Shown: positions 1-64,000 of the stretch, piece by piece
Numbering within the stretch: position 1 is the first letter of the stretch
How the letters are laid out: each line of letters opens with the position of its first letter
Assembly: GCF_006874475.1 (NCBI RefSeq)
Contig: NZ_VIRM01000031.1
Span: 1-64,000, forward strand
Direction: 5' to 3'
Source of the DNA: Microbispora hainanensis
GTDB lineage: Bacteria; Actinomycetota; Actinomycetes; Streptosporangiales; Streptosporangiaceae
Length of the DNA: 64,000 nucleotides
The notes under the pieces: model-generated
Told to the model about the DNA's origin: nothing
The model's database searches: none
The model's input: the letters and a program-made list of their open reading frames with translations, nothing else
Program-made: the position numbers and the translations under genes

Positions 1-1873
1 CCGCGGTAGAGACCATGGAAAGGGCCACGCAGCTCTACCGTGACCTTGCCCGGCAGGACCCGGCCGCCTACCTGAGCGAACTCGCGCTCTCCCTCGTCAA
101 TCTGAGTCACCGCCACGCGGCCATCGGTCAGCACGCGAAGGCGGTGTATGCGCTCCAGGAGTCGATCAAGCACTACCGTAAGCTACGCAAGGAGGACCGA
201 GAGTGGACATCCGACCTCGCTAGCGCCCACCGCTTCCTTGGCGACCAACTGACAGCACTCGGCCAGCACGAACCGGCGCTGAATGAGACGCGTGCAGCCA
301 TCAAGCTCTACCGCGAATGCGCGGACCCTCACCTCGGCGAATCCCTCAAGATCTTGGGAACCCGACTGCATAACCTTGGGCGTACAGAAGAATCGGTGGC
401 AGCCACAGCCGAGGCAGTCGAAATCTTCCGTACCGCTGGAGACCTGCCCCAGCTCGCACACGCGCTGTTCAACCTCGCGATCACGCACAACGTCTCGACG
501 AAATCAACGAGGCCGTGCGATCCGGCAGGGAGTCCGTCGAGTCGTATCAGCGCCTGTACGACGACGACACAGGCTGGGCCGTGGCCCTCGCTAACGCGCT
601 GAGCTTCCTCGGCTCCGTCCTCGAGCGAGCCGGCCAGTTCGACCATGCGATCACCGCCGTCGAGCGCGCGGTCAGCCTCCTGGAACGGCTCTACGAGCCC
701 GGCGACGATCAGCTCGGTGCGGATCTCGCGCGGGCGCTGCACAACCTGAGCCGCTACCACGAGGAGGAGGGACGCCTGGAGCGAGCGCTGGAGCACATGC
801 GGCGATCCATCTCTCTGTACGGCGAACTGACCCAGCAGGATCGTGACCGGTTCCGCCCCCGACTGGCGAGCGCCTGGCTCTCACTCGCCATCTACCTGTC
901 CCGGCTCGGCGAAGCCGAAGAAGCCAGATCCGCGGCCGCCCTGGCCGTCGATCTCTGCCGGGAGACCGGAGCCCAGGAAGACCTTGCCGATGCGCTCTTC
1001 CATCTCAGCAACCGGGAAGCCGACCTTGGCCGTACCGAAGAGTGCGTCGCCGCCCTCAGCGCGGCCCTCGAGATCTACGAAGAGCTGTCCCTCGTCCAGC
1101 CCGACCCGTACCTTGCCAGGATGGCAATGTCGCTGGACAACCTTGCCACTCGCTATTCGAGCCAGGGCGACCCAGGGCGGGCGCTGCCCCTGCTTGAACG
1201 CGCCGCAGACATTTGGGGGCAGATGGACGAGACCGGCCAGCTTGCCGGGACTTTGCAACGGCGGCTCTTTGTCCAGTCCTGCCTCGGGCACGACATCGAG
1301 GAGACGGTCGAGCGCGTCACCAACATCCAGCAGGACCTCGCGGTCACGGTCCGCACGCTCAACGACGTGGCCCAGGAGCTGATCGGCGTCGAACTCCTCG
1401 ACCCCGCGCAGCAGCTCCTGGCTCGCGCCTCCGGGTTGTGGGAAATCCACCTCCTCCAACAGCCCGACGCCGAACCGTTCCCCTACATCCACCTGCTCGA
1501 CTCAAGAGCCACCATCATGTTCAGGCTCGGGCTTCACGAGGAGGCCGCCGCCGCAGAACTCGGCGTAGTGGAGCTGTTCGAGCCGCTCGCGAAGGAGGAT
1601 CCCGTCAGCTATCTGGCCGTGCTGGCGACCGTCCGAGCCAGGTTGGCCGATTACCTACGCGCCGCCGGCCGGAACGTCGAGTCCCTCCATCACCAGCGCC
1701 AAGTCGTGGAAACCTACGAGAAGCTGGCCACCTCCGACCCCAGCCGGTACCGGCCCTCCCTCGTCGTCTCCCTGACCGACCTCGGTGAACTGCTTCGAGA
1801 CCTCGACGACGATGCCGACCCTGTACTCACACGGGCCGCCACCCTCCGTGCCGCCCTCTCCGGAGACCTTTGA
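1..1873 (+). pseudogene. TPR-repeat protein, 5'-truncated by the window edge and frameshifted
   Basis: The frame is open to the left edge, so the true start is upstream; the first ATG inside the window is at 15. The translation is a run of tetratricopeptide-like helix pairs (for example LASAHRFLGDQL and ALANALSFLGSVL), a solenoid of about 620 residues expected to act as a cytoplasmic protein-binding scaffold. Continuity breaks near 480-490: ALFNLAITH in one frame continues as AQRLDEINEAVRSGRE in another, which one missing base would cause. After that the frame runs cleanly to TGA at 1871-1873. No NB-ARC, CHAT or kinase domain is visible in the part present. It may be a true pseudogene or a sequencing error; I see no slippery heptamer for programmed frameshifting. 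Confidence 0.75.
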
Positions 1874-2261
1874 GTGGCATCGACTCGGATGAGGCCACCG
1901 CTGGCCAATATGGGGCTGGTAGTGGGCGGGCTTCGTCGGCCTGGTTTCCCTGCCGGCGCACCCGCGACGCGGGAGAAGGTCGATAGCCGCCGGCGCAGGG
2001 CGACCCGCCTGTCGGCCCAAGATCCGGCCTGGTCTGGCCACACCATGTCGCAGGGGGCCGTCCCCTGGATCCCGACGGAATGTCGGTGGGCTGATGCATG
2101 CTGAACACTGCGAGCCTGGATTTGTGAGCCTCGATTTGTGAGCCTCGATTTGTGAGGGGGGTGTGCGTGCGGAGACCGCGTGATGCCACCGGCCAACGGC
2201 GTCAGCCGTACTCCGTTTTCGAGTACGGCGCGCCGACCGGCATCCGGAGGCGTTGCACCAC
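1874..2261. other. Intergenic stretch, no gene seen
   Basis: About 390 bases between the TPR gene and a small Cys-rich gene. Short open frames exist on both strands but none has a family resemblance or a convincing ribosome-binding site. The only structure I can point to is the 14-bp direct repeat at 2112-2156. Confidence 0.5.
2112..2156. repeat. 14-bp tandem repeat, 3.2 copies
   Basis: Three head-to-tail copies of GAGCCTSGATTTGT (2112-2125, 2126-2139, 2140-2153) followed by GAG. Copies two and three are identical and copy one differs by a single base. There is no spacer between units, so this is a simple tandem array. It lies about 100 bases upstream of the next gene and could be a slippage product or a repeated binding site. 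Confidence 0.9.
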
Positions 2262-2606
2262 ATGTCCCGCACCGACAAGACCGACCCGCTCATCGTCCGG
2301 CTCTGGCATGGCGATCTGACCCGCGAGGCCTGCCACGACCACCGCGCCGAGTCCACCTGCGACCTGCCCGCCAGCCTCAAGGAGGATCTCGACGCCTCCT
2401 GTACGCGCTGCACCTGGGAGTTCCGCTGGACCGGGATCCGCTGCTGTTGCTGCGGCATGTGCCGTGCCCAGGCAAGATACCGCCGTCTCCTGCGGGGCAT
2501 CCGGACCGCCGACAAGGCACGGTTGGCGCGCGGGGCCAAGGCCTGGCGCGCGGGCGACGCGACGGCCTTCGACGACATCGTTCCCGCCCTTCGCTACCGG
2601 CCTTGA
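2262..2606 (+). CDS. Small Cys-rich protein of unknown function
   Basis: A 114-residue protein. I chose ATG 2262 because GGAGG at 2246-2250 lies 11 bases upstream; an in-frame TTG at 2253 is too close to it. The N-terminal half is acidic and His-containing (WHGDLTREACHDHRAEST). The middle carries a tight cysteine cluster, CTRC then CCCCGMC, which could form a structural zinc or other metal site. The C-terminus is basic and helical and ends in DDIVPALRYRP. No membrane segment or signal peptide is visible. I do not recognise the family. It is followed by a strong hairpin terminator at 2733-2766, which supports a real monocistronic unit. Confidence 0.6.
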   Translation: MSRTDKTDPLIVRLWHGDLTREACHDHRAESTCDLPASLKEDLDASCTRCTWEFRWTGIRCCCCGMCRAQARYRRLLRGIRTADKARLARGAKAWRAGDATAFDDIVPALRYRP

Positions 2607-2732
2607 GCATCACGATGAACGAGAGCCCGTGCGCCTGATCCCGCCGGATGGGTGACGACGAACGCCGATCTCCGGGACGGTGTCATCGGTTCCAGGCGGT
2701 CTCCCGCTGACCCGGTCGATCCCCGGAAACGC

Positions 2733-2766
2733 AAGGGCGGCCCAGCCATCCGGCTGGGCCGCCCTT
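2733..2766 (+). terminator. Intrinsic terminator hairpin
   Basis: Perfect 15-bp stem (AAGGGCGGCCCAGCC at 2733-2747, complement at 2752-2766) with a 4-base loop. There is no clear T-run, as is common in high-GC actinomycetes. It separates the small Cys-rich gene from the GNAT/acyl-CoA ligase gene. The remaining bases between those genes show nothing else. Confidence 0.85.
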
Positions 2767-2948
2767 CGCGTAGGCCGCGGGCCGCGTACGGGCTGATCAC
2801 ACTCGGCTTCCCGGGCGCAGCAGGCCGAGCGTGCGGCTCCTCGGCGCGCGAAGGACGGGCCGGCTGGACGGGGTTCGGGACCGGGGTCCCGGCAAGACGG
2901 GAAGGAAGTCCCTTTGGGGGTGCTCGCCCGGTCGTGGACCTTTGAGAC

Positions 2949-5606
2949 ATGGTTCGAACCGCCGGCGAAGCGTGCGACGTCCTCCTGCGTGACGGCGGGG
3001 TGGCGCGCATCCGCCCGTTGCGGCCGGCCGACCGGGAGGCCCTGCACGAACTGATCGCCAGGTCTTCCCCGCGTTCGGCGTATCTGAGGTTCTTCACCGG
3101 CGGCGCCGCCTCGGCCCATGCGTACATGGACCGGATCACCGGGCCCGGCTACCACGGGCACGCCCTGGTCGCTCTGGTCGGCGGCCGCGTGGTCGGGGTG
3201 GCGGAATACATCGCCGATCCGGACGGGTCGGAGGCCGAGGTGGGGATCCTGCTGGACGACGCGGTGCACGGCTGCGGGCTCGGCACGCTGCTGCTCGAAC
3301 ACCTCGCGCTGGACGCGGCGGACGAGGGAATCGAGGAACTCGTCGCCACCGTCCTGCCGCAGAACCGGGCGATGCTGCGGGTGCTGAACGATCTCGGCCT
3401 GCCGGTGGAGACGCGATACGAGGACGGGCAGGTCGAGATCCGCATCGCCACCCGCCCCACCGAGCGGCTCGTGGCCGAGATCGAGGCGCGGGCGCACGAG
3501 GCGGAGCGCAACTCCATCGCGCGCGTGTTCACCCCGGAGTCGGTGGCCGTGATCGGCGCCGGCCGTCACGAGGCCCGCGTCGGGCACCGCGTGCTGCGCA
3601 ACCTGATCGACGAAGGCTTCCCCGGCCCGATCTATGCCGTCAATCCGCGGGCCACCGAAGTGTGCGGTCTGCCGGCCTACCCGGACGTGGCCTCGCTGCC
3701 CGGGCCGGCGGAGCTCGCGGTGATCGCCACCCCGGCCCCCACCGTGCTCGGCATCGCCCGCGAGTGTGCCCGCCATGAGGTACGTGCCCTGGTCGTGCTG
3801 ACGTCCGGATTCGCCGAAGTGGGAAACCGCGAGGCCGAACGGGAGCTGCTGGAGATCTGCCGGCAGGCGGGCATGCGGCTGATCGGGCCCAACTGCCTCG
3901 GTGTGGTGAACACGGCGGCGCGCCTGAACGCCGGATTCCTGCCCACACCTCCTTCCCCGGGTCCGCTGGGACTGATGTCGCAGTCGGGCGCGGTGGCCGC
4001 GGCCATGATCGAACGCGCCGGACAGCTCGGCCTCGGCATCTCCTCCTTCGCCTCCGTGGGGAACAAGGCGGACGTCAGCGGCAACGACCTGCTCGAATAC
4101 TGGGAGGACGACCCGGCCACCCGCGTCATCGGCCTTTATCTGGAGTCGTTCGGCAATCCGCGAAGGTTCGCCCGGATCGCCCGCAGGATCAGCGCCCGCA
4201 AACCGATCATCGCGGTGAAGAGCGGGCGCAGCGCCGCGGGCAGCCGGGCGGTCCGCTCGCACACGGCCGCCGCGGCGACGCCCGATGTGGCCGTGGACGC
4301 GCTGTTGCGCGCCTGCGGCGTCATCAGGGAGGACAGCGTCCAGGATCTGCTCGACACCGCCCGGCTGCTGGCCTTCCAGCCGCTGCCGGACGGCCCTCGG
4401 GTGGCGATCGTGGGCAACTCCGGAGGCCCGCAGGCGATGACGGCGGACGCCTGTGAACGGCTCGGCCTGGTCGTGCCGGAGTTGTCCCCCGCCACCGCGG
4501 AGGCGCTTCGCCCCCGGCTCCGGCCGGCGGCGGCCGTCGGCAACCCCGTCGACCTCACGGCCGAAGCCGACGCCGGGGACATCGCCTTCGCGATCGCGAC
4601 GGTCCTGGCCGACCCGGGCGTCGACGCCGTGCTGACCGTCTACACCCCGCCGTTCGGCTCGGGCCTCGACGCGACGCGCGAAGCGATCGCGGCCGTCACG
4701 AGGAACGCGGCGAAGCCCGTGCTCGCCTGCCTCGCCGGGCACGACGAACTCGTCGACGGCCGGGTGCCCGCGTACGCCTTCCCCGAACAGGCCGTGCACG
4801 CCCTCGCCCGGGCGGCCGCGCACGCCGCCTGGCGCGCCCGGCCGCCGGCATCCCGCGAGGACCTCCCCGGGATCGACTCGGCGGCCGCGCGGCGGATCAT
4901 CACCGCGGACCTCGCCGCTCATCCCCATGGACGATGGCTGGACGAGGGCACGGCGGCCCGGCTCCTGTCGGCGTACGCGATCCACACGGCCGAGTCCGTC
5001 CCGGTCGACGGGCCGGAGAGGGCGGCGGAGGCCGCGTCGGTCGTCGGTCTGCCCGCCGTGCTCAAGGCCGTCGGCCCCGGGTTGGTCCACAAGTCCGACG
5101 TGGGTGGTGTGCGGATCGGCCTGCGGGCGCCCGACGAGGTCCGGCAGGCGTACCGGGAGATGGCCGACCGCCTCGGCCCCGCGATGACAGGCGCGATCGT
5201 CCAGGCCATGGCAGGCGAAGGGACCGAAATGATCATAGGCGGCGTCGCGCACGAGACCTTCGGGCCGCTGATCATGGTTGGGCTCGGCGGTGTCGCGACC
5301 GAGCTGCTGGCCGATCGCGCCTTCCGCGTGCCGCCGATCGACAGGGCCGAGGCCGCCCGCATGATCGCGGAGCTGCGGTGCGCGCCGCTCCTGTACGGCT
5401 ACCGCGGACGGCCGGCGGCCGACGTGGCGGCCCTGGAGGAGCAGATCGTCCGCGTGGGCCGGTTCATGGACGATCTGCCCGACGTCGCGGAGCTCGATCT
5501 CAACCCGGTGATCGTGACACCGGATGGGGCCGTGGCGGTGGACTGCCGGGTGCGGCTCGCCCCCGCCCCGCCGCTCCCTTCACCCTTCCGGCGCCGCCTC
5601 CGCTGA
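2949..5606 (+). CDS. GNAT acetyltransferase fused to ADP-forming acyl-CoA ligase-like protein (Pat family)
   Basis: 885 residues. About 1-165 is a GNAT domain (RIRPLRPADREAL; CoA loop HGCGLG followed by TLLLEHLALDAADE). About 190-480 are the CoA-binding and ligase domains of ADP-forming acetate-CoA ligase (VAVIGAG, GPNCLGVVN, MSQSGAVAAAMIERAG, and the SHTAA histidine motif). About 650-880 is an ATP-grasp domain (LPAVLKAVGPGLVHKSDVGG, ELDLNPVIV). Fusions of this type include protein lysine acetyltransferases that modify acyl-CoA synthetases, as in E. coli PatZ and the actinomycete enzymes with GNAT at the N-terminus. Whether the ligase half is catalytic cannot be told from sequence. The start ATG has only a weak ribosome-binding site, but the domain begins normally. 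The gene stands alone and is followed by a hairpin. Confidence 0.9.
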   Translation: MVRTAGEACDVLLRDGGVARIRPLRPADREALHELIARSSPRSAYLRFFTGGAASAHAYMDRITGPGYHGHALVALVGGRVVGVAEYIADPDGSEAEVGILLDDAVHGCGLGTLLLEHLALDAADEGIEELVATVLPQNRAMLRVLNDLGLPVETRYEDGQVEIRIATRPTERLVAEIEARAHEAERNSIARVFTPESVAVIGAGRHEARVGHRVLRNLIDEGFPGPIYAVNPRATEVCGLPAYPDVASLPGPAELAVIATPAPTVLGIARECARHEVRALVVLTSGFAEVGNREAERELLEICRQAGMRLIGPNCLGVVNTAARLNAGFLPTPPSPGPLGLMSQSGAVAAAMIERAGQLGLGISSFASVGNKADVSGNDLLEYWEDDPATRVIGLYLESFGNPRRFARIARRISARKPIIAVKSGRSAAGSRAVRSHTAAAATPDVAVDALLRACGVIREDSVQDLLDTARLLAFQPLPDGPRVAIVGNSGGPQAMTADACERLGLVVPELSPATAEALRPRLRPAAAVGNPVDLTAEADAGDIAFAIATVLADPGVDAVLTVYTPPFGSGLDATREAIAAVTRNAAKPVLACLAGHDELVDGRVPAYAFPEQAVHALARAAAHAAWRARPPASREDLPGIDSAAARRIITADLAAHPHGRWLDEGTAARLLSAYAIHTAESVPVDGPERAAEAASVVGLPAVLKAVGPGLVHKSDVGGVRIGLRAPDEVRQAYREMADRLGPAMTGAIVQAMAGEGTEMIIGGVAHETFGPLIMVGLGGVATELLADRAFRVPPIDRAEAARMIAELRCAPLLYGYRGRPAADVAALEEQIVRVGRFMDDLPDVAELDLNPVIVTPDGAVAVDCRVRLAPAPPLPSPFRRRLR

Positions 5607-5627
5607 TCCCTTCCGGTGCCGTCGCCT

Positions 5628-5656
5628 GCTTCTGAGCACGCCCTGCCCTCAGAAGC
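5628..5656 (+). terminator. Hairpin terminator after the acyl-CoA ligase gene
   Basis: 9-bp perfect arms GCTTCTGAG (5628-5636) and CTCAGAAGC (5648-5656) with an 11-base loop, 21 bases after the stop codon of the upstream gene. Confidence 0.65.
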
Positions 5657-5726
5657 GACGACCGCCGTGGGGACCGGGGACCTTCGCCCCTCCCCGCGCA
5701 GAGCGGGTAGGCGGGACGGTTGAGTC

Positions 5727-6038
5727 ATGACGATCGCGAGAACAGAACTCCGTCCGATCCCCCGGCGACAGGACGGTGGAAGGGACCGTGACGAGGCCAC
5801 GGGTCCGCTCGCACGGCGTGCCGTACGGGAAACCCTGCGCGAGGTGTTCACCGACGTGGTGGACGACGTGCGCCTGGTAGAGATCGACGGCATGGTGCAC
5901 GTCTACGTGTTCATCCGCCCCATCGCCTCCGCCTGCCCGGAACACATCCGTGCGACCGCTCGTGAGGCGTACCGGGCCGTTCACTGCGAGCCGGTGGTCG
6001 CTCATGTGGCCGCGTCCTGCTCCGCCCATGGACGTTGA
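5727..6038 (+). CDS. Small protein of unknown function
   Basis: 103 residues with actinomycete codon use in this frame. After a basic, probably disordered N-terminus (about 1-30) comes a compact alpha/beta segment: REVFTDVVDDVRLVEIDG, then a hydrophobic beta strand MVHVYVFIRP and a C-terminal helix and strand. It has no signal peptide, membrane segment or known motif. The ribosome-binding site is weak. It is convergent with the CPBP protease gene, the two separated by about 110 bases that hold an 18-bp tandem repeat. I do not recognise the family. Confidence 0.5.
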   Translation: MTIARTELRPIPRRQDGGRDRDEATGPLARRAVRETLREVFTDVVDDVRLVEIDGMVHVYVFIRPIASACPEHIRATAREAYRAVHCEPVVAHVAASCSAHGR

Positions 6039-6107
6039 GCTCCCAGGTCTCGTCCGGATCGCGAGAGCCCACACCGCGGCACGGCCCGGTCGTGAGAGCC
6101 CGCTCCC

Positions 6108-6161
6108 GCGATGTCACCCGCAAGAGCGATGTCACCGGCGAGAGCGATGTCACCGGGAGAA
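6108..6161. repeat. 18-bp tandem repeat, three copies, overlapping the end of the CPBP gene
   Basis: Three head-to-tail units of the form GCGATGTCACCSGCRAGA at 6108-6125, 6126-6143 and 6144-6161, the last with a small change at its 3' end. The third copy covers the TGA stop (6150-6152) of the minus-strand CPBP protease. The array fills most of the gap between two convergent genes. Copies are directly adjacent, so this is not a CRISPR. Confidence 0.9.
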
Positions 6162-6917
6162 CGGCCTGGGCCACGCGGTCACCACCAGCAGGGCCACCAC
6201 AATGGCGATGCCCCCGGTGACGACCGGGTCGTAGTGCGATCCGGGGAAGAGGGACCAGCCGACGTTGGAGGCGGCATGGCAGACGACCGCGGTGAGCACG
6301 CTCGTGCTGTGCAGATACAGCCAGACGATGACGACCCGCAACGCCACCGTGTACAGGCACTGGCCCGCTATCCACAGCGGGCCGTGGCCGGCCTGCGCGT
6401 AGGGGACGATGTGCCAGACCGCCCATGTCACCCCCAGGATGACGCCGGTGACCGGCGGGCCCCAGCGGGCGGACAGCGGATCGGTGGCATACGCCGTCCA
6501 TCCCGCCTCCTCGCAGGCGGCGGCGACGAGGAACACGGCGAACAGCAGCGGGACCTCGACCAGCGAAACCCGCAGCCCGGGCAGTGACCGGCCCAGCAGG
6601 ACCATCACGGCGTACGAGCCGGCCATGACGCCCAGCGGCAGCGCGATCGCGAGTGCGTGCCAGCGGCCGGGACGGGGAGCGGCACGCCAGTCCACGACGC
6701 GCTGCAGCAGCCGCTTCACGGCGCCGCGTGGCTCATGACGGCGGACCAGCAGCATCGCCGCCAGCAAGGGGCAGCACGCCATCAGCGCGCTCACGGGCAG
6801 GGTCTCCGACAGGCGGCCGGCCACGGCACCGGCCAGCCAGAAGGGCACGGACAGGGCGAAGGTCAGCGCGATCAGCCGCACGGGCGACCTGTGGTCCGGC
6901 TCCGTCCACCCGCTCAC
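6150..6917 (-). CDS. CPBP-family intramembrane metalloprotease (Abi/CAAX protease-like)
   Basis: 255 residues from GTG 6917, chosen because GAGGAG lies five bases upstream; the frame extends further upstream but that part is Arg-rich and not protein-like. The polytopic membrane protein carries all three CPBP signatures: EEAGWTAY (paired Glu), WHIVPY (His) and HAASN (His/Asn). Six to eight hydrophobic helices are visible. The family includes type II CAAX prenyl endopeptidases and bacteriocin self-immunity proteins; substrates of actinomycete members are mostly unknown. It lies downstream of the nine-gene operon on the same strand but 230 bases away, so it may have its own promoter. Confidence 0.85.
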   Translation of the reverse strand: MSGWTEPDHRSPVRLIALTFALSVPFWLAGAVAGRLSETLPVSALMACCPLLAAMLLVRRHEPRGAVKRLLQRVVDWRAAPRPGRWHALAIALPLGVMAGSYAVMVLLGRSLPGLRVSLVEVPLLFAVFLVAAACEEAGWTAYATDPLSARWGPPVTGVILGVTWAVWHIVPYAQAGHGPLWIAGQCLYTVALRVVIVWLYLHSTSVLTAVVCHAASNVGWSLFPGSHYDPVVTGGIAIVVALLVVTAWPRPFSR

Positions 6918-7148
6918 ACGCCGCTCCTCGAACCATGGCCGACGCCTCCTGCCGCCGCCCCTGAGTGAGCCGCGGACGCAGCCGAAGACATGTAGATGAG
7001 CCGCGCGGACCACCCTAACCGTGATTCGCGCGGTGTTTCCGGCGGTTCTGCCACATCCGGGACCTCGCAGGCGTCTCTGCAGTTCCATGGTGGCAGGACG
7101 CATGACGGCGACGGGGCTGCGCGCGTGATGCAGGACGGGCCGGGCGCT

Positions 7149-7985
7149 TCACGCCGGCTTCTCACCCGCGGAGTCGACGATGCGCCGGGCGAACTCCAGA
7201 CGAGGTCTGTCGATCATCTCTCCGTCGACCCGTACGGCGGCGCCCGCGGACCCGGCCGCCGCGTCGAGCACACGCCGGGCCCAGTTCAGCTCCGCGTCCG
7301 AGGGCGAGAACGCGCCGCGGACGACGGCGACCTGGCGCGGGTGCAGACACAGCTTGCCGGTGAATCCCATGGCCGCCGCCCGGCGGGCGGCCTCCAGGGC
7401 CGCCGCATCGTCGTCGATCTCGGGCTCGACCCCGTCGACGGGCCCGGGCAGCCCGGCGGCCCTGGCCGCGAGCACGACCTTGCTGCGCGCGAACAGCAAC
7501 GCCTGCTCGTCGCCGCCCCGTGAGGGGATGCCCATGTCGAGACAGAAGTCGAGGTTGCCGAACAGGAGCCGCGCCACGCCCGGCGCCTGTGCGATGAGAT
7601 CCGCGTCCCGTACGCCCCGGGCGGATTCGAGCAGCGCGAAGACCGGCACCCGGGGGCCGAGCGCGGCGGCCACCGACGCGACGTGCTCGGCCGCCTCGGT
7701 CTTGGGGAGGACGACTCCGGCGAGCCCTTCGGCCCCGGCGAGCGCGGCCAGGTCGTCGGCGTGCCACGGCGTGCCGATCCCGTTGATCCTCACCAGAGCC
7801 GGGTGGACGGAGACGTGGCCGGCGGCGGCCGCCCGCGCCCGTGCCTTGTCCAGCGGGGCGACGGCGTCCTCGAGGTCGATGACGACCGCGTCCGCGCCGC
7901 TGGCGGCGGCCTTCGCGAAGCGGTCGGGCCGGGTGCCGGGCACGAAGAGCAGGGTCCGCGCCGTCGTCCCGTACGCCCCGGTCAT
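7149..7985 (-). CDS. HpcH/HpaI aldolase/CitE-family acyl-CoA lyase
   Basis: 278 residues, a TIM-barrel lyase of the citramalyl-CoA, malyl-CoA and beta-methylmalyl-CoA lyase group. RTLLFVPGTRPDRF at the N-terminus is the family opening. IDLEDAV follows. The magnesium-binding Glu and Asp lie in FALLESARGV and FGNLDFCLDMG. GKLCLHPRQVAVV is the conserved C-terminal stretch. It splits a hydroxyacyl-CoA into an acyl-CoA and a 2-oxo acid or glyoxylate. The start ATG overlaps the stop of the MaoC gene as ATGA, so the two are translationally coupled. As last gene of the operon it would perform the final cleavage of mesaconyl-CoA breakdown. Substrate specificity is inferred from context. Confidence 0.88.
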   Translation of the reverse strand: MTGAYGTTARTLLFVPGTRPDRFAKAAASGADAVVIDLEDAVAPLDKARARAAAAGHVSVHPALVRINGIGTPWHADDLAALAGAEGLAGVVLPKTEAAEHVASVAAALGPRVPVFALLESARGVRDADLIAQAPGVARLLFGNLDFCLDMGIPSRGGDEQALLFARSKVVLAARAAGLPGPVDGVEPEIDDDAAALEAARRAAAMGFTGKLCLHPRQVAVVRGAFSPSDAELNWARRVLDAAAGSAGAAVRVDGEMIDRPRLEFARRIVDSAGEKPA

Positions 7986-8575
7986 GGTGTGCCGGGACGC
8001 GGGTCGAGCCCGGCGGCCTTCAGAGACCTCTCGTCCCACCGGGGTTCGACGGCGACGCGGCCGGGACCATGACCCCGCCGGTAGACCAGGAGGGTGCGCT
8101 CGAAGCTGATCACGATCACGCCGTCCTGGTTGAACCCGATGGTGCGCACCTCCACCACGCCCACGTCGGGACGGGACTTCGACTCGCGCACCGAGAGCAC
8201 TTCCGACTGGGAGTAGATCGTGTCGCCCTCGAAGACGGGATTGGGCAGGCGCACCCGGTCCCAGCCCAGGTTCGCCATGACGTTCATGGACACGTCGTGC
8301 ACGCTCTGCCCGGTGACCAGGGCCAGGGTGAAGGTCGAGTCGACCAGCGGCCTGCCCCACTGCGTCCGCTCCGCGTAGTGCCGGTCGAAGTGGATGGCCG
8401 CGGTGTTCTGGGTCAGCAGGGTGAGCCACGCGTTGTCCACTTCGGTCACCGTACGGCCGAGCGGGTGCCGGTAGACGTCGCCGACGACGAAGTCCTCCAG
8501 GTAGCGGCCCTCCCAGCTCACTGACGGCGTCCGGGGCTCCGGGGAGGCGGTTGAGGCGGTTCCGTTCTCGTCCAC
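7982..8575 (-). CDS. MaoC-family hydratase, probably mesaconyl-CoA hydratase-like
   Basis: 197 residues from GTG 8575 (AAGGAG eight bases upstream). It has the hot-dog hydratase fold: RYLEDFVVGDVYRHPLGRTV, then TQNTAAIHFDRHYA around the active-site His, then STFTLALVTGQSV and VFEGDTIYSQSEVLSVRESKS. The usual Asp-x-Asn pair of R-hydratases is not kept; the Asp position is Asn, which as I recall is also so in the MaoC relatives found beside CitE-like lyases. The expected role is adding water to mesaconyl-CoA (or an itaconyl-type CoA ester) to make the hydroxyacyl-CoA cleaved by the coupled lyase. A 74-base gap separates it from the deacylase upstream. Confidence 0.82.
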   Translation of the reverse strand: MDENGTASTASPEPRTPSVSWEGRYLEDFVVGDVYRHPLGRTVTEVDNAWLTLLTQNTAAIHFDRHYAERTQWGRPLVDSTFTLALVTGQSVHDVSMNVMANLGWDRVRLPNPVFEGDTIYSQSEVLSVRESKSRPDVGVVEVRTIGFNQDGVIVISFERTLLVYRRGHGPGRVAVEPRWDERSLKAAGLDPRPGTP

Positions 8576-8649
8576 GTCGGGGTCTCCTTGTCGATGGTGT
8601 CGGTACGCCGGTGCCGCCCTCGCCATACCCGGAGCGGCCGAGCCGGTCT

Positions 8650-9570
8650 TCAGTCGCGGGCCAGGCCCATGAGCAGGCCGCCGGCCGAGACCGCCGGGCT
8701 GCTCGTCAGGAACAACGGTGTGCCCGCCTCGGGCGCCCGCACCTCGGCGAAGACCTCGCCCCAGACGTCGCTCATCGTTCCCAGCAGCCCGCCGGCCGGC
8801 ACCTGCTCCCCCACCGCCGCGGCGGGCTCCCACCAGCCCTCCCGGTCGGTGCGCAGCCAGTGCCATCCCTCGTGCAGGCGGGCCTCGCGCACCGGCCACG
8901 GCTCACCGTCGAGCACGCCGACGGTTCTGGCGATGTTGGTCAGCCCGGCCAGGTGGCGGTCGATCGCCGCCCGGTCGAGCAGGCCGTTCTGGCCCGACTC
9001 CGCGACGATCGCCGGGATGCCGGCGTCCGCCGCGGCCGCGCACGTGCTGCCCGCCACGGTCCGCGCCCGCGCGGCCTGCCTGACGACGTGCCCGGCGCCG
9101 TACGCCAGGGCGAGCTCCAGCGAGGCCGCCTCGACCGGCGACTCCTCGAAGATCGTGAACGGCTCCAGCGACTCGGGCAGGTCGCCCGCGTGCATGTCGA
9201 CGAGATAGTCGGAGCCGAGGACGAGCTCGGTGAAGACGTGGTGCGCGAGCACCCGCGTGAACGAGCCGCCCGGGTCGCCGGGGAAGCTCCGGTTCAGGTT
9301 CTCGCCGTCCACCGGGACGACGAACGGCGCCCTGGCCCAGAATCCCGGCACGTTCACCACGGGGACGACGACGATCCGCCCGGAGACGGCGGTGTCGTCG
9401 AGGTTCCGCACGAACTCGCGGACGGCCGCGATCGAGGCGTACTCGGCGCCGTGCACGCCGGACAGCACGGTGAGCCGCGGCCCGCCCCGGCGGCCCCGGA
9501 TGTCGAAGTACGGGATGTCGAGCCCGTCGGGGCCGAGGCCGGGGATGCTGAGAGTCCGCCGCTCGATCAT
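8650..9570 (-). CDS. Succinylglutamate desuccinylase/aspartoacylase-family zinc deacylase
   Basis: 306 residues. The zinc site is clear: SGVHGAEYASIAAV gives the His and Glu, and DYLVDMHAGD gives the second His. NVPGFWARAPFVVPVDGENLNRSFPG is the substrate-binding stretch, in which the Asn and Arg bind the carboxylate in aspartoacylase. The Glu of IVAESGQNG fits the catalytic position. A beta-rich C-terminal domain follows. Relatives remove acyl groups from N-acyl amino acids such as N-acetylaspartate and N-succinylglutamate. The start ATG overlaps the stop of the alpha/beta hydrolase gene (ATGA). In this operon it could release a free amino acid such as an aspartate derivative from an N-acyl precursor. 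Confidence 0.85.
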   Translation of the reverse strand: MIERRTLSIPGLGPDGLDIPYFDIRGRRGGPRLTVLSGVHGAEYASIAAVREFVRNLDDTAVSGRIVVVPVVNVPGFWARAPFVVPVDGENLNRSFPGDPGGSFTRVLAHHVFTELVLGSDYLVDMHAGDLPESLEPFTIFEESPVEAASLELALAYGAGHVVRQAARARTVAGSTCAAAADAGIPAIVAESGQNGLLDRAAIDRHLAGLTNIARTVGVLDGEPWPVREARLHEGWHWLRTDREGWWEPAAAVGEQVPAGGLLGTMSDVWGEVFAEVRAPEAGTPLFLTSSPAVSAGGLLMGLARD

Positions 9571-10424
9571 CGCGCGGCCGTTCCGAGGTCCGGCAGCGCC
9601 TCGGCGAGGAAGTCGCGCATCGTCCGCTGGAAGAGCTCCGCCTCCTCGATCTGCGGGGAGTGCCCGGACTTCTCGAAGACGACCAGCGTGGAGTCCGGGA
9701 TGAGGGAGGCGATCGTCTCCGACGACGACACGGGGGTCACCCAGTCGTGGCGGCCCACGGTGACGAGGGTGGGGCAGGTCACGGACGGAAGCTGCGGCTT
9801 GACGTCGTAGATCGGCGCGTTCTGCTGGAAGCACCAGTTGTGCGCCTCGTGGCGGTAGATGCCGGCCTCGACCCGCGCGGCCGCCTTCGCCGGGTCGTAC
9901 TCGTGGTCGTACAGCGGGATCAGTTCGGCCCAGCGGGCCTTCAGGTCGGCGTCGTCGCGGATATTGCCGCTCCAGTAGCGCTCGTAGTTCTCCCAGTCGA
10001 GCTCCACCCGAGTTTGCTTGCGCGCGTTCTCGTGGGCGAGCTCCAGGTTGGTCCGGTCCGGCGAGGTGTCGCGCAGGATCATCGCCCGCACCCGGTCCGG
10101 GTAGGCGATCGCGTACTCCATGGCGATGAATCCGCCGTAGGAGCCGCCCGCGATCACGATCGTCTCGGCGCCGGCCCACTCGCGAAGCGCGTCGACGTCG
10201 GCGGCCCACTGGGCGTGCGAGTAGGGCGGGACGCCCTCGCTCAGGCCGCAGCCGCGGGCGTCGAACACCACGACGCGGAACAGGTCGGACAGCGGGCCGA
10301 AGGTCGCCTTCGGCTCGGCCAGCGAGCCGATGCCCCCGCCGCCGTGGTGGGCGATCAGCACGGGGGCGCCCTCCTCGCCGAGGACCTCGACGTTGAGCCG
10401 GGCACCGTTGATGGTCACGAACAT
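9567..10424 (-). CDS. Alpha/beta hydrolase, proline iminopeptidase-like
   Basis: 285 residues from ATG 10424 (AAGGAG five bases upstream; the in-frame GTG at 10430 overlaps it). HHGGGGIGSL supplies the oxyanion loop, VVVFDARGCGLSEG is typical of prolyl aminopeptidases, GGSYGGFIAMEYA holds the nucleophile Ser, VGRHDWVTP the acid Asp and SGHSPQIEE the His. The lid is rich in Trp, Tyr and acidic residues. Likely substrates are small peptides or amides. Coupled to the deacylase downstream by ATGA and 36 bases from the DUF885 gene upstream. Confidence 0.85.
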   Translation of the reverse strand: MFVTINGARLNVEVLGEEGAPVLIAHHGGGGIGSLAEPKATFGPLSDLFRVVVFDARGCGLSEGVPPYSHAQWAADVDALREWAGAETIVIAGGSYGGFIAMEYAIAYPDRVRAMILRDTSPDRTNLELAHENARKQTRVELDWENYERYWSGNIRDDADLKARWAELIPLYDHEYDPAKAAARVEAGIYRHEAHNWCFQQNAPIYDVKPQLPSVTCPTLVTVGRHDWVTPVSSSETIASLIPDSTLVVFEKSGHSPQIEEAELFQRTMRDFLAEALPDLGTAAR

Positions 10425-10460
10425 GTGCACTCCTTGCTGAGGAAACGCGGGCGCCCCGGC

Positions 10461-12173
10461 TCAGGCCGCCGCGGAGTCGATCCAGGCGGTCACGATCTGG
10501 TCGAGCACGCCGAGGGGGACGGCGCCGTTGCCGAGCACCGTCCCGTGGAAGGCGCGGATGTCGAACCGGGATCCGAGCCGGGCCTCGGCCACGGCCCGGA
10601 GGCGGCGGATCTCGCGACGGCCGATCATGTACGCCAGCGCCTGCCCGGGCCAGGCGATGTAGCGGTCGATCTCGTTGCGGACGTTGGCCCGCGTCGTCGC
10701 GGTGTTGTCCCACATGAATTCCATGGCCTGCCGCCGCGACCAGCCGAGGTGGTGCATGCCCGTGTCCACCACCAGCCGGCAGGCGCGCAGCGCGTCGAAC
10801 GAGAGCATCCCCAACCGGGCGATGTCGGAGGTGTAGAGGCCCATCTCGTCGGCCAGCCGTTCGCTGTACAGGCCCCAGCCCTCGACGTACCCGCACACCT
10901 CGGCGTCCAGGAAGCGCCGGTACGCCGGAAGGTCCGTCAGGGTCTGCGCGGAGGCGATCTGCAGGTGGTGGCCGGGCGTGCTCTCGTGGAAGGCCAGTGC
11001 CTCGTACTCGTACACGAACCGTTCCTTCGGATCGGCCGTGAGGACGCAGTGGGCGCCGGGCCGGGACCCGTCGCCCGCCGGCGGCCGGTAGTGGGCGAGC
11101 GCGGCGTTGCCCGCCTCGATCGGGTTGATCTCCTCGATGACGCAATCGGCGATGTCGTACGCCGGGAACCAGTCGTCGCGCGCCTCCTCGGCCCGGCGCA
11201 GCGCGTCGGTCACCACGTCGACGATCTCGGCGGCCGAGCCGAACCGCAACGAGGGATCGTCCCGCAGCCGGGCCAGGATCTCGCCCACGTCGCTCGTGCC
11301 GAGCACCCGGCCGCCCAGCTCGGCCCATTCCTGTCGCAGCTCCGCGAGACAGTCGAGGCCGATCTGATGGATCTCCTCGGGAGACAGGTCCGTGGTGGTG
11401 TGGCGCCGCACCGCGGCCCGGTAGCCCTCCTCGCCACCGGGGACGAAGCGGACGCCGACCCGCTCGTCGGGCCGGGCCACGGGCAGCAGCTCGTCCCGGA
11501 GGCCGGCGAGCAGGCGCCGGAGCGCGGGACGGACCGACTCCTCGACGATGCGGGCCGCGCGCGCCCTGACGCTCCCCTCGTCGACGCCGGCCGGCAGCCG
11601 AAGGCCGAGCAGGGTGTCGTCGGCCAGGCTCAGCGAGAGGTGCCTGGTGAGCTGGTCGATGGCCTGGCCGACGCCGACGCGGGTCGGAACGCGCCCGTCC
11701 TCCTTGGCCGCCCGATAACGGTCGAGGATCGCGTCGATGAACGCGGGCAGGGCGCTCAGCCGCCGCAGGTACTGGTCGACGGCCGCGGCGTCGGTGAGGG
11801 ACGCGGCCGGGACCGACATGAACATCATCGCCTGCGGTGAGGAGTAGCCGTCCGCGGACGCCCCCGTCTCCCACAGGCCGTGCTCCAGGTCGGACCGTAC
11901 GCCCCAGGCGAGGCGGCCGAGCACGGCGTGGTTGATCCGGTCGGCCGGGTTCAGGCCGTCCGGGTCGATCTCCGCGAGCCGCCGTTCGATGTCCGCGATC
12001 TTCGCGGCGTCGGCGGCGGCGCCGGAGCGGCTGGGGTCGGGCACCAGCCCGTCGAAGCCCGAGACGCCGAGCAGCGTGGCGCTGAAGGGGTCGGCCGTGT
12101 GCTTCACCTGGAAGAACTCGTCGCTGAGCCGGGCGAGCCGGTCGTTCGCCGGGGGCTGGACTTCAGGAGTCAC
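10461..12173 (-). CDS. DUF885-family putative metallopeptidase
   Basis: 570 residues from GTG 12173 (AGAGG just upstream); an ATG at 12188 in the same frame lacks a ribosome-binding site. The DUF885 zinc motif HESTPGHHLQ is present, followed by EVCGYVEGWGLYSERLADE, RLVVDTGMHHLGWSRRQA and WPGQALAYMIGRREI, the usual order in this family. The protein is largely helical with no signal peptide, so cytoplasmic. Family members are treated as carboxypeptidase-like enzymes but few are characterised. It lies between two dipeptidase genes and an iminopeptidase-like gene, which supports a role in finishing peptide hydrolysis. Confidence 0.88.
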   Translation of the reverse strand: MTPEVQPPANDRLARLSDEFFQVKHTADPFSATLLGVSGFDGLVPDPSRSGAAADAAKIADIERRLAEIDPDGLNPADRINHAVLGRLAWGVRSDLEHGLWETGASADGYSSPQAMMFMSVPAASLTDAAAVDQYLRRLSALPAFIDAILDRYRAAKEDGRVPTRVGVGQAIDQLTRHLSLSLADDTLLGLRLPAGVDEGSVRARAARIVEESVRPALRRLLAGLRDELLPVARPDERVGVRFVPGGEEGYRAAVRRHTTTDLSPEEIHQIGLDCLAELRQEWAELGGRVLGTSDVGEILARLRDDPSLRFGSAAEIVDVVTDALRRAEEARDDWFPAYDIADCVIEEINPIEAGNAALAHYRPPAGDGSRPGAHCVLTADPKERFVYEYEALAFHESTPGHHLQIASAQTLTDLPAYRRFLDAEVCGYVEGWGLYSERLADEMGLYTSDIARLGMLSFDALRACRLVVDTGMHHLGWSRRQAMEFMWDNTATTRANVRNEIDRYIAWPGQALAYMIGRREIRRLRAVAEARLGSRFDIRAFHGTVLGNGAVPLGVLDQIVTAWIDSAAA

Positions 12174-12197
12174 TGATCCTCTTTCCATTCGGGAGGG

Positions 12198-13391
12198 TTA
12201 GGCCCAGATCCGCTCGAGCGCCCGGAGGATGTTGCCGCCGAGCACGGCCGTGATCTCGCTGTCGGAGAACCCTTCCTGGACGAGCAGGCCGCAGATGTTG
12301 TGGAAGTTCTCGGTCGGGTTCTCCAGCCCGTCGACGTACTCCACCTTCTCGAAGGAGGGGCCGCCGGGCGCGGCGGCGCCCACCTTGAGCAGGTGCCCGA
12401 AGACGGTGTGCAGGCCGACGTGGTCGCCATAGAGGGTGTCCGGCCCGAACGCGACGTGCTCGATGCCGACCAGGTCCAGGCAATACCGGAAGTGGTCCAT
12501 CACCGACAGGATCGTGTGCCGGGGATGGGCCTCGGACAGCGTCGTGTGGGGCGCCGCCGACATGCCGATGACGCCGCCGGTCTCGGCGACCGCGCGCAGG
12601 ACGTCGTCCGGCTTCATCCGCGGCGTGTCCCAGACCGCGCGCGCTCCCGCATGGGTCATGAACACCGGGCGCTCGCTCACGGCGCAGACGTCCAGGCCGG
12701 TCCGGTCGGAGGAGTGCGAGATGTCGATGGCCAGGCCGAGCCTGTTCATCCTGGCGACCGCGCGCCTGCCGAAGTCGGTCAGCCCGCCGTCGGTGGTCTC
12801 GTTCAGCCCGCTGCCGAGGGCGTTGGCGTCGGAGTAGGCGATGCCGATCTGCCGGAGGCCGAGGCCGTACAGGACGTCGAGCCGGTCGAGCTCGTTCTCG
12901 ATCGGCGTCGCCGCCTCCAGGCCGAACAGCAGCCCCACCTTGCCCGACCTGTGGGCGTGCTCGATGTCGTCCATCGTCCGGATCACGATCACGCCGGACT
13001 GGTGGGCGATGTCGGCCTGGCGCATGCCGAGGTCGGTGATGATGTCGAGCCAGCGCCACGGGGCGTTGCCGGTGACGCAGGCGGTGCCGTCCATCATGTT
13101 GTCGAACACGACGGTCATGCCCGACGCGAGGAGCCCGGCGAACGCGGTGTGCTGGCGTCCGGTCCTGTTGTATTCCGGCGTCTGCCGCATGTCGGCGGGG
13201 AACCGCACGGGATGGTCGTGCAGGCTGATCACGATGTTGTCCCGCAGCAGCCGCTCGGCCCGTTCCCGCTCCAGCTCGCTCAGGCCGCCGGCGTACGGCG
13301 GCACGCGGCCGAACTCGGGGGCCAGCTCGATGGCCGGGAAGTCGACGCCGGGCGTGAGATAGCCGTACGACTCGTAGACGCCCGCCGTCAC
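12198..13391 (-). CDS. M19 membrane-dipeptidase-family enzyme
   Basis: 397 residues from GTG 13391, which overlaps the preceding stop as GTGA. SLHDHPVRFP carries the His-x-Asp-like metal pair, GLEAATPIE the bridging Glu region, IDISHSSD the next His, VFMTHAGARAV a further His and HVAFGPDTLYGDH the catalytic Asp region. This is the order seen in renal and bacterial M19 dipeptidases, which accept L-D and D-containing dipeptides. No signal peptide, so it acts in the cytoplasm. Being coupled to an M20 dipeptidase suggests sequential use on imported peptides. Confidence 0.85.
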   Translation of the reverse strand: MTAGVYESYGYLTPGVDFPAIELAPEFGRVPPYAGGLSELERERAERLLRDNIVISLHDHPVRFPADMRQTPEYNRTGRQHTAFAGLLASGMTVVFDNMMDGTACVTGNAPWRWLDIITDLGMRQADIAHQSGVIVIRTMDDIEHAHRSGKVGLLFGLEAATPIENELDRLDVLYGLGLRQIGIAYSDANALGSGLNETTDGGLTDFGRRAVARMNRLGLAIDISHSSDRTGLDVCAVSERPVFMTHAGARAVWDTPRMKPDDVLRAVAETGGVIGMSAAPHTTLSEAHPRHTILSVMDHFRYCLDLVGIEHVAFGPDTLYGDHVGLHTVFGHLLKVGAAAPGGPSFEKVEYVDGLENPTENFHNICGLLVQEGFSDSEITAVLGGNILRALERIWA

Positions 13392-14785
13392 CGCGTGCCG
13401 TCCCTGTGCACCGGCGCCAGCCGGTGCGGCCCGTCGGCGAGCAGCCGCCACAGCCGCTCCCAGGCGCGCATCCCCTCGCGCAGCCGGGAGATCCGCATGA
13501 ACTCGTTCGGCGCGTGCAGGTTCTCGTCGGCGGTGGAGAAGGAGAAGAACAGCGTCTTCGCGCCGAGGACCTCCTCGAACAGGGCCGTCGCGGGCAGGGT
13601 CCCCGCGATGACGGCCAGCAGGACGTCCTGGCCCGGGTAGACGTGCGCGAGCGCCTCGGTGGCGGCGCGGATCGCCGGGTGATCGGCGGGGATCGTGTAC
13701 GCGGGCACCCCGCCCTCGTCGGGGCGGACGGCGACGCGTACGCCGGGGATCTTCTGGGCGAGCACATGGTCGGTGATCGCCTGGAGCACCCGCTCCGGGC
13801 GCTGGCCCGGCACGAGCCGGCAGGAGATGTGGGCGGTCGCGACGTGCGGGATCACCGTGTATTTGCCACCGGTCAGGACACCGTTGATCTCCAGGGTGGG
13901 CCGCTCCCACAGCCGCTCCAGCGTGCTGTAGCCGGCCTCGCCGAAGAGGGCGTCGAGACCCAGGTCGTCCCGGTAGCGGTCGTCGTCGAACGGCACCGCC
14001 GCGATGGCGGCGCGGCGCTCGTCGCTCAGCTCGGGGATGCCGTCGTAGAAGCCGTCGACCGCGACCCGGCCGTCGGCCGTGTGCAGGCCGGCCAGGATCT
14101 CGCTCAGGGCGTGCACCGGGTTGGCGACGGTGCCGCCGTAACGCCCGGAGTGCAGGTCGGTGGCGGCGCCGCCGACCTCGACGGTGAGCGTCACCAGGCC
14201 CTTGGACGCGATCGACAGCGAGGGCTCGCTCGGCCGCCACATCGCCCCGTCGGCCGAGATGACCAGGTCGGCCGCGAGCTCGTCCGCGTGCTCGCGCAGG
14301 TAGGCGGGCAGGTGGGGGCTGCCGATCTCCTCCTCTCCTTCGAAGAGGAACTTGACGTTCAGCGGCAGCGCGCCCTCCTGCTCGATGAACGCCTGTGCGA
14401 CCTTGAGCACGATGAAGACCGGGCCCTTGTCGTCGGTGACCCCGCGCCCGCGGATCACGTCGCCGTCGACGCGCAGCTCGAACGGCGGGGTGCGCCACTC
14501 GGCGGGATCGCCGGTCGGCTGCACGTCGTAGTGGCCGTAGACCAGGATGGTGGGGGCGCCGGGCGCCCCGAGCCACTCGCCCCGGACGATGGGGTGACCT
14601 TCCGTGGCGACGACCCGTCCGCCGGCGAAGGACAACTGGGCCGCGAGCCATTCGGCCGCGGTCCGCATGGTCTCCGCGGAGGCGTCCCGGCTCACGCTGG
14701 GCACCGCGACGTACGCGGCGAGCTCGTCGAGGTAGGCGGCGGTCGAATCGAAGTCGGTCGAATCAAAAGAGAGCATGTCCACCAT
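13388..14785 (-). CDS. M20-family dipeptidase
   Basis: 465 residues. YGHYDVQP gives the first metal His and catalytic Asp, RGVTDDKGP the bridging Asp, LFEGEEEIGSP the catalytic Glu-Glu, and FFSFSTADENLHAPNEF the final His. VGGAATDLHSGRYGG marks the dimerisation lid. This is the dipeptidase branch related to carnosinases. Start codons at 14785 and 14776 are both possible; neither has a strong ribosome-binding site and both overlap the end of the SDR gene, so translation is probably coupled. It hydrolyses dipeptides in the cytoplasm. Confidence 0.88.
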   Translation of the reverse strand: MVDMLSFDSTDFDSTAAYLDELAAYVAVPSVSRDASAETMRTAAEWLAAQLSFAGGRVVATEGHPIVRGEWLGAPGAPTILVYGHYDVQPTGDPAEWRTPPFELRVDGDVIRGRGVTDDKGPVFIVLKVAQAFIEQEGALPLNVKFLFEGEEEIGSPHLPAYLREHADELAADLVISADGAMWRPSEPSLSIASKGLVTLTVEVGGAATDLHSGRYGGTVANPVHALSEILAGLHTADGRVAVDGFYDGIPELSDERRAAIAAVPFDDDRYRDDLGLDALFGEAGYSTLERLWERPTLEINGVLTGGKYTVIPHVATAHISCRLVPGQRPERVLQAITDHVLAQKIPGVRVAVRPDEGGVPAYTIPADHPAIRAATEALAHVYPGQDVLLAVIAGTLPATALFEEVLGAKTLFFSFSTADENLHAPNEFMRISRLREGMRAWERLWRLLADGPHRLAPVHRDGTR

Positions 14786-15461
14786 CAATCGAGAGGGTCT
14801 GACCGGTGATCCAGGATGAGGATTCGGAGACGAAGAACCGGACGCCGTGCGCGATGTCCTCCGGCCGGCCGAGCCGGCGTACGGCGATGCCGTCGACGAG
14901 CGCGGCCTGCCCCTGCTCGCCGTAGCTCTCCCACTGCTGGATCGTCGTGGGGTTGGACAGGACGAACCCCGGCGCGATGCAGTTGACCGTGATGCCGAAC
15001 CGTCCTAGCTCGTGCGCCATCTGCCGGGTGAAGCCGATCTGCCCGGCCTTCGCGCTGGCGTAGGCCTGGATGCCGGTCAGGCTGACGCTGCGGCCCGCGC
15101 CCGACGAGATGTTCACGATGCGGCCGGAGCCGCGCCGCTTCATGCCCGGCACCGCCGCCCTGGTGCACAGGAACGTGCTGGTGAGGTTGGCCGCGACCAC
15201 GGCGGACCAGTCCTCGTCGCCGATCTCCTCCAGCGGGTGGTGGACCTGGCCGACCACGCCGCCGGCGTTGTTGACCAGGATGTCGACGTCGCCGATCTCG
15301 GTGAAGAAGGCGTTGACCGCGGACGAGTCGGTGACGTCCACCGTGTCCTTGTCGACGCCGTGCACCCGGACCCCGTCCGCCTCGAGCGCGGCGGCGATGG
15401 CCGCCCCGATCCCGTGGGCCGTGCCGGTGACGACGGCGACCCTGTCCCTGGCTTCCGTCAC
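14763..15461 (-). CDS. Short-chain dehydrogenase/reductase (SDR)
   Basis: 232 residues from GTG 15461, giving a GTGA overlap with the creatininase-family gene; ATG 15473 is an alternative. It is a classical SDR: TGTAHGIG is the cofactor-binding glycine motif, NNAGG follows, Ser lies in VNISSGAG and Tyr/Lys in YASAKAG. The C-terminal SSWITGQTLSIDGG is standard. An Asp after the second strand (HGVDKD) suggests NAD rather than NADP. It could oxidise or reduce a hydroxy or keto intermediate produced by the hydrolases around it; the substrate is not evident. Confidence 0.85.
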   Translation of the reverse strand: MTEARDRVAVVTGTAHGIGAAIAAALEADGVRVHGVDKDTVDVTDSSAVNAFFTEIGDVDILVNNAGGVVGQVHHPLEEIGDEDWSAVVAANLTSTFLCTRAAVPGMKRRGSGRIVNISSGAGRSVSLTGIQAYASAKAGQIGFTRQMAHELGRFGITVNCIAPGFVLSNPTTIQQWESYGEQGQAALVDGIAVRRLGRPEDIAHGVRFFVSESSSWITGQTLSIDGGHALF

Positions 15462-16171
15462 TGGTCGAGCCATCCCTTCTCGAGCAGCTCGCGGACCTCG
15501 GCCACGCCGGCGTCCCACACGACCTGCATGTCCTCGTCGCTGCGCTGGTAGGCCCCGCCCAGGCTTCCGTCCGGGGAAAGCTCCCTCATCTCGCGCGCGG
15601 TCACGTTGTCGGCCAGCGACCTGGGGAGGACAGGCGCGCTGCCGCCGGGGATCTCGGCGCCGGCGACCCTGGTCCAGGCGAAGTTCTCCAGCCAGGAGCC
15701 GTGAAACTGGTCGTCGTCGAACCGGGACGCCGCCTCCGCCGTCTTCGGGGCGTTGTACCAGCTGTGGAACAGCACCTCCACGCGTTCGTCGCGCGGCGCG
15801 CACACCCATTCGCGGATGAGGCCGGCGACGGGGGCGTTGCCGCCATGGCCGTTGATCACCGCGATCCGCCGGAACCCCTGGGATGCCAGGCAGTCCAGCA
15901 GGTCGCGGATCACCTCGATGTACGTGCTCATCCGCAGGCTCATGCTGCCCGGATACTCCACGAAGTACGGCGCCATGCCGAACGGCAGGACCGGCAGGAC
16001 CGGAACGCCGAGCGGCTCGGCCGCCTCCACCGACACACGCTCGGCAAGCAAGGCGTCCGTCCCGAGCGAGAGATACCCGTGCTGCTCGGTCGATCCGACC
16101 GGGAGCACGATGCGATCGTCGCGTTGGAGGTAGTCGGCTATCTGCATCCAGTTGCTGTCGAAGACCCGCAC
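15458..16171 (-). CDS. Creatininase-family amidohydrolase
   Basis: 237 residues, first gene of the operon. VGSTEQHGYLSLGTDALLAE provides the first metal ligands (Glu, His, Asp), INGHGGN the next His/Asn set and FHGSWLENF a helix with the catalytic Glu. Family members open cyclic amides (creatinine) or cleave C-terminal amide-type bonds (as MftE does in mycofactocin maturation). Here it may start the breakdown by opening a ring or cutting an unusual amide. The GTG start lies 35 bases downstream of a recognisable promoter. Confidence 0.85.
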   Translation of the reverse strand: MRVFDSNWMQIADYLQRDDRIVLPVGSTEQHGYLSLGTDALLAERVSVEAAEPLGVPVLPVLPFGMAPYFVEYPGSMSLRMSTYIEVIRDLLDCLASQGFRRIAVINGHGGNAPVAGLIREWVCAPRDERVEVLFHSWYNAPKTAEAASRFDDDQFHGSWLENFAWTRVAGAEIPGGSAPVLPRSLADNVTAREMRELSPDGSLGGAYQRSDEDMQVVWDAGVAEVRELLEKGWLDQ

Positions 16172-16205
16172 CGGTCCTCACACTCCGTTCGATGATGCGA
16201 AGTGA

Positions 16206-16233
16206 AACCTATGTCGACCTTGACGGTGGTCAA
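16206..16233 (-). promoter_or_regulatory. Promoter of the creatininase-led operon
   Basis: Reading leftward: TTGACC (16233-16228), a 16-base spacer, then TAGGTT (16211-16206), 35 bases before the GTG start. The -35 region is embedded in ACAGTTGACC, and ACAGTTGA also occurs upstream of the importer operon at 27006-27013. The 250-base region between this operon and the Lrp gene holds nothing else obvious. Confidence 0.55.
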
Positions 16234-16423
16234 CTGTAAGGGAAGTTTCGTCTCATACTAACCATTTGCCCGACGAATGCCAGGCTTTCACTGCAAACGC
16301 ATTCGGTTCGCCTGTCCGCGGCGTCCGTCCCGCAGCGCGATGTGGCAACCGTCATACGGTGACTTCGGCGGCGGTGCGCTTTCCGTGCTCCATCCGTGTC
16401 CCCGGCCGGGTAGCCTTCCCGCC

Positions 16424-16993
16424 ATGCCCCCTCGCCGTCGTTCCCCTGCTTCGCATTCCTCGGCCGCTCCCCTGCGTGCCGTCGCCGACGTGTCCGTCCC
16501 GGCGCCTCCGGTCCCGCTCGACGATGTAGACCGGCAGATACTCGTGCTGCTCAGCCAGGACTCCAGGCGCTCGCAGCGGGCGCTCGCCCGTGAGCTCGGC
16601 ATGTCCGCCCCCGCGGTCGGAGAGCGCATCGCACGGCTGGAGCGTCTCGGGGTGATCCAGGGGTACGGCGTGCGCGTGGACTGGAGCGCCGCGGGCTATC
16701 CGATGACCGTGTACCTGATCATCACGGCGGTCCAGGGCTACCAGCAGCAGGACCTCGTCCAGCAGCTCTCCGTGATCCCCGAGCTGGAAGCGCTCGACAT
16801 CGTCACCGGCGCCATGGACATGCTCGCCCGGCTCCGCGTGCGTGACCACCTGCATCTGCGGCAGCTGCTCATGGACTGCATCTGGCAGATCGAGGGCGTG
16901 CAGCGCACCGAGACCGCGCTGAGCCTGGTGGAGATAGAGCCGAAGAACCTGGTGGCCGACCTGCTGTCGGCCCCGCCCGGCGAGCCGGCCTGA
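16424..16993 (+). CDS. Lrp/AsnC-family transcription regulator
   Basis: 189 residues from ATG 16424; the recognisable domain starts at PLDDVDRQILVLLSQDSRRS, so the first 35 or so residues are an unusual Pro/Ser-rich lead and a later start is possible. The winged-helix part includes QRALARELGMSAPAVGERIA (recognition helix) and RLERLGVIQGYGV. The C-terminal RAM ligand-binding domain has IVTGAMDMLARLRVRD. Family members sense amino acids. It is transcribed away from the creatininase operon and converges with the importer operon, so it is the natural candidate controller of both. Confidence 0.88.
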   Translation: MPPRRRSPASHSSAAPLRAVADVSVPAPPVPLDDVDRQILVLLSQDSRRSQRALARELGMSAPAVGERIARLERLGVIQGYGVRVDWSAAGYPMTVYLIITAVQGYQQQDLVQQLSVIPELEALDIVTGAMDMLARLRVRDHLHLRQLLMDCIWQIEGVQRTETALSLVEIEPKNLVADLLSAPPGEPA

Positions 16994-17009
16994 GCGGCCC
17001 GGCCGGCTC
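16982..17009 (+). terminator. Terminator hairpin overlapping the end of the Lrp gene
   Basis: 9-bp arms GAGCCGGCC (16982-16990) and GGCCGGCTC (17001-17009) around a 10-base loop that contains the TGA stop of the Lrp gene. Confidence 0.6.
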
Positions 17010-17023
17010 ACCGGGATCGTGTG

Positions 17024-17069
17024 GAGGTCCGTGTGCCCGAAGGCGTTCCGGGGGCGGGTCACGGACCTC
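17024..17069 (-). terminator. Terminator hairpin of the importer/methylaspartate operon
   Basis: Perfect 10-bp arms GAGGTCCGTG (17024-17033) and CACGGACCTC (17060-17069), with an inner CCCG/CGGG pairing inside the loop. It lies 28 bases beyond the stop of the CoA-transferase gene, the last gene of the leftward operon. Confidence 0.65.
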
Positions 17070-17096
17070 GCGGCGGCGTGGCCATCCTGGGCGGTC

Positions 17097-18290
17097 CTAG
17101 CCCCTGCTGCCGGCGGCGGCGCGCAGCCGCTCGATGCGTTCCGCGTCGTATCCGAGCACCTCGCCCAGGACGTACGCGGCGTCCTCGTCGCGCCGGGGAG
17201 CGCGCATGTGGGTGCGTTTCCCCGCACCCACCCGCAGCGGGCTCGCGACCTGCCGCACGGTGCCGAAATAGGGGTGCTCGGTCTCGACGACCATGCCCCT
17301 GGCGACGGTGTGCGGATCCTTCAGGGCCTGCGCCACGGTGTTCACCGGCCCGCACGGCACCCCGGCCGCCCGCAGCAGGCCCAGCCAGTGCTCGCTCGTG
17401 CCGGTGGCGAACACCGCCTCCAGCTCGGCGACCAGCGCCTCGGCGTTCTCCCGCCGGGCGGCGAAGTCCCGATATCGGGGGTCGTCCGGCCACTCCGGGT
17501 GCCCGAGGACCTCGGCGAGCCGGCGGAAGAACTTCTCCTTCGGGCAGGCGACCACCAGCCAGCCGTCTCCCGTCGGGAAGGCCTGGAAGGGCACGAGCGA
17601 CGGGTGGGCGGAGTGGTGGGTGCGCCGGGGCTCGAAGTCGCCGTTGAGCCGCCAGGCGGCCGGATAGGTCAGCATCGAGATCGCCGTGTCGAACAGGCTG
17701 ACGTCGCAGTCGGCGCCGACGCCGTCGCGCCGCGCGGCGTGCAGCGCGGCCAGGATGGACGCCGCCGCGACCAGCCCGCCCGAGTAGTCCACGAGCGACA
17801 GCCCCGACTTGGTGGGCGGTCCGTCGGGCTCGCCGGTGAGGTCCATCCAGCCGGCCATGCCCTGCAGCACGTAGTCGTACCCGGGCTCGGTGCTGCGCGG
17901 CCCGGTCATGCCGAACCCGCTGAGCGAGCTGCACACGATCGCCGGGTTGAGATGCTTGAGGTCGTCGTAGCGGATCCGCAGCTTGGCCGGGACGTCCCCC
18001 CGCAGGTTCGAGTGCACCACGTCGCTGACCCTGACCAGGTCCTCGAACACGGCGCGGCCCTCCGGCGTGGAGATGTCGAGGCTGAGGCTGCGCTTGTTGC
18101 GGTTGAACGTCTCGAAGAACAGGCTGTCCTCGCCGTGCTGCTCGGGAACGACGTATCTCCCGATGTCACCGCCGGTCGACGGGTCCTCGATCTTGATGAC
18201 CTCGGCTCCCAGGTCCGCCAGGTGCACGCTGCCGAACGGTCCCGCGCCGTACTGCTCGATGGCGATGATCCTGACGTCCTCCAGCGGCAT
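17097..18290 (-). CDS. CaiB/BaiF class III CoA-transferase, probably mesaconate CoA-transferase
   Basis: 397 residues. LEDVRIIAIEQYGAGPFGS is the family opening. GAEVIKIEDPSTGGD follows, then NRNKRSLSLDISTPEGR. The catalytic Asp is in CDVSLFDTAISML. The start ATG shares one base with the stop of the methylaspartate ammonia-lyase gene (TGATG), so the two are made together. Class III enzymes move CoA between carboxylic acids, usually from succinyl-CoA. Directly after an enzyme that makes mesaconate, the simplest assignment is mesaconate activation. The homologous step exists in the haloarchaeal methylaspartate cycle and in itaconate catabolism. The acceptor is inferred from context, not from residues. 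Confidence 0.82.
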   Translation of the reverse strand: MPLEDVRIIAIEQYGAGPFGSVHLADLGAEVIKIEDPSTGGDIGRYVVPEQHGEDSLFFETFNRNKRSLSLDISTPEGRAVFEDLVRVSDVVHSNLRGDVPAKLRIRYDDLKHLNPAIVCSSLSGFGMTGPRSTEPGYDYVLQGMAGWMDLTGEPDGPPTKSGLSLVDYSGGLVAAASILAALHAARRDGVGADCDVSLFDTAISMLTYPAAWRLNGDFEPRRTHHSAHPSLVPFQAFPTGDGWLVVACPKEKFFRRLAEVLGHPEWPDDPRYRDFAARRENAEALVAELEAVFATGTSEHWLGLLRAAGVPCGPVNTVAQALKDPHTVARGMVVETEHPYFGTVRQVASPLRVGAGKRTHMRAPRRDEDAAYVLGEVLGYDAERIERLRAAAGSRG

Positions 18291-19546
18291 CACGGCAGGA
18301 CCGGCTTTCCGCGTGCCGCGGCGATCGCCGCCACCCGTGCCATCTCGTTTCCCACGATCATCAGTCCCTCGTCCACTCCCATGCCGGGCTTGGCCAGCAC
18401 CTGTCCCGCGCCGCAGGCCATGGCGACGTTGGCGCTGACCTGCGCCGAGCGGTCCGTCTCGTTGCACGTGCCGCCGCAGTACGCGACGAGCCCGCGGTCG
18501 CGCACCAGCAGCAGCGCCTCGATCGTGTTGCCGATGCCGCCGAGGTCCGGTGTCTTGACGTGGATCACGTCGGCCGCGCCCCGGCCGACGAACATCTCGA
18601 TGTCCTCCAGGGTGTTGCACCACTCGTCCACGGAGATCTTCACCCGTGCGTCCATCCGCCGCAGGGCGGACCGCAGCCGGACGTACGTCTCGATCTGCGC
18701 CTCCCGGTTCCCGGCGTCGATGGGGTGCTCGACCACCAGCTCGTACGGGACCGCGATCTCCCCGAGACGGGCGAGATAGGCGGCGACCGCGTCGACGTCG
18801 CCGTCGAAGGCGAGGCCCACGGTGCCGTAGGTGTCGATGTGCAGCCTGGGCGTGTACGCGCTGTCCGGGCGCAGCTCCCCGATCCTCTTCACCAGCCACC
18901 GCAGGTAGTCCTCGAGGATCTCGCCGCCCCGGCCCAGCTTGGTGTCGACGTTGTTGATCAGGCCGTGCGGAAGGACGTCCACCCGTTTGAGGATCATCTT
19001 CTCCGCGTTGGCGTACCGGTCGTCGCCGGTCTGCGCGAACATCGGCACCGGTCGCAGATCGACGCCGGTGGCGTACTCGTCCCGGACGACCTCGGCCATG
19101 GTGAGCCGCCGGCTCTGCGCGACGGCGTCGAGCACCGCCTGCGTCACGCCGTAGCGGATGGCCGTGTGCAGCGGGCCTGAGGCCGTACGGCACGCGTCCA
19201 CCCGCCCGGCCAGCTCGCGGAACGAGCCGAGCTCCGCGCCGGTCAGCATCGGGACGAGGTGCTCCTCGACGTCCCGGCGGGCCGCCTCGGCGCTGAACAG
19301 CGGGTCGCGGCCACCGGCGCCGCTGTACTGCACCGCCGCGCAGTCGCCGTAGGCGACCGAGCCGTCTTCGAGGAACAGCATCACCGACAGCGCCTCGCCC
19401 GCCTGCCGTACGGCGGAGAACCCGGGCGTGACCGGGTCGCCCGCGTAGGTGAAGCCGTCGTGCTCCGCACCTGCCCTGATCGCCGCCTGGTCGTCGGCGA
19501 AGAAGCCGGCCCGCACCGGCTGCGCGAGCACCTTGACGATCTTCAT
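18290..19546 (-). CDS. Methylaspartate ammonia-lyase
   Basis: 418 residues, close to the roughly 413 of the clostridial enzyme and collinear with it. It removes ammonia from 3-methylaspartate to give mesaconate (EC 4.3.1.2). The enolase-type barrel has the magnesium ligands Asp238 (LHIDTYGT), Glu273 (VVEHP) and Asp307 (ISVDEW), and the two catalytic bases His194 (DVLPHGLINN) and Lys331 (VKTPDLGG) at the same numbers as in Clostridium tetanomorphum. Gln73, Gln172, Thr360, Cys361 and Leu384 also match. Position 329 is His where I recall Gln in the clostridial protein. The N-terminus GFFADDQAAIRAGAEHDGFT and CAAVQYSGAGGRDPLF are diagnostic. ATGA overlap with the D-aminopeptidase gene. Confidence 0.93.
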   Translation of the reverse strand: MKIVKVLAQPVRAGFFADDQAAIRAGAEHDGFTYAGDPVTPGFSAVRQAGEALSVMLFLEDGSVAYGDCAAVQYSGAGGRDPLFSAEAARRDVEEHLVPMLTGAELGSFRELAGRVDACRTASGPLHTAIRYGVTQAVLDAVAQSRRLTMAEVVRDEYATGVDLRPVPMFAQTGDDRYANAEKMILKRVDVLPHGLINNVDTKLGRGGEILEDYLRWLVKRIGELRPDSAYTPRLHIDTYGTVGLAFDGDVDAVAAYLARLGEIAVPYELVVEHPIDAGNREAQIETYVRLRSALRRMDARVKISVDEWCNTLEDIEMFVGRGAADVIHVKTPDLGGIGNTIEALLLVRDRGLVAYCGGTCNETDRSAQVSANVAMACGAGQVLAKPGMGVDEGLMIVGNEMARVAAIAAARGKPVLP

Positions 19547-20367
19547 TCGACCAGCCCCCGGCACAGCAGCACGACGGTGATGAACGTCTGGTAGATCCAC
19601 AGCGGGTCGTCTCCGACGATGACCGCCGACAGGTCCCCGGTCCGCTCGACTCCGGCGATCCTGGCGGCCAGCTCGCAGTAGTCGCTGCTGCGGAAGGAGA
19701 TGCCGAGCGTGACCGGCAGCTCGAAGGACGGCGGCGCCGCGCCCGCCAGGTGCTCGACGGCCTCGTGCGCCCGCTCGCGGATCAGGTCCCGCGCGGCCTC
19801 CGGGTGCAACGCCTCGGCGGAGAAGCGGGACACCGACCGCTTGACGACCGCGGCCTTGATCCCCGGGCAGAACCGCTCGGTCTCCTCGGCGGTCGTCGCG
19901 TCACCGGTGACCAGCACGATCGGCACCTGGTGCGCGGCCGCCACGAGCGCGTTGATGCCCGCCTCACCGGCGACGACGCCGTTGATCTTCACCTCGGCGA
20001 ACGCCGACGGGAAGTAGGTGTGCGACAGGACCGAGCCCCTGCTGCCCATCGATCCGTGATAGGAGACCAGGAAGATCGCGTCGAAGGTGGAGTCGAGCCC
20101 CTGCATCATGTACATCGGCTTGTAGCGGCCGGACAGATAGCCGGCGCGTCCGGCGAGCGCGTCCGGTTTCAGGTTCGCCATCTTCGAGTGCGCGTCGTTC
20201 ACCAGGAACTCCGTGGCGCCCGCCCGCATCGCGCCCTCGATGGCGGCGTTGATCTCCCCCGTCAGCAGCTCGGTGTAGTACGGATACTGCGAACCGCCGA
20301 TGACGCACTGGTCCCAGTCCACCACGCCGGCGGTCCCCTCCATGTCGGAGGAGATGAAGATTTTCAC
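19543..20367 (-). CDS. M55-family D-aminopeptidase (DppA type)
   Basis: 274 residues from GTG 20367 (GTGA overlap with the upstream gene). The zinc ligands of Bacillus DppA are present at or near the same numbers: Asp8 and Glu10 in SSDMEGTAG, His60 in LVNDAHSKM, His104 in VSYHGSMG, and a Glu in VVAGEAGINA. LSHTYFPSAF holds the catalytic His region. The family removes N-terminal D-amino acids from short peptides in a decameric ring. Encoding it inside an operon with a peptide importer mirrors the dpp operon of Bacillus and implies peptides with D-residues, such as cell-wall or non-ribosomal peptides. Confidence 0.92.
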   Translation of the reverse strand: MKIFISSDMEGTAGVVDWDQCVIGGSQYPYYTELLTGEINAAIEGAMRAGATEFLVNDAHSKMANLKPDALAGRAGYLSGRYKPMYMMQGLDSTFDAIFLVSYHGSMGSRGSVLSHTYFPSAFAEVKINGVVAGEAGINALVAAAHQVPIVLVTGDATTAEETERFCPGIKAAVVKRSVSRFSAEALHPEAARDLIRERAHEAVEHLAGAAPPSFELPVTLGISFRSSDYCELAARIAGVERTGDLSAVIVGDDPLWIYQTFITVVLLCRGLVE

Positions 20368-21310
20368 GACAGCACGCTCCTCGGGCGGGACTCCGGACCG
20401 GTCGAGCTCTCGGTCATCACCACGTAGTACGAGCCGGCCTGTCCCGCCGCCGCACCGTGCCGGCCGTCCGGCGTGAGGGCGAGACAGCGCAGCTCGGCAC
20501 GGAACTCGTCGGGCAGGGTGGCCGCGTCGGCGAGCATCGCCAGGCACGCCTCCGAGGGGTCGAGCCCGCGCGCGAGGTCCGCGACGATGCCCCGGGCGCC
20601 GAGGACCCGCATGCTCAGCTCTCCCCGGCCGGTGCAGGCGGCCCCTCCGTACCGCGCGTCGGCGTAGTTTCCCGCGCCGGGAACGGCGGAGTCCCCGATA
20701 CGCCCCGGGTATTTCCAGGGGTAGCCGCTGGTGGACACGCCCACGACGAGCTCGCCCGAGGCGTCGAGGGCGATGATGTTGATGGTCCCCCAGGGCCCGT
20801 CGTGCGGGGCGAAGCGGTTGACGAGTTCGAGCGCGGTCCGGCGGTACAGCTCGTCACCGGCCTGCGCCGCGGTCCGCTCGCCTTCGACGGACTCGTCCGA
20901 GGGCTGGAGCGCCGACACGAACAGCTTCTTGGACTCCTCGGTCAGCAGCTCCGCGCGGGCGAATCCGTTCTCCTCGGCGAACAGCTCGGCGCCCTCGCCG
21001 ACGAGGAGGCTGTGCTGCGGCAGCCGCTCCAGGACGGCCCGGGCGATGGAGACGGGGTTGGGAAACCCCTTCACCGCGCCGACGGCGCCGAAGGCCCTGG
21101 TCGAGCCGACCATCACCGACGCGTCGAGCTCCACCACGCCCCGGGCGTTCGGCAGCCCGCCGGTCCCGACGTAGTGGTCGTCCAGGTTGTCCTCGCACCT
21201 GCGCAGACCGGCCTCGACCGCGTCCAGCGCCGAGCCGCCGCGGGCGAGTATCTCCATGGCGGCGGGCAGACCTGCCTCGCTCCGCTCGCTGCCGATGACG
21301 ATCGGACCGC

Positions 21311-21314
<4 letters not shown>
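20364..21314 (-). CDS. Type 2 asparaginase/isoaspartyl-peptidase-like Ntn hydrolase
   Basis: 316 residues from GTG 21314 (GTGA overlap with the ATPase gene). It is synthesised as a precursor and should self-cleave before the Thr of HDGPWGTINIIALD, which becomes the N-terminal nucleophile. SALDAVEAGLRRCEDN and HYVGTGGLPN belong to the alpha chain, and RIGDSAVPGAGNYAD and GAACTGRGE to the beta chain substrate site. The family includes glycosylasparaginase and isoaspartyl peptidase, which act on the side-chain carboxyl of aspartate. That fits an operon ending in aspartate-analogue breakdown. Which of the two activities it has cannot be decided here. Confidence 0.87.
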
Positions 21315-22344
<1,030 letters not shown>

Positions 22345-22348
<4 letters not shown>

Positions 22349-23361
22349 CGCGTGCTCCCCGCTTCCTGCTCGGCCATCGCATTCCACCGCTCCGCCGTGT
22401 CCACGCGCCGGCAGGCGCTCCGTCTCCCCGGTCCGGCGGGCACCGGCTCCGGCTCGCCCTCCCGGCAGGCATCCTCGGCGAACGGGCATCGGGGGGCGAA
22501 GGAGCAGCCGGTCAGAGGCTGAGTAAGGTCCGGCGGCCGGCCGTGGATGGTCAGCAGCCGGGCCACCCGCCGGTCCGGGTCGGGCACCGACCGCAGCAGG
22601 GAGAAGGTGTACGGATGCCGGGGCTCGGTCACCAGATCGACCAGGTCGCCCGACTCGACCACCTTGCCCGCGTACATGACGTACAGCCGCGAGCAGGTCT
22701 GGCTGACCACGGCCAGGTCGTGGCTGACCAGCAGCAGGCTGACGTTCTCCTCCTGCTTGAGCTGCCGCAGGACGCCGAGCACCTGGGCCTGGATCGTCAC
22801 GTCCAGGGCCGTGGTCGGCTCGTCGGCGAGGATGAGCCGGGGCTTGGTCGACAGCGCGATCGCGATGCAGACACGCTGGCGCATCCCGCCGGACAGCTGG
22901 TGCGGATACAGCTCGTAGCGACGCTCGGGATCGGCTATCCCGACCTCTCTCATGAGGTCGACGGCGATCGCCCTGGCCTCGCCGCGCGACTTGCCGAGCC
23001 TGCGCAGGGGCGCCTCGGCGATCTGGTCGCCCACGCGCATGACCGGGTTCAGCGCCGTCAGCGAGTCCTGGAAGATCATGCTCATCGTGTCGGACAGCCG
23101 GCTCCGCAGTTGCTTGGCAGGCAGCCCGGTGACGTCCTCGCCGTCGATGAGGATGGTTCCCGAGACGATCCGCGCCGGGCGGGGCAGCAGCCCGAGCAGC
23201 GCGCGCAGGGTGAGGCTCTTGCCCGAGCCCGACTCGCCGACCAGCCCCACCGACTCGGCCGCGCCCACCGTGAGGGACACGCCGCGGACCGCGTGCAGCC
23301 GCGCGTGCGGCATGGGGATGTCGACGTGCAGGTCGTGCACTTCGAGCAGCGGAGGGGTCAT
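22345..23361 (-). CDS. Peptide ABC importer ATPase (DppD/OppD type)
   Basis: 338 residues with Walker A GESGSGKSLTL, Q-loop FQDSLTALNPVMRV, signature LSGGMRQRV, Walker B LILADEPTTALD and switch His in LVSHDLAVV. The C-terminal peptide-transporter extension GCSFAPRCPFAEDAC is present. ATGA overlap with the permease gene upstream and GTGA overlap with the DppF-type gene downstream. Confidence 0.93.
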
Positions 23362-24221
23362 TGGTTCGCCTTCTCCACGATGCCGTCCGCGATCAGCGCA
23401 AGTGCGAGTCCCGTGACGACGACGGCCAGGCCCGGGATCGTGGACATGTACCACTTGGTCAAGAGGAACTGCTGACCTTCCTGGATCATGGTTCCCCAGT
23501 CGGGGGTCGGCGGCGGCACGCCGAGGCCGAGGAAGCCGAGGGTCACGATCGCCAGCAGGGTGAGCACGATGTCGCTCATCGAGAAGATGATCGCCTGCAG
23601 GACGACGTTCGGCAGCAGGTGCCGGAGCAGGATCCGCCATGTCGGCAGGCCGCTGGCCCGCGCCGCCATGGCGTACTCCTGCTCCTTGGCGACGAGGACC
23701 TGACCGCGGACGATGCGGCAGTACGCCACCCATCCGACCAGGGTCACCGCGACGTAGATGCTGGTCGTCCCCGGCCCCATCGCGAACACCAGCGCGATGA
23801 CCAGGACCAGGAACGGGAACGCGATCACCATGTCCACGATCCGGCCGATGACGGCGTCCACCCATCCGCCGAACCATCCCGCGATCAGCCCGATCAGGCT
23901 GCCGATGATCAGCGGCGAGATGACCGCCACCACGCCGACCCGCAGGTCGACCCGGGCTCCGTAGAGCAGCCGGGCCAGCACGTCGCGCCCGAGCGCGTCG
24001 GTGCCGAGCAGGTGGCCCGGCGCGCCGGGGTCGAGGAATGCGGCCTGGAGGTTCTGCTTGATCGGGTCCTGGCTCGTCAGCAGGGGCGCGCAGAGCGCGA
24101 GGGCGACGATCAGGCCGAACAGGATCAGCCCGGCGACGAGCGGCGCGTTCCACCGCCCACGCCGCCGGCGGCGGCCGGAACCCGCCGGCGCGGCGGGGGC
24201 CGCGGAAGTGATCGCGCTCAT
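23358..24221 (-). CDS. Peptide ABC importer permease (DppC type)
   Basis: 287 residues. A Pro/Ala/Arg-rich N-terminus is followed by a first membrane helix (APLVAGLILFGLIVALAL), the DppC marker GTDALGRDVLARLLYGARV, and five more helices. The EAA loop that contacts the ATPase is AARASGLPTWRILLRHLLPN. It pairs with the DppB-type permease. ATGA overlaps on both sides. Confidence 0.92.
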   Translation of the reverse strand: MSAITSAAPAAPAGSGRRRRRGRWNAPLVAGLILFGLIVALALCAPLLTSQDPIKQNLQAAFLDPGAPGHLLGTDALGRDVLARLLYGARVDLRVGVVAVISPLIIGSLIGLIAGWFGGWVDAVIGRIVDMVIAFPFLVLVIALVFAMGPGTTSIYVAVTLVGWVAYCRIVRGQVLVAKEQEYAMAARASGLPTWRILLRHLLPNVVLQAIIFSMSDIVLTLLAIVTLGFLGLGVPPPTPDWGTMIQEGQQFLLTKWYMSTIPGLAVVVTGLALALIADGIVEKANQ

Positions 24222-25159
24222 GCGAGCTGAACCCGGGGATCGAGGGCGGAGTGGGCCACGTCGGTCAACAGGTTCACGACCACGACCATGATCGCGAAGA
24301 CCAGAGTGATTCCCTGCACGGTGGGGAAGTCCCTTCCGAAGATGGAATTGATCATCTGCTGCCCGATGCCGGGGAGCGAGAAGACCCGTTCGACCACCAG
24401 CGTCGATCCCGTGAGATAGGCGATGTTGACGCCCAGGACGGTGACGGACGAGACGGCGGCGTTGCGCAGGGCGTGTCCGAGCACCACCCTCGCGGTGCTG
24501 ATCCCCTTGCTGTGCGCCGTCACGATGTAGTCGCTGCTCAGCACCTCGATCATGCTGGCGCGCAGGCTGCGGATCACGATCGGCGCGAGCGTCAGGGCGA
24601 CCGTGATGCCGGGCAGCACGATGCCGCGCACGTGTTCGGCCAGGCTCTGGCCGTATCCCCCGACCGGGAACCAGCCCAGCTTCAGCCCGAAGACCACGAT
24701 GAGCGCGATGCCCAGCAGGAACGCCGGCAGCCCCAGGCCCACGACCGGCACCGCCCGGATGATGTTGTCGGCGATCCCGTTGCGCCGCGCCGCGGCCAGG
24801 ACGGCCAGCGGCACGGCGATCAGCAGCGTGAAGAAGGTGCCCGAGACCAGCAGCCAGATCGTCACCGGCAGGCTGGTCGCGATCAGCCCGAGGACCGAGC
24901 TGTTGTACACGTAGGAGAATCCGAGGTTGCCCTGCAGCAGGTGGCCCAGGAACGTCAGATACTGGCTCAGCAGTGGCTTCTCGAGCCCCATCTGGTCGCG
25001 CAGTTCCTTGACCGCCTGCGGCGTGGCGTGCACCCCGAGCAGGGTCGCCGCCGGGTCTCCCGGGATCAGCCGGATCAGGAAGAAGACGATGAACGAGATC
25101 CCGAGCAGCACCGGGATCAGCGACACCACCCGTTTCAGGATGTAGACGACATATCTCAT
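24218..25159 (-). CDS. Peptide ABC importer permease (DppB type)
   Basis: 313 residues with the DppB opening YILKRVVSLIPVLLGISFIV, the RLIPGDPA motif after helix 1, and five further helices. The cytoplasmic EAA loop is TAHSKGISTARVVLGHALRN. It follows the binding-protein gene by 41 bases and overlaps the DppC-type gene. Confidence 0.92.
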   Translation of the reverse strand: MRYVVYILKRVVSLIPVLLGISFIVFFLIRLIPGDPAATLLGVHATPQAVKELRDQMGLEKPLLSQYLTFLGHLLQGNLGFSYVYNSSVLGLIATSLPVTIWLLVSGTFFTLLIAVPLAVLAAARRNGIADNIIRAVPVVGLGLPAFLLGIALIVVFGLKLGWFPVGGYGQSLAEHVRGIVLPGITVALTLAPIVIRSLRASMIEVLSSDYIVTAHSKGISTARVVLGHALRNAAVSSVTVLGVNIAYLTGSTLVVERVFSLPGIGQQMINSIFGRDFPTVQGITLVFAIMVVVVNLLTDVAHSALDPRVQLA

Positions 25160-25200
25160 CGTTGCTCTCGCTCCAGGTTCTCAGTCCGCATCGGCCCGGC

Positions 25201-26850
25201 TCAGAGCGAGACGTCTTCCATGTGGTACGACCCGGTCGGCAGCACCTTGAAGCCCTGCACGCTGCTCGCCGTCGCGTACGGGAAGGGCGTGTAGAACAGG
25301 AACGCGAGGAACGCGGATTCGGCGGCCTTCTGCTGGAGCTCGCTGTACAGGGCCTGGCGCTTGGTCTTGTCGAACTCCTTCTGCGCCTTGTGGACCAGAT
25401 CGATGAGCTCCGGGTCGTCGAAGCCGGTGTCGAAGGAGTGCCCGCCGGACGTGGGATCGAGTGCGAACTGCGCCAGCTCGTCGGGGTCGGCCAGGTCCAT
25501 CGTCCAGTAGGAGTGCGCGATCTCGTAGTCCAGCTTGCCGGTCATGTCGTGCTGCGCGCTCGGGTCCACGTTCTGGATGTTCATCGTGATGCCCAGCTCC
25601 TTCAGCGACTCCTGCAGGACCTGCGCGATCGCCGCGTCCACCGCGTCGCCCGACATGGCGAGCCACGTCGTGGTGAAGCCGTTCGGCACGCTCGACTGGG
25701 CCATCTCCTCCTTGGCCTTGTTCATGTCGTACTGGATGCCGGGGCAGTTCTTGTCGTAGAACGGCGTGGACGGCATCAGGAACGAGTTCGCCGGGGTGCC
25801 GTTGCCGAACAGGATGGTCTTGATCAGCGCCTCCCGGTCGATGGCATACGAGATGGCGCGGCGCACATGAACGTCGTCGTACGGCTTCTTGTGCTGGTTC
25901 ATCATGATGTAGTCCGTCCGGGTGGACGGGAACAGGTCGACCTTCACGTTGGGCGTGTTCTTGAGCTGGTCGAGGCTGGAGAACGGCGGGCTCTCGTTGA
26001 TGTGCGCCTGCCCGCCCTGCAGCTGGATCGCGCGGGCGTTGCTGTCCGCGACCACCTTCCAGGTGACCGAGTCGAGGTACGGCTTGCCCGCCTGCCAGTA
26101 GGAGGGGTTCTTCTTCAGCGTGAGGGCACTGCCCTTCTGCCAGGTGCCCCACACGAACGGGCCGGTCCCGATCGGGCTGGCGTAGAACTCGTCCTTGCTC
26201 TTGCCCGCGTAGTCCTTGGGGATGATCCCGTTGTTCGGGCAGCTCAGGTCGGCGAGCAGCGGCGCCCACGGATACTTGGTGGTCACCACGACGGTGTAGT
26301 CGTCCGGCGTGGTCACCTCCTTGATCGCGGAGTTGATGAACTCCCAGCCGCCCTTGGTCTTGCTCGACTCGTCGATGGAGAACTTCACGTCCGCCGAGGT
26401 CATCGGCTGGCCGTTGTGGAACTTGACGTCCTTCCTGAGCTTCAGGGTGCACGACTTGTTGTCGGGCGACATCTCGTAGCTCTCCGCGAGCCAGGGCCTC
26501 ACCCCCTGGCCGTCGTCCGTCATGGCCACCAGCGGCTCGTAGATCTGCGCGTAGGTCCAGATCGAGGCGTTGCTGAACACCATCGTCTTGTCCATGTTGA
26601 CCGCGTCGTGGTCGCGGACGATGACCAGGTCGCCGCCCTTCTTGGCCGCGCCGGACGCGGCGCCGGACGAGGCGCCGGTGGAGGTGTCCGACGACGATCC
26701 GCAGGCTGCCAGCAACGGCGCGGACGCGAACGCCCCGAGGCCGAGCGCGCCGAGGTAGAGCATCCGGCGCCGGCTGATATCAGGTCCCCTGAGGCCGGCG
26801 AATATCTGCGAGGCCGATGGGATCGATGCGTCAGTGCTGTGGTCAGACAT
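25201..26850 (-). CDS. Peptide ABC importer solute-binding lipoprotein (family 5), Tat-exported
   Basis: 549 residues. The N-terminus has a twin-arginine signal (ISRRRMLYLGALG) and a lipobox ending at Cys50 (PLLAAC), so the folded protein is probably exported by Tat and anchored in the outer leaflet. A Ser/Ala linker follows. The body is the DppA/OppA type: LAESYEMSPDNKS, KDVKFHNGQPMTSADVKFSI, IGTGPFVWG and AISYAIDREALI. First gene of the leftward importer operon. Ligand not predictable; context suggests peptides or amides. Confidence 0.92.
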   Translation of the reverse strand: MSDHSTDASIPSASQIFAGLRGPDISRRRMLYLGALGLGAFASAPLLAACGSSSDTSTGASSGAASGAAKKGGDLVIVRDHDAVNMDKTMVFSNASIWTYAQIYEPLVAMTDDGQGVRPWLAESYEMSPDNKSCTLKLRKDVKFHNGQPMTSADVKFSIDESSKTKGGWEFINSAIKEVTTPDDYTVVVTTKYPWAPLLADLSCPNNGIIPKDYAGKSKDEFYASPIGTGPFVWGTWQKGSALTLKKNPSYWQAGKPYLDSVTWKVVADSNARAIQLQGGQAHINESPPFSSLDQLKNTPNVKVDLFPSTRTDYIMMNQHKKPYDDVHVRRAISYAIDREALIKTILFGNGTPANSFLMPSTPFYDKNCPGIQYDMNKAKEEMAQSSVPNGFTTTWLAMSGDAVDAAIAQVLQESLKELGITMNIQNVDPSAQHDMTGKLDYEIAHSYWTMDLADPDELAQFALDPTSGGHSFDTGFDDPELIDLVHKAQKEFDKTKRQALYSELQQKAAESAFLAFLFYTPFPYATASSVQGFKVLPTGSYHMEDVSL

Positions 26851-27130
26851 GCCTATCCTTCACGAGATGTCGCGGCGCTGCGCGGGGGTCGCTGTCGACC
26901 GAGAAGAGGCCTCAGCAACGGCCTTGGAGGATCCGATGGAGGATCAGATCGGTCTGCGACGAAGTATTGGAGCATGACGACGTTTCGTAAAGGTTACGGC
27001 GTCGATCAACTGTCATACGTAAGGTCGCCGTCCCGACTTCACCAGCAGATGAAGACTAGAGCATTCAAATCGGTTCAGGTAGTGTCCAACGGCAAAGCCC
27101 CCCAATCACTCCCAAACCAGGCGGCTTCTC
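26851..27130. promoter_or_regulatory. Divergent control region between the importer operon and the reductase/amidase gene
   Basis: 280 bases with lower GC in the middle. It contains TCAACTGT at 27006-27013 (ACAGTTGA on the minus strand), the same 8-mer found in the creatininase operon promoter at 16230-16237, and GTTTCGT near 26981-26987, which also recurs at 16245-16251. These may be sites for a shared regulator, with Lrp as the candidate. I could not assign a confident -10/-35 pair in either direction. Confidence 0.4.
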
Positions 27131-29275
27131 ATGCAACTGACGATCATCGGCGCGGGCGCGATCGGCGGCACGATCGGTGCGCACATGATCCGAGCCGGCC
27201 ACGACGTGCTCCTGTGCGACGCCGACCCCGCGCACGTCGAGGCGATCAATCGCGACGGCCTGACCATCGAGGGGCCCGTCGAGAACTTCACGGTGAAGGC
27301 GCGGGCGGTCACCCCCGATGGCCTGCCGGAACGCCTGCACCACGTCGCGATCGCGGTCAAAAGCCATCACACCGACCAGGCCGCGCAGCTCGTGCGCGAT
27401 CGGCTCGATCCCGACGGCTACCTGGTCAGCTTCCAGAACGGCCTGACCGCCGACCGGCTCTCCGCCGTCGTCGGCGCCCACCGGCTCATCGTGAGCTTCG
27501 TGAACTTCGGCGCGGACGTCCTCGGCCCGGGCCGGATCATGCAGGGCAACATCGGCACCTTCCGGGTCGGCGAGCCGGCCGGCGGCGAGATCACCCCGCG
27601 GGTCCGCGAGCTCGTCGAGGCCCTGCCGTACGCCGAAGCCACCGGCAACATCATGGGCTTCCTCTGGGGCAAGGAGGCCTACGGCGCGATGCTCTACGCG
27701 GGCGCCGTCTCCGACCTGTCCATCGCCGACTCCCTCGAGGCGCCCGAGTGGCGGCCCCTCATGCTCGGCATCGCCAGGGAGGTGCTCGCGCAGGCGCCGG
27801 TGAAGCCCGAGGGATTCGACGGCTTCGACCCCGACGACCTCGAAGGCTCGCTCGACCGGCTCGTCACGTTCAACCGCAACAGCGCGAAATCCCACAGCGG
27901 CATCTACCGCGACCTGATGGTCCGCAAGCGCAAGACCGAGGTCGACGACCTGCTGCACGACCTGTCAGGGCCGCTGACGACCTTCACCGGTCAGCTGATC
28001 AAGGCGATCGAGCGGGGCGAGCGCACCTGCGAGGTCGCGAACCTCCGCCTGCTCGCGGCGTACGAACGGGCCGAACGGCTCGGCCGGCCGCTCGACGCCG
28101 TGGTCACGCTGTTCCCCGCGCCGCCGCGCGCGCCCGAGGGGCCCCTGCACGGCGTGCCGGTCGCCGTCAAGGACATGATCGACATCGCCGGGCACCCACG
28201 CGGCAACGGCAATCCCGGGTCGATGCGCGCCGAGCCGGCCGCCGACGACGCCCCGGTCGTCCAGGCGCTGCGCGCGGCCGGCGCGGACGTCTTCGCGGCG
28301 ACCTCGCTGCTGGAGTACGCGGCCGGCGCGGTCCACCCGGAGGTGCGGGAGGCGATGAACCCCTACAACCCCGGGCGGACGGCCGGCGGGTCCAGCGGAG
28401 GATCGGCCGCCCTGGTCGGCGCCGGCGTATGCCCGGTGGCGCTGGGCACCGACACGGGCGGCTCCATCCGGATCCCGGCCCACTACTGCGCCACGGTCGG
28501 ATTCAAGCCCAGCTACGGCGCGCTGCCACTCGACGGCGCCGAGGCGCTCGCCCCCACACTCGACCACGTGGGGCTGCTCGCCGACGACGTCGCGACCACG
28601 ACCACGGTCTTCTCGGCTCTCACCGGCGACCGTCCCCTGACCCGATCCGGTGCCGATATCCGGGTGGGCGTGCTCCCCGGCCTGCTGGAGCGCGCCGAGG
28701 TCCAGCCGGACGTGGCCGCCGCGGTCAGGGCGGCGCTCGACACCCTCCGCGACGCCGGCTACTCCGTCGCCGAGGTGGACGGCTCGGTCTTCGAGGAGCT
28801 CGACGCGACGTTCCCGCACATCCTGCTGTACGAGGCGTGGCAGGTGCACGGGGCGCGGGCGAGCGCGGATCCCGGCCACTACGGGCCGGAGACCCTGCGG
28901 CTGCTGCGTGCCGGCTCCGAGGTGAGCGAGGCCGACTATCGGAAGGCCCTCGCCGTACGGGAGCGGCTGCTGCCCGCCGCGACCGAGGTCTACGCGGGCG
29001 TCGACGTCCTGCTGACCCCCGCCGCGCCCTTCGTCGCGCCCGTCACCACGCCTCCCGTGGACACGCCGGAGGGGGCCGCGGAGGGCCTGTTCACCGGCAT
29101 CCACAACCTCACCGGAGCCCCGGCGCTGGTGCTGCCCTGCGGCTGGAGCGCCGACGGCCTCCCGATCGGACTCCAGCTGTCGTCGCCGCCGGGCACCGAC
29201 ATGGAACTGCTGGCCGTGGCCGCCCACGTGGAGTCGACACTCGCCGTGGACGTCCGCAGGCCCGCCTTCAACTGA
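27131..29275 (+). CDS. Fusion of ketopantoate reductase-like and amidase domains
   Basis: 714 residues in one unbroken frame. Residues 1-325 are a ketopantoate reductase family protein: [14 protein letters not shown] (NADP loop), Asn103 in FQNGL, Lys181 in WGKEAYGAM and RKTEVDDLL near the acid position. Residues 335-714 are an amidase-signature enzyme with Lys347 (GVPVAVKD), Ser421 ([10 protein letters not shown]) and Ser445 ([12 protein letters not shown]), the full catalytic triad with normal spacing (98 and 24 residues). The amidase half lacks the usual N-terminal 60 or so residues. The enzyme could hydrolyse an amide and process the product as an oxo or hydroxy acid. Divergent from the importer operon and followed by an alcohol dehydrogenase. 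Confidence 0.88.
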
Positions 29276-29303
29276 TCCGACCGACCCCACGAAGGAAATC
29301 CCC

Positions 29304-30374
29304 TTGCGCGCCGCCCTCTACATGTCCGCCGGCCACGTCGTCGTCGAGGACGTGCCCGACCCCGTGTTGTCCGAGCCGGCCGACGCCGTCGTACGTGTCC
29401 TGCGCGCCGCCGTCTGCGGCTCGGACCTGTGGTCCTATCGGGGCGTCATCACCCGTGCCGAGCGGTCCCGGCTGGGTCACGAGTTCATCGGCGTCGTGGA
29501 GGAGGTGGGCGGCGAGGTCCGCACCGTCCGCCCCGGCGACCTGGTCGTCGCGCCCTTCACGTGGTCCGACAACACTTGCCCCGCCTGCCTGGACGGAATC
29601 CAGTCCTCGTGCGAGAGGGGCGGCACCTTCGCCTCGGCGGGCGCCGACGGCGGCCAGGGCCAGGCGGTGCGGGTGCCGTGGGCCGACGGAACGCTGGTGA
29701 AGGTGCCCGGCGGCCTGGCCGGTGCCGACGAGTCCCTGTATCCCGCGCTGCTGGCGGCCTCCGACGTGATGGGCACCGGTCTGCACGGAGCCGTCATGGC
29801 GGGTGTCTCCGAGGGGTCCACGGTGGCCGTCATCGGCGACGGAGCCGTCGGGCTGTGCGCGGTGCTGGGGGCGAAGGCCGTCCTCGGGGCCGAGCGGATC
29901 TTCCTGATGAGCCGCCACCCGGACCGCGCCGCCGTCGGCAAGTTCTTCGGGGCGACCGACGTCATCGCCGAGCGGGGCGAGGAAGGCATCGCCGCCGTAC
30001 GCGAGCGGACCGGCGGCCTCGGGGTGCGGCATGTGGTCGAGGCGGTCGGCACGCCGGAGTCCTGGGCCATGGCGGTCGGCATGGCCAGGGACGGCGGTGC
30101 CATCGGCGCGGTGGGCGTGCCGCACACGGCGCCGACGCTGCCGCTGTTCCAGCCGCTCGTCCACAATCTGAGCCTGAACCTCGGGATCGCGCCCGTACGC
30201 CGGTATCTCCCCGACCTGGTCGCGCGCATCACGGCCGGGACCCTGGATCCCGGCCCGGTGTTCGACACCGTCCTCCCGCTGGAGAACGTGGCGCAGGGGT
30301 ACGCAGCGATGGCCTCCCGGGAGGCGATCAAGATCATGCTCACCACGGACGACCCCGCGCCGGCGTTCTCATAG
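29304..30374 (+). CDS. Zinc-dependent alcohol dehydrogenase (MDR family)
   Basis: 356 residues from TTG 29304 with GAAGGA seven bases upstream, 28 bases after the fusion gene. Catalytic zinc ligands lie in AVCGSDLW and GHEFIG. The structural zinc loop reads DNTCPACLDGIQSSC, with Asp in place of the first Cys, a variation seen in some MDR subgroups. The Rossmann motif is VAVIGDGAVGLCAV, and the stretch after it (MSRHPDRAAVG) hints at NADP. It may act on the product of the preceding enzyme. Specificity unknown. Confidence 0.88.
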   Translation: MRAALYMSAGHVVVEDVPDPVLSEPADAVVRVLRAAVCGSDLWSYRGVITRAERSRLGHEFIGVVEEVGGEVRTVRPGDLVVAPFTWSDNTCPACLDGIQSSCERGGTFASAGADGGQGQAVRVPWADGTLVKVPGGLAGADESLYPALLAASDVMGTGLHGAVMAGVSEGSTVAVIGDGAVGLCAVLGAKAVLGAERIFLMSRHPDRAAVGKFFGATDVIAERGEEGIAAVRERTGGLGVRHVVEAVGTPESWAMAVGMARDGGAIGAVGVPHTAPTLPLFQPLVHNLSLNLGIAPVRRYLPDLVARITAGTLDPGPVFDTVLPLENVAQGYAAMASREAIKIMLTTDDPAPAFS

Positions 30375-30561
30375 CCGGCCTCCCGGCCGTAGCCGGCCGA
30401 GCACTGCCGCCTCGGCACGCGGGGGCGCACTCTCCACTTCTGCTGCGGCCGCATCAAGTTCTGTTCATTCCTGGGGAAAGTCGTTAACCTCATGGCCATC
30501 GGTCCTACGGGTCCGAGCCGCATCTTCCCCGCCCAGGGGCCGTACCTCGTGGAGAGCAGAA

Positions 30562-31455
30562 GTGACGATGGCGCGCTGGTTGGGCCGGTTGCTTCTGCTG
30601 ATCATCTCCGGCGTGCTGGCGATGACCGCCCTGGCGACGCCTGCTTCGGCCCATGGCCAGCTCGCGATGTCGACACCGGCCAAGGACGGCACGGTGCGCG
30701 AGCCGCTGGAGTCCCTCTCCCTCTACTTCACCGAGGCGCCCGCCCCGAACGCGTATTTCGCGGTCACCGCCCCCAGCGGGGCACGGGTCGACCGGCCCTG
30801 GACGCACGGCCGGCCGAAGCGCCTCGACAAGCCGGTCCAGGAGTACAACCTCGTCGACGGTTTCTGGGAACCGACCGTGTACAACACCGGATTCCCGGCG
30901 GAGGTCCCCGTCGCCTACTGGCCGGAACGGGGCGAGTACGTCGTCCGGTATCTGTCGATCGCCTCCGACGGAGAGCCGGTGCGGGGAGAGCTGCGGTTCA
31001 CCTACAAGGGCAGGACCTCGGAGCCGCCCAGGGGCTGGCAGGCCCCGGACAACGAGCCCGACCCCGGCCTGCTCGACTCCGACGAGCACGGGAGCGGCAC
31101 CCAGGCCCCCGCGCCGTCGACGAACGGCAGCCCGGCGGCGATGGGCCCGGCGGCGCCCCAGGCCGGCGGCAGCCCGGCCGCCGTTTCCGGAACCGGCGGT
31201 AGCCCGGCCACGGTGGCCGCGACGGGCAGCGCTGCCGCGCGGGCGGCGCAACCGGCCGACTCCGTGTTGTCGGTATGGCTGGTGCCCGCGGTCCTCGTCG
31301 CCGGAGCGGGCGCCCTGGTGGTGCGGGCCGCGCGGAGGCCTGTGCCCACCACCACGGCGGCCCGGCGGCCTTCCGGCCGCCCGCAGGCCAGGAAACCCGC
31401 ACGCGCCCCGGCGTCACGTACTCCACCGCGCTCCACGTCCGCCAAGCGACGCTGA
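30562..31455 (+). CDS. CopC-domain secreted protein with C-terminal membrane anchor
   Basis: 297 residues from GTG 30562 (GGAGAG just upstream). The signal peptide is cut after PASA, leaving a mature N-terminus starting with His (HGQLAMSTPAKDG), as in CopC proteins where that His helps bind copper. A beta-sandwich follows to about residue 155, then a Gly/Ser/Pro/Ala-rich linker with repeated GGSPA units, a single membrane helix (VWLVPAVLVAGAGALVV) and a basic tail. It would hold a copper-binding domain at the outer membrane face. First of three genes with a common metal theme. Confidence 0.78.
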   Translation: MTMARWLGRLLLLIISGVLAMTALATPASAHGQLAMSTPAKDGTVREPLESLSLYFTEAPAPNAYFAVTAPSGARVDRPWTHGRPKRLDKPVQEYNLVDGFWEPTVYNTGFPAEVPVAYWPERGEYVVRYLSIASDGEPVRGELRFTYKGRTSEPPRGWQAPDNEPDPGLLDSDEHGSGTQAPAPSTNGSPAAMGPAAPQAGGSPAAVSGTGGSPATVAATGSAAARAAQPADSVLSVWLVPAVLVAGAGALVVRAARRPVPTTTAARRPSGRPQARKPARAPASRTPPRSTSAKRR

Positions 31456-31485
31456 CTCGTCCCACCCCCCTCAGGAGAACCCCCC

Positions 31486-31959
31486 ATGACGATCGCCCCT
31501 GCGCGCCTGCGCCCGTTGCTCGCCGCGCTCACGCTCGGCGTGGCCCTGCTGATGGCCACCTCGGCCTGCGCCGGGTCGGATGCCGCCCCCGCCCAGTCGG
31601 CCGCTCCGGTATCCGTCGAGTCCGCTGCCCCGGCACCTGCCGAGTCGGCTCCCGCCGCCCCCGGCGACCCGGCCGCAGCCGCCCCCGCCGACCCGGCCGT
31701 GAAGGAGATCACCGTCACCGTCGCCGGTCGGAAGGTCACACCGCCGCCGGGCCGGATCGAGGTGGCCAAGGGCCAGACGGTGCGGATCACGGTCACCGGG
31801 GACGCCGCCGACGAGGCGCATCTGCACGGGTACGACAAGGAGGCCGAGCTTCAGCCCGGCACCCCGGCGAGCATCGAGTTCGTCGCCGATCAGACCGGCC
31901 TGTTCGAGATGGAAACCCACGAGTCGGGACTGCAGCTGTTCCAGCTCGTCGTGCGTTAG
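31486..31959 (+). CDS. Cupredoxin-like lipoprotein
   Basis: 157 residues with AGGAGA seven bases before ATG. The signal ends at a lipobox Cys28 (MATSAC). An Ala/Pro/Glu linker follows, then an EfeO/plastocyanin-like beta-barrel: GRIEVAKGQTVRITVTGD, DEAHLHGYDKEAEL, and TGLFEMETHESGLQLFQLVV. The two His of HLHG and the His of ETHES could bind copper or another soft metal, but the classical Cys ligand is absent. Its place between a CopC-like gene and a polytopic membrane protein suggests metal capture at the cell surface. Confidence 0.7.
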   Translation: MTIAPARLRPLLAALTLGVALLMATSACAGSDAAPAQSAAPVSVESAAPAPAESAPAAPGDPAAAAPADPAVKEITVTVAGRKVTPPPGRIEVAKGQTVRITVTGDAADEAHLHGYDKEAELQPGTPASIEFVADQTGLFEMETHESGLQLFQLVVR

Positions 31960-31968
31960 GCCGCCGGG

Positions 31969-33285
31969 ATGCTGCTGGCTCACGGCGTCGGCGGCCGGCA
32001 GGACCTGCCGATCCCGTTCTCGGCCGCGCTGACCGGTGCGGCCCTCGCGTTGCTCGTGTCGTTCGTGGCACTCGGCGCGCTGTGGAAACAACCGCGCCTT
32101 GATGCCGCCCTCACCGCTGCCCGCTCGGTGCCCGCCGCCCTGCAGACGGCGGTGACCTCGCCGGCCTGGCGGTGGGGCTGGCGGATCGCCGGGCTCGTCG
32201 CCGCGGCGTACTTCTGCATCGGGCTGATCTTCGGGCCCGATCGGGCCGACAATCCCACGGCCGGGGCGTTCTACGTCCTGTTCTGGGTCGGCCTGGTGCC
32301 GCTGTCGCTGCTGTTCGGCCCGGTGTGGCGCGGTCTGAACCCGCTGCGGACGCTGCACCTGCTGGCCTGCAAGGGGCTCGGACGCGACCCTGAGCTCGGC
32401 CTGCGGCCACTGCCCGCCGGCGTCGGATACTGGCCCGCCTGCGCCGGGCTGTTCGCCTTCGTCTGGCTGGAACTGGTCGCCCCCGAGCGGGCCACCCTGC
32501 CGGTCATCGGCGCCTGGCTCGCGGCCTACGCCGTGCTCATGCTCGCCGGAGCGGTGGTCTTCGGCTCCCGGTGGTTCGGCCACGCCGATCCGTTCGAGGT
32601 CTACAGCGACCTCGTGGGCAGGCTCGCCCCGGCGGCCCGACGCGGCGACGGCGTCGTGGTCTGGCGCAACTCCCTCGACGGCATGGCCGGGCTGCGACCG
32701 GCACCGGGACTGACGACACTGGTGGTCGTGCTCCTGGGCTCCACCATGTACGACAGCCTGTCCAACGCCCCGGTATGGGTGCGCTTCATGCAGGAAAGCT
32801 CGGTGCCGGCCCCGGTCACGGGCACCGCGGGCCTGGTCGCCGTCATCGCTGTGGTGCTCGCGGCGTACCGGGCCGCGACGGCGCTCGCCGGCCGATGGGG
32901 CGCGGCCCGGCCCGGCACCACGGCGGGAGAGACGGCCCACTCGATCGTGCCGATCGCCGTCGGATACGTGGTGGCCCACTACTACACCCTGTTCCTCCTG
33001 GAAGGGCAGCGGACCATCGCCCTGCTGTCCGACCCTCTGGACACCGGCGCAGACTGGCTCGGCACCGCGGGGTGGACCATCCAGGCGCTCGGCACCACCC
33101 CGGCCGGAGTCGCCACCCTCCAGGTCACGGTCATCGTCATCGGTCACGTGCTGGGCACCGTCCTGGCCCATGACCGCGCACTGGCCCTGTTCCCCCGCCG
33201 CACCGCCGTGCTCGGGCAGATTCCCCTGCTCGTGCTGATGGTCGTCTACACCGTCGTGGGGCTGCTTCTCCTGTTCGCCGCCTGA
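31969..33285 (+). CDS. Polytopic membrane protein of a metal-associated actinomycete family
   Basis: 438 residues with about ten hydrophobic helices and a start nine bases after the cupredoxin-like gene. The N-terminus AHGVGGRQDLPIPF is distinctive. PVWRGLNPLRTLHLLAC and VFGSRWFGHADPFEVYSD are loop segments with conserved-looking His and Asp. I recall automatic annotations calling relatives 'fenitrothion hydrolase', but I cannot confirm that and would not rely on it. Tight linkage to CopC-like and cupredoxin-like genes favours a role in metal uptake or membrane metalloprotein assembly. Confidence 0.65.
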   Translation: MLLAHGVGGRQDLPIPFSAALTGAALALLVSFVALGALWKQPRLDAALTAARSVPAALQTAVTSPAWRWGWRIAGLVAAAYFCIGLIFGPDRADNPTAGAFYVLFWVGLVPLSLLFGPVWRGLNPLRTLHLLACKGLGRDPELGLRPLPAGVGYWPACAGLFAFVWLELVAPERATLPVIGAWLAAYAVLMLAGAVVFGSRWFGHADPFEVYSDLVGRLAPAARRGDGVVVWRNSLDGMAGLRPAPGLTTLVVVLLGSTMYDSLSNAPVWVRFMQESSVPAPVTGTAGLVAVIAVVLAAYRAATALAGRWGAARPGTTAGETAHSIVPIAVGYVVAHYYTLFLLEGQRTIALLSDPLDTGADWLGTAGWTIQALGTTPAGVATLQVTVIVIGHVLGTVLAHDRALALFPRRTAVLGQIPLLVLMVVYTVVGLLLLFAA

Positions 33286-33352
33286 GCCGGGCCGGTCCTC
33301 TTGCAGGGCCGGCGGCTCGGTGCGCGGGCACCGCCGTAGCTTTCAATCGAAC

Positions 33353-33366
33353 TCGAAACGATTCGA
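33353..33366. promoter_or_regulatory. Upstream LacI-type operator copy
   Basis: TCGAAACGATTCGA, one mismatch pair from a perfect palindrome and matching the pair at 33544-33570. It lies about 190 bases upstream of them, a distance that would suit DNA looping. Confidence 0.5.
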
Positions 33367-33509
33367 CGAGGTCGGGCCGACCATCGGGTCGCACGAGTCA
33401 ACGGGAAGGGCCGTCCTGCGACCGAATCCCCAGGACCTGCGCGACCACAAGGCCCACGGCGTCACATGACGGCTGCGTGGCGAAGGCATATCACGGACAT
33501 TTCCAGCTC

Positions 33510-33539
33510 TTGACCCTTCCGTCCGCACGCGCTTATGGT
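33510..33539 (+). promoter_or_regulatory. Promoter of the secreted glycosidase gene
   Basis: TTGACC (33510-33515), 18-base spacer, TATGGT (33534-33539). The operator palindromes begin five bases downstream and would cover the transcription start, the classic position for repression. Confidence 0.65.
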
Positions 33540-33543
33540 CTTG

Positions 33544-33570
33544 TCGAATCGATTCGGCGAACCGATTCGA
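33544..33570. promoter_or_regulatory. Paired LacI-type operators at the glycosidase transcription start
   Basis: CGAATCGATTCG (33545-33556, perfect 12-bp palindrome) and CGAACCGATTCG (33558-33569, one mismatch pair), centres 13 bases apart. The consensus with the upstream copy is CGAANCGATTCG, similar in style to LacI-family sites. No LacI gene is in the window, so the repressor is encoded elsewhere. Confidence 0.6.
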
Positions 33571-33719
33571 CCCGGCCGCAGCCCGACGGGAAAGGCGCAT
33601 GGTCACACCCTCTGCGAGCACGCAGGATCGTGCCGCACGCCGTTCTCGCCTCCACACTCGCGCTGACCACGATCCCGTGGCCGCGATGCGGGCCGGCCCG
33701 TCCGCGAAAGAAGGAATGA

Positions 33720-35960
33720 ATGTCAGCTCATCCGAAACGCATGGTCGCACTCAGACATCCCGGCGGAACGGCTGCGGCACCCGGTCAGGGCCGGGGCCTG
33801 AACGGCAGAAAGGGACTCGCCGTCCTCGGGACACTGGTCGCCGCCGCCGCCTTCCTGGTCAGCGTCCAGCAGCCCGCCGCGGCGGACCCGGACGCCGGCT
33901 CCGCCGGCGTGAAACAGCTGAGCGTCGACCTGTCCGCAAAGACGAAGCCGTCCAAAGGGGTGGGCCTCGGCATTCTCTATGGCATCACGCAGGACGGGTT
34001 ACAACCGGCCGACGAATACCTCGAACCGCTGACGCTCAATGCCTACCGCAGCGGCGGCTGGTATGCGGGCGGCTGGATCAAGGACAAGTACACCTTCGGA
34101 CCGGGCACCCAGGCCAACATCGACGCGGTCATCGCCGAGGCGAAGCGTTTACAGCGCCCGCCCCGTCACAAGTTCGAATACCAGGTCCTGCTCAGTGACG
34201 TGTTCGGCTCGACCGGCGGGGCTCCGGCGAACACGCTGTGGCCGTGCACCGGCGGCGACTGCAGCAACTGGATCGAGTTCATCGACGCGACCGTGACCAA
34301 GCTCCAGGCTTCCGGCCAGAAGTTCACCTACGAGATCTGGAACGAGCCCGATCTCGGCATCTTCTGGAGACCGGGCGTCAACACGGAACAGTACTTCCAG
34401 ATGTGGGACAGCGCCTATCGCGAGATCCGGCGCATCGCCCCGGCCGCGACGATCGCCGGCCCGTCGTTCGCCTACACCCCTGAGCGACGTCCCGACGAAT
34501 GGCAGGCCTTCCTGGCCCACGTCAAGGCCGCGAACACCGTCCCGGACGAGATCACCAACCACGACGAGGGGACCGTCGACGACCCGGTCACCGTCGGCAC
34601 GTCCCTGTCGGACGCGCTCGACGCCAACGGGATCGCCCAGCGGCCCCTCTCGGCCAACGAGTACCAGCCCGCGGATCGGCAGACCGCCGGAGACACCGCC
34701 TGGTACAACGCCCGGCTGGCGCAGTCGAACTACGCCAACGCCATGCGCGGAAACTGGAGCTGCTGCGTCATTCCGAACCTGACCGGGCTGCTCACCAAGA
34801 TCCCGAGCGGATGGGCGCCCAACGGGAACTGGTGGGTGATGCGCACGTACGCCGACATGACGGGGACACTGGTCTCCACCTCCGAACAAGTCGGATCGAC
34901 CGCGATCTCCGCGTCCGCGGACCCCGCGAAGAAGCGCGCGGTGGCGCTGCTCGGTGACATTCAGGGCGCATACGCCGGGCCGACGGCCGTGACGTTCACG
35001 GGGCTGTCCTCGACGCCGTGGCTGGTCCGCGGCGGTCTCGTGCACGCCACTGTCTACAGGATCCCTGACCAGGCCCCCCTGTACACGCGCCAGGCCGTCT
35101 TCAGCCAGGACGTCAAGGTCGACAACGGCGCCATCACGGTGCCGTTCGACTTCGCGTCGCGGCACGACGCCTACGCCGTCTATCTGTCCTGGACCGAACC
35201 ACAGGCGATCTCTCTCGACGCCCCGGCCGCCGTGCGGCCCGGGAGCACCTACACCGTCCCGGTGACGTTCACCAACGGCGGCGGGCAGACGGATCGCGAC
35301 GTCCGGACGAGTCTCGCCGCCTACACCCCGGACGGCAAGCCGGCCCCGGGGATCACCATCACCTGCGCCGACGGTCACGCGCCGGCGTGCCCGGGCGTGC
35401 CCAAGCTGGACTCCGGTCAGAGCACCGTCGTGCGGTACACGATGACGACCTCTGCCGATCTCCCCAAAGACAACTACCGGTTCACGGCGGCCGCCACGGC
35501 GAAGTCCGAAGGCCAGGACATCTCCGTGAAGAACTCTGCCGACGCGTTGTTGCAATGTGAGGTCGGGGACGTCTGCGAGGCCGAGGACGGAGCTCTGGCC
35601 GGCGGAGCATGCCTGGCCACGGACCATCCCGGGTATACGGGATCGGGCTTCGTCGCATGCTTCACCTCACGGGGGCCCAGCGTGACTCAGCGGATCGTCG
35701 CCCAGGATGCGGGCACATACTCGCTGGACCTCCGCTACTCGGCCGGCCCCGACGGCCCGGCCGGCACCCGGAGCGCATCGGTGTCGGTCAACGGCGGAGC
35801 TCCCCGGCAAATCCTGCTTCCGCTCACCGGGAGCTGGAACACCTGGGCCGACGCGACCATTCCGGTGCAGCTGGCGGCGGGCGTCAACACGATCAGCGTC
35901 GCCTACGGTTCCGCTGACGCCGGGTGGTTCAACCTCGACCACTTGGTGGCCGCCAAGTAG
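33720..35960 (+). CDS. Secreted glycoside hydrolase, GH39-like, with C-terminal carbohydrate-binding module
   Basis: 746 residues. A signal peptide is cut near PAAADPDAG (residues 52-60). The catalytic barrel of clan GH-A type has the acid/base Glu209 in YEIWNEPDLG and a likely nucleophile Glu314 in LSANEYQPAD. A beta-sandwich domain (about 495-610) follows, then a CBM6/35-like module starting at CEAEDGALAGGAC. It should act outside the cell on a plant or microbial glycan, plausibly a xyloside or related beta-glycoside. The LacI-type operators at its promoter imply induction by a sugar. AAGGA lies four bases before ATG. Confidence 0.8.
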   Translation: MSAHPKRMVALRHPGGTAAAPGQGRGLNGRKGLAVLGTLVAAAAFLVSVQQPAAADPDAGSAGVKQLSVDLSAKTKPSKGVGLGILYGITQDGLQPADEYLEPLTLNAYRSGGWYAGGWIKDKYTFGPGTQANIDAVIAEAKRLQRPPRHKFEYQVLLSDVFGSTGGAPANTLWPCTGGDCSNWIEFIDATVTKLQASGQKFTYEIWNEPDLGIFWRPGVNTEQYFQMWDSAYREIRRIAPAATIAGPSFAYTPERRPDEWQAFLAHVKAANTVPDEITNHDEGTVDDPVTVGTSLSDALDANGIAQRPLSANEYQPADRQTAGDTAWYNARLAQSNYANAMRGNWSCCVIPNLTGLLTKIPSGWAPNGNWWVMRTYADMTGTLVSTSEQVGSTAISASADPAKKRAVALLGDIQGAYAGPTAVTFTGLSSTPWLVRGGLVHATVYRIPDQAPLYTRQAVFSQDVKVDNGAITVPFDFASRHDAYAVYLSWTEPQAISLDAPAAVRPGSTYTVPVTFTNGGGQTDRDVRTSLAAYTPDGKPAPGITITCADGHAPACPGVPKLDSGQSTVVRYTMTTSADLPKDNYRFTAAATAKSEGQDISVKNSADALLQCEVGDVCEAEDGALAGGACLATDHPGYTGSGFVACFTSRGPSVTQRIVAQDAGTYSLDLRYSAGPDGPAGTRSASVSVNGGAPRQILLPLTGSWNTWADATIPVQLAAGVNTISVAYGSADAGWFNLDHLVAAK

Positions 35961-35990
35961 CACAGTGACGCGTTCTCCGTCGCATACTCA

Positions 35991-36038
35991 GGCAGCCCCA
36001 TCCGGCAACCGGCTACGCCGGTGGCGGATGGGGCTGCC
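35991..36038. terminator. Bidirectional terminator
   Basis: Perfect 14-bp outer stem (GGCAGCCCCATCCG at 35991-36004, complement at 36025-36038) with an inner ACCGGC/GCCGGT hairpin. It lies between the convergent glycosidase and iron alcohol dehydrogenase genes and can serve both. Confidence 0.85.
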
Positions 36039-36135
36039 GCCTGCTGCGCCGGAACGGGCGGCTCCCGTCAAGGCGTGGCTGGCGACTCCGATACCCGTGG
36101 TGGTGCAGGGAGCTCGTCGTCGGATGAAAGGCCCG

Positions 36136-37374
36136 TCACTGGCTCCGCTCCGGAGTCAGCACGTGCCGGGTCCGGTCCCCGGTCCAGGCCGCTTCGAGGA
36201 TCGCGGTCAGGCTGGCGGTGTCGGCCGGGCCCGGATGGTTCTGGATCAACCGGGTGACGCCGCCGGCCATCTCCGCGAAGCGCGGGAGGTCGGCGCGTGC
36301 CACGCCGATGTCCGCCAGGGTGGCAGGGATGCCGATGTCGGCGAGGAGCCCGTCGAGCCAGGTGAGGAACATGTCCGCGGCCTCGGCGTCCGAGGCGCCG
36401 GTCACGTCGAGCCCGCACACCCCGGCGAGGGTGGCCAGCCGGTCGGCGATGGCGTCCTTGGCCGCGTCCAGCGCGTACGGCAGCAGCAGCCCGACGCCCA
36501 GGCCGTGCGGCGTGTGGGTGGCCGCGCCGATGGGGTACTGGAGTGCGTGCGGAGCCGCGGTGCCCGCGTGGGCGAAGGCGAGCCCGGCCAGCATCGACCC
36601 GTAGGACATGTCCGCGCGCGCGTCCTTGTCGCCTCCGTCCTTGACCACACGGGGCAGGCTGCGGGCGATCCGCTTCGCGGCCAGGAGCGCGTAGTGATCG
36701 GTGACCGCGTTGCGGCCGAGGAAGACCTGCTCCACCGGGTCGCGCGGTCCGTGGGGCCGGGGTCGCGCGGTGTAGCTCTCCACCGCGTGACAGAACGCGT
36801 CGATGCCGGAGTGGGCGCTGACGGTCGCCGGGCAGCTGTAGGTGAGCTCGGGATCGACGATGGCGAAGTCGGGCACGATGTGGACGCTGGAGACCCCCAC
36901 CTTCAGCTCGCGGTCCGGGTCGGTCAGCACCGAGACGGGCGTGAGCTCGGAGCCGGTGCCCGACGTCGTCGGCACCGCGACGAGAGGGATCGTCGGACCC
37001 GGCACCTTCGACTCGCCGTAGTAGTCGCGCGGCGTCCCGCCGTGGCGCCGGATGACACCGACGATCTTGGCAAGGTCGATCACCGTGCCACCCCCGATGG
37101 CGAGGATCACGTCGGCGTCCACCTCCGCGGCGGCCGAGACGGCCAGGGCGACGTCGGCGAGCGGCACGTCCGGAGTCGCGTCGGCGAACACCCCGGCGGC
37201 CGCGACCTTCTCCCGCACGGCGGCCACGATCCCGGCCACGCCCGGCTGCTCCAGAAGAACCCGGTCGGTCACGATGAGGACGCGCGAGCCGCACTCGGCC
37301 ACCACTCGTGGGATGTTCTGCGCGACCCCTTCGCCCACGATCAGCTGGCGTGGTCCGCGGACGGTCTCAAGCAT
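36136..37374 (-). CDS. Iron-containing alcohol dehydrogenase, hydroxyacid-oxoacid transhydrogenase-like
   Basis: 412 residues. The cofactor loop is GGGTVIDLAK, followed by VAVPTTSGTGSELTPV. The metal ligands are Asp and His in HSGIDAFCHAVESYT and His residues in FAHAGTAAPHALQYPIG and THTPHGLG. The ESYT segment and the following insertion resemble hydroxyacid-oxoacid transhydrogenases that oxidise 4-hydroxybutyrate to succinic semialdehyde; maleylacetate reductase is the other possibility. It lies 129 bases beyond an aldehyde dehydrogenase gene of the succinic-semialdehyde type, which supports the first reading. Last gene of the leftward ABC transporter operon. Confidence 0.8.
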   Translation of the reverse strand: MLETVRGPRQLIVGEGVAQNIPRVVAECGSRVLIVTDRVLLEQPGVAGIVAAVREKVAAAGVFADATPDVPLADVALAVSAAAEVDADVILAIGGGTVIDLAKIVGVIRRHGGTPRDYYGESKVPGPTIPLVAVPTTSGTGSELTPVSVLTDPDRELKVGVSSVHIVPDFAIVDPELTYSCPATVSAHSGIDAFCHAVESYTARPRPHGPRDPVEQVFLGRNAVTDHYALLAAKRIARSLPRVVKDGGDKDARADMSYGSMLAGLAFAHAGTAAPHALQYPIGAATHTPHGLGVGLLLPYALDAAKDAIADRLATLAGVCGLDVTGASDAEAADMFLTWLDGLLADIGIPATLADIGVARADLPRFAEMAGGVTRLIQNHPGPADTASLTAILEAAWTGDRTRHVLTPERSQ

Positions 37375-37503
37375 GTAAGGGCCTCTCTGGAACGTCGGCG
37401 GTGATGTGCTGGGCGGACGTCCGGGTCACCTGCGAGACCGGGACGGCGTCGCCGAGGGCGGGAGGAGTCGCGGGAGGAGTCAAGGTCGCGGCCAGCACCT
37501 CGA

Positions 37504-38985
37504 TCATGAGCCCGAGGACGTGGCGTTCGGCAGGTCGATCGCCGCGTAGGTGACATCGAGGTACTCGAGGATGCCCTCGTGCGACCCCTCCTTGCCGATC
37601 CCGGACTGCTTCACCCCGCCGAACGGAGCCGACGGGTCCGAGATCAGGCCGCGGTTGATGCCGATCATCCCCGTCTCCAGCCCCTCCGCGAACCGGAGCG
37701 CCCGCTGGAGGTCGCGGGTGAAGACGTATCCGACCAGGCCGTGCTCGGTGTCGTTGGCCTTCGCCATCACCTCGTCGTCGGACGTGAACGAGATGATCGG
37801 CGCCACCGGGCCGAAGATCTCCTCCCCCAGCATCCGCGCGTCTCCGGGCACGTCGGCGAGGACCGTGGGCGGGTAGAAGTGGCCCGGCCCGTCCGGACGC
37901 TCGCCGCCCACCAGGACACGGGCGCCGCGCTCGACCGCGTCGGCGACAAGCTCGTGGATCTTGGCGACCGAGACGTCGTCGATCAACGGCCCGACGTCCA
38001 CGCCGTCGTCGAGACCATGGCCCACCGACAGCGCGCCCATCCGCTTGGCGAAGCGCGCCGTGAACTCCTCGCGCACCGGCTCCTCGACGTAGATCCGGTT
38101 GGCCGCGATGCAGGACTCCCCGATGTTGCGCATCTTGGCCACCATGGCGCCGTCGACCGCGACGTCCAGGTCGGCGTCGGCGCACACGATCAAGGCCGCG
38201 TTGCCGCCCAGCTCCATGGAGGTGCGCAGCACGTTGTCCGCCGCCTGCCGGAGCAGCACGCGCCCGACCTCGGTCGATCCGGTGAACGAAAGCTTGCGGG
38301 TCCGGCGGTCGGCCAGCAGCGCGGAGACCACCTTGCCGGAACGCTTCGTCGTCACGATGTTGACGACGCCCGGGGGAACGCCGACCTCCTCCATGATGCG
38401 GGCCAGCAGCAGCATCGTGAGCGGCGTCTGGGCGGCCGGCTTGGTGATCGTCGTGCAGCCCGCCGCAAGCGCGGGAGCGATCTTGCGGGCGCCCATGGCC
38501 AGCGGAAAGTTCCAGGGCGTCACGAAGACGCACGGTCCGACCGGCTTCGGCACGGTGAGGATGCGATATCCACCACCGGGGGCGGTGTTGTAGCGTCCCT
38601 CGACGCGCACCGCCTCCTCGGCGAACCAGCGGAAGAACTCGGCGCCGTAGGCCACCTCCGCCCGGGCCTCGGCGAGCGGCTTGCCCATCTCGAGCGTTAT
38701 CAGCCGGGCGACCTCCTCGGATCGCTCGGTCAGCGCCCGGTATGTCGCGGTCAGCAACTCCGACCGCTTCCGCGGCGGGGTCGCCGCCCACTCCGCCATC
38801 GCCGCGCTCGCCGCGTCCAGCGCCGCGAGCCCGTCGTCGACGTCGGCGTCCGCCACCTCGGCGATGGTCTTTCCGGTGGCCGGGTCCTCGACGGCGAAGG
38901 TCGCTCCGCCGGCGGCGTCGCGCCATGCGTCGCCGATCCGGAGCCGCCGGTGCTCGGGGGCCAGGACGTTCATCGGGTCACTCAC
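37504..38985 (-). CDS. NAD(P)-dependent aldehyde dehydrogenase, succinic-semialdehyde dehydrogenase-like
   Basis: 493 residues. VTPWNFPLAMGARKIAPALA is the conserved Asn region, TKPAAQTPLT the cofactor Lys, FTGSTEVGR the glycine loop, MELGGNAALIV the general-base Glu, and the nucleophile Cys is in GESCIAANR. EIFGPVAPI and FGGVKQSGIGKEG close the domain. Overall pattern is GabD-like. With the iron alcohol dehydrogenase it could run 4-hydroxybutyrate to succinate. It follows the second ATPase gene of the importer by 59 bases. Confidence 0.87.
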   Translation of the reverse strand: MSDPMNVLAPEHRRLRIGDAWRDAAGGATFAVEDPATGKTIAEVADADVDDGLAALDAASAAMAEWAATPPRKRSELLTATYRALTERSEEVARLITLEMGKPLAEARAEVAYGAEFFRWFAEEAVRVEGRYNTAPGGGYRILTVPKPVGPCVFVTPWNFPLAMGARKIAPALAAGCTTITKPAAQTPLTMLLLARIMEEVGVPPGVVNIVTTKRSGKVVSALLADRRTRKLSFTGSTEVGRVLLRQAADNVLRTSMELGGNAALIVCADADLDVAVDGAMVAKMRNIGESCIAANRIYVEEPVREEFTARFAKRMGALSVGHGLDDGVDVGPLIDDVSVAKIHELVADAVERGARVLVGGERPDGPGHFYPPTVLADVPGDARMLGEEIFGPVAPIISFTSDDEVMAKANDTEHGLVGYVFTRDLQRALRFAEGLETGMIGINRGLISDPSAPFGGVKQSGIGKEGSHEGILEYLDVTYAAIDLPNATSSGS

Positions 38986-39044
38986 TGCGTCGCCTCCTGT
39001 GATGTTCTTGGTGATGTCCGGCGTGACCTCGCCGCCCTGCGCGG

Positions 39045-40118
39045 TTACCTCCCGGCATCGGACAACGACAGCCCGGTGCCCGCGTCGAACACGTGCGCAC
39101 GGTCCAGGTCGACCGTGACCTGCAGCCGCTCGCCCGGCACACCGGTGACGGTGGGCCGGGCCTTGACCTTGAGGATCTCCGTCCCCACGCGGACGTCGAC
39201 CACCGTCCGGTCACCGAGCGGCTCGAGCCCGTAGAGCTCCCCCGGCAGCGACGCGTCCCCGCGCTGCTCGATGGACAGGTTCTCCGCGCGCAGGCCCAGC
39301 AGCAGCGGACGGCCGTCCTCGGCTTCGGCCCAGCGGGGCCGCGGCAGCGTCCAGCCCTCACCGACCAGCTGATCTCCCTCGGCGCGGCAGGCGAGCAGGC
39401 TGATCTGCGGGCTCCCGACGAATCCCGCGACCCACTGGTTGGCCGGACGCTCGTACACCTCGGCCGGCGTCCCGACCTGCTGCACCTTCCCCTCCTTGAG
39501 GACCGCGACGTAGTCGGCCATCGACAGGGCCTCGACCTGGTCGTTGGTCACGTAGATGAAGGTCGCTCCGAGGCTCCGGTGGATGCGGGTGAGCTCGGTG
39601 CGCATCTCGACGCGGAGCTTGAGGTCGAGGTTCGTCAGCGGCTCGTCCATGAGGAACGCGCGCGGGCTGCGGACCAGCGCCCGGGCCAGGGCGACACGCT
39701 GCATCTCACCGCCCGACATCTGCGCGGGACGACGCTGCAGCAGACGTTCGATGTGCAGCAGGCTCGACATCCGCTCGACGGCGGCGGCGATCTCGCTCGA
39801 GGAACAGCGGCGTGCCCGCAGCGGCGAAGCGATGTTCTCGTACGCCGTGAGTTTCGGATAGAGGGCGTAGCTCTGGAACACCATGGCCAGGTCGCGATCG
39901 GCAGGGGCGTCGCCGGTCGCGTCCCTCCCGTCCAGATGCACCGACCCGGCGTCGAGCTTCTCAAGGCCGGCGATCGCCCGCAGGGTCGTCGTCTTGCCCG
40001 CCCCGGAGGGCCCGAGCACGACGAAGAACGAGCCGTCCGGCACGTCCAGCGTCACCCCGTCCAGTGCCTGGACCTTGCCGAAGGACTTGCGCAGCCCGTG
40101 CGCTGCCACGGTTCCCAT
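39045..40118 (-). CDS. Carbohydrate-type ABC ATPase with a degenerate H-loop
   Basis: 357 residues. Walker A GPSGAGKTTTL, Q-loop FQSYALYPKLTA, signature MSGGEMQRVAL and Walker B FLMDEPLTNLD are present, but the switch motif reads YVTNDQVEALSM: Asn stands where the catalytic His normally is. A C-terminal MalK-type beta domain follows. The neighbouring ATPase has the normal His, so the importer probably works as a heterodimer with one full and one weakened ATP site. Paired ATPases also occur in rhizobial glycerol importers (GlpS/GlpT). TGATG overlap with the other ATPase gene. Confidence 0.87.
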   Translation of the reverse strand: MGTVAAHGLRKSFGKVQALDGVTLDVPDGSFFVVLGPSGAGKTTTLRAIAGLEKLDAGSVHLDGRDATGDAPADRDLAMVFQSYALYPKLTAYENIASPLRARRCSSSEIAAAVERMSSLLHIERLLQRRPAQMSGGEMQRVALARALVRSPRAFLMDEPLTNLDLKLRVEMRTELTRIHRSLGATFIYVTNDQVEALSMADYVAVLKEGKVQQVGTPAEVYERPANQWVAGFVGSPQISLLACRAEGDQLVGEGWTLPRPRWAEAEDGRPLLLGLRAENLSIEQRGDASLPGELYGLEPLGDRTVVDVRVGTEILKVKARPTVTGVPGERLQVTVDLDRAHVFDAGTGLSLSDAGR

Positions 40119-41185
40119 CAGGCCACCAGCTCTTCCGTGCTCACGTCGTAGACCGGCGGGGGCCCGCCGGTGTGCCGCAGACCGACCGGTGCGTCTGCGG
40201 CGAAACGGACGGTCGGCGGCATCCGGACCCGCACCTCGTGCTCGCCGCCGTGGTCGACCACGTAGATGATCTCGTCGCCCAGCCACTCCGCCGAGACCAC
40301 GCGGGCCGGGGCCGAACCTTCCGCCCCCGGTTCTGTGACCTCCAGCGCCTCCGGCCGGACGCCTGCGACAAGGTGACGGTCGCGCGGCAGGCCCGGCGGT
40401 GGCGTGAGGACCAGACCGCCCTTGCTGCGCAGCTTCCCGTCGGCCACCTCCACCTCGATGAGGTTCATCGGCGGGGAGCCGATGAACGCGGCGCAGAACA
40501 GACTCGCCGGGCGGTCGTAGACCTCCAGCGGCGTGCCGATCTGCTCGACGCGGCCCTTGTTGAGGATGGCGATTCTGTGGCCGAGCGACATCGCCTCGAC
40601 CTGGTCGTGGGTGACGTAGACCATCGTCGTCCCCAGCTCTCCCTGCAGGTGCTTGATCTCCGTGCGCATGTCCGCCCTCAGCTCCGCGTCCAGATTGGTG
40701 AGGGGTTCGTCCATGAGGAACGCGCGCGGTCGCCGCACCAGGGCGCGAGCGAGCGCGACGCGCTGCTGCTCCCCGCCGGACAGCCGGTGCGGTCGCCGGT
40801 CCAGGAGCGGGCCGAGCCGCATCAGCCGGGCGGCCTCGTCGACCCGCTCGCGCACCTCCGCCTTGGGCAGTCCCTCGGCCCGAAGCGGGAACGCCAGGTT
40901 GTCGCGGGTTCTCAGGTGCGGATAGAGAGCGTAGAACTGGAACACCATGGCGATGTCGCGCTCGGCGGGCGGCAGGTCGTTGACCAGCGTGTCGCCGATG
41001 CGGATGTCACCCGTCGTCTGCCTCTCCAGGCCGGCGATGGCCCGCAGCGTGGTCGTCTTGCCGCACCCCGAAGGGCCGAGCATCACGAACAGCTCGCCGT
41101 CGCCGATGGACAGGTCCACGTGCTCGACCGCGACGGTCCCGTCCGGATACCGCTTGTGCAGGGCGGTCACCTCGATGCCCGCCAT
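40118..41185 (-). CDS. Carbohydrate-type ABC ATPase (MsmK/UgpC type)
   Basis: 355 residues. Walker A GPSGCGKTTTL, Q-loop FQFYALYPHLRT, signature LSGGEQQRVAL, Walker B FLMDEPLTNLD and switch VTHDQVEAMSL are all canonical. A MalK-like C-terminal domain (RPEALEVTEPG, AEWLGDEIIYVVDHGG) follows. It overlaps the permease gene upstream and the degenerate ATPase gene downstream by one base each (TGATG). Confidence 0.9.
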   Translation of the reverse strand: MAGIEVTALHKRYPDGTVAVEHVDLSIGDGELFVMLGPSGCGKTTTLRAIAGLERQTTGDIRIGDTLVNDLPPAERDIAMVFQFYALYPHLRTRDNLAFPLRAEGLPKAEVRERVDEAARLMRLGPLLDRRPHRLSGGEQQRVALARALVRRPRAFLMDEPLTNLDAELRADMRTEIKHLQGELGTTMVYVTHDQVEAMSLGHRIAILNKGRVEQIGTPLEVYDRPASLFCAAFIGSPPMNLIEVEVADGKLRSKGGLVLTPPPGLPRDRHLVAGVRPEALEVTEPGAEGSAPARVVSAEWLGDEIIYVVDHGGEHEVRVRMPPTVRFAADAPVGLRHTGGPPPVYDVSTEELVA

Positions 41186-42096
41186 CAGCGTCGCACCGCC
41201 CCGAGCGTCACACCGGCGACGAGGTGCTTGCGCACCAGGTAGGCGAAGACGAGCACCGGCAGGGCGAACACCACGGAGGAGGCGGCCACGAGACCCCAGT
41301 CCACGGTGGTTCCGCCGATGAGGCCGGCGATGGCGGGCGGAGCCGTCCGCACGCTGTCGCTGGAGGTGAGGAAGATGGCGAACACGAATTCGTTCCACGA
41401 GAAGATGAGTGCGAACACCGCCGTCGCGGCGATGCCGGGCAGGAGCAGGGGAAGGGTGAACCGCCGGAACGCCTGCAGGCGGGTGTAGCCGTCGAGCATG
41501 GCGGCGTCCTCATACTCCGCGGGCACCTCGTCGACGAACCCCTTCATCATCCAGATCGTGAACGGGACGTTGAACGCGGCGTAGATGAGGATCAGGCCCA
41601 GCTTGGAGTCGATGAGCCCGACCTGGCGGTACATGAGGAAGATCGGGATCACCACCACCACGGGCGGCATGAAGCGGGTGGACAGGATGAAGAACAGCTG
41701 GTCCTTCTTGGCCTTCACGGCGAAGCGTGAGTAGGCCCAGGCCGCCGGGACCCCCAGCACGGTGGCCAGCGCCGTGGAGACCCCGGCGACCACGACGGAG
41801 TTGAGGAACGCGACGGACAAGGTCGAACGGCCGCCGCCGGAGGCGACGAACACGTCCTTGAAATGGTCCAGGGTGACCGTGAAGCCGAAGAACTTCGCCG
41901 GGATGGCGTAGACGTCCCGGTTCTCCTTGATGGACGTCTCGATCATCCACAGCACCGGGAAGAGCATCACGACGGCCAGCACGGCCAGCAGCGCGACCTC
42001 CAGCACGGAGCGGCCGCGGAGGCCGAAGCGGCGCGCGGGGGGCGTGTGATCCTGTACAGGACTCGTGGACACGGCCTCGTCGACGGACACGGCCAT
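41185..42096 (-). CDS. Carbohydrate-type ABC permease (MalG type)
   Basis: 303 residues with six membrane helices. The EAA loop that docks with the ATPase is EYEDAAMLDGYTRLQAFRRF. The N-terminal 25 residues are polar and cytoplasmic. TGATG overlaps on both sides couple it to its partner permease and to the ATPase. Confidence 0.92.
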   Translation of the reverse strand: MAVSVDEAVSTSPVQDHTPPARRFGLRGRSVLEVALLAVLAVVMLFPVLWMIETSIKENRDVYAIPAKFFGFTVTLDHFKDVFVASGGGRSTLSVAFLNSVVVAGVSTALATVLGVPAAWAYSRFAVKAKKDQLFFILSTRFMPPVVVVIPIFLMYRQVGLIDSKLGLILIYAAFNVPFTIWMMKGFVDEVPAEYEDAAMLDGYTRLQAFRRFTLPLLLPGIAATAVFALIFSWNEFVFAIFLTSSDSVRTAPPAIAGLIGGTTVDWGLVAASSVVFALPVLVFAYLVRKHLVAGVTLGAVRR

Positions 42097-43046
42097 CAGT
42101 CCTCCTTGAGCTTGTTCAAGTAACGCAGGTAGAGCTGCGTAAGGACGATGACGACGAGGACCATGAGGATCCCGTACGCCGAGGCGGTTCCGGTGTTGAA
42201 GCCCAGGAACGCGACCTTGTAGACGTGGAACGACAACGTCTCGGTGGAGACCCCCGGCCCTCCGCTGGTGAGGATGTAGACGAGGTCGAACAGCCGGAAC
42301 GCCTCGATGGCCCGGAACAACACGGCGATAAGGAGGAGCGGCCACACCAGCGGAAGCGTGATGGTGCGGAACCGGAACCACTCGGACGCCCGGTCGATCG
42401 AGGCGGCCTCGTACAGGTACTTGGGGACCGCGGTGAGGCCCGCGAGCGCGATGAGCATGATGAACGGCGTCCACTGCCAGGTGTCGACCACGATCAGGGA
42501 GAACAACGCCGTCTGCTGCCGGGTGAGCCACTCCACCTGCCCCAGGCCGAGCGAGCCGAGCATGCTGTTGATCACGCCGAACTGCGCGTCGAGCATGAAC
42601 CGCCAGAACAACCCGACCACGACCGGCGACAGCATCATCGGAACCAGGAACAGGGTGGTCAGCAGTCCTCGCCCGTGCGTACGCCGTGAGATCAGGTAGG
42701 CGATGGTGAAGCCGAGCACGGTCTGCAGGGCGACGGCGCCGATCACGTAGATCAACGTCGTCAGGGCCCTCAGGTGGACCTGCGCCGAAGCCAGGATGGC
42801 GGTGTAGTTCTCGAACCAGACGAAATTGGCCGGCCCCCCGCGGGTGGCCGAGTAGTCGGTGAAAGACAGGTACAACGCCCACAGCAACGGAAACACCGAC
42901 ATCGCGAGCAACAGCAGCAGCGCCGGGGAGATGAAGACCACGGCGAGCCATCGGTCGCTCAAGCGGCGGGACCGCCCCCGCGCAGGCGGCGTCGTGGACG
43001 CCGCCTGCCCGGGGTGGTCGGTAGTCAGGGAGGCGGAGTCACTCAC
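42096..43046 (-). CDS. Carbohydrate-type ABC permease (MalF type)
   Basis: 316 residues, six helices after a Ser/Pro/Arg-rich start; LALYLSFTDYSATRGGP is the usual stretch after helix 1 in this class. The EAA loop is YLYEAASIDRASEWFRFRTI. ATGA overlap with the binding-protein gene. Confidence 0.92.
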   Translation of the reverse strand: MSDSASLTTDHPGQAASTTPPARGRSRRLSDRWLAVVFISPALLLLLAMSVFPLLWALYLSFTDYSATRGGPANFVWFENYTAILASAQVHLRALTTLIYVIGAVALQTVLGFTIAYLISRRTHGRGLLTTLFLVPMMLSPVVVGLFWRFMLDAQFGVINSMLGSLGLGQVEWLTRQQTALFSLIVVDTWQWTPFIMLIALAGLTAVPKYLYEAASIDRASEWFRFRTITLPLVWPLLLIAVLFRAIEAFRLFDLVYILTSGGPGVSTETLSFHVYKVAFLGFNTGTASAYGILMVLVVIVLTQLYLRYLNKLKED

Positions 43047-44464
43047 AGCCCGCCGCCGCCCTTGCGGTTGCTGGAGTCGAGCACGCTCTGCTGCTCCTTC
43101 GCGATGTCGTCGAGCGCGTCCTTCGGGCTCTTCGCGCCGTTGAGAGCGGCGTTCACGTTGGTGTTCTCGATGTCGACGAGACGCGCGTACTCAGGCACGT
43201 TCCACATGTCCCGCATCCGCGGAACCGAGTCGGCGTACACCTTGTTGAACGGCCCGGCGTTGAGGAACTCGGGCGACTCGAGGGCGTCCGTACGCGAGGG
43301 CACGCCACCGGCGGCGGCCCACTTCTTCTGGATGTCGGCCTGCTCGAACCACTTCATGAAGTTCAGCGCCTCCGCCTGCTTCTCCTCGGAGGAGTAGGCC
43401 GACACGTGCATCCCCATGCCGCCGAGAGGCACCAGGTTCGTCTTCTGGGTCGGCAGGGTGGCGAAGCCCAGCTTCTCGAGGATCTGCTCCCGCGTGGTGC
43501 CGAGCGTCGACTGCTTCGGGTCGAGCAGGGCGCCGCTCGCGGCGATCCAGTTGAACGCGATGCACGCCTTGCCCTGGGCGACCGCCGCGTTCACCTCGTC
43601 GATGAACCAGTTGCCGGAGCCCTTGGCGGTGAGCGGCTTCATCTTGTTGACCAGGACGTCCATCGCCTCCTGGCCCGCGGCGTCGTTGAGGACGCCGTTG
43701 ATCTTGCGCGACTTGGCGTCCCAGAGGTTGCCGCCGTAGACGCCGTTGACCGTGTTGTAGGTGACGGCCGCGGCGTCGGAGCCGTTGGCCTGGTGGAAGG
43801 CCAGGCCACTGACGCCGGGGTTGTCCGCCTGGCACTTCTCGGCGACCGAGATCATCTCGTCCCAGGTCTGCGGCGGCTTGTCGCCGATCAGGTCCTTGCG
43901 ATAGATCATCGTCCAGGTGTCACCGAGCAGCGGCAGTCCGTACAGGCTGGCGTTCTCGTCGCGCTTGCCGGTCTCCGCCTGGGGGAACTGGCCGTAGGCC
44001 GCCAGGAGGTACGGGTTGTAGGCGTTGACGTCGATGTTCTTCTTGACGAAGTCGGTGATGTCGAGGATGTTGCCGTTCGTCACGGCCTCGCCGATGTGCT
44101 GCGAGTCCAGGATCGGGATGTCGAAGTCGGTCTTGTGCGCGGCGAACTGGGTGAACATCGCGTCGTGCCAGTTCGCGTTGGGCACGGTGTTGACCTTGAT
44201 GGTCACGTTCGGCCGCTCCTTGGTGTACTCCGCGTTCGCGAAGTCCTCCAGGGCGTGAGCGGGGGGCCAGTCGAACCAGATGAAGCTGAGGGTCAGCGGG
44301 TCCTTGGTGAGCTCGGGGACGGTCGCCGGCGCCTTGGGGGCGCTGCTCTCCGTGCCGCCGCCGCCGCAGGCCACCGCGGTCGTGACCATCAACATGGCCG
44401 CCGCTGCCAGCCGCGCCCTTCGACCGGGAACCGACAGTCGTCCTATTCGATGTGGATACCGCAT
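43043..44464 (-). CDS. ABC importer solute-binding lipoprotein (family 1)
   Basis: 473 residues. The N-terminal signal ends at lipobox Cys33 (TTAVAC), followed by a Gly-rich linker. The body reads as a family 1 sugar or polyol binding protein: PNVTIKVNTVPNANWHD, YGLPLLGDTWTMIYRKDL, and AQGKACIAFNWIAASG near the ligand hinge. First gene of the leftward transport operon. The ligand is not clear; the downstream enzymes hint at a short hydroxy acid or a polyol, not a hexose. Confidence 0.9.
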   Translation of the reverse strand: MRYPHRIGRLSVPGRRARLAAAAMLMVTTAVACGGGGTESSAPKAPATVPELTKDPLTLSFIWFDWPPAHALEDFANAEYTKERPNVTIKVNTVPNANWHDAMFTQFAAHKTDFDIPILDSQHIGEAVTNGNILDITDFVKKNIDVNAYNPYLLAAYGQFPQAETGKRDENASLYGLPLLGDTWTMIYRKDLIGDKPPQTWDEMISVAEKCQADNPGVSGLAFHQANGSDAAAVTYNTVNGVYGGNLWDAKSRKINGVLNDAAGQEAMDVLVNKMKPLTAKGSGNWFIDEVNAAVAQGKACIAFNWIAASGALLDPKQSTLGTTREQILEKLGFATLPTQKTNLVPLGGMGMHVSAYSSEEKQAEALNFMKWFEQADIQKKWAAAGGVPSRTDALESPEFLNAGPFNKVYADSVPRMRDMWNVPEYARLVDIENTNVNAALNGAKSPKDALDDIAKEQQSVLDSSNRKGGGGL

Positions 44465-44857
44465 CCTCTTGCCTGCTTTCTGGGTGGGGGGCTTCTGGAG
44501 CCTTACTGCGTGCTTCGCCGAGCAGTTGGGGGGTGTTGAGGCGTGTTACCGGCTGTCGCAGGGGCTGACCCGCAGACAGGGCGTCACGAGTACGCCACGA
44601 CGTCGTGGAGCTCCAGGCAGTCGCGAAGTCCTTCGGGCCGTGTGGGGCCCGGCGGCGAATCGAATAGGACGTCGAACATGCTCATAGGAGCTCCAACTGG
44701 TCGAAGCGGAGCGATGGCGGGCGATTCCGCGATTTGTGGGGGATGGCCAGCATCCGCCCCCTTTCCTATACGATCCGATTGGGGGCGTCAACATCCCGCA
44801 GCGTTGCGACCGATGTCAACAGGTTCCCGAAGAGATGAGAAAGGACCTCGTGTCACG
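44465..44857. promoter_or_regulatory. Divergent control region with a 14-bp palindrome and a GntR half-site
   Basis: 393 bases between the binding-protein gene and the GntR gene, without a coding frame I believe in. It contains the perfect palindrome CCACGACGTCGTGG (44595-44608) and GATCCGATTGG (44770-44780), which repeats 11 bases of the operator found after the GntR gene at 45641-45651. Both are candidate sites for control of the transport operon. Confidence 0.45.
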
Positions 44858-45592
44858 ATGGACGACGAAGTGATGATCGCGCGGCGCGGTGGGACCCTGA
44901 CGGGCGGAACGCCGCCGAGAAGATCTCGCGGCCGGCTTGCCGACGAGGTGTACGACACGCTGCTCGGACAGCTGATGTCGCTACGGATCGAGCCTGGCTC
45001 CCGCGTCACGATCGACGCCCTGGCGCGAGAGCTGGGCGTCTCGCAGACGCCGATCCGAGACGCTCTCAACCGCATGGAGTCCGAGGGCCTGGTCGTGCGC
45101 GTGCCCCATGCCGGCTATCGCATTCCCCCCCAGATCACCCGTCACCGATTCGAGGAGATGCTCGAGCTCCGCCTGCTCCTCGAGCCGGCGGCGGCGCGCA
45201 GATCCGCCGAGCGCGCGTCGTTGGAGCAGGTGGCCGGCCTGCGGCGAATGCTGGAGGAGATGGCGGAGCTGGAGGGGGGCAGCGGGCGCATGGCCTACGG
45301 CGCCTTCGGGCTGCGCGACGCCGCCTTTCACGATCTCGTCGCCTTGAGCGGGGAGAACCAGGCCATCCGCGAAGCGCTCGCTCGCCTGCACACGCACGTG
45401 CACCTGTTCCGGCTTCTCCACGACACCCAGGTCACCCACCTGGCCATGGCCGAGCACGAGGAGGTCGTGGCCGCGATCGCCGCGCGCGACCCCGACGCCG
45501 CCGCCTACGCCATGCGCCGGCACATCCTGCGATCAGGCGAGCGATTCCGGCGATTGTTCGATGAGGTCAAGGACGCGGACGAATCGCGGTAA
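44858..45592 (+). CDS. GntR-family regulator with FCD domain
   Basis: 244 residues from ATG 44858; ATG 44873 is an alternative and the frame also runs open upstream without protein-like content. The winged helix is RGRLADEVYDTLLGQLMSLR ... SRVTIDALARELGVSQTPIR with recognition helix SQTPIRDALNRM. The FCD ligand domain shows RLLLEPAAARRSAER, DAAFHDLVALSGE with the metal-binding Asp/His, and HEEVVAAIAARDPDAA. FCD regulators sense organic acids. It is divergent from the transport operon and upstream of a 19-bp palindrome, so autoregulation and control of neighbours are likely. Confidence 0.88.
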   Translation: MDDEVMIARRGGTLTGGTPPRRSRGRLADEVYDTLLGQLMSLRIEPGSRVTIDALARELGVSQTPIRDALNRMESEGLVVRVPHAGYRIPPQITRHRFEEMLELRLLLEPAAARRSAERASLEQVAGLRRMLEEMAELEGGSGRMAYGAFGLRDAAFHDLVALSGENQAIREALARLHTHVHLFRLLHDTQVTHLAMAEHEEVVAAIAARDPDAAAYAMRRHILRSGERFRRLFDEVKDADESR

Positions 45593-45630
45593 AGGCTTGA
45601 CGGGCGGACCAAGCCGAGGAATGCTGACAA

Positions 45631-45649
45631 AATCGGATCGGATCCGATT
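45631..45649. promoter_or_regulatory. 19-bp palindromic operator before the DJ-1 gene
   Basis: AATCGGATC-G-GATCCGATT, a perfect palindrome about a single central base, 40 bases before the GTG start of the DJ-1 gene. Half of it with flank (GATCCGATTGG) recurs in the divergent region upstream of the GntR gene. The length and symmetry suit a GntR/FCD dimer. Confidence 0.6.
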
Positions 45650-45688
45650 GGATCCGTCTCCCCCCGCCCCAGTTTCGAGGAGAAGCAG

Positions 45689-46258
45689 GTGCCCAGAGCG
45701 CTGCTCCTTACCGGCGACGCCGCCGAGGAGCTCGACACCATGTATCCCTACTATCGCGTGCAGGAGGGCGGCTGGGACGTCGACGTCTCGTCACGGACGA
45801 TGCGTGACGTTCAGCTGGTCATCCACGAGTTCGACCCGAACTCCGACGCCTACGTGGAGAAGAACGGCCGGAAGCTGCCGGTCGACGTGACCTGGGCCGA
45901 GGTCGACGTCGAGCGCTACGACGCCCTCATCATCCCCGGGGGACGCGCCCCCGAGTGGATCCGGGTCGACCCCGACGTCAGGCGCATCACCGAGCACTTC
46001 TTCGCGCGCAACCTCCCCATCGCCCTGGTGTGCCACGGCGCGCAGGTGCCGGCCGTGTACGGGCTGCTGAAGGGCCGGAAGACGGCGTGCTTCCCCCCCA
46101 TCACGGGTGACATGGAGAACGCGGGCGCGACGGTCATCGACGCTCCCGACGTCGTCGACGGCAACCTTGTCTCCTGCCGCGGCTGGCCCGACATGCCGCA
46201 GTTCGGCAAGGTGATGATGGAGGTCTTCTCGAAGTCCATCGACTCCGCATCGGCATGA
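45689..46258 (+). CDS. DJ-1/PfpI-family protein
   Basis: 189 residues from GTG (AGGAGA upstream). The nucleophile elbow is ALVCHGAQVPAVYGLL with Cys followed by His, and IIPGGRAPEWIR precedes it. Family members include proteases, glyoxalase III and amidases. GGWDVDVSSRTMRDVQLVIHEF is unusual and gives this subgroup its substrate loop. ATGA overlap with the alpha/beta hydrolase gene downstream means they are made together. Confidence 0.87.
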   Translation: MPRALLLTGDAAEELDTMYPYYRVQEGGWDVDVSSRTMRDVQLVIHEFDPNSDAYVEKNGRKLPVDVTWAEVDVERYDALIIPGGRAPEWIRVDPDVRRITEHFFARNLPIALVCHGAQVPAVYGLLKGRKTACFPPITGDMENAGATVIDAPDVVDGNLVSCRGWPDMPQFGKVMMEVFSKSIDSASA

Positions 46259-47100
46259 GCACACGTGAGGTGCCGACTGTGACGGAACTTCGGACCGTCA
46301 CGGTCGGCGGCTCCCCCGTCCATGTCATGGACAGCGGCACCGGGCCCGCAGTGCTGATGCTGCACGGCTCCGGACCCGGTACGACCGGATCCGGGGCCTG
46401 GGCGGCGACGGCGCAGGCGCTGGGCACGTCCTTGCGCCTCGTGGCGCCTGACCAGGCGGGGTTCGGCCGTACACCGATCCCGGCGGGCTCCCGGGGTGGG
46501 CTCCGGCTGTGGACGGAGCAGGCCGCGGGCCTGATGGACGCTCTCGGTGCCGAGCACTACGCCGTGGTGGGCCACTCCATGGGCGGTGCCGTGGCGCTGG
46601 CGTTGGCGGCCGCGCGTCCCCGGCAGGTCACCCATGTCGTGGCGGTCTCGACGATGGGCGCTCCCGGGGCGCCGCTGTCCGCCGACCTCGACGCGCTCTG
46701 GGCCGCCCCCGCCGGCCCGGCCGGGGCACGAGACATGTTGCGCCGTCTCTTCTTCGACCAGGCGCTCGTGACCGAGTCGGCCGTCGCCGCCCGTGCGGAA
46801 GCGATGCACGCGGGAGCGGCCGCGTATGCGTCGCTGTTCCCTCCGCCCAGGGCACGCTGGGCCGACGACCTCACTCTCTCGGCGCGAACGCTGGCAGGGA
46901 TCCGCGCGCCCGTGCTGCTCGTCCACGGCGCCGACGACCGGGTCACCCCGCTCGGAACGGCGGCCCTGCCCCTGCTCGAACACCTGGCCGACGTCCGTCT
47001 GCACGTGTTCGGCCGATGCGGGCACGTGCCCGCGCTCGAGCACCCGCACGAGTTCAGGCAGCTCCTGTCGTGCTTCCTCGGCCGGGAACGAGGGCACTGA
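46255..47100 (+). CDS. Alpha/beta hydrolase (C-C bond hydrolase-like)
   Basis: 281 residues. LHGSGPGTTGSGAW is the HGxGPG oxyanion loop common in meta-cleavage product hydrolases. The nucleophile Ser is in VVGHSMGGAVAL, the Asp in HGADDRVTP and the His in GRCGHVPALEHP. Translationally coupled to the DJ-1 gene. A strong terminator follows 94 bases later, so these two genes end a unit. Confidence 0.87.
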   Translation: MSTREVPTVTELRTVTVGGSPVHVMDSGTGPAVLMLHGSGPGTTGSGAWAATAQALGTSLRLVAPDQAGFGRTPIPAGSRGGLRLWTEQAAGLMDALGAEHYAVVGHSMGGAVALALAAARPRQVTHVVAVSTMGAPGAPLSADLDALWAAPAGPAGARDMLRRLFFDQALVTESAVAARAEAMHAGAAAYASLFPPPRARWADDLTLSARTLAGIRAPVLLVHGADDRVTPLGTAALPLLEHLADVRLHVFGRCGHVPALEHPHEFRQLLSCFLGRERGH

Positions 47101-47194
47101 TCACTGCGACAGGTCCGCAGCGGGTGCTCAAGCAGACCGGCATGGAGCAGGCGTGATCCGCGCGGAAGCGACGCCCTCCCCCAGACCAGAGCCA

Positions 47195-47228
47195 TGACGA
47201 GGCGGTGACCGAGGTCACCGCCTCGTCA
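47195..47228 (+). terminator. Intrinsic terminator hairpin
   Basis: Perfect 16-bp arms TGACGAGGCGGTGACC (47195-47210) and GGTCACCGCCTCGTCA (47213-47228). The drawn loop is two bases, so in practice about 15 pairs and a 4-base loop, followed by TTGTC. Confidence 0.85.
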
Positions 47229-47390
47229 TTGTCGCATCGGCATCCTGGCGAACCACGCCGGACGCAGCGACGTCGGCGCCGCGGAGGAAAGAAACCCGGC
47301 GGGGCCGCGCAGCCGGCCCTGTTCGAGGCCCCCTGCTCCGGCCCCGCCCCGCCGACGACCCACGCCGCCCTTCCCCCTGCGCACATAGCG

Positions 47391-47458
47391 AGTCGCCTTC
47401 ACTGGCTGCGGCGGTGGCGGGTGTTGCCGCGCGAGGTTCCGCGCTTGAGAACGGCCAC
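47391..47458 (-). pseudogene. rpmF: Relic of an L32 ribosomal protein gene
   Basis: From GTG 47458 the frame reads VAVLKRGTSRGNTRHRRSQ then TGA. L32 proteins begin MAVPKRKxSRSNTRHRRSQWKAT. The next codons after a one-base gap read KAT, so a single G lost from the Trp codon created the stop. Past KAT the resemblance ends. It lies directly after the S14 relic, an order fitting the zinc-independent ribosomal protein clusters of actinomycetes. Confidence 0.75.
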
Positions 47459-47460
47459 GA

Positions 47461-47628
47461 TCACCGGCTCGCTTTCCAGCTCGCTTTCGTGACGCCCGGC
47501 AGTTCGCCCCGATGGGCCATCTGCCGGAACCCGGTGCGTGCGACCTCCTTCAGCTCCGCACGCCGCTGGGCCTAGCGGGCGACCACGGCCTTGCGCCTCT
47601 CGTCGGCGGCGATCGACCACGACCGGGC
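47461..47628 (-). pseudogene. rpsN: Relic of an S14 ribosomal protein gene
   Basis: On the minus strand, IAADERRKAVVAR, an in-frame TAG (47572-47574) where S14 has Tyr, then AQRRAELKEV, a jump over about 45 residues, and the intact C-terminus FRQMAHRGELPGVTKASW followed by a short tail and TGA at 47461-47463. S14 normally has about 101 residues; here about 50 codons remain. Stop codon plus internal deletion make it non-functional. Codons resembling the start of L33 (MARAVTLRT) lie just upstream at about 47665-47695 but are too short to call. Confidence 0.8.
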
Positions 47629-47783
47629 GGCCCGTACCCATGCCTGACCGCGGACCAGCCCCGTCCCCCGTCCGCAGTGTGACCGCTCTCGCCACCCCGA
47701 CCCAAGGCCTTCCGGCCGGTGCCTCACTTTTCGGTCAGGCCCACTACCTCGGAAAACGTAACATTCCTGAATTACGGACAGGC

Positions 47784-47813
47784 TTGACGGGGGTTACATC
47801 GCCTCTTTATGGT
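47784..47813 (+). promoter_or_regulatory. Promoter of the M20/FadR/peptide importer operon
   Basis: TTGACG (47784-47789), 18-base spacer, TATGGT (47808-47813), 33 bases before the ATG. The spacer and -10 are the same length and sequence type as in the glycosidase promoter at 33510-33539. Confidence 0.65.
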
Positions 47814-47830
47814 CTATGGACCGAACCATA
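47808..47830. promoter_or_regulatory. Nested palindromic operator over the -10 region
   Basis: TATGGT-N11-ACCATA (47808-47830) encloses GGTC-TATG-GACC (47811-47822). The left arm is the -10 box, so a bound protein would block transcription. The FadR-type regulator encoded second in this operon is the obvious candidate. Confidence 0.55.
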
Positions 47831-47846
47831 TACCTTTGGAGGTGAC

Positions 47847-49112
47847 ATGGTCAGCGGGGAAGCTCTCGACAGCGCTGTCGATGCCTTGGCGGAGGACGCC
47901 TTCGCTTTCCTCGAGCGCCTCGTCGCGGCGCCCAGCACGGTCGGCCACGAGGCCGAGGTCTGTGACGTATTCGGGGCGGAGCTCGCCGCGACCGGTTTCG
48001 ACGTCGAGTTCCTGCCGATCCCGGAGGAGATCGTCTCCGACCCGCTCGCCGGCGTCGGCCAGACGTCGTATGCCGGGCGGGCCAACGTCCTGGGAAGGCG
48101 GGGCCATGGAGACGGCCCGTCCCTTCTTCTGAACGGCCATCTGGACGTGGTGCCGGCCGGCACACCCGAGTTGTGGAGCAGCCCCCCGTTCCGGCCGGCG
48201 CGGCGGGACGGCCGGCTGTACGGCCGCGGCGCGGGCGATATGAAGTGCGGTTTCGCGATGGGTGTGCTCGCCGTACGGGCCCTCGACAAGGTGGCGCCCG
48301 GGTTCGACACCGGTCGGCTGATGTTCCTGGGCGCCATCGAAGAGGAGTGCACAGGCAACGGCACGCTGTCGGCGTCGCGGGCGGGGGTGCTCGCCGACGC
48401 CGCCGTCGTACTCGAACCCACCGACCTCGGCATCCTCACCGGAGGGGTCGGCGTGATCTGGCTCGACGTGCGCGTCGTCGGCCGGTCCGCGCACGCCGAG
48501 TCCGCCCACATGGCCGTCAACCCGGTGGATCTGTGCGGCGTCCTCACCGAGGGTTTGCGGAAATGGTGCGAACGCCTCCCGCAGGAGGCGCCCGACGAGG
48601 CCTTCACCGAGCTGGCCAGCCCGTACAACCTCAATGTCGGGGGCATCTCCGCCGGTGACTGGCACTCCAGTGTCCCGACCGACGCCGTGCTGAGGCTTCG
48701 TGTCGGTTTCCCACGGTCGTGGTCCCCGGGTGAGGCCGAGCAACGGATCAGAGCCGCCGTCGAAGACATCGCGGCCCGTGACGGCCGGTTCCCGTCCAAG
48801 CCTGTCGTCACGGCCTCGGGGTTCCGGGCGGCCGGGTATGCCCTCGCGGACGGGCATCCGCTGACCACCGCGATGGCCAGTGCCCATCGCGAAGTGCACG
48901 GCGCCGACCCGCTCAGGTACGTCATGGGCACCACCACGGACGCCCGGTTCTATGTCAACGACTTCGGCGTCCCCGCCCTCTGCTACGGCCCGCAGGTCTA
49001 CGACATGCACGGGATCGACGAGAGCGTCGAGCTGAGCAGCATCGCCGACGGAGCGAAGGTGCTCGCGCGCTTCCTCCACCACTGGTTCGAGGGCAGCACC
49101 GCGGATGAGTGA
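47847..49112 (+). CDS. M20-family metallohydrolase (ArgE/DapE/ACY1-like deacylase)
   Basis: 421 residues from ATG 47847, fixed by a strong ribosome-binding site GGAGGTGAC; the frame is open further upstream but only through the ribosomal protein relics. NGHLDVVPAGTPELW gives the first His and Asp, GRGAGDMKCG the bridging Asp, GAIEEECTGNG the Glu pair, and the last His is in YDMHGIDESV. The lid has GRSAHAESAHMAVNP. Related enzymes remove N-acyl groups from amino acids or dipeptides. As first gene of the operon it probably acts on the imported ligand or its hydrolysis product. Confidence 0.88.
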   Translation: MVSGEALDSAVDALAEDAFAFLERLVAAPSTVGHEAEVCDVFGAELAATGFDVEFLPIPEEIVSDPLAGVGQTSYAGRANVLGRRGHGDGPSLLLNGHLDVVPAGTPELWSSPPFRPARRDGRLYGRGAGDMKCGFAMGVLAVRALDKVAPGFDTGRLMFLGAIEEECTGNGTLSASRAGVLADAAVVLEPTDLGILTGGVGVIWLDVRVVGRSAHAESAHMAVNPVDLCGVLTEGLRKWCERLPQEAPDEAFTELASPYNLNVGGISAGDWHSSVPTDAVLRLRVGFPRSWSPGEAEQRIRAAVEDIAARDGRFPSKPVVTASGFRAAGYALADGHPLTTAMASAHREVHGADPLRYVMGTTTDARFYVNDFGVPALCYGPQVYDMHGIDESVELSSIADGAKVLARFLHHWFEGSTADE

Positions 49113-49896
49113 GATCTTCGACGCTCCGCTGCTGAACGAGCTGCAGCGTGACAACACCGACCCGCTGGCCAGGCCCATCGTGGTGCGCAACGCGCCGGAA
49201 CAGATCGTGGAGCGTCTCGTCACCGCCGTCGCCCTCGGGGTGTACGTGCCCGGCCAGGCGCTTCCGCCCGAGCGCGAGCTCGCGTCGTTGCTCGGCGTCT
49301 CCCGGGCAACCGTGCGGGAGGCCCTGCGCCGCATGACCGAGAGCGGCTTCATCGAGCAACGCCGTGGCCGCAACGGCGGCTCGTTCGTGCTGGAGAACTG
49401 GCGGCCGTCGTCGGCCGATCTCATCCGACGGCACCTGCTGCCCAACTGGGACCGCTTCGAGGCGTTGTTCGATGCCCGCCAGCTCTTGGAGCCGGTGATC
49501 GCCGCGACGGCGGCCCTCCGCCGCAACGAAGACGACGTGGCGGCCCTTTCGCAGGCCCTCGAGGACTACCACGCGGCCACCGACCGCGAGGAGTCCCGCG
49601 TCGCCGACGAGCGCGTGCACCGGGCGATCGCGGAGTCGACGCACAATTCGGTCCTGGTCGGCCTGAGCGCTCAGATCCGTACGAGGATCAGTCTTGACCT
49701 GGGCGCCGAGCCGTACACGCCGGAGATCCGCCGGGTCGCCGCGGAGCAGCACGGGCTGCTGGCCGACGCCGTCATCGCCCAGGACCCCGAACGCGCCTCG
49801 ACGATCGCCCTCGAGCACTTCGGCCTGACCGAGAAACTGGTTCGCGATCTGGTGGCGCGAGTCCAGGAGCTGGCGACCCTGGAGACCGACGAATGA
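49105..49896 (+). CDS. GntR/FadR-family regulator
   Basis: 263 residues overlapping the deacylase gene by 8 bases. Winged helix: GQALPPERELASLLGVSRAT with recognition helix VSRATVREALRRMTESG, then GRNGGSFV in the wing. The FCD-like C-terminal domain contains ARQLLEPVIAATAALR and DERVHRAIAESTHNSV. Being inside the operon it likely represses its own promoter through the palindrome at 47808-47830, sensing the imported compound. ATGA overlap with the permease gene. Confidence 0.88.
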   Translation: MSEIFDAPLLNELQRDNTDPLARPIVVRNAPEQIVERLVTAVALGVYVPGQALPPERELASLLGVSRATVREALRRMTESGFIEQRRGRNGGSFVLENWRPSSADLIRRHLLPNWDRFEALFDARQLLEPVIAATAALRRNEDDVAALSQALEDYHAATDREESRVADERVHRAIAESTHNSVLVGLSAQIRTRISLDLGAEPYTPEIRRVAAEQHGLLADAVIAQDPERASTIALEHFGLTEKLVRDLVARVQELATLETDE

Positions 49897-50852
49897 ACCC
49901 GCGCCTGCTTTTCGTGCTCCGGCGGCTCGGGCTCACCATCCCGGTGCTGTTCGTGATGAGCGTCGTCATCTTCCTGATCATCCGGCTGGTTCCCGGCGAC
50001 CCGGTCCGGACCATGCTGGGTTTCCGCGCGACCCCCGAGTCGATAGCGCAGGTGCGGGCCCAGCTTCACCTCGACGACCCGTTGTGGGTGCAGTATCGCG
50101 ACTGGCTCGCCGGTCTCCTCCACGGCGATTTCGGCCAGGACTTCGTGAGCAAGGCGCCGCTCAGCGAACTGCTCGCGCAGCGCGTCCCCGTCACGCTGGA
50201 AATCACGCTGCTGTCGATGCTTCTCGCCGTCGCCGTCGGCGTGCCGCTCGGCGTCCGCGCGGCCGTCGGCGGCCGGTGGGCGCGCCGCCTGACCGAGGGC
50301 TTCGTGGTCTTCGGGATCAGCGTCCCCGACTTCTGGCTCGGCATCATGCTCGTGCTGGTGTGCGCCGGCACGATGATGTGGCTGCCGCCGTCGGGATACG
50401 TGCCCTTCACCGAAGATCCCGGCGGCAACCTCACGTACATGATCCTTCCGGTGCTCACGCTGGCCGTCGCCGAGGCGGCGTACATCATCCGGACGACCCG
50501 CGGGGCGATGCTGGGGGTCATAGGACGGCCCTTCATCGTCTACCTGAGGGCCAAGGGCACCAGAGAACGCTCGATCGTTTACCGTCACGCCCTGCGTAAC
50601 GCGGCGACCCCCATCGCCACGGTCATCGGCATCCAGTTCGGCGTCCTGCTGGGCGGCGCGATCGTCGTGGAGACGCTCTTCGCGCTCCCGGGAGTCGGCC
50701 GGCTGATCGTCACGGCCATCAACCAGCGCAACTACCCGGTGGTCCAGGCCGGGCTGCTCGTGGTGGCGACGCTGTTCATCCTGGTCAGCCTCATCACCGA
50801 CCTGGTGGTGGGCTTCATCGACCCGCAGGTGTCCGACAGGGGAGAGTCATGA
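49893..50852 (+). CDS. Peptide ABC importer permease (DppB type), second system
   Basis: 319 residues: opening LFVLRRLGLTIPVLFVMSVV, RLVPGDPVRTMLGF after helix 1, and EAA loop LRAKGTRERSIVYRHALRN. Six helices. ATGA overlaps with the regulator gene and with the next permease gene. Confidence 0.92.
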   Translation: MNPRLLFVLRRLGLTIPVLFVMSVVIFLIIRLVPGDPVRTMLGFRATPESIAQVRAQLHLDDPLWVQYRDWLAGLLHGDFGQDFVSKAPLSELLAQRVPVTLEITLLSMLLAVAVGVPLGVRAAVGGRWARRLTEGFVVFGISVPDFWLGIMLVLVCAGTMMWLPPSGYVPFTEDPGGNLTYMILPVLTLAVAEAAYIIRTTRGAMLGVIGRPFIVYLRAKGTRERSIVYRHALRNAATPIATVIGIQFGVLLGGAIVVETLFALPGVGRLIVTAINQRNYPVVQAGLLVVATLFILVSLITDLVVGFIDPQVSDRGES

Positions 50853-51712
50853 CGGCCAAGAGCACCCCGGCAGGGGGGACCGCCGTGGTCAGGGCGTTCT
50901 TCTGGCTGCCGCGCTCCGCGCGGGCCGGCGCGCTCATCCTCGTGGTGCTGGTGATCGTCACCCTCCTCGCGCCCTTGATCGCCCCGCACGATCCCAACGC
51001 CATCGACCCCACACACGTGCTCGCCGCGCCTGACCTGGGGCATCCCTTCGGAGCCGACGCACTCGGCCGGGACGTGTTCAGCCGCACGGTGTACGCCTTG
51101 CGGACCAGCCTGGCGATCGTCTTCGCGTCCGTGGCCGTCGCCTCCCTCGCGGCCCTCCCCCTGGGGACGGCCGCCGGCTACTTCGGCGGATGGGTCGACC
51201 AGGTCATCTCGCGCCCGCTGGACATGCTTCTCGTCCTTCCCGCGCTCCTCCTCGCGATCACCCTCATCGCCATCGTGGGGCCCGGGAGCATCGTGGCGGC
51301 GCTGGCCATCGCGCTGATCTACCTGCCGATTCTGGCACGGGTGCAGCGTGCGGCGTCTCTCGTGGTCGCGCATGCGGGTTTCGTCGAAGGCGGCCGGGCC
51401 CGCGGCTGGTCGTCGCTCGCCGTGCTGCGGCGCCACGTCGTGCCGAACGCGCTGGGCCCACTGCTCGTGCAGGCGGCGATCCTGGCGGGGTTCGCGGTCC
51501 AGATCGAGGCTTCGCTGAGCTTCCTCGGCCTTGGCACACAGCCGCCGACCCCGTCGCTCGGGCTCATGCTCTCCGAAGGCCGCGACGTGCTCACGCAGGC
51601 GCCCTGGGTCGAGATCTTCCCCGGACTGGCCATCGCCGTCATCGTCCTCGCCTTCAATCTGCTCGGTGACGGGCTGCGTCACCGCCTCGACCCGCAGGGG
51701 ATGGCCTCGTGA
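50849..51712 (+). CDS. Peptide ABC importer permease (DppC type), second system
   Basis: 287 residues. The marker GADALGRDVFSRTVYALRT follows helix 1, and the EAA loop is GRARGWSSLAVLRRHVVPNA. GTGA overlap with the first ATPase gene. Confidence 0.92.
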   Translation: MTAKSTPAGGTAVVRAFFWLPRSARAGALILVVLVIVTLLAPLIAPHDPNAIDPTHVLAAPDLGHPFGADALGRDVFSRTVYALRTSLAIVFASVAVASLAALPLGTAAGYFGGWVDQVISRPLDMLLVLPALLLAITLIAIVGPGSIVAALAIALIYLPILARVQRAASLVVAHAGFVEGGRARGWSSLAVLRRHVVPNALGPLLVQAAILAGFAVQIEASLSFLGLGTQPPTPSLGLMLSEGRDVLTQAPWVEIFPGLAIAVIVLAFNLLGDGLRHRLDPQGMAS

Positions 51713-52701
51713 ACCGCACCATGCTTCAGATCAACGACGTGCGGGTGCGCATCCCGGTGGCGGGAGGTCGCTGGGTGGAGGCCGTGGACGGGGTCACGCT
51801 GGCCGTCGGCTCCGGTGAGATCGTCGGCCTGGTCGGAGAGTCGGGCTGCGGGAAGTCCACACTCGGCGGAGCCGTCATGGGCCTGCTGCCCGGCGGGGCA
51901 CAACTGTCCGGCCAGGTGCTGCTGGACGGCCGGGATCTTGGGGGTCTCACCGCCGAGGAGTATCGCCGGGTACGCGGCAACGACATCGCCCTGGTCAGCC
52001 AGGACCCCTCGGCCAGTCTCGACCCGACGTTCGCGGTGGGTGCCCAGGTCGCCGAGGCCATCCGCAACCACCGCGACATCGGCCGGCGCGAGGCGCGCGA
52101 GCGGGCCGTCGAGTTGCTACGCGCCGTGGGCATCCCGGATCCCGGCGCCAGATACTCCGACCCGCCCCACCGGTTCTCCGGCGGCATGAAGCAGCGCGTG
52201 GTGATCGCCGCGGCCCTCGCCAACGATCCCTCGGTGCTCATCGCCGATGAACCGACCACCGCCCTTGACGTGACCATCCAGGCCCAGATCCTGCACCTGC
52301 TACGCGACCTCACCGTCCGCACGGGCACCGGGGTGCTGATGATCACGCACGACCTCGGCGTCGTCGCCCAGGTCTGCGACCGCATCGCCGTGATGTATGC
52401 CGGACAGGTCGTGGAGCAGGGGACGGTCCGCGACGTCTTCGCCGACCCGCTGCATCCGTACACCCGGGCGCTGCTCGACTCGCAGCCGGCCGCCCACCAC
52501 CGATCCGGAGATCTTCCCGTCATCCTCGGCCAGGTGCCCGATCTCACTGATCCGCCCGCCGGTTGCCGGTTCGCGGCGCGGTGCGCCCGGGTCCACGACC
52601 GCTGCACCACGGCTCCGCCGGTGGTGGAGACGCGGGGCGGGGGCCGAGTCGCCTGCTGGCTGCACGACGCTCTCCCACCTGTGGCCCAGGAGGTCTCATG
52701 A
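51709..52701 (+). CDS. Peptide ABC importer ATPase (DppD type), second system
   Basis: 330 residues from GTG 51709. Walker A GESGCGKSTLG, signature FSGGMKQRVV, Walker B LIADEPTTALD and switch MITHDLGVV are intact. The C-terminal Cys motif is GCRFAARCARVHDRC. ATGA overlap with the second ATPase gene. Confidence 0.93.
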   Translation: MNRTMLQINDVRVRIPVAGGRWVEAVDGVTLAVGSGEIVGLVGESGCGKSTLGGAVMGLLPGGAQLSGQVLLDGRDLGGLTAEEYRRVRGNDIALVSQDPSASLDPTFAVGAQVAEAIRNHRDIGRREARERAVELLRAVGIPDPGARYSDPPHRFSGGMKQRVVIAAALANDPSVLIADEPTTALDVTIQAQILHLLRDLTVRTGTGVLMITHDLGVVAQVCDRIAVMYAGQVVEQGTVRDVFADPLHPYTRALLDSQPAAHHRSGDLPVILGQVPDLTDPPAGCRFAARCARVHDRCTTAPPVVETRGGGRVACWLHDALPPVAQEVS

Positions 52702-53690
52702 CCGCACTACTCGACGTACGCGGACTCGTCGTCACCTTCCCCGCCCCCGGGTCGGGGCTGCGGCGCAAACGCGTGCACGCGTTGTCCGGCGTCGACCTGT
52801 CCCTGCAGCGCGGCCACACCCACGGGCTGGTCGGCGAGTCGGGCAGCGGGAAGAGCACGCTGGCCCGCTGTGTTCTCGGGCTGCAGCGGCCGGACGACGG
52901 CTCCGTGGTCTTCGACGGCACGGAGATCGTCGGATTGCGGGGCAGCGCGCTTCGCGACATCCGCCGGCGCATCCAGCCGGTCTTCCAGGATCCGCTCGGC
53001 AGCCTGGACCCCCGGTGGACGGTCGGCCGCAGCGTGCGCGAGTCGCTGGACGCCTTCGGCGTCGGGTCGCCGGCGGATCGGGAGCGCCGGGTCCGCGAAC
53101 TACTCGACCTGGTGGGGTTGTCGCCCGACCACGCGGACCGGCATCCCGTGCAACTGTCCGGCGGCCAGCGGCAGCGGGTGGGGATCGCCGCGGCGCTGGC
53201 CAGCGGCCCTGACCTCATCGTGGCCGACGAACCGGTCAGTGCCCTCGACGTCAGCGTGCAGGCGCAGATCCTCAATCTGATGGCGCGGCTGCAGCGCGAC
53301 CTCGGGGTGGCCTTCCTGTTCGTCAGCCACGACCTCAGCGTCGTCGAGCACGTCAGCAGTGAAGTCAGCGTGATGTATCTCGGGAAGATCGTGGAGACCG
53401 CGGATCGGGCCGACCTGTTCGCCGACCCGGTGCACCCGTACACCCGGGCGCTGCTGGACGCCGTCCCGATTCCCGAGCCGGACGCGCGGCTCGTCCACGT
53501 CCCGCTGTCCGGCGACATTCCCAGCCCGATCGACCCGCCGTCGGGGTGCCGGTTTCATCCCCGCTGCCCGCTAAGGGTGGACTCGTGCTCGCGGGAACAT
53601 CCCGTCCTCACGCCCGTCGGGACACTCGACAGCGCCGGCCACACCCCCCACCGCGTCGCCTGCCCCGTCGTGCTGCCGGCCCGGCCGTAG
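52698..53690 (+). CDS. Peptide ABC importer ATPase (DppF type), second system
   Basis: 330 residues from ATG 52698. The frame is open 135 bases further upstream inside the previous gene, but the ATGA coupling and domain start favour this ATG. Walker A GESGSGKSTLA, Q-loop FQDPLGSLDPRWTV, signature LSGGQRQRVG, Walker B IVADEPVSALD and switch FVSHDLSVV are intact. C-terminal motif GCRFHPRCPLRVDSC. Confidence 0.93.
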   Translation: MTALLDVRGLVVTFPAPGSGLRRKRVHALSGVDLSLQRGHTHGLVGESGSGKSTLARCVLGLQRPDDGSVVFDGTEIVGLRGSALRDIRRRIQPVFQDPLGSLDPRWTVGRSVRESLDAFGVGSPADRERRVRELLDLVGLSPDHADRHPVQLSGGQRQRVGIAAALASGPDLIVADEPVSALDVSVQAQILNLMARLQRDLGVAFLFVSHDLSVVEHVSSEVSVMYLGKIVETADRADLFADPVHPYTRALLDAVPIPEPDARLVHVPLSGDIPSPIDPPSGCRFHPRCPLRVDSCSREHPVLTPVGTLDSAGHTPHRVACPVVLPARP

Positions 53691-53730
53691 CACGATCCGA
53701 CTCCACTGAAGAACCGATTTCGGAGGTCCC

Positions 53731-54531
53731 GTGTCAACCGCTTTCGTCAACGGCATCACGATCAACTACCAGCTCGAAGGCGAGGGGCCCGAAACGGTCG
53801 TCCTCGTCAACGGCCTCGCCGACGACCTGGAGACCTGGGAAGCCCAGGTGCCCGCGCTGCTGGACGCGGGGCTGCGGGTCCTGCGCTTCGACAACCGTGG
53901 CATCGGCGCGTCGGACAAGCCGGCAGGGCCGTACACGTCCCGCCTGCTCGCCGATGACGCCAAGGCGCTCGTCGACCACCTGGGGCTGACCGGCTTCCAC
54001 CTGGTGGGCGTCTCCATGGGCGGCATGATCGTCCAGGAGTACGCCCTGGCCTACCCCGGCGATGTGAAGTCCCTGACGCTCGCCTGCACCTATGCCGCGC
54101 CTGGGCCGTTCTGCTCCCGCATGTTCGCACTGTGGGCCGACATGGCCAGGGAGATGGGAGTCCCCACGGTGATGCGGGACGTCGGGCTGTGGGCCTTCAC
54201 GGTGCCGTTCTTCGAGGAGCGGCCGGAGGAGGCGGCGGAGTTCGACGCCGCCATGGCGGGGTTGGCCATGCCCGTCGAGGCGTACCTGTCCCAGCTCAAC
54301 GTCATCCAGACCCACGACACCACCGAGCGGCTGGCGCAGCTCACCGCTCCGACGCTCGTGCTCGCGGGCGAGGAGGACATCCTCATCCCGGTCCGGCTCT
54401 CGCGGCGTCTGCACGAAGCCGTGCCCGGGTCGCGATGGGCCACGGTTCCGGGCGGCCATGCCTGCCTGTGGGAGACCCCCGAGCCGTTCAACACCACCCT
54501 TATCGACTTCGTCCGCGCCCACTCCGGCTGA
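53731..54531 (+). CDS. Alpha/beta hydrolase
   Basis: 266 residues from GTG 53731 (GGAGG five bases upstream). The nucleophile Ser is in LVGVSMGGMIVQEYA, the acid in AGEEDILIPV and the His in GGHACLWETP. LRFDNRGIGASDKP follows strand 4. The oxyanion position has LVNGLADDLETWE instead of the usual HG. It lies between the ATPase and the binding-protein genes, so it probably processes the imported substrate, for example as an ester or amide hydrolase. Confidence 0.85.
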   Translation: MSTAFVNGITINYQLEGEGPETVVLVNGLADDLETWEAQVPALLDAGLRVLRFDNRGIGASDKPAGPYTSRLLADDAKALVDHLGLTGFHLVGVSMGGMIVQEYALAYPGDVKSLTLACTYAAPGPFCSRMFALWADMAREMGVPTVMRDVGLWAFTVPFFEERPEEAAEFDAAMAGLAMPVEAYLSQLNVIQTHDTTERLAQLTAPTLVLAGEEDILIPVRLSRRLHEAVPGSRWATVPGGHACLWETPEPFNTTLIDFVRAHSG

Positions 54532-54544
54532 CTAGGGGATTGTC

Positions 54545-56143
54545 ATGATGTTCAACTCCGGCCCTGACCTGTCGCGGCGCTCGTTCCTGCGGCGCGCCGG
54601 CCTCCTCGGGTTCAGCGTGGTCGGCGTCGGCGCGGCCGGCTCGCTGCTGTCGGCCTGCGGTCCCACCACCTCCTCGGTCGCCGGGGGCGGAGCCGCCGCC
54701 GCGCTGAAGGCGGGCGGCGTCCTCAAGGCCGCCCTCACCGGCGAGCCGGACAGCCTCGACCCCGCCGTGTCGTCGGTCTACACCGGCGCCCAGGTTTACG
54801 ACGGCATCTTCAGCAAGCTCGTCGACCTCGCGCCCGACGGGTCCGTCATCCCGCGGCTGGCCACCAAGTGGACCGCCCAGGACGACAAGACGTGGGCCTT
54901 CGACCTGGTCGACAACGCCTACTTCCACAACGGTGAGAAGTTCGGCGCGACCGACGTGAAGTACACCTTCGAGCGGATCCTCGATCCGAAGACCGCGAGC
55001 GCGTACGCCCCGCTGTACACGCCGATCGACTCGATCGAGGTCGTCTCCCCCACGAAGGTGGTCTTCCATCTGAAGTCGTCGTTCGGGCCGTTCCTGACGA
55101 ACCTGGCCAACAACGGCGAGATCGTCAACCAGAAGGCGATCGAGTCGAAGGACCCGGCCCGCAACCCGGTCGGCACCGGACCGTTCCAGTTCGTCGAGTG
55201 GGTCCAGGGCGACCACATCACGCTGAAGAAGTGGGACAAGTACTTCCGCTCCGGTCGTCCGTACCTCGACGAGATCGACTTCCGGTTCCTGCTGGTGGAC
55301 CAGAGCCGCGTCGACGCCCTGTCGGCCGGGGAGATCAACTGGGCCGACGCCGTTCCGCTGCAGCAGCTGCCCACCCTGAGCAAGGACCCGCGCTTCACCT
55401 ACAAGACCAGCCCCGTGGCCGGCATCCCGGACTTCCTCGCCATGAACGTCGCCAAGGCGCCGTTCGACAAGAAGGAGGTGCGCCAGGCCATCGCCTGGGC
55501 CATCGACCGCAAGGTGATCAAGGACATCGCCTACTTCGGGTCGGGTGAGGCCGGCGTGCAGGAGGTGCCCAGCGGCTCTCCGTGGTACGACGGCGTCGAC
55601 CCGTTCGCCGCCGGGCCCAACCTCGACAAGGCCAAACAGCTCCTCGCCGCCGCCGGATACCCCAACGGGCTGACGATCCGCTACCTCGGTCTGCCGCAGT
55701 ATCCGGAGCTGCTGAAGACCGGCGAGATCGTCGCCGAGGCGCTGAAGAAGATCGGTATCACGATGCAGATCGAGCAGGTCGACGTGTCCGTGTGGTTCGA
55801 CAGGTATTCCAAGGGCGACTACGAGATGACCAGCGCCTACCAGGAGCGCACCATCGACCCGGACAACTTCTACTCCCTGGTCGTGAAGACGGGAGGCTCC
55901 ATCAACGCGATGAAGTACTCCAACCCGGACGTCGACAAGCTCATCGACCGGGCCGCGTCGTCCACCGACACGGCCGAGCGGAAGAAGCTCTACACCCAGA
56001 TCCGCGCGATCGTCCAGGACGACTGCCCGCTGATCTTCACGCATTACGAGACCCTCAACTACCTCATGCAGAAGAACGTGAGCGGCTCCACCGTGAACCC
56101 CACGCTGGAGCTCAACCTGGAGGACGTCGCCTTCACCGGATGA
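54545..56143 (+). CDS. Peptide ABC importer solute-binding lipoprotein (family 5), Tat-exported, second system
   Basis: 532 residues. The signal has LSRRSFLRRAG (twin arginine) and a lipobox ending at Cys38 (SLLSAC). Body: LATKWTAQDDKTWAFDLVDN, NGEKFGATDVKYTFERIL, PVGTGPFQFVEW and RQAIAWAIDRKVIKD. It is the last gene of the operon, unlike the first importer system where the binding protein comes first. The two binding proteins look clearly different, so they probably bind different ligands. Confidence 0.92.
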   Translation: MMFNSGPDLSRRSFLRRAGLLGFSVVGVGAAGSLLSACGPTTSSVAGGGAAAALKAGGVLKAALTGEPDSLDPAVSSVYTGAQVYDGIFSKLVDLAPDGSVIPRLATKWTAQDDKTWAFDLVDNAYFHNGEKFGATDVKYTFERILDPKTASAYAPLYTPIDSIEVVSPTKVVFHLKSSFGPFLTNLANNGEIVNQKAIESKDPARNPVGTGPFQFVEWVQGDHITLKKWDKYFRSGRPYLDEIDFRFLLVDQSRVDALSAGEINWADAVPLQQLPTLSKDPRFTYKTSPVAGIPDFLAMNVAKAPFDKKEVRQAIAWAIDRKVIKDIAYFGSGEAGVQEVPSGSPWYDGVDPFAAGPNLDKAKQLLAAAGYPNGLTIRYLGLPQYPELLKTGEIVAEALKKIGITMQIEQVDVSVWFDRYSKGDYEMTSAYQERTIDPDNFYSLVVKTGGSINAMKYSNPDVDKLIDRAASSTDTAERKKLYTQIRAIVQDDCPLIFTHYETLNYLMQKNVSGSTVNPTLELNLEDVAFTG

Positions 56144-56189
56144 CGTGCGCCCCGATGCGGGCATGCCCCGCAATCGGTGGTGGCACTGA

Positions 56190-56400
56190 ATGATCTGCAG
56201 CGCAGCGGATGCGCTGGGGTAGGAGGTCGAACCCGGCCCGGCCCCGCATCTGCCGCATGATTCTCTTCGTTCGCATGTCGACGCCTTCGGCCCGCCCGTC
56301 GTGATGACCTTGGCATCGTTTCCGCAGCCGGGGACGGGAGTTCGGCGAAGGCACGGATCACCCGGGCGAGCTCGGCCGGCTCAGGGCACGACCCACCCAC
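56190..56400 (-). pseudogene. Relic of an ISL3-family transposase
   Basis: On the minus strand, CPEPAELARVIRAFAELPSP (from about 56388) resembles the middle of ISL3 transposases. After a deletion and frame change it continues as DGRAEGVDMRTKRIMRQMRG and RAGFDLLPQRI (to about 56190), the characteristic C-terminus of that family. No start, no catalytic core and no clear terminal inverted repeats remain. Confidence 0.6.
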
Positions 56401-56727
56401 GAGTTCCTGCGACAACGCGGCGCCGGCCTCGCGCAGCCTGCCGGTGCGGGCGTAGCGGTGCTCAGGGACAGGTTGAGACGACGGGCGCATGGATCAGTTC
56501 GGGGGACGATTTTCAACGCCTGCCGGAGCGCGTCCGCCTCCGCAGGGGTCAGCTCGGCGAGGAAGTGCCCGAACGCCGCGCCTGGTTGTTGCTCATGGCC
56601 AGCGCTCCGCGCATCAAACGAGCCGTGTACGCCTCGCGCGAGGCCACAGCCTCATGACTGCAGGCGCGGCCCTCCAGGCGACGGCGCAGCCAGCCCTTGC
56701 CGAACTCGCGTACGCCATACGTGCAGG
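56401..56727. other. Degraded stretch with coding-like fragments
   Basis: On the minus strand, fragments such as ASREAYTARLMRGALAMSNN and FLAELTPAEADALRQALKIV look like pieces of a real protein broken by frameshifts. They may belong to the same transposase relic or to another lost gene. I see no intact gene here. Confidence 0.4.
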
Positions 56728-56744
56728 ATACCCGTAGCGGGTAT
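56728..56744. promoter_or_regulatory. CsoR-like operator
   Basis: ATACCCG-TAG-CGGGTAT, a perfect 7+3+7 palindrome 48 bases before the DUF4396 gene. CsoR and related copper-sensing repressors bind sites of the form ATACCC...GGGTAT. No csoR gene is in the window. Confidence 0.6.
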
Positions 56745-56792
56745 TAGTTTCGGACGATTAGGCGAGGTCCACCTACATGTGTCGGAGTCGTC

Positions 56793-57329
56793 ATGAGCGA
56801 GCACCACCACCACAACCAGATGGAGCACGAGCATGGGGAGCACCCGGCGACCATGGACAATTCACCCCATTCGCATCACGGCGCCGGAACGAAGGCATCC
56901 TGGCGGACGGCCGCGTCCGCGACGCTGCACTGCCTGACCGGGTGCGCCATCGGCGAAGTGCTGGGCCTGGTGATCTCCACCGCGCTCGGCTGGACCACCG
57001 GCCCGTCCGTCGCCTTGGCCGTCGTGCTCGCCTTCTTCTTCGGCTATCTGCTGACCCTGCTCCCCCTCCGAAAGGCCGGAGTGGGCTGGGGCAGCGCGAT
57101 CAAGCTGGCGCTGGCAGCGGATACCGTGTCCATCATCGTCATGGAGATCGTGGACAACGGCGTCATGATCGCCATCCCAGGCGCCATGGCCGCCACTTTG
57201 ACGTCCGGGCTGTTCTGGGGCAGCCTGGCGCTCTCCCTGCTCGTCGCCTTCGTGGTCACCACGCCGATCAACAAGTGGATAATCGGCAGGGGCAAGGGAC
57301 ACGCGGTTGTCCACGCCTATCACCACTGA
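56793..57329 (+). CDS. DUF4396 membrane protein with His-rich N-terminus
   Basis: 178 residues; GGAG lies five bases before ATG. The first 35 residues contain 11 His (SEHHHHNQMEHEHGEHP and SPHSHHGAG), a probable metal-binding tail. Four membrane helices follow, with the family stretch TLHCLTGCAIGEVLGLVIS carrying a Cys pair, then MEIVDNGVMIAIPGAM and TTPINKWIIGRGKGH. It ends HAYHH. The CsoR-like operator upstream and the Cys-rich secreted peptide downstream suggest a role in copper or other soft-metal handling. Biochemical function of DUF4396 is unknown to me. Confidence 0.85.
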   Translation: MSEHHHHNQMEHEHGEHPATMDNSPHSHHGAGTKASWRTAASATLHCLTGCAIGEVLGLVISTALGWTTGPSVALAVVLAFFFGYLLTLLPLRKAGVGWGSAIKLALAADTVSIIVMEIVDNGVMIAIPGAMAATLTSGLFWGSLALSLLVAFVVTTPINKWIIGRGKGHAVVHAYHH

Positions 57330-57434
57330 GCTGCGGCGTGCTCGGCTCATCGCGATACGTCGCACGGAGAAGCTCCGCTACTGGTTTCCGGCGACGGCTC
57401 CTCTCCCTTCGTTTCCGGGCAGGATGCGACAGAG

Positions 57435-57451
57435 CGCTCCTACTAGGAGCG
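57435..57451. promoter_or_regulatory. 17-bp palindrome between the DUF4396 and Cys-rich peptide genes
   Basis: CGCTCCTA-C-TAGGAGCG, perfect about a single base, 106 bases after the DUF4396 gene and 156 before the peptide gene. The single-base loop argues against a terminator hairpin and for a protein-binding site. The 100 bases after it are unusually AT-rich for this window and may hold the peptide promoter. Confidence 0.55.
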
Positions 57452-57606
57452 ATAGTCGGTTCAATTGATTACTAAATAGCCAGAATGTCCGTTTGTGGAT
57501 TTCGGGAGAGGTAATCACTAAGTCGTCTGGGGTGGTCACTTCACGTTTACGACGTGGCATTTCCATGCGCATCTGATTCCCGATAATCCATCAAGGAGAC
57601 AATGAG

Positions 57607-57771
57607 ATGCTTGCACTCCGTAACACGATCGCCGGTATCGCGGCCGGCACCGCTCTGGCCGGCAGTGCCCTCTGCCTGGGAGCTCCCGCCTATGCCGATC
57701 CTGCCGGCGCCATGACCGCAGACAGCGCCGGAAGCTGTCAGTGCGCCGACTGCTGCTGCGACGGTTGCTAG
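57607..57771 (+). CDS. Secreted Cys-rich mini-peptide, metallothionein-like
   Basis: 54 residues. AAGGAG (57593-57598) lies eight bases before ATG 57607. Residues 1-30 are a clean signal peptide (TIAGIAAGTALAGSALCLGA hydrophobic core, cleavage after AYA). The mature peptide of 24 residues begins DPAGAM and ends SCQCADCCCDGC: six Cys within the last 11 residues, arranged C-x-C-x2-CCC-x2-C and ending in Cys. No basic residues are in the mature part and the spacing suits metal thiolate binding. A hairpin terminator follows. Neighbouring DUF4396 gene with a CsoR-like operator supports a copper or soft-metal role. A disulfide toxin or modified peptide is the alternative. I recognise no family. Confidence 0.75.
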   Translation: MLALRNTIAGIAAGTALAGSALCLGAPAYADPAGAMTADSAGSCQCADCCCDGC

Positions 57772-57854
57772 TCACAGGACCGACTGGACGCCGCTGGGCG
57801 AGCGTCGGACAGCCCTTGCGAATGAGGGCGAGAGGCCGCGCCGAAGGCGAAGGA

Positions 57855-57886
57855 CGGCTCCGGCGGGCAACGGCTCGCCGGAGCCG
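57855..57886 (+). terminator. Hairpin terminator after the Cys-rich peptide gene
   Basis: Perfect 11-bp arms CGGCTCCGGCG (57855-57865) and CGCCGGAGCCG (57876-57886) with a 10-base loop. Confidence 0.7.
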
Positions 57887-58011
57887 CACTGCGATCCCGT
57901 GGATCTCGCCTGGAGGCGACGCGGACGATCGCATCCCGCGTTGAGGCTCTCCGATCCGCACCACATGTATCGCGCCACCGTGGGTACGCCCGGCTACCGG
58001 GGAAGAGCGCA

Positions 58012-59133
58012 ATGGCCATCAGTGATCAGCATGGGCCGGAGATCGTCGTCGGACTCGTGGCGACGCCACCGGACTATCCGGCGCAGGTGGTCGCGAGGCT
58101 CACCGCCGAGCTGGCCGACCGGCTCGCCGAGGCAGTGGACCCGGACGTGCGGTGGACCATCCGGGAAGGCTGGGGTGACATGGCGCCGCGCCGCCACAGC
58201 GGCATCGAGGCGTTACTTGACGATCTTGCCCGCCGGCGCGCCGACGCGTGCTGGGACGTCGCGATCTGCCTGACCGACCTGCCGCTGCACATCGAGCGGC
58301 TGCCGCTGGTGGCGCACACGTCCACCCGGCGCCGCGTCGCGACGGTGTCCTTGCCTGCGCTGGGGCTGCGCCAACTGCGAGCGCTTCGCGCGGCCGTTCC
58401 GGGTCTCGTGGGCCAGCTCCTCACCGACACCTTCCAGGAGCGGGTGCCGCCCGGCCGGGCGGCACCCGGGCTGACCGGCCGGGTCGCCGCCATTCACCGG
58501 GTGGTCGACGGGGCCGATGCCGGAGAACTGGGCTACGTGGCCTCGCGGCTGATCGGCCGGATTCGGCTGCTGACCGGGATGGTCCGGGCCAACCGCCCGG
58601 GGCGCGCCCTGCTGGGCCTGTCCAAACTGCTGGTCGGCGCCTTCGGCACGGCCGCGTTCGCACTCACCACCGACACCATCTGGCAGATGGGCGATGCGCT
58701 CGGCGGACTCCGCCTCACTGTGATCATGCTTCTCGGGCTCACCGCGCTGGTGACCTGGCTGATCGTCGCCCACGACCTGTGGGAGAAACCGGGCCCGGAG
58801 ACACCGGCCGAGCTGGCCCGGCTGTTCAACCTGGGCACGGTCCTCACCCTCGTCCTGGCCGCCGTGGTGTCCTATCTGGTGCTGTTCGCCGGAACGATAC
58901 TCGTCGCGGCGCTGCTGATCGACACATCCGCGCTGGAACAGAACCTGCGGCGGCCGGTCGGTTTCACCGACTATCTGACCCTGGCCTGGATCATCAGCTC
59001 GCTGGCCACCGTCGGCGGCGCGATCGGTTCCGGTCTGGAAGACGAGGAGACGGTGCGGGCCGCCGCTTACGGCTACCATCCCGAGCCTGGCGGCCGGCGG
59101 GACGAGCCTCTCCCCCCGGCCTCCTCGCCCTGA
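58012..59133 (+). CDS. Membrane protein of unknown function
   Basis: 373 residues; GGGAAGAG precedes ATG. The N-terminal half is soluble: EIVVGLVATPPDYPAQVVAR, then WTIREGWGDMAP and a segment CWDVAICLTDLPLHIERLPL. The C-terminal half has four membrane helices (for example TVIMLLGLTALVTWLIVAHD and LNLGTVLTLVLAAVVSYLV as read approximately) and a Pro-rich tail. Convergent with the PsiE-like gene, 18 bases apart. Family not recognised beyond an impression that it is conserved in actinomycetes. Confidence 0.65.
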   Translation: MAISDQHGPEIVVGLVATPPDYPAQVVARLTAELADRLAEAVDPDVRWTIREGWGDMAPRRHSGIEALLDDLARRRADACWDVAICLTDLPLHIERLPLVAHTSTRRRVATVSLPALGLRQLRALRAAVPGLVGQLLTDTFQERVPPGRAAPGLTGRVAAIHRVVDGADAGELGYVASRLIGRIRLLTGMVRANRPGRALLGLSKLLVGAFGTAAFALTTDTIWQMGDALGGLRLTVIMLLGLTALVTWLIVAHDLWEKPGPETPAELARLFNLGTVLTLVLAAVVSYLVLFAGTILVAALLIDTSALEQNLRRPVGFTDYLTLAWIISSLATVGGAIGSGLEDEETVRAAAYGYHPEPGGRRDEPLPPASSP

Positions 59134-59151
59134 ACAGGACCGGGCTCGGCA

Positions 59152-59670
59152 TCAGGGCCGCCGCTGAATTCTCGACTGTGACCACCGCGCCAGGGCCAGT
59201 GCGGAGGTGAGCAGGAAGGCCACCCCCGCGTAGACCGCCATCTCGGTGAACTGCTCACGGCTCTCCGTCGCCGTCATCGATACGGTGAGCCGCACGACCA
59301 CCGACATGATGTGCCGTACGACGGCGATGATGCCGACGATGATGAACGGCTCGAGCCGCAGCCGGCCGCCCTCCAGATGGGTCAGAACGGTGGCGAAGAT
59401 CTCCAGGACGATGAGGACGAGGAGGAGATCCTCGATGACGACGACGATCTTCTCCGTCCAATCCTCGCTGCCGCTCACCACCATGGTGAACAACATGATC
59501 ACTATGCCGGCCGCTATCGCCAGCAACGCCGCCGACACCACATAGAGAATCACGCGTTCGGCCGCGGCGAGCGCCTTCAGCAGCCGGACGTCCAGCGTGG
59601 TGCGCGCACACCTGATGACCGACGGATAGTCCCCGTACCGCTGGTCTCGCGCGGACGAGTCGTCGTTCAC
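59152..59670 (-). CDS. PsiE-like membrane protein
   Basis: 172 residues from GTG 59670, which overlaps the stop of the debranching-type gene as GTGA. Four membrane helices with conserved acidic residues between: IVVVIEDLLLVLIVLEIFAT and LEGGRLRLEPFIIVGIIAVV, then RHIMSVVVRLTVSM. This is the layout of phosphate-starvation-inducible PsiE proteins, whose biochemical role is unknown. Coupling to a glycogen-type enzyme gene suggests a shared starvation response. Confidence 0.78.
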   Translation of the reverse strand: MNDDSSARDQRYGDYPSVIRCARTTLDVRLLKALAAAERVILYVVSAALLAIAAGIVIMLFTMVVSGSEDWTEKIVVVIEDLLLVLIVLEIFATVLTHLEGGRLRLEPFIIVGIIAVVRHIMSVVVRLTVSMTATESREQFTEMAVYAGVAFLLTSALALARWSQSRIQRRP

Positions 59671-61835
59671 GGCTCACCCGTGAACTGGCCGTGGTGGTCG
59701 ACGGGCGTGCCGGCCGATGGGCGGGGCTCGTAGTGCACCTCGATCTCGGGGGGCAGTCCGCTCAACTTGGTCTCGCCGCTGCCCCACACCACGAGGTTGA
59801 CTCGTCCACCGGCGAGCGGCAACCCGGTGATCCTCAGCTCGCCGAACTTTTCCGGCAGCGCGGGGGCCACCCACAGCCGGTTGTACGGGATCCAGGGGTC
59901 GAAGCGCAGCAGTGCTCGCAGGATCTGGACGGGGCTCGCCGCCGCCCACGCCTGGGGGGAGCACGACGTGGGATAGGGCACCGGGACCGGGAACTCCTTC
60001 CTGCCGAACCCGCAGAAGAGCTCGGGGAGCCGCCCGCCGAACGCCTCCGCAGCGTCCAGCAGGCCCATGGCCACCCGCTGCGCCTCGGCGACGAACCCGT
60101 AGCGCATCAGCCCCGACACGATCAGGGCGTTGTCGTGCGGCCACACCGATCCGTTGTGGTAGCTCATCGGGTTGTAGGCGCCCATCGACGAAGCGAGCGT
60201 GCGGACGCCGAACCCGGTGAACATCTCCTCCGACAGCAGGTGCCAGGCGACGTACTCCGCCTTGTCCTCGTCCACGATGCCGGTCCAAAGGCAGTGGCCC
60301 ATGTTGGAGGCCACGCTGTCGATCGGCCTGCCCTCGCGGTCCAGCCCGATCGCGTAACAGCCCCGCTCGGGAAGCCAGAAGAGCTCGTTGAACATGCGGC
60401 GGAGGGAGCATGCCTTGTCGGTGTAGCGGCGCTCGGTCTCGTGGTCGCCCGCCTCGTGCGCCAGGTGGCTGCGCGTGATGTAGGCGGCGTAGGCGTAGCC
60501 CTGCGCCTCCGCCAGGGCGATGGGCGCGCGGGCCAGGGTTCCGTCGGCGAAGTTCACCCCGTCGAAGGAGTCCTTCCAGCCCTGGTTGACCAGGCCCTTG
60601 TCGGTCTTGCGGCGATACCAGAGCAACCCCTCGATCGGGCCCGCGCGCTCGCCGTACTCCTCGATCCACGACAGCGCCGCGTCGGCGTGCGGCACGAGCT
60701 CCTCGACGGCCTCGCAATGGATGCCCCAGCGGCGCAGCTCGCCGAGGAGCACGACGTACAGCGGGGTGGCGTCGACCGAGCCGTAGTAGCAGGCGCCCCC
60801 GTGGGGGGAGACGCCCGACCGCGCGCCGAACCGCAGCTCGTGCGGGATCTTCCCGGGCTCCTCCTCCGACAGCGGGTCGACCTTCGTGCCCTGGAGCCTG
60901 GCCAGACGGCGCAGCGTGCCGAGCGCCGGCGACTGGTCGAGCGGCAGCGCCATCCACGAGGTCAGCAGCGAGTCGCGGCCGAACAGCGTCATGAACCACG
61001 GCGCGCCGGCGGCGATCGTGGGCGGCTCGTCGGGGGGCCCGGGCTCGTACAGCCGCAGCGACCCCAGGTCCTCCTTCGACCGCCGGAGCGTCATGGCCAG
61101 CACCGGATGGTCCGTGACCACGCACGGGCCGTGCCGCTGCCAGGCCGCCAGGCGCACGGCGGGCCTGGCGCGCTCAACGGGGTCGCGCGTGGAGAACCAT
61201 GCCTGCGACTCTTCGCCGTCGATGATCGGGTTCACCTGGAGGGCCGCCCTCCACTCCCCCCGGGCCGGCACCGCCACGCGGAAGCCGAGCAGCCCGGGAA
61301 CGGCCAGCGAATCGGCGGCCCTGATCATGGCGCCGCGTGCGCGGCTCGGCGAGTAGACCCGCAGGCTCGCCCCCTCGGGCACCAGCTCGACGTCAGGGAC
61401 GTGCCGAACCCGGTTGATCTTCACCTCGAACAGGTCGGCGACGTCGGAGCCGATGTGGACGTCCACCACGCAGCCGGCCGGCTCGTCGGAGAGGTTGCGC
61501 AGCAGCAGGTCCTCGCGCAGGCCGCCGCCGACGTACCGGTCTCGCACCACCATCAGGGTGCTCTCCGCGCGCCCCGGCCTCGGCTGCGTCCGGCCGAGGA
61601 ACGCGGCGTGGTACGGCGCGCTCGCCAGCACCTGGAGCGGCTCGATCGGCGCGTCGTCCACCCGCAGCTCCCACCGGGACAGCAGCCGGGTGTCGGCGTG
61701 GTAGACGCCCTGCGGCCCGCCCGGCCGGATGTCGCCGTTCCAGGAGGAGACGCAGAACGAACTCCCCTCGACAAGCGTCACGGTGCCGGCGCCCAGGGCG
61801 GCCGGCTGACCCTCGAACGTCCATGCGTTCGCCAT
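59667..61835 (-). CDS. Glycogen debranching-type amylo-alpha-1,6-glucosidase family protein
   Basis: 722 residues; GGGAGG precedes ATG. The N-terminal domain (about 1-230) is the beta-rich glycogen debranching N-terminal type (LVEGSSFCVSSWNGDI, GVYHADTRLLSRWELRV). The rest is an alpha/alpha barrel: PWFMTLFGRDSLLTSWMAL, NQGWKDSFDGVNFADG with the likely acid Asp, and YHNGSVWPHDNALI. The family includes bacterial amylo-alpha-1,6-glucosidases and mannosylglycerate-type hydrolases. No signal peptide, so cytoplasmic. It ends in GTGA overlap with the PsiE-like gene. Confidence 0.83.
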   Translation of the reverse strand: MANAWTFEGQPAALGAGTVTLVEGSSFCVSSWNGDIRPGGPQGVYHADTRLLSRWELRVDDAPIEPLQVLASAPYHAAFLGRTQPRPGRAESTLMVVRDRYVGGGLREDLLLRNLSDEPAGCVVDVHIGSDVADLFEVKINRVRHVPDVELVPEGASLRVYSPSRARGAMIRAADSLAVPGLLGFRVAVPARGEWRAALQVNPIIDGEESQAWFSTRDPVERARPAVRLAAWQRHGPCVVTDHPVLAMTLRRSKEDLGSLRLYEPGPPDEPPTIAAGAPWFMTLFGRDSLLTSWMALPLDQSPALGTLRRLARLQGTKVDPLSEEEPGKIPHELRFGARSGVSPHGGACYYGSVDATPLYVVLLGELRRWGIHCEAVEELVPHADAALSWIEEYGERAGPIEGLLWYRRKTDKGLVNQGWKDSFDGVNFADGTLARAPIALAEAQGYAYAAYITRSHLAHEAGDHETERRYTDKACSLRRMFNELFWLPERGCYAIGLDREGRPIDSVASNMGHCLWTGIVDEDKAEYVAWHLLSEEMFTGFGVRTLASSMGAYNPMSYHNGSVWPHDNALIVSGLMRYGFVAEAQRVAMGLLDAAEAFGGRLPELFCGFGRKEFPVPVPYPTSCSPQAWAAASPVQILRALLRFDPWIPYNRLWVAPALPEKFGELRITGLPLAGGRVNLVVWGSGETKLSGLPPEIEVHYEPRPSAGTPVDHHGQFTGEP

Positions 61836-61895
61836 ACGATCCCTCCCCGAACGGCGAACCTGCTGGAACCCTGCTGCAACCCTGCTGTCCCGGTC

Positions 61896-62081
61896 TCAGA
61901 CCGCCACCGGGTAGGTCTCCGGCACCTCGGCGGGCGTGTCCGCTCCGGTGGGCCCGCTCCTGCCTCGCCGGCTCGCGGGACTCGTGCCCGGCGGCCTGCC
62001 GGACGGCGCCGGGCCGGAGACCGAGCCCGCGGACGAGCCGATACCCCCGTCCGAGTGGCGCAAACGCGGAAGCCCGCCGGC
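61896..62081 (-). other. In-frame coding-like extension beyond the transporter stop codon
   Basis: After the TAG of the transporter gene the same frame stays open for 61 codons to TGA at 61896-61898, reading AGGLPRLRHSDGGIGSSAG ... TPAEVPETYPVAV. About 55 of 61 third positions are G or C, as in real genes here. It may be a former C-terminal tail cut off by a recent nonsense mutation, or chance. Confidence 0.4.
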
Positions 62082-63992
62082 CTATCCGACATGCACCCGG
62101 GGACGGATCTCGGGATCCGGCTCCGCCTCCCGCAGGATCTCGCGGGTCATCGCCGGGACGTCGCCCACTCCGAACACCAGGTAACGAAGCATCGCGGCGA
62201 CGGGGTTCTCCTCGGCCCAGTGGAAGTAGATGTGCGGCAGCTTGAGGAAGCGGTTCCGGATGTAGAGCAGCAGGGCGGCCAGCGCGTTCGGGATCGAGGA
62301 GCTCTCCAGACGGAGGATCCGGTGCCCGTACCGCTCCTCGCCCCGGACGCGCAGCTCTGTCAGGAACTCCGACGCGTCCGGGACGGCGGCCTCCACGAAC
62401 AGCACCGGCGTGTCGGGATCCAGCCGGTGGTTGCGCCACTGCTCACGCAGCTTCTCCTCGTACTCCGCCCGGTCGCACCGCTGCGGCTCGTGGGCGACCA
62501 GGTGGACCTCGTTGCCGGGCACCTCGCGGAGGAACCGCTCCGCCAGGGGGTCGAGGACCACGCGGGTGACCCGCAGCTCGGTGGACCGGGTCGCCCGGGA
62601 GATCAGCGAGGTGACCACGATGGCCGCGACGAAGAACGACGCGATCTTCACACCGTCCGGCCGCTCGATCACGTTCGCCACCAGCGTGTAGGTCAAGACG
62701 AGGGCGATGGCCGCGTACGCCGCCGCCGCGCGCCTGCCACGCCGGTGGGCCGAGATCGTGACCGCGACGGCCGCCGAGAGGATCAGCACGAGGACTCCGG
62801 TGGCGTACGCGCCGCCCTGCGCCGTCACGCTCGCCTGGAAGATCACGGTGATGGCGAACGCGACGGCCGTGAAGACCAGGACAAGCGGCCGGACCGCCCG
62901 CGTCCAGTCGGGGGCCATGCCATACCGGGGAAGGTAGCGGGGAACGAGGTTGAGCAGGCCCGCCATCGCGGAAGCGCCGGCGAACCACAGGATCGCGATC
63001 GTGCTCACGTCGTAGAACGTGCCGAACCCGTTCCCGAGGTAGGCGTGAGCCAGGTACGCCAATGCCCGGCCGTTGGCCCTGCCGCCCTCCCGGAACTCCC
63101 GCAGCGGGATCAGCACGGTCGTGACGAAGCTGCTGGCGATCAGGAAGACGCTCATGACCAGGGCCACCGTCGTCAGCAGCCTCTTGGCCCCCCTGATCCG
63201 CCCCGGCAGGTCCCCCTTGATCAGCGGCATGACGGCCACCCCGGTCTCGAACCCGGACAGGCCGAGGGCGAGCTTGGGCATGACGAGCAGGGACAGCAGC
63301 ACCATCGACGCCGGCCCGCCGTGCGAGGACAGCAGAGCCTGCTTCCAGTCGGCGATCAGGACGGGCCGGTCGGCGACATGGAGCACGGCTGCCGCCACCA
63401 CCACGACGTTGAGCGACAGGTAGACGCCCACGAGGACGACGGCGAGGCCGATCGCCTCGCTGAATCCCATCAGGAACACGGCGCCGAGCAGCGCCAGCAG
63501 GCCGAGCGTCACGGCGACCTGGTGCCCCTGGAGGGCACGCGGCACGAAGGGGTTCTCCAGGATGTGCGCTGCCGCGTCGGCCGCCGACAGCGTCATCGTG
63601 ATCACGAAGTCGGTGGCCGCGAACCCGAGCAGCACCAGGACGAACAGCTTGCCCCACCACCTCGGGGCGAGCCGTTCGAGCATCGCGACCGAGCCCTGGC
63701 CGTGCGGACTCTCCATCGCGACCCGCCGGTAGACCGGCAGCGCGCCGAACAGCGTCAGCGCGACAAGGAACAACGTCGCGACGGGCGACAGCAGGCCCGC
63801 CGCCAGCGCGGCGATCCCCGGCTGGTAGCCCAGGGTGGAGAAGTAGTCGAGACCGGTGAGGCACATGACCCGCCACCAGGCATGCCGCCTGTGCGGCGCC
63901 TCCACCACGTGGGGCCCTGCGGGCATCACGTCCTCGTGCTGAAGCCCCTCCAGGAGCCAGGAACGGACCCTGTCCCTGGTCCTGGTCGCCAT
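62082..63992 (-). CDS. APC-superfamily transporter, amino acid permease-like
   Basis: 636 residues with the start ATG eight bases from the right edge, so a start further upstream is possible. About 12 membrane helices, opening with [20 protein letters not shown], then [34 protein letters not shown] and [20 protein letters not shown] cytoplasmic C-terminal domain of about 150 residues follows ([39 protein letters not shown]), as in many large APC members. The substrate is probably an amino acid or a cation; not determined. Translation ends in TAG, after which the frame stays open. Confidence 0.83.
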
Positions 63993-64000
63993 GCCGCCCA

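What the first reader, a model, noticed from the sequence alone, without database searches (positions are those of the whole stretch)
7149..26850. Two operons together encode a full 3-methylaspartate to mesaconyl-CoA breakdown route joined to a peptide importer
Operon at 17097-26850 has methylaspartate ammonia-lyase and a class III CoA-transferase sharing one base. Operon at 7149-16171 has a MaoC hydratase coupled to an HpcH/CitE lyase. In order these give methylaspartate, mesaconate, mesaconyl-CoA, a methylmalyl- or citramalyl-CoA, then propionyl-CoA plus glyoxylate or acetyl-CoA plus pyruvate. Established: the same four enzyme types act in the haloarchaeal methylaspartate cycle. Here they are tied to peptide import and not to glutamate mutase, which is absent. 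I infer a catabolic route for a peptide or amide that yields methylaspartate. I do not know of a described system of this form in actinomycetes.
Basis: partly seen in the sequence, partly recalled or inferred. Interest (0 to 1): 0.88.

Follow-up and report, generated by a model that had tools for sequence, protein, structure and literature searches.

The report
Mutase-free 3-methylaspartate catabolic island
A soil actinomycete carries a conserved gene island that probably imports unusual peptides, cuts them with a suite of hydrolases and breaks the odd amino acid 3-methylaspartate down to ordinary metabolites, using a branch of the key ammonia-lyase with one altered substrate-contact residue.

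Summary
Window 7149-29275 (Microbispora) encodes methylaspartate ammonia-lyase (MAL), a class III CoA-transferase, a MaoC hydratase, an HpcH/CitE lyase and an OppABCDF importer; no glutamate mutase E chain is found in the genome. Ten further proteins lie there: M55 D-aminopeptidase, glycosylasparaginase-like, M19, M20, DUF885, creatininase, AstE/AspA, alpha/beta-hydrolase, SDR, ApbA-amidase. Relatives support one pathway: 24 of 43 related loci have the CoA-transferase within the fetched stretch, 7 of 43 all four enzymes, and MaoC sits beside the CoA-transferase in other genera. MaoC and lyase score best against the itaconate enzymes RipB/RipC (below cut-off), so acetyl-CoA plus pyruvate is likelier than propionyl-CoA plus glyoxylate. 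New here: this MAL clade (44 of 44) has His where 37 of 37 loci of the anaerobe group and 11 of 11 fetched plasmid MALs have Gln329, a C4-carboxylate ligand. One of 43 clade genomes has a strong mutase match, against 3 of 3 controls. The reaction types are known. Mutase-free MAL-transferase-lyase clusters also lie on rhizobial plasmids, mostly with a fumarase-type hydratase. Substrate and imported peptide are inferred, not shown.

The parts
7149..7985 (-). HpcH/CitE-type CoA-ester lyase (RipC/citramalyl-CoA-lyase-like)
   Evidence: PF03328 E 7e-39; NCBIfam best RipC_Ccl 158 bits, cut-off 375; nearest PDB 9nzb/8khl, named acyl-CoA lyase beta chain; start ATG 7985
7982..8521 (-). single-domain MaoC hydratase (RipB/Ich-like)
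   Evidence: PF19315, PF01575; NCBIfam best RipB_Ich 219 bits, cut-off 340; nearest PDB beta-methylmalyl-CoA dehydratase 8hgn; start GTG inferred
8650..9570 (-). AstE/AspA-type deacylase (DoeB-like)
   Evidence: PF24827; TIGR02994 82 bits, cut-off 403; PDB 3cdx, 6twl
9567..10430 (-). alpha/beta hydrolase, iminopeptidase/enol-lactonase type
   Evidence: PF00561; NCBIfam, no match over cut-off
10461..12188 (-). DUF885 putative metallopeptidase
   Evidence: PF05960 E 1e-150; PDB 3o0y, 3iuk, uncharacterised
12198..13250 (-). M19 (renal-type) dipeptidase
   Evidence: PF01244; PDB amidohydrolase/dipeptidases
13388..14788 (-). M20 dipeptidase (start uncertain)
   Evidence: PF01546; NF006053 455 bits, over cut-off 441
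14763..15461 (-). short-chain dehydrogenase
   Evidence: PF13561
15458..16171 (-). creatininase-family amidohydrolase
   Evidence: PF02633; TIGR04448 80 bits, cut-off 235
16424..16993 (+). Lrp/AsnC regulator, divergent from the 7149-16171 operon (start inferred)
   Evidence: PF13404, PF01037; sequence
17097..18290 (-). class III CoA-transferase
   Evidence: PF02515 E 1e-122; best NCBIfam succinate-glutarate 247/750 and succinyl-CoA:mesaconate CoA-transferase 233/700 bits, both under cut-off
18290..19546 (-). methylaspartate ammonia-lyase with His at the Gln329 position
   Evidence: TIGR01502 536 bits over cut-off 286; PDB 1kcz E 3e-149; residues
19543..20400 (-). M55 D-aminopeptidase (DppA-like; start approximate)
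   Evidence: PF04951; PDB 1hi9 DppA E 1e-36; NF058634 186 bits, cut-off 430
20364..21314 (-). Ntn-hydrolase, glycosylasparaginase/isoaspartyl-peptidase-like
   Evidence: PF01112; PDB 1p4k E 2e-39, beta-subunit matches begin at residue 177
21311..26850 (-). OppF, OppD, OppC, OppB, OppA importer
   Evidence: PF00005+PF08352, PF00528, PF00496
27131..29275 (+). ApbA/ketopantoate-reductase-like plus amidase in one ORF, divergent from oppA
   Evidence: PF02558, PF01425; next to the cluster in relatives

Best explanation
The island is an inducible catabolic unit for an amide- or peptide-bound 3-methylaspartate. OppABCDF imports the oligopeptide. Peptidases and amidases suited to D-, iso- and dipeptide bonds (M55, glycosylasparaginase-like Ntn-hydrolase, M19, M20, DUF885, creatininase, AspA-like, amidase) release the free amino acid, while the SDR and ApbA-like enzyme oxidise or reduce a companion group. 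MAL removes ammonia to give mesaconate. The class III CoA-transferase makes mesaconyl-CoA, most likely the C4 ester, from succinyl-CoA. The RipB-like MaoC hydrates it to (S)-citramalyl-CoA, and the RipC-like lyase yields acetyl-CoA and pyruvate. The Lrp/AsnC protein is the likely switch. Shown: genes, overlaps, conservation, absence of mutase E. Inferred: every substrate, the C4 route, the peptide source, the regulation.
For: MAL is a full-length member; H194, K331, D238, E273, D307 and methyl-pocket L384 are kept in 44 of 44 clade members; roles from PMC7241714 passages. CoA-transferase in the fetched stretch (up to 10 kb each side) of 24 of 43 related loci and 0 of 37 loci of the anaerobe group; MaoC in 12 of 43 against 0 of 37; all four in 7 of 43. 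Within the genus MAL, operon-1 M19 and HpcH occur in the same 6 of 15 genomes (two of the six are identical at these genes, and linkage alone would give this). MaoC lies beside the CoA-transferase in Planotetraspora, Streptosporangium and Nonomuraea and in the HpcH operon in Microbispora. At least 3 of 6 peptidase families in 20 of 43 loci; none of the six in 37 of 37 loci of the anaerobe group. Glutamate mutase E: strong match in 1 of 43 clade genomes, weak partial ones in 2 more, 3 of 3 controls positive.
Against: Gln329, a contact of the substrate C4 carboxylate, is His in the whole clade, so the substrate may differ. HpcH, MaoC and CoA-transferase score below the curated NCBIfam cut-offs. 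19 of 43 loci show no CoA-transferase of at least 50% identity in the fetched stretch (L016, L022, L030 and L042 have a 32-33% homologue); 6 of those 19 genomes have a close one elsewhere and 13 do not at E 1e-90 (many are MAGs and flanks are often cut). HpcH near MAL is not clade-specific: 11 of 43 against 18 of 37, the latter probably citramalate-lyase CitE. In a second context MAL sits with SDRs, an isochorismatase-type amidase and a PuuE-like hydrolase instead of peptidases, so a peptide is not the only source. One of nine MAL-less congeners, G004, has a CoA-transferase (72%) near a MaoC (61%), and 6 of the 9 have a MaoC homologue of 46-61%. G015 has the operon-1 peptidases but no full-length MAL. 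No transcription or enzyme data.
Confidence: 0.6

Rival explanations
1. The His329 clade of MAL is a different ammonia-lyase. It deaminates another diacid amino acid (other C3 stereochemistry, another C3 substituent, or an N-substituted form), and the CoA-transferase, MaoC and lyase handle the matching substituted fumarate.
For: Position 329 is the only column that is invariant in both groups with different letters (44 of 44 His, 37 of 37 Gln); Gln too in all 11 plasmid-borne MALs fetched (17 records were listed). It contacts the C4 carboxylate in the reference structure (PMC7241714 passages). Hydrolase and oxidoreductase partners differ between contexts.
Against: Methyl-pocket Leu384 (44 of 44) and Tyr356 (42 of 44), and the C1-carboxylate contacts Thr/Ser360 (44 of 44) and Cys361 (43 of 44), are kept. 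His can still donate a hydrogen bond. The downstream set fits mesaconate.
Confidence: 0.22
2. The two operons are separate pathways that happen to be neighbours: peptide scavenging plus MAL and CoA-transferase in one, an itaconate- or methylsuccinate-type MaoC-lyase pair in the other.
For: MaoC and lyase look like RipB/RipC of itaconate degradation. Linkage alone explains the shared presence in 6 of 15 congeners. In G036 the HpcH lies with a second MaoC on another contig than MAL.
Against: Four enzymes together in 7 of 43 loci, from Microbacteriaceae, Pseudonocardiaceae and Acidimicrobiales among others; MaoC beside CoA-transferase in other genera; MaoC relatives of at least 69% identity in 19 of 43 clade genomes and 0 of 9 MAL-less congeners. 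Both arms carry peptidases that reassort together.
Confidence: 0.1
3. The MAL runs in the amination direction to make methylaspartate for a natural product.
For: MALs are reversible enzymes (established, recalled). Actinomycetes do make methylaspartate-derived products (PMC11284099 passages).
Against: No PKS or NRPS family was met among the 40 window ORFs scanned (not every ORF of the window). In four of seven glutamate mutase E loci of relatives the mutase lies near PKS or adenylation genes, so there methylaspartate for products comes from the mutase. An importer and many hydrolases argue for catabolism.
Confidence: 0.04

Closest known systems
Haloarchaeal methylaspartate cycle (PMC5592240, passages read)
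   Same: MAL, class III mesaconate CoA-transferase, MaoC-family mesaconyl-CoA hydratase, CoA-ester lyase
   Different: There glutamate mutase feeds MAL, the hydratase has two domains, the C1 ester is used, and the products are propionyl-CoA and glyoxylate for acetate assimilation. Here: no mutase E, a one-domain RipB-like MaoC, peptidases and an importer, His at 329 (Gln in the one haloarchaeal MAL fetched).
Itaconate/methylsuccinate degradation (Ict/RipA, Ich/RipB, Ccl/RipC; PMC12290011, passages read)
   Same: The hydratase and lyase are nearest to RipB and RipC; mesaconyl-C4-CoA to citramalyl-CoA to acetyl-CoA plus pyruvate
   Different: There the entry is itaconate or methylsuccinate; here a MAL supplies mesaconate. 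Best hits are below equivalog cut-offs.
Methylaspartate pathway of glutamate fermentation (PMC4682846, passages read)
   Same: MAL producing mesaconate
   Different: There: glutamate mutase and mesaconase (class I fumarase), with citramalate lyase in clostridia; also in some enterobacteria. The 37 loci of the anaerobe group have Gln329. Here mesaconate is probably activated before hydration.
Rhizobial and Gemmobacter plasmid clusters MAL, CaiB/BaiF CoA-transferase, CoA-ester lyase, fumarate hydratase (annotations)
   Same: MAL next to a class III CoA-transferase and a lyase in aerobes; four of these seven records (L148, L151, L152, L153) have no mutase E match
   Different: A fumarase-type hydratase and no MaoC listed (none listed either in L151); MAL has Gln329; MAL 42-51% and CoA-transferase 31-33% identical; no comparable peptidase suite in the stretches.

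Membership tests
Methylaspartate ammonia-lyase (EC 4.3.1.2) | Full-length MAAL_N and MAAL_C domains, score over the curated cut-off | tested here: met
Methylaspartate ammonia-lyase (EC 4.3.1.2) | Residues D238/E273/D307 (metal ligands, role recalled), catalytic K331 and H194 | tested here: met
   44 of 44
Methylaspartate ammonia-lyase (EC 4.3.1.2) | Gln329 contact to the C4 carboxylate | tested here: not met
   His in 44 of 44 clade members; may be a substitution within the family or a specificity change
Methylaspartate ammonia-lyase (EC 4.3.1.2) | Activity on 3-methylaspartate | not testable with these tools
   Needs an assay
Haloarchaeal methylaspartate cycle | Glutamate mutase present | tested here: not met
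   E chain: own genome 0 matches; clade genomes 1 of 43 with a strong match, 2 more weak. The S chain was not searched.
Haloarchaeal methylaspartate cycle | Two-domain mesaconyl-CoA hydratase | tested here: not met
   179-aa single-domain protein; NF041625 69 bits, cut-off 560
RipB/RipC itaconate module | Equivalog scores of hydratase and lyase | tested here: not met
   Best hits but below cut-off: 219/340 and 158/375
Mesaconate CoA-transferase (Mct) | Equivalog score NF041294 | tested here: not met
   233 bits against 700

The most novel reading that the evidence does not exclude
The His329 MALs define an aerobic, glutamate-mutase-free pathway, found mainly in actinobacteria with a few MAGs of other phyla, for eating beta-methylaspartyl natural products such as nonribosomal peptides with D- or iso-linked methylaspartate. 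The bacteria that make methylaspartate (glutamate mutase inside biosynthetic clusters) and those that eat it (His329 MAL islands) would be largely separate neighbours in soil and water.
Probability: 0.2. Interest if true: 0.8.

Novelty: new variant of a known kind. Interest (0 to 1): 0.55.

Why it matters
In the papers seen, 3-methylaspartate is an intermediate of glutamate fermentation and of the haloarchaeal cycle, or a natural-product building block. A conserved island that appears to take it from outside, without glutamate mutase, would show that it is a nutrient in its own right. It would give a marker residue (His329) for that use, and hydrolases likely to open peptides with D-, iso- or cyclic bonds. 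It also makes an open question testable: what, in the environment, releases methylaspartate.

Tried and rejected
CAAX protease-like gene at 6150-7103 as part of the island: rejected. It gave no hit beside HpcH in 4 of 4 congener loci searched, and DNA homology ends at 7135-7152.

His329 as a mark of decoupling from glutamate mutase in general: rejected. Rhizobial MALs on records without a mutase E match keep Gln.

Producer/consumer split as a statistical claim: not supported. Strong glutamate mutase E matches in 6 of 60 relatives, none of them among the 7 with a full-length His329 MAL, but chance alone predicts under one overlap; one of the 7 (G002) has a weak partial match just over the cut-off (27.4 bits). 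In one search, 1 of 43 clade genomes has both. Of seven mutase loci looked at, PKS or adenylation genes were confirmed by Pfam in four: L138, L139, L140, L144.

Microcystin as the specific substrate: considered from recall (iso-linked D-methylaspartate, D-residues); no test of it was run. Context B (SDRs, isochorismatase-type amidase, PuuE-like, GS-like) was annotated in part but gave no substrate; a literature search for amide/imide intermediates listed nothing relevant. Inverted repeats near the regulator and promoters were short and led nowhere. No MAL relative in the phage collection. No structure prediction was run.

Identity thresholds were chosen by me per family; one search excludes the window and loci from then on in number (L081 and up), and its counts include loci with short flanks (21 of 43 and 17 of 37 have at least 19 kb). 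The tree used 15 of the 37 anaerobe-group rows. Of 17 plasmid records with a MAL I fetched 11.
Full report
What is there. The window lies in an 8.7 Mb genome (G000). The nearest named relative by MAL is Microbispora bryophytorum, 93%. From 7149 to 29275 there is one island: a minus-strand operon 7149-16171 (creatininase, SDR, M20, M19, DUF885, alpha/beta hydrolase, AspA-like, MaoC, HpcH), a divergent Lrp/AsnC gene, a second minus-strand operon 17097-26850 (OppA, B, C, D, F, glycosylasparaginase-like, M55, MAL, CoA-transferase) and a divergent ApbA-amidase ORF. The junctions at M55/MAL, MAL/CoA-transferase, MaoC/HpcH and creatininase/SDR overlap.

Is it more than chance? In the genus (15 genomes with our own), MAL, the operon-1 M19 (at least 95% identity) and HpcH (at least 82%) occur in the same six genomes and are absent, at these levels, from the other nine. 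G011 is identical to our genome at these genes, so these are about five independent cases, and linkage alone would produce the pattern. The lower edge is sharp: DNA homology with four congeners stops at the HpcH stop codon and the CAAX gene beyond it is not shared. In the same family, G036 has the MAL island with a MaoC beside the CoA-transferase, but its HpcH (53-56%) and a second MaoC are on another contig. G015 has the operon-1 peptidases (82-92%) without a full-length MAL.

Relatives. Of 80 loci fetched with the MAL, 43 form one group with the window: mostly actinobacteria, plus MAGs labelled Dormibacterota (4), Acidobacteria (1) and Gammaproteobacteria (1). The other 37 have titles such as Clostridia, Tissierellia, Fusobacterium, Prevotella and Treponema; I call them the anaerobe group from those names. 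A 59-row tree separates 44 rows (window plus 43) from 15 of the anaerobe-group rows with 100/100 support. In the 43 loci the CoA-transferase is present in 24, MaoC in 12, an HpcH in 11, all four in 7; at least three of six peptidase families in 20. In the 37 loci: CoA-transferase 0, MaoC 0, peptidase families 0, HpcH 18. Flanks are often cut, so these are lower bounds. Of the 19 clade genomes without a close CoA-transferase in the locus, 6 have one elsewhere (59-88% identity) and 13 do not at E 1e-90; one MAL-less congener of nine, G004, has one at 72%. MaoC of at least 69% identity is in 19 of 43 clade genomes and 0 of 9 MAL-less congeners, though 6 of these 9 have a homologue of 46-61%.

Two contexts. 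Context A is the peptidase and Opp set of the window, reshuffled in Pseudonocardiales, Microbacteriaceae and uncultured actinobacterial MAGs. Context B has MAL and CoA-transferase with SDRs, an isochorismatase-family amidase, a PuuE-like hydrolase, a GS-like ligase (in varying sets) and amino-acid or branched-chain-type importers. One locus, L027, mixes both. The labels A and B intermix on the tree. I read this as one downstream module fed by different upstream modules.

The ammonia-lyase. It passes the equivalog cut-off and matches the C. tetanomorphum structure end to end. D238, E273, D307, His194, Lys331, Gln73, Gln172 and Leu384 are invariant in 44 of 44; Tyr356 in 42, Cys361 in 43; residue 360 is T in 37 and S in 7; residue 170 is F in 31, Y in 11, H in 2. 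Position 329 is His in 44 of 44 and Gln in 37 of 37; the only other column separating the groups at 93% is 306, beside metal ligand 307. All 11 plasmid-borne MALs that I fetched, from rhizobia, Microvirga, Gemmobacter and a haloarchaeon, have Gln329. In PMC7241714 (passages read) Gln329 lies 3.08 A from the substrate C4 carboxylate and helps hold the enolate intermediate, while F170, Y356 and L384 form the methyl pocket. So the methyl pocket is largely kept and one carboxylate contact is changed.

No glutamate mutase. PF06368 gives 0 matches in the own genome. In the 43 clade genomes one has a strong match (Nonomuraea jiangxiensis, E 3e-86) and two have weak partial ones under the cut-off, which I count as absent; 3 of 3 anaerobe-group controls are positive. 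The Nonomuraea copy sits near PKS genes and a VinK-type acyltransferase. Among 60 relatives, 6 have a strong mutase match and none of these has a full-length MAL; G002, which has MAL, has a weak partial match just over the cut-off. The numbers are too small to call this avoidance.

Route after mesaconate. MaoC and HpcH are closest to RipB/Ich and RipC/Ccl of itaconate degradation, below the curated cut-offs. PMC12290011 (passages) describes mesaconyl-C4-CoA to citramalyl-CoA to acetyl-CoA plus pyruvate in that module. PMC5592240 (passages) states that mesaconate CoA-transferase was known only from the haloarchaeal cycle and that the actinobacteria with a two-domain hydratase lack MAL and mutase. 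I therefore favour the citramalyl-CoA route over the glyoxylate route, at about two to one (judgement).

Known or new. Searches of the paper library (titles and abstract beginnings seen) listed no paper on such an actinomycete cluster; subscription journals and preprints are largely outside that library. The enzyme reactions are known. Rhizobial plasmids carry a parallel MAL, CoA-transferase, lyase and (in most annotated records) fumarase cluster, in part without a mutase E match on the record. Hence: new variant of a known kind, with a clade-specific active-site change and a distinctive hydrolase suite. The open question is the substrate.

Noticed in passing
L148, L151, L152, L153 (rhizobial plasmids): MAL, CoA-transferase and CoA-ester lyase, in three of the four with fumarate hydratase, SSADH, Lrp and an aminotransferase, and with no glutamate mutase E match on the record; L148 also has genes annotated as an ectoine/hydroxyectoine importer. 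An unexplained mutase-free MAL cluster in symbionts.
   Followed up: partly
L149:8001-9269 (Rhizobium sp. 007 plasmid): A MAL annotated as such but with V73, L170, T172, F356, Y361 and V384 at pocket positions, near an opine-dehydrogenase-family gene and an Opp-like importer: probably a different enzyme.
   Followed up: no
L014, L023, L034, L037, L044, L055: Context B: MAL with SDRs, and in varying sets an isochorismatase-type amidase, a PuuE-like (allantoinase/imidase type) hydrolase, GS-like and class II amidotransferase genes; its substrate is unknown.
   Followed up: partly
G004 contig C21, about 41.8-51.7 kb: CoA-transferase (72%), MaoC (61%) and an HpcH hit (41%, one internal TGA) close together in a congener without a full-length MAL, as if the downstream module exists alone.
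   Followed up: no
window 47538-56143 +: A second M20 peptidase and an SBP_bac_5 solute-binding protein, beginning about 18 kb beyond the island.
   Followed up: no
L118 (G015 contig C126): The operon-1 peptidase set (82-92% identity) on a contig that ends at the Lrp gene, in a same-family genome in which no full-length MAL was found.
   Followed up: partly
L138, L139, L140, L144: Glutamate mutase E in these actinobacteria lies near PKS or adenylation genes and, in two, a VinK-like acyltransferase: probably biosynthetic, not catabolic.
   Followed up: yes
L125 / G038 contig C89: A Gln329-type MAL that matches in pieces in three frames, in a genome of the same order, without a glutamate mutase E match.
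   Followed up: no
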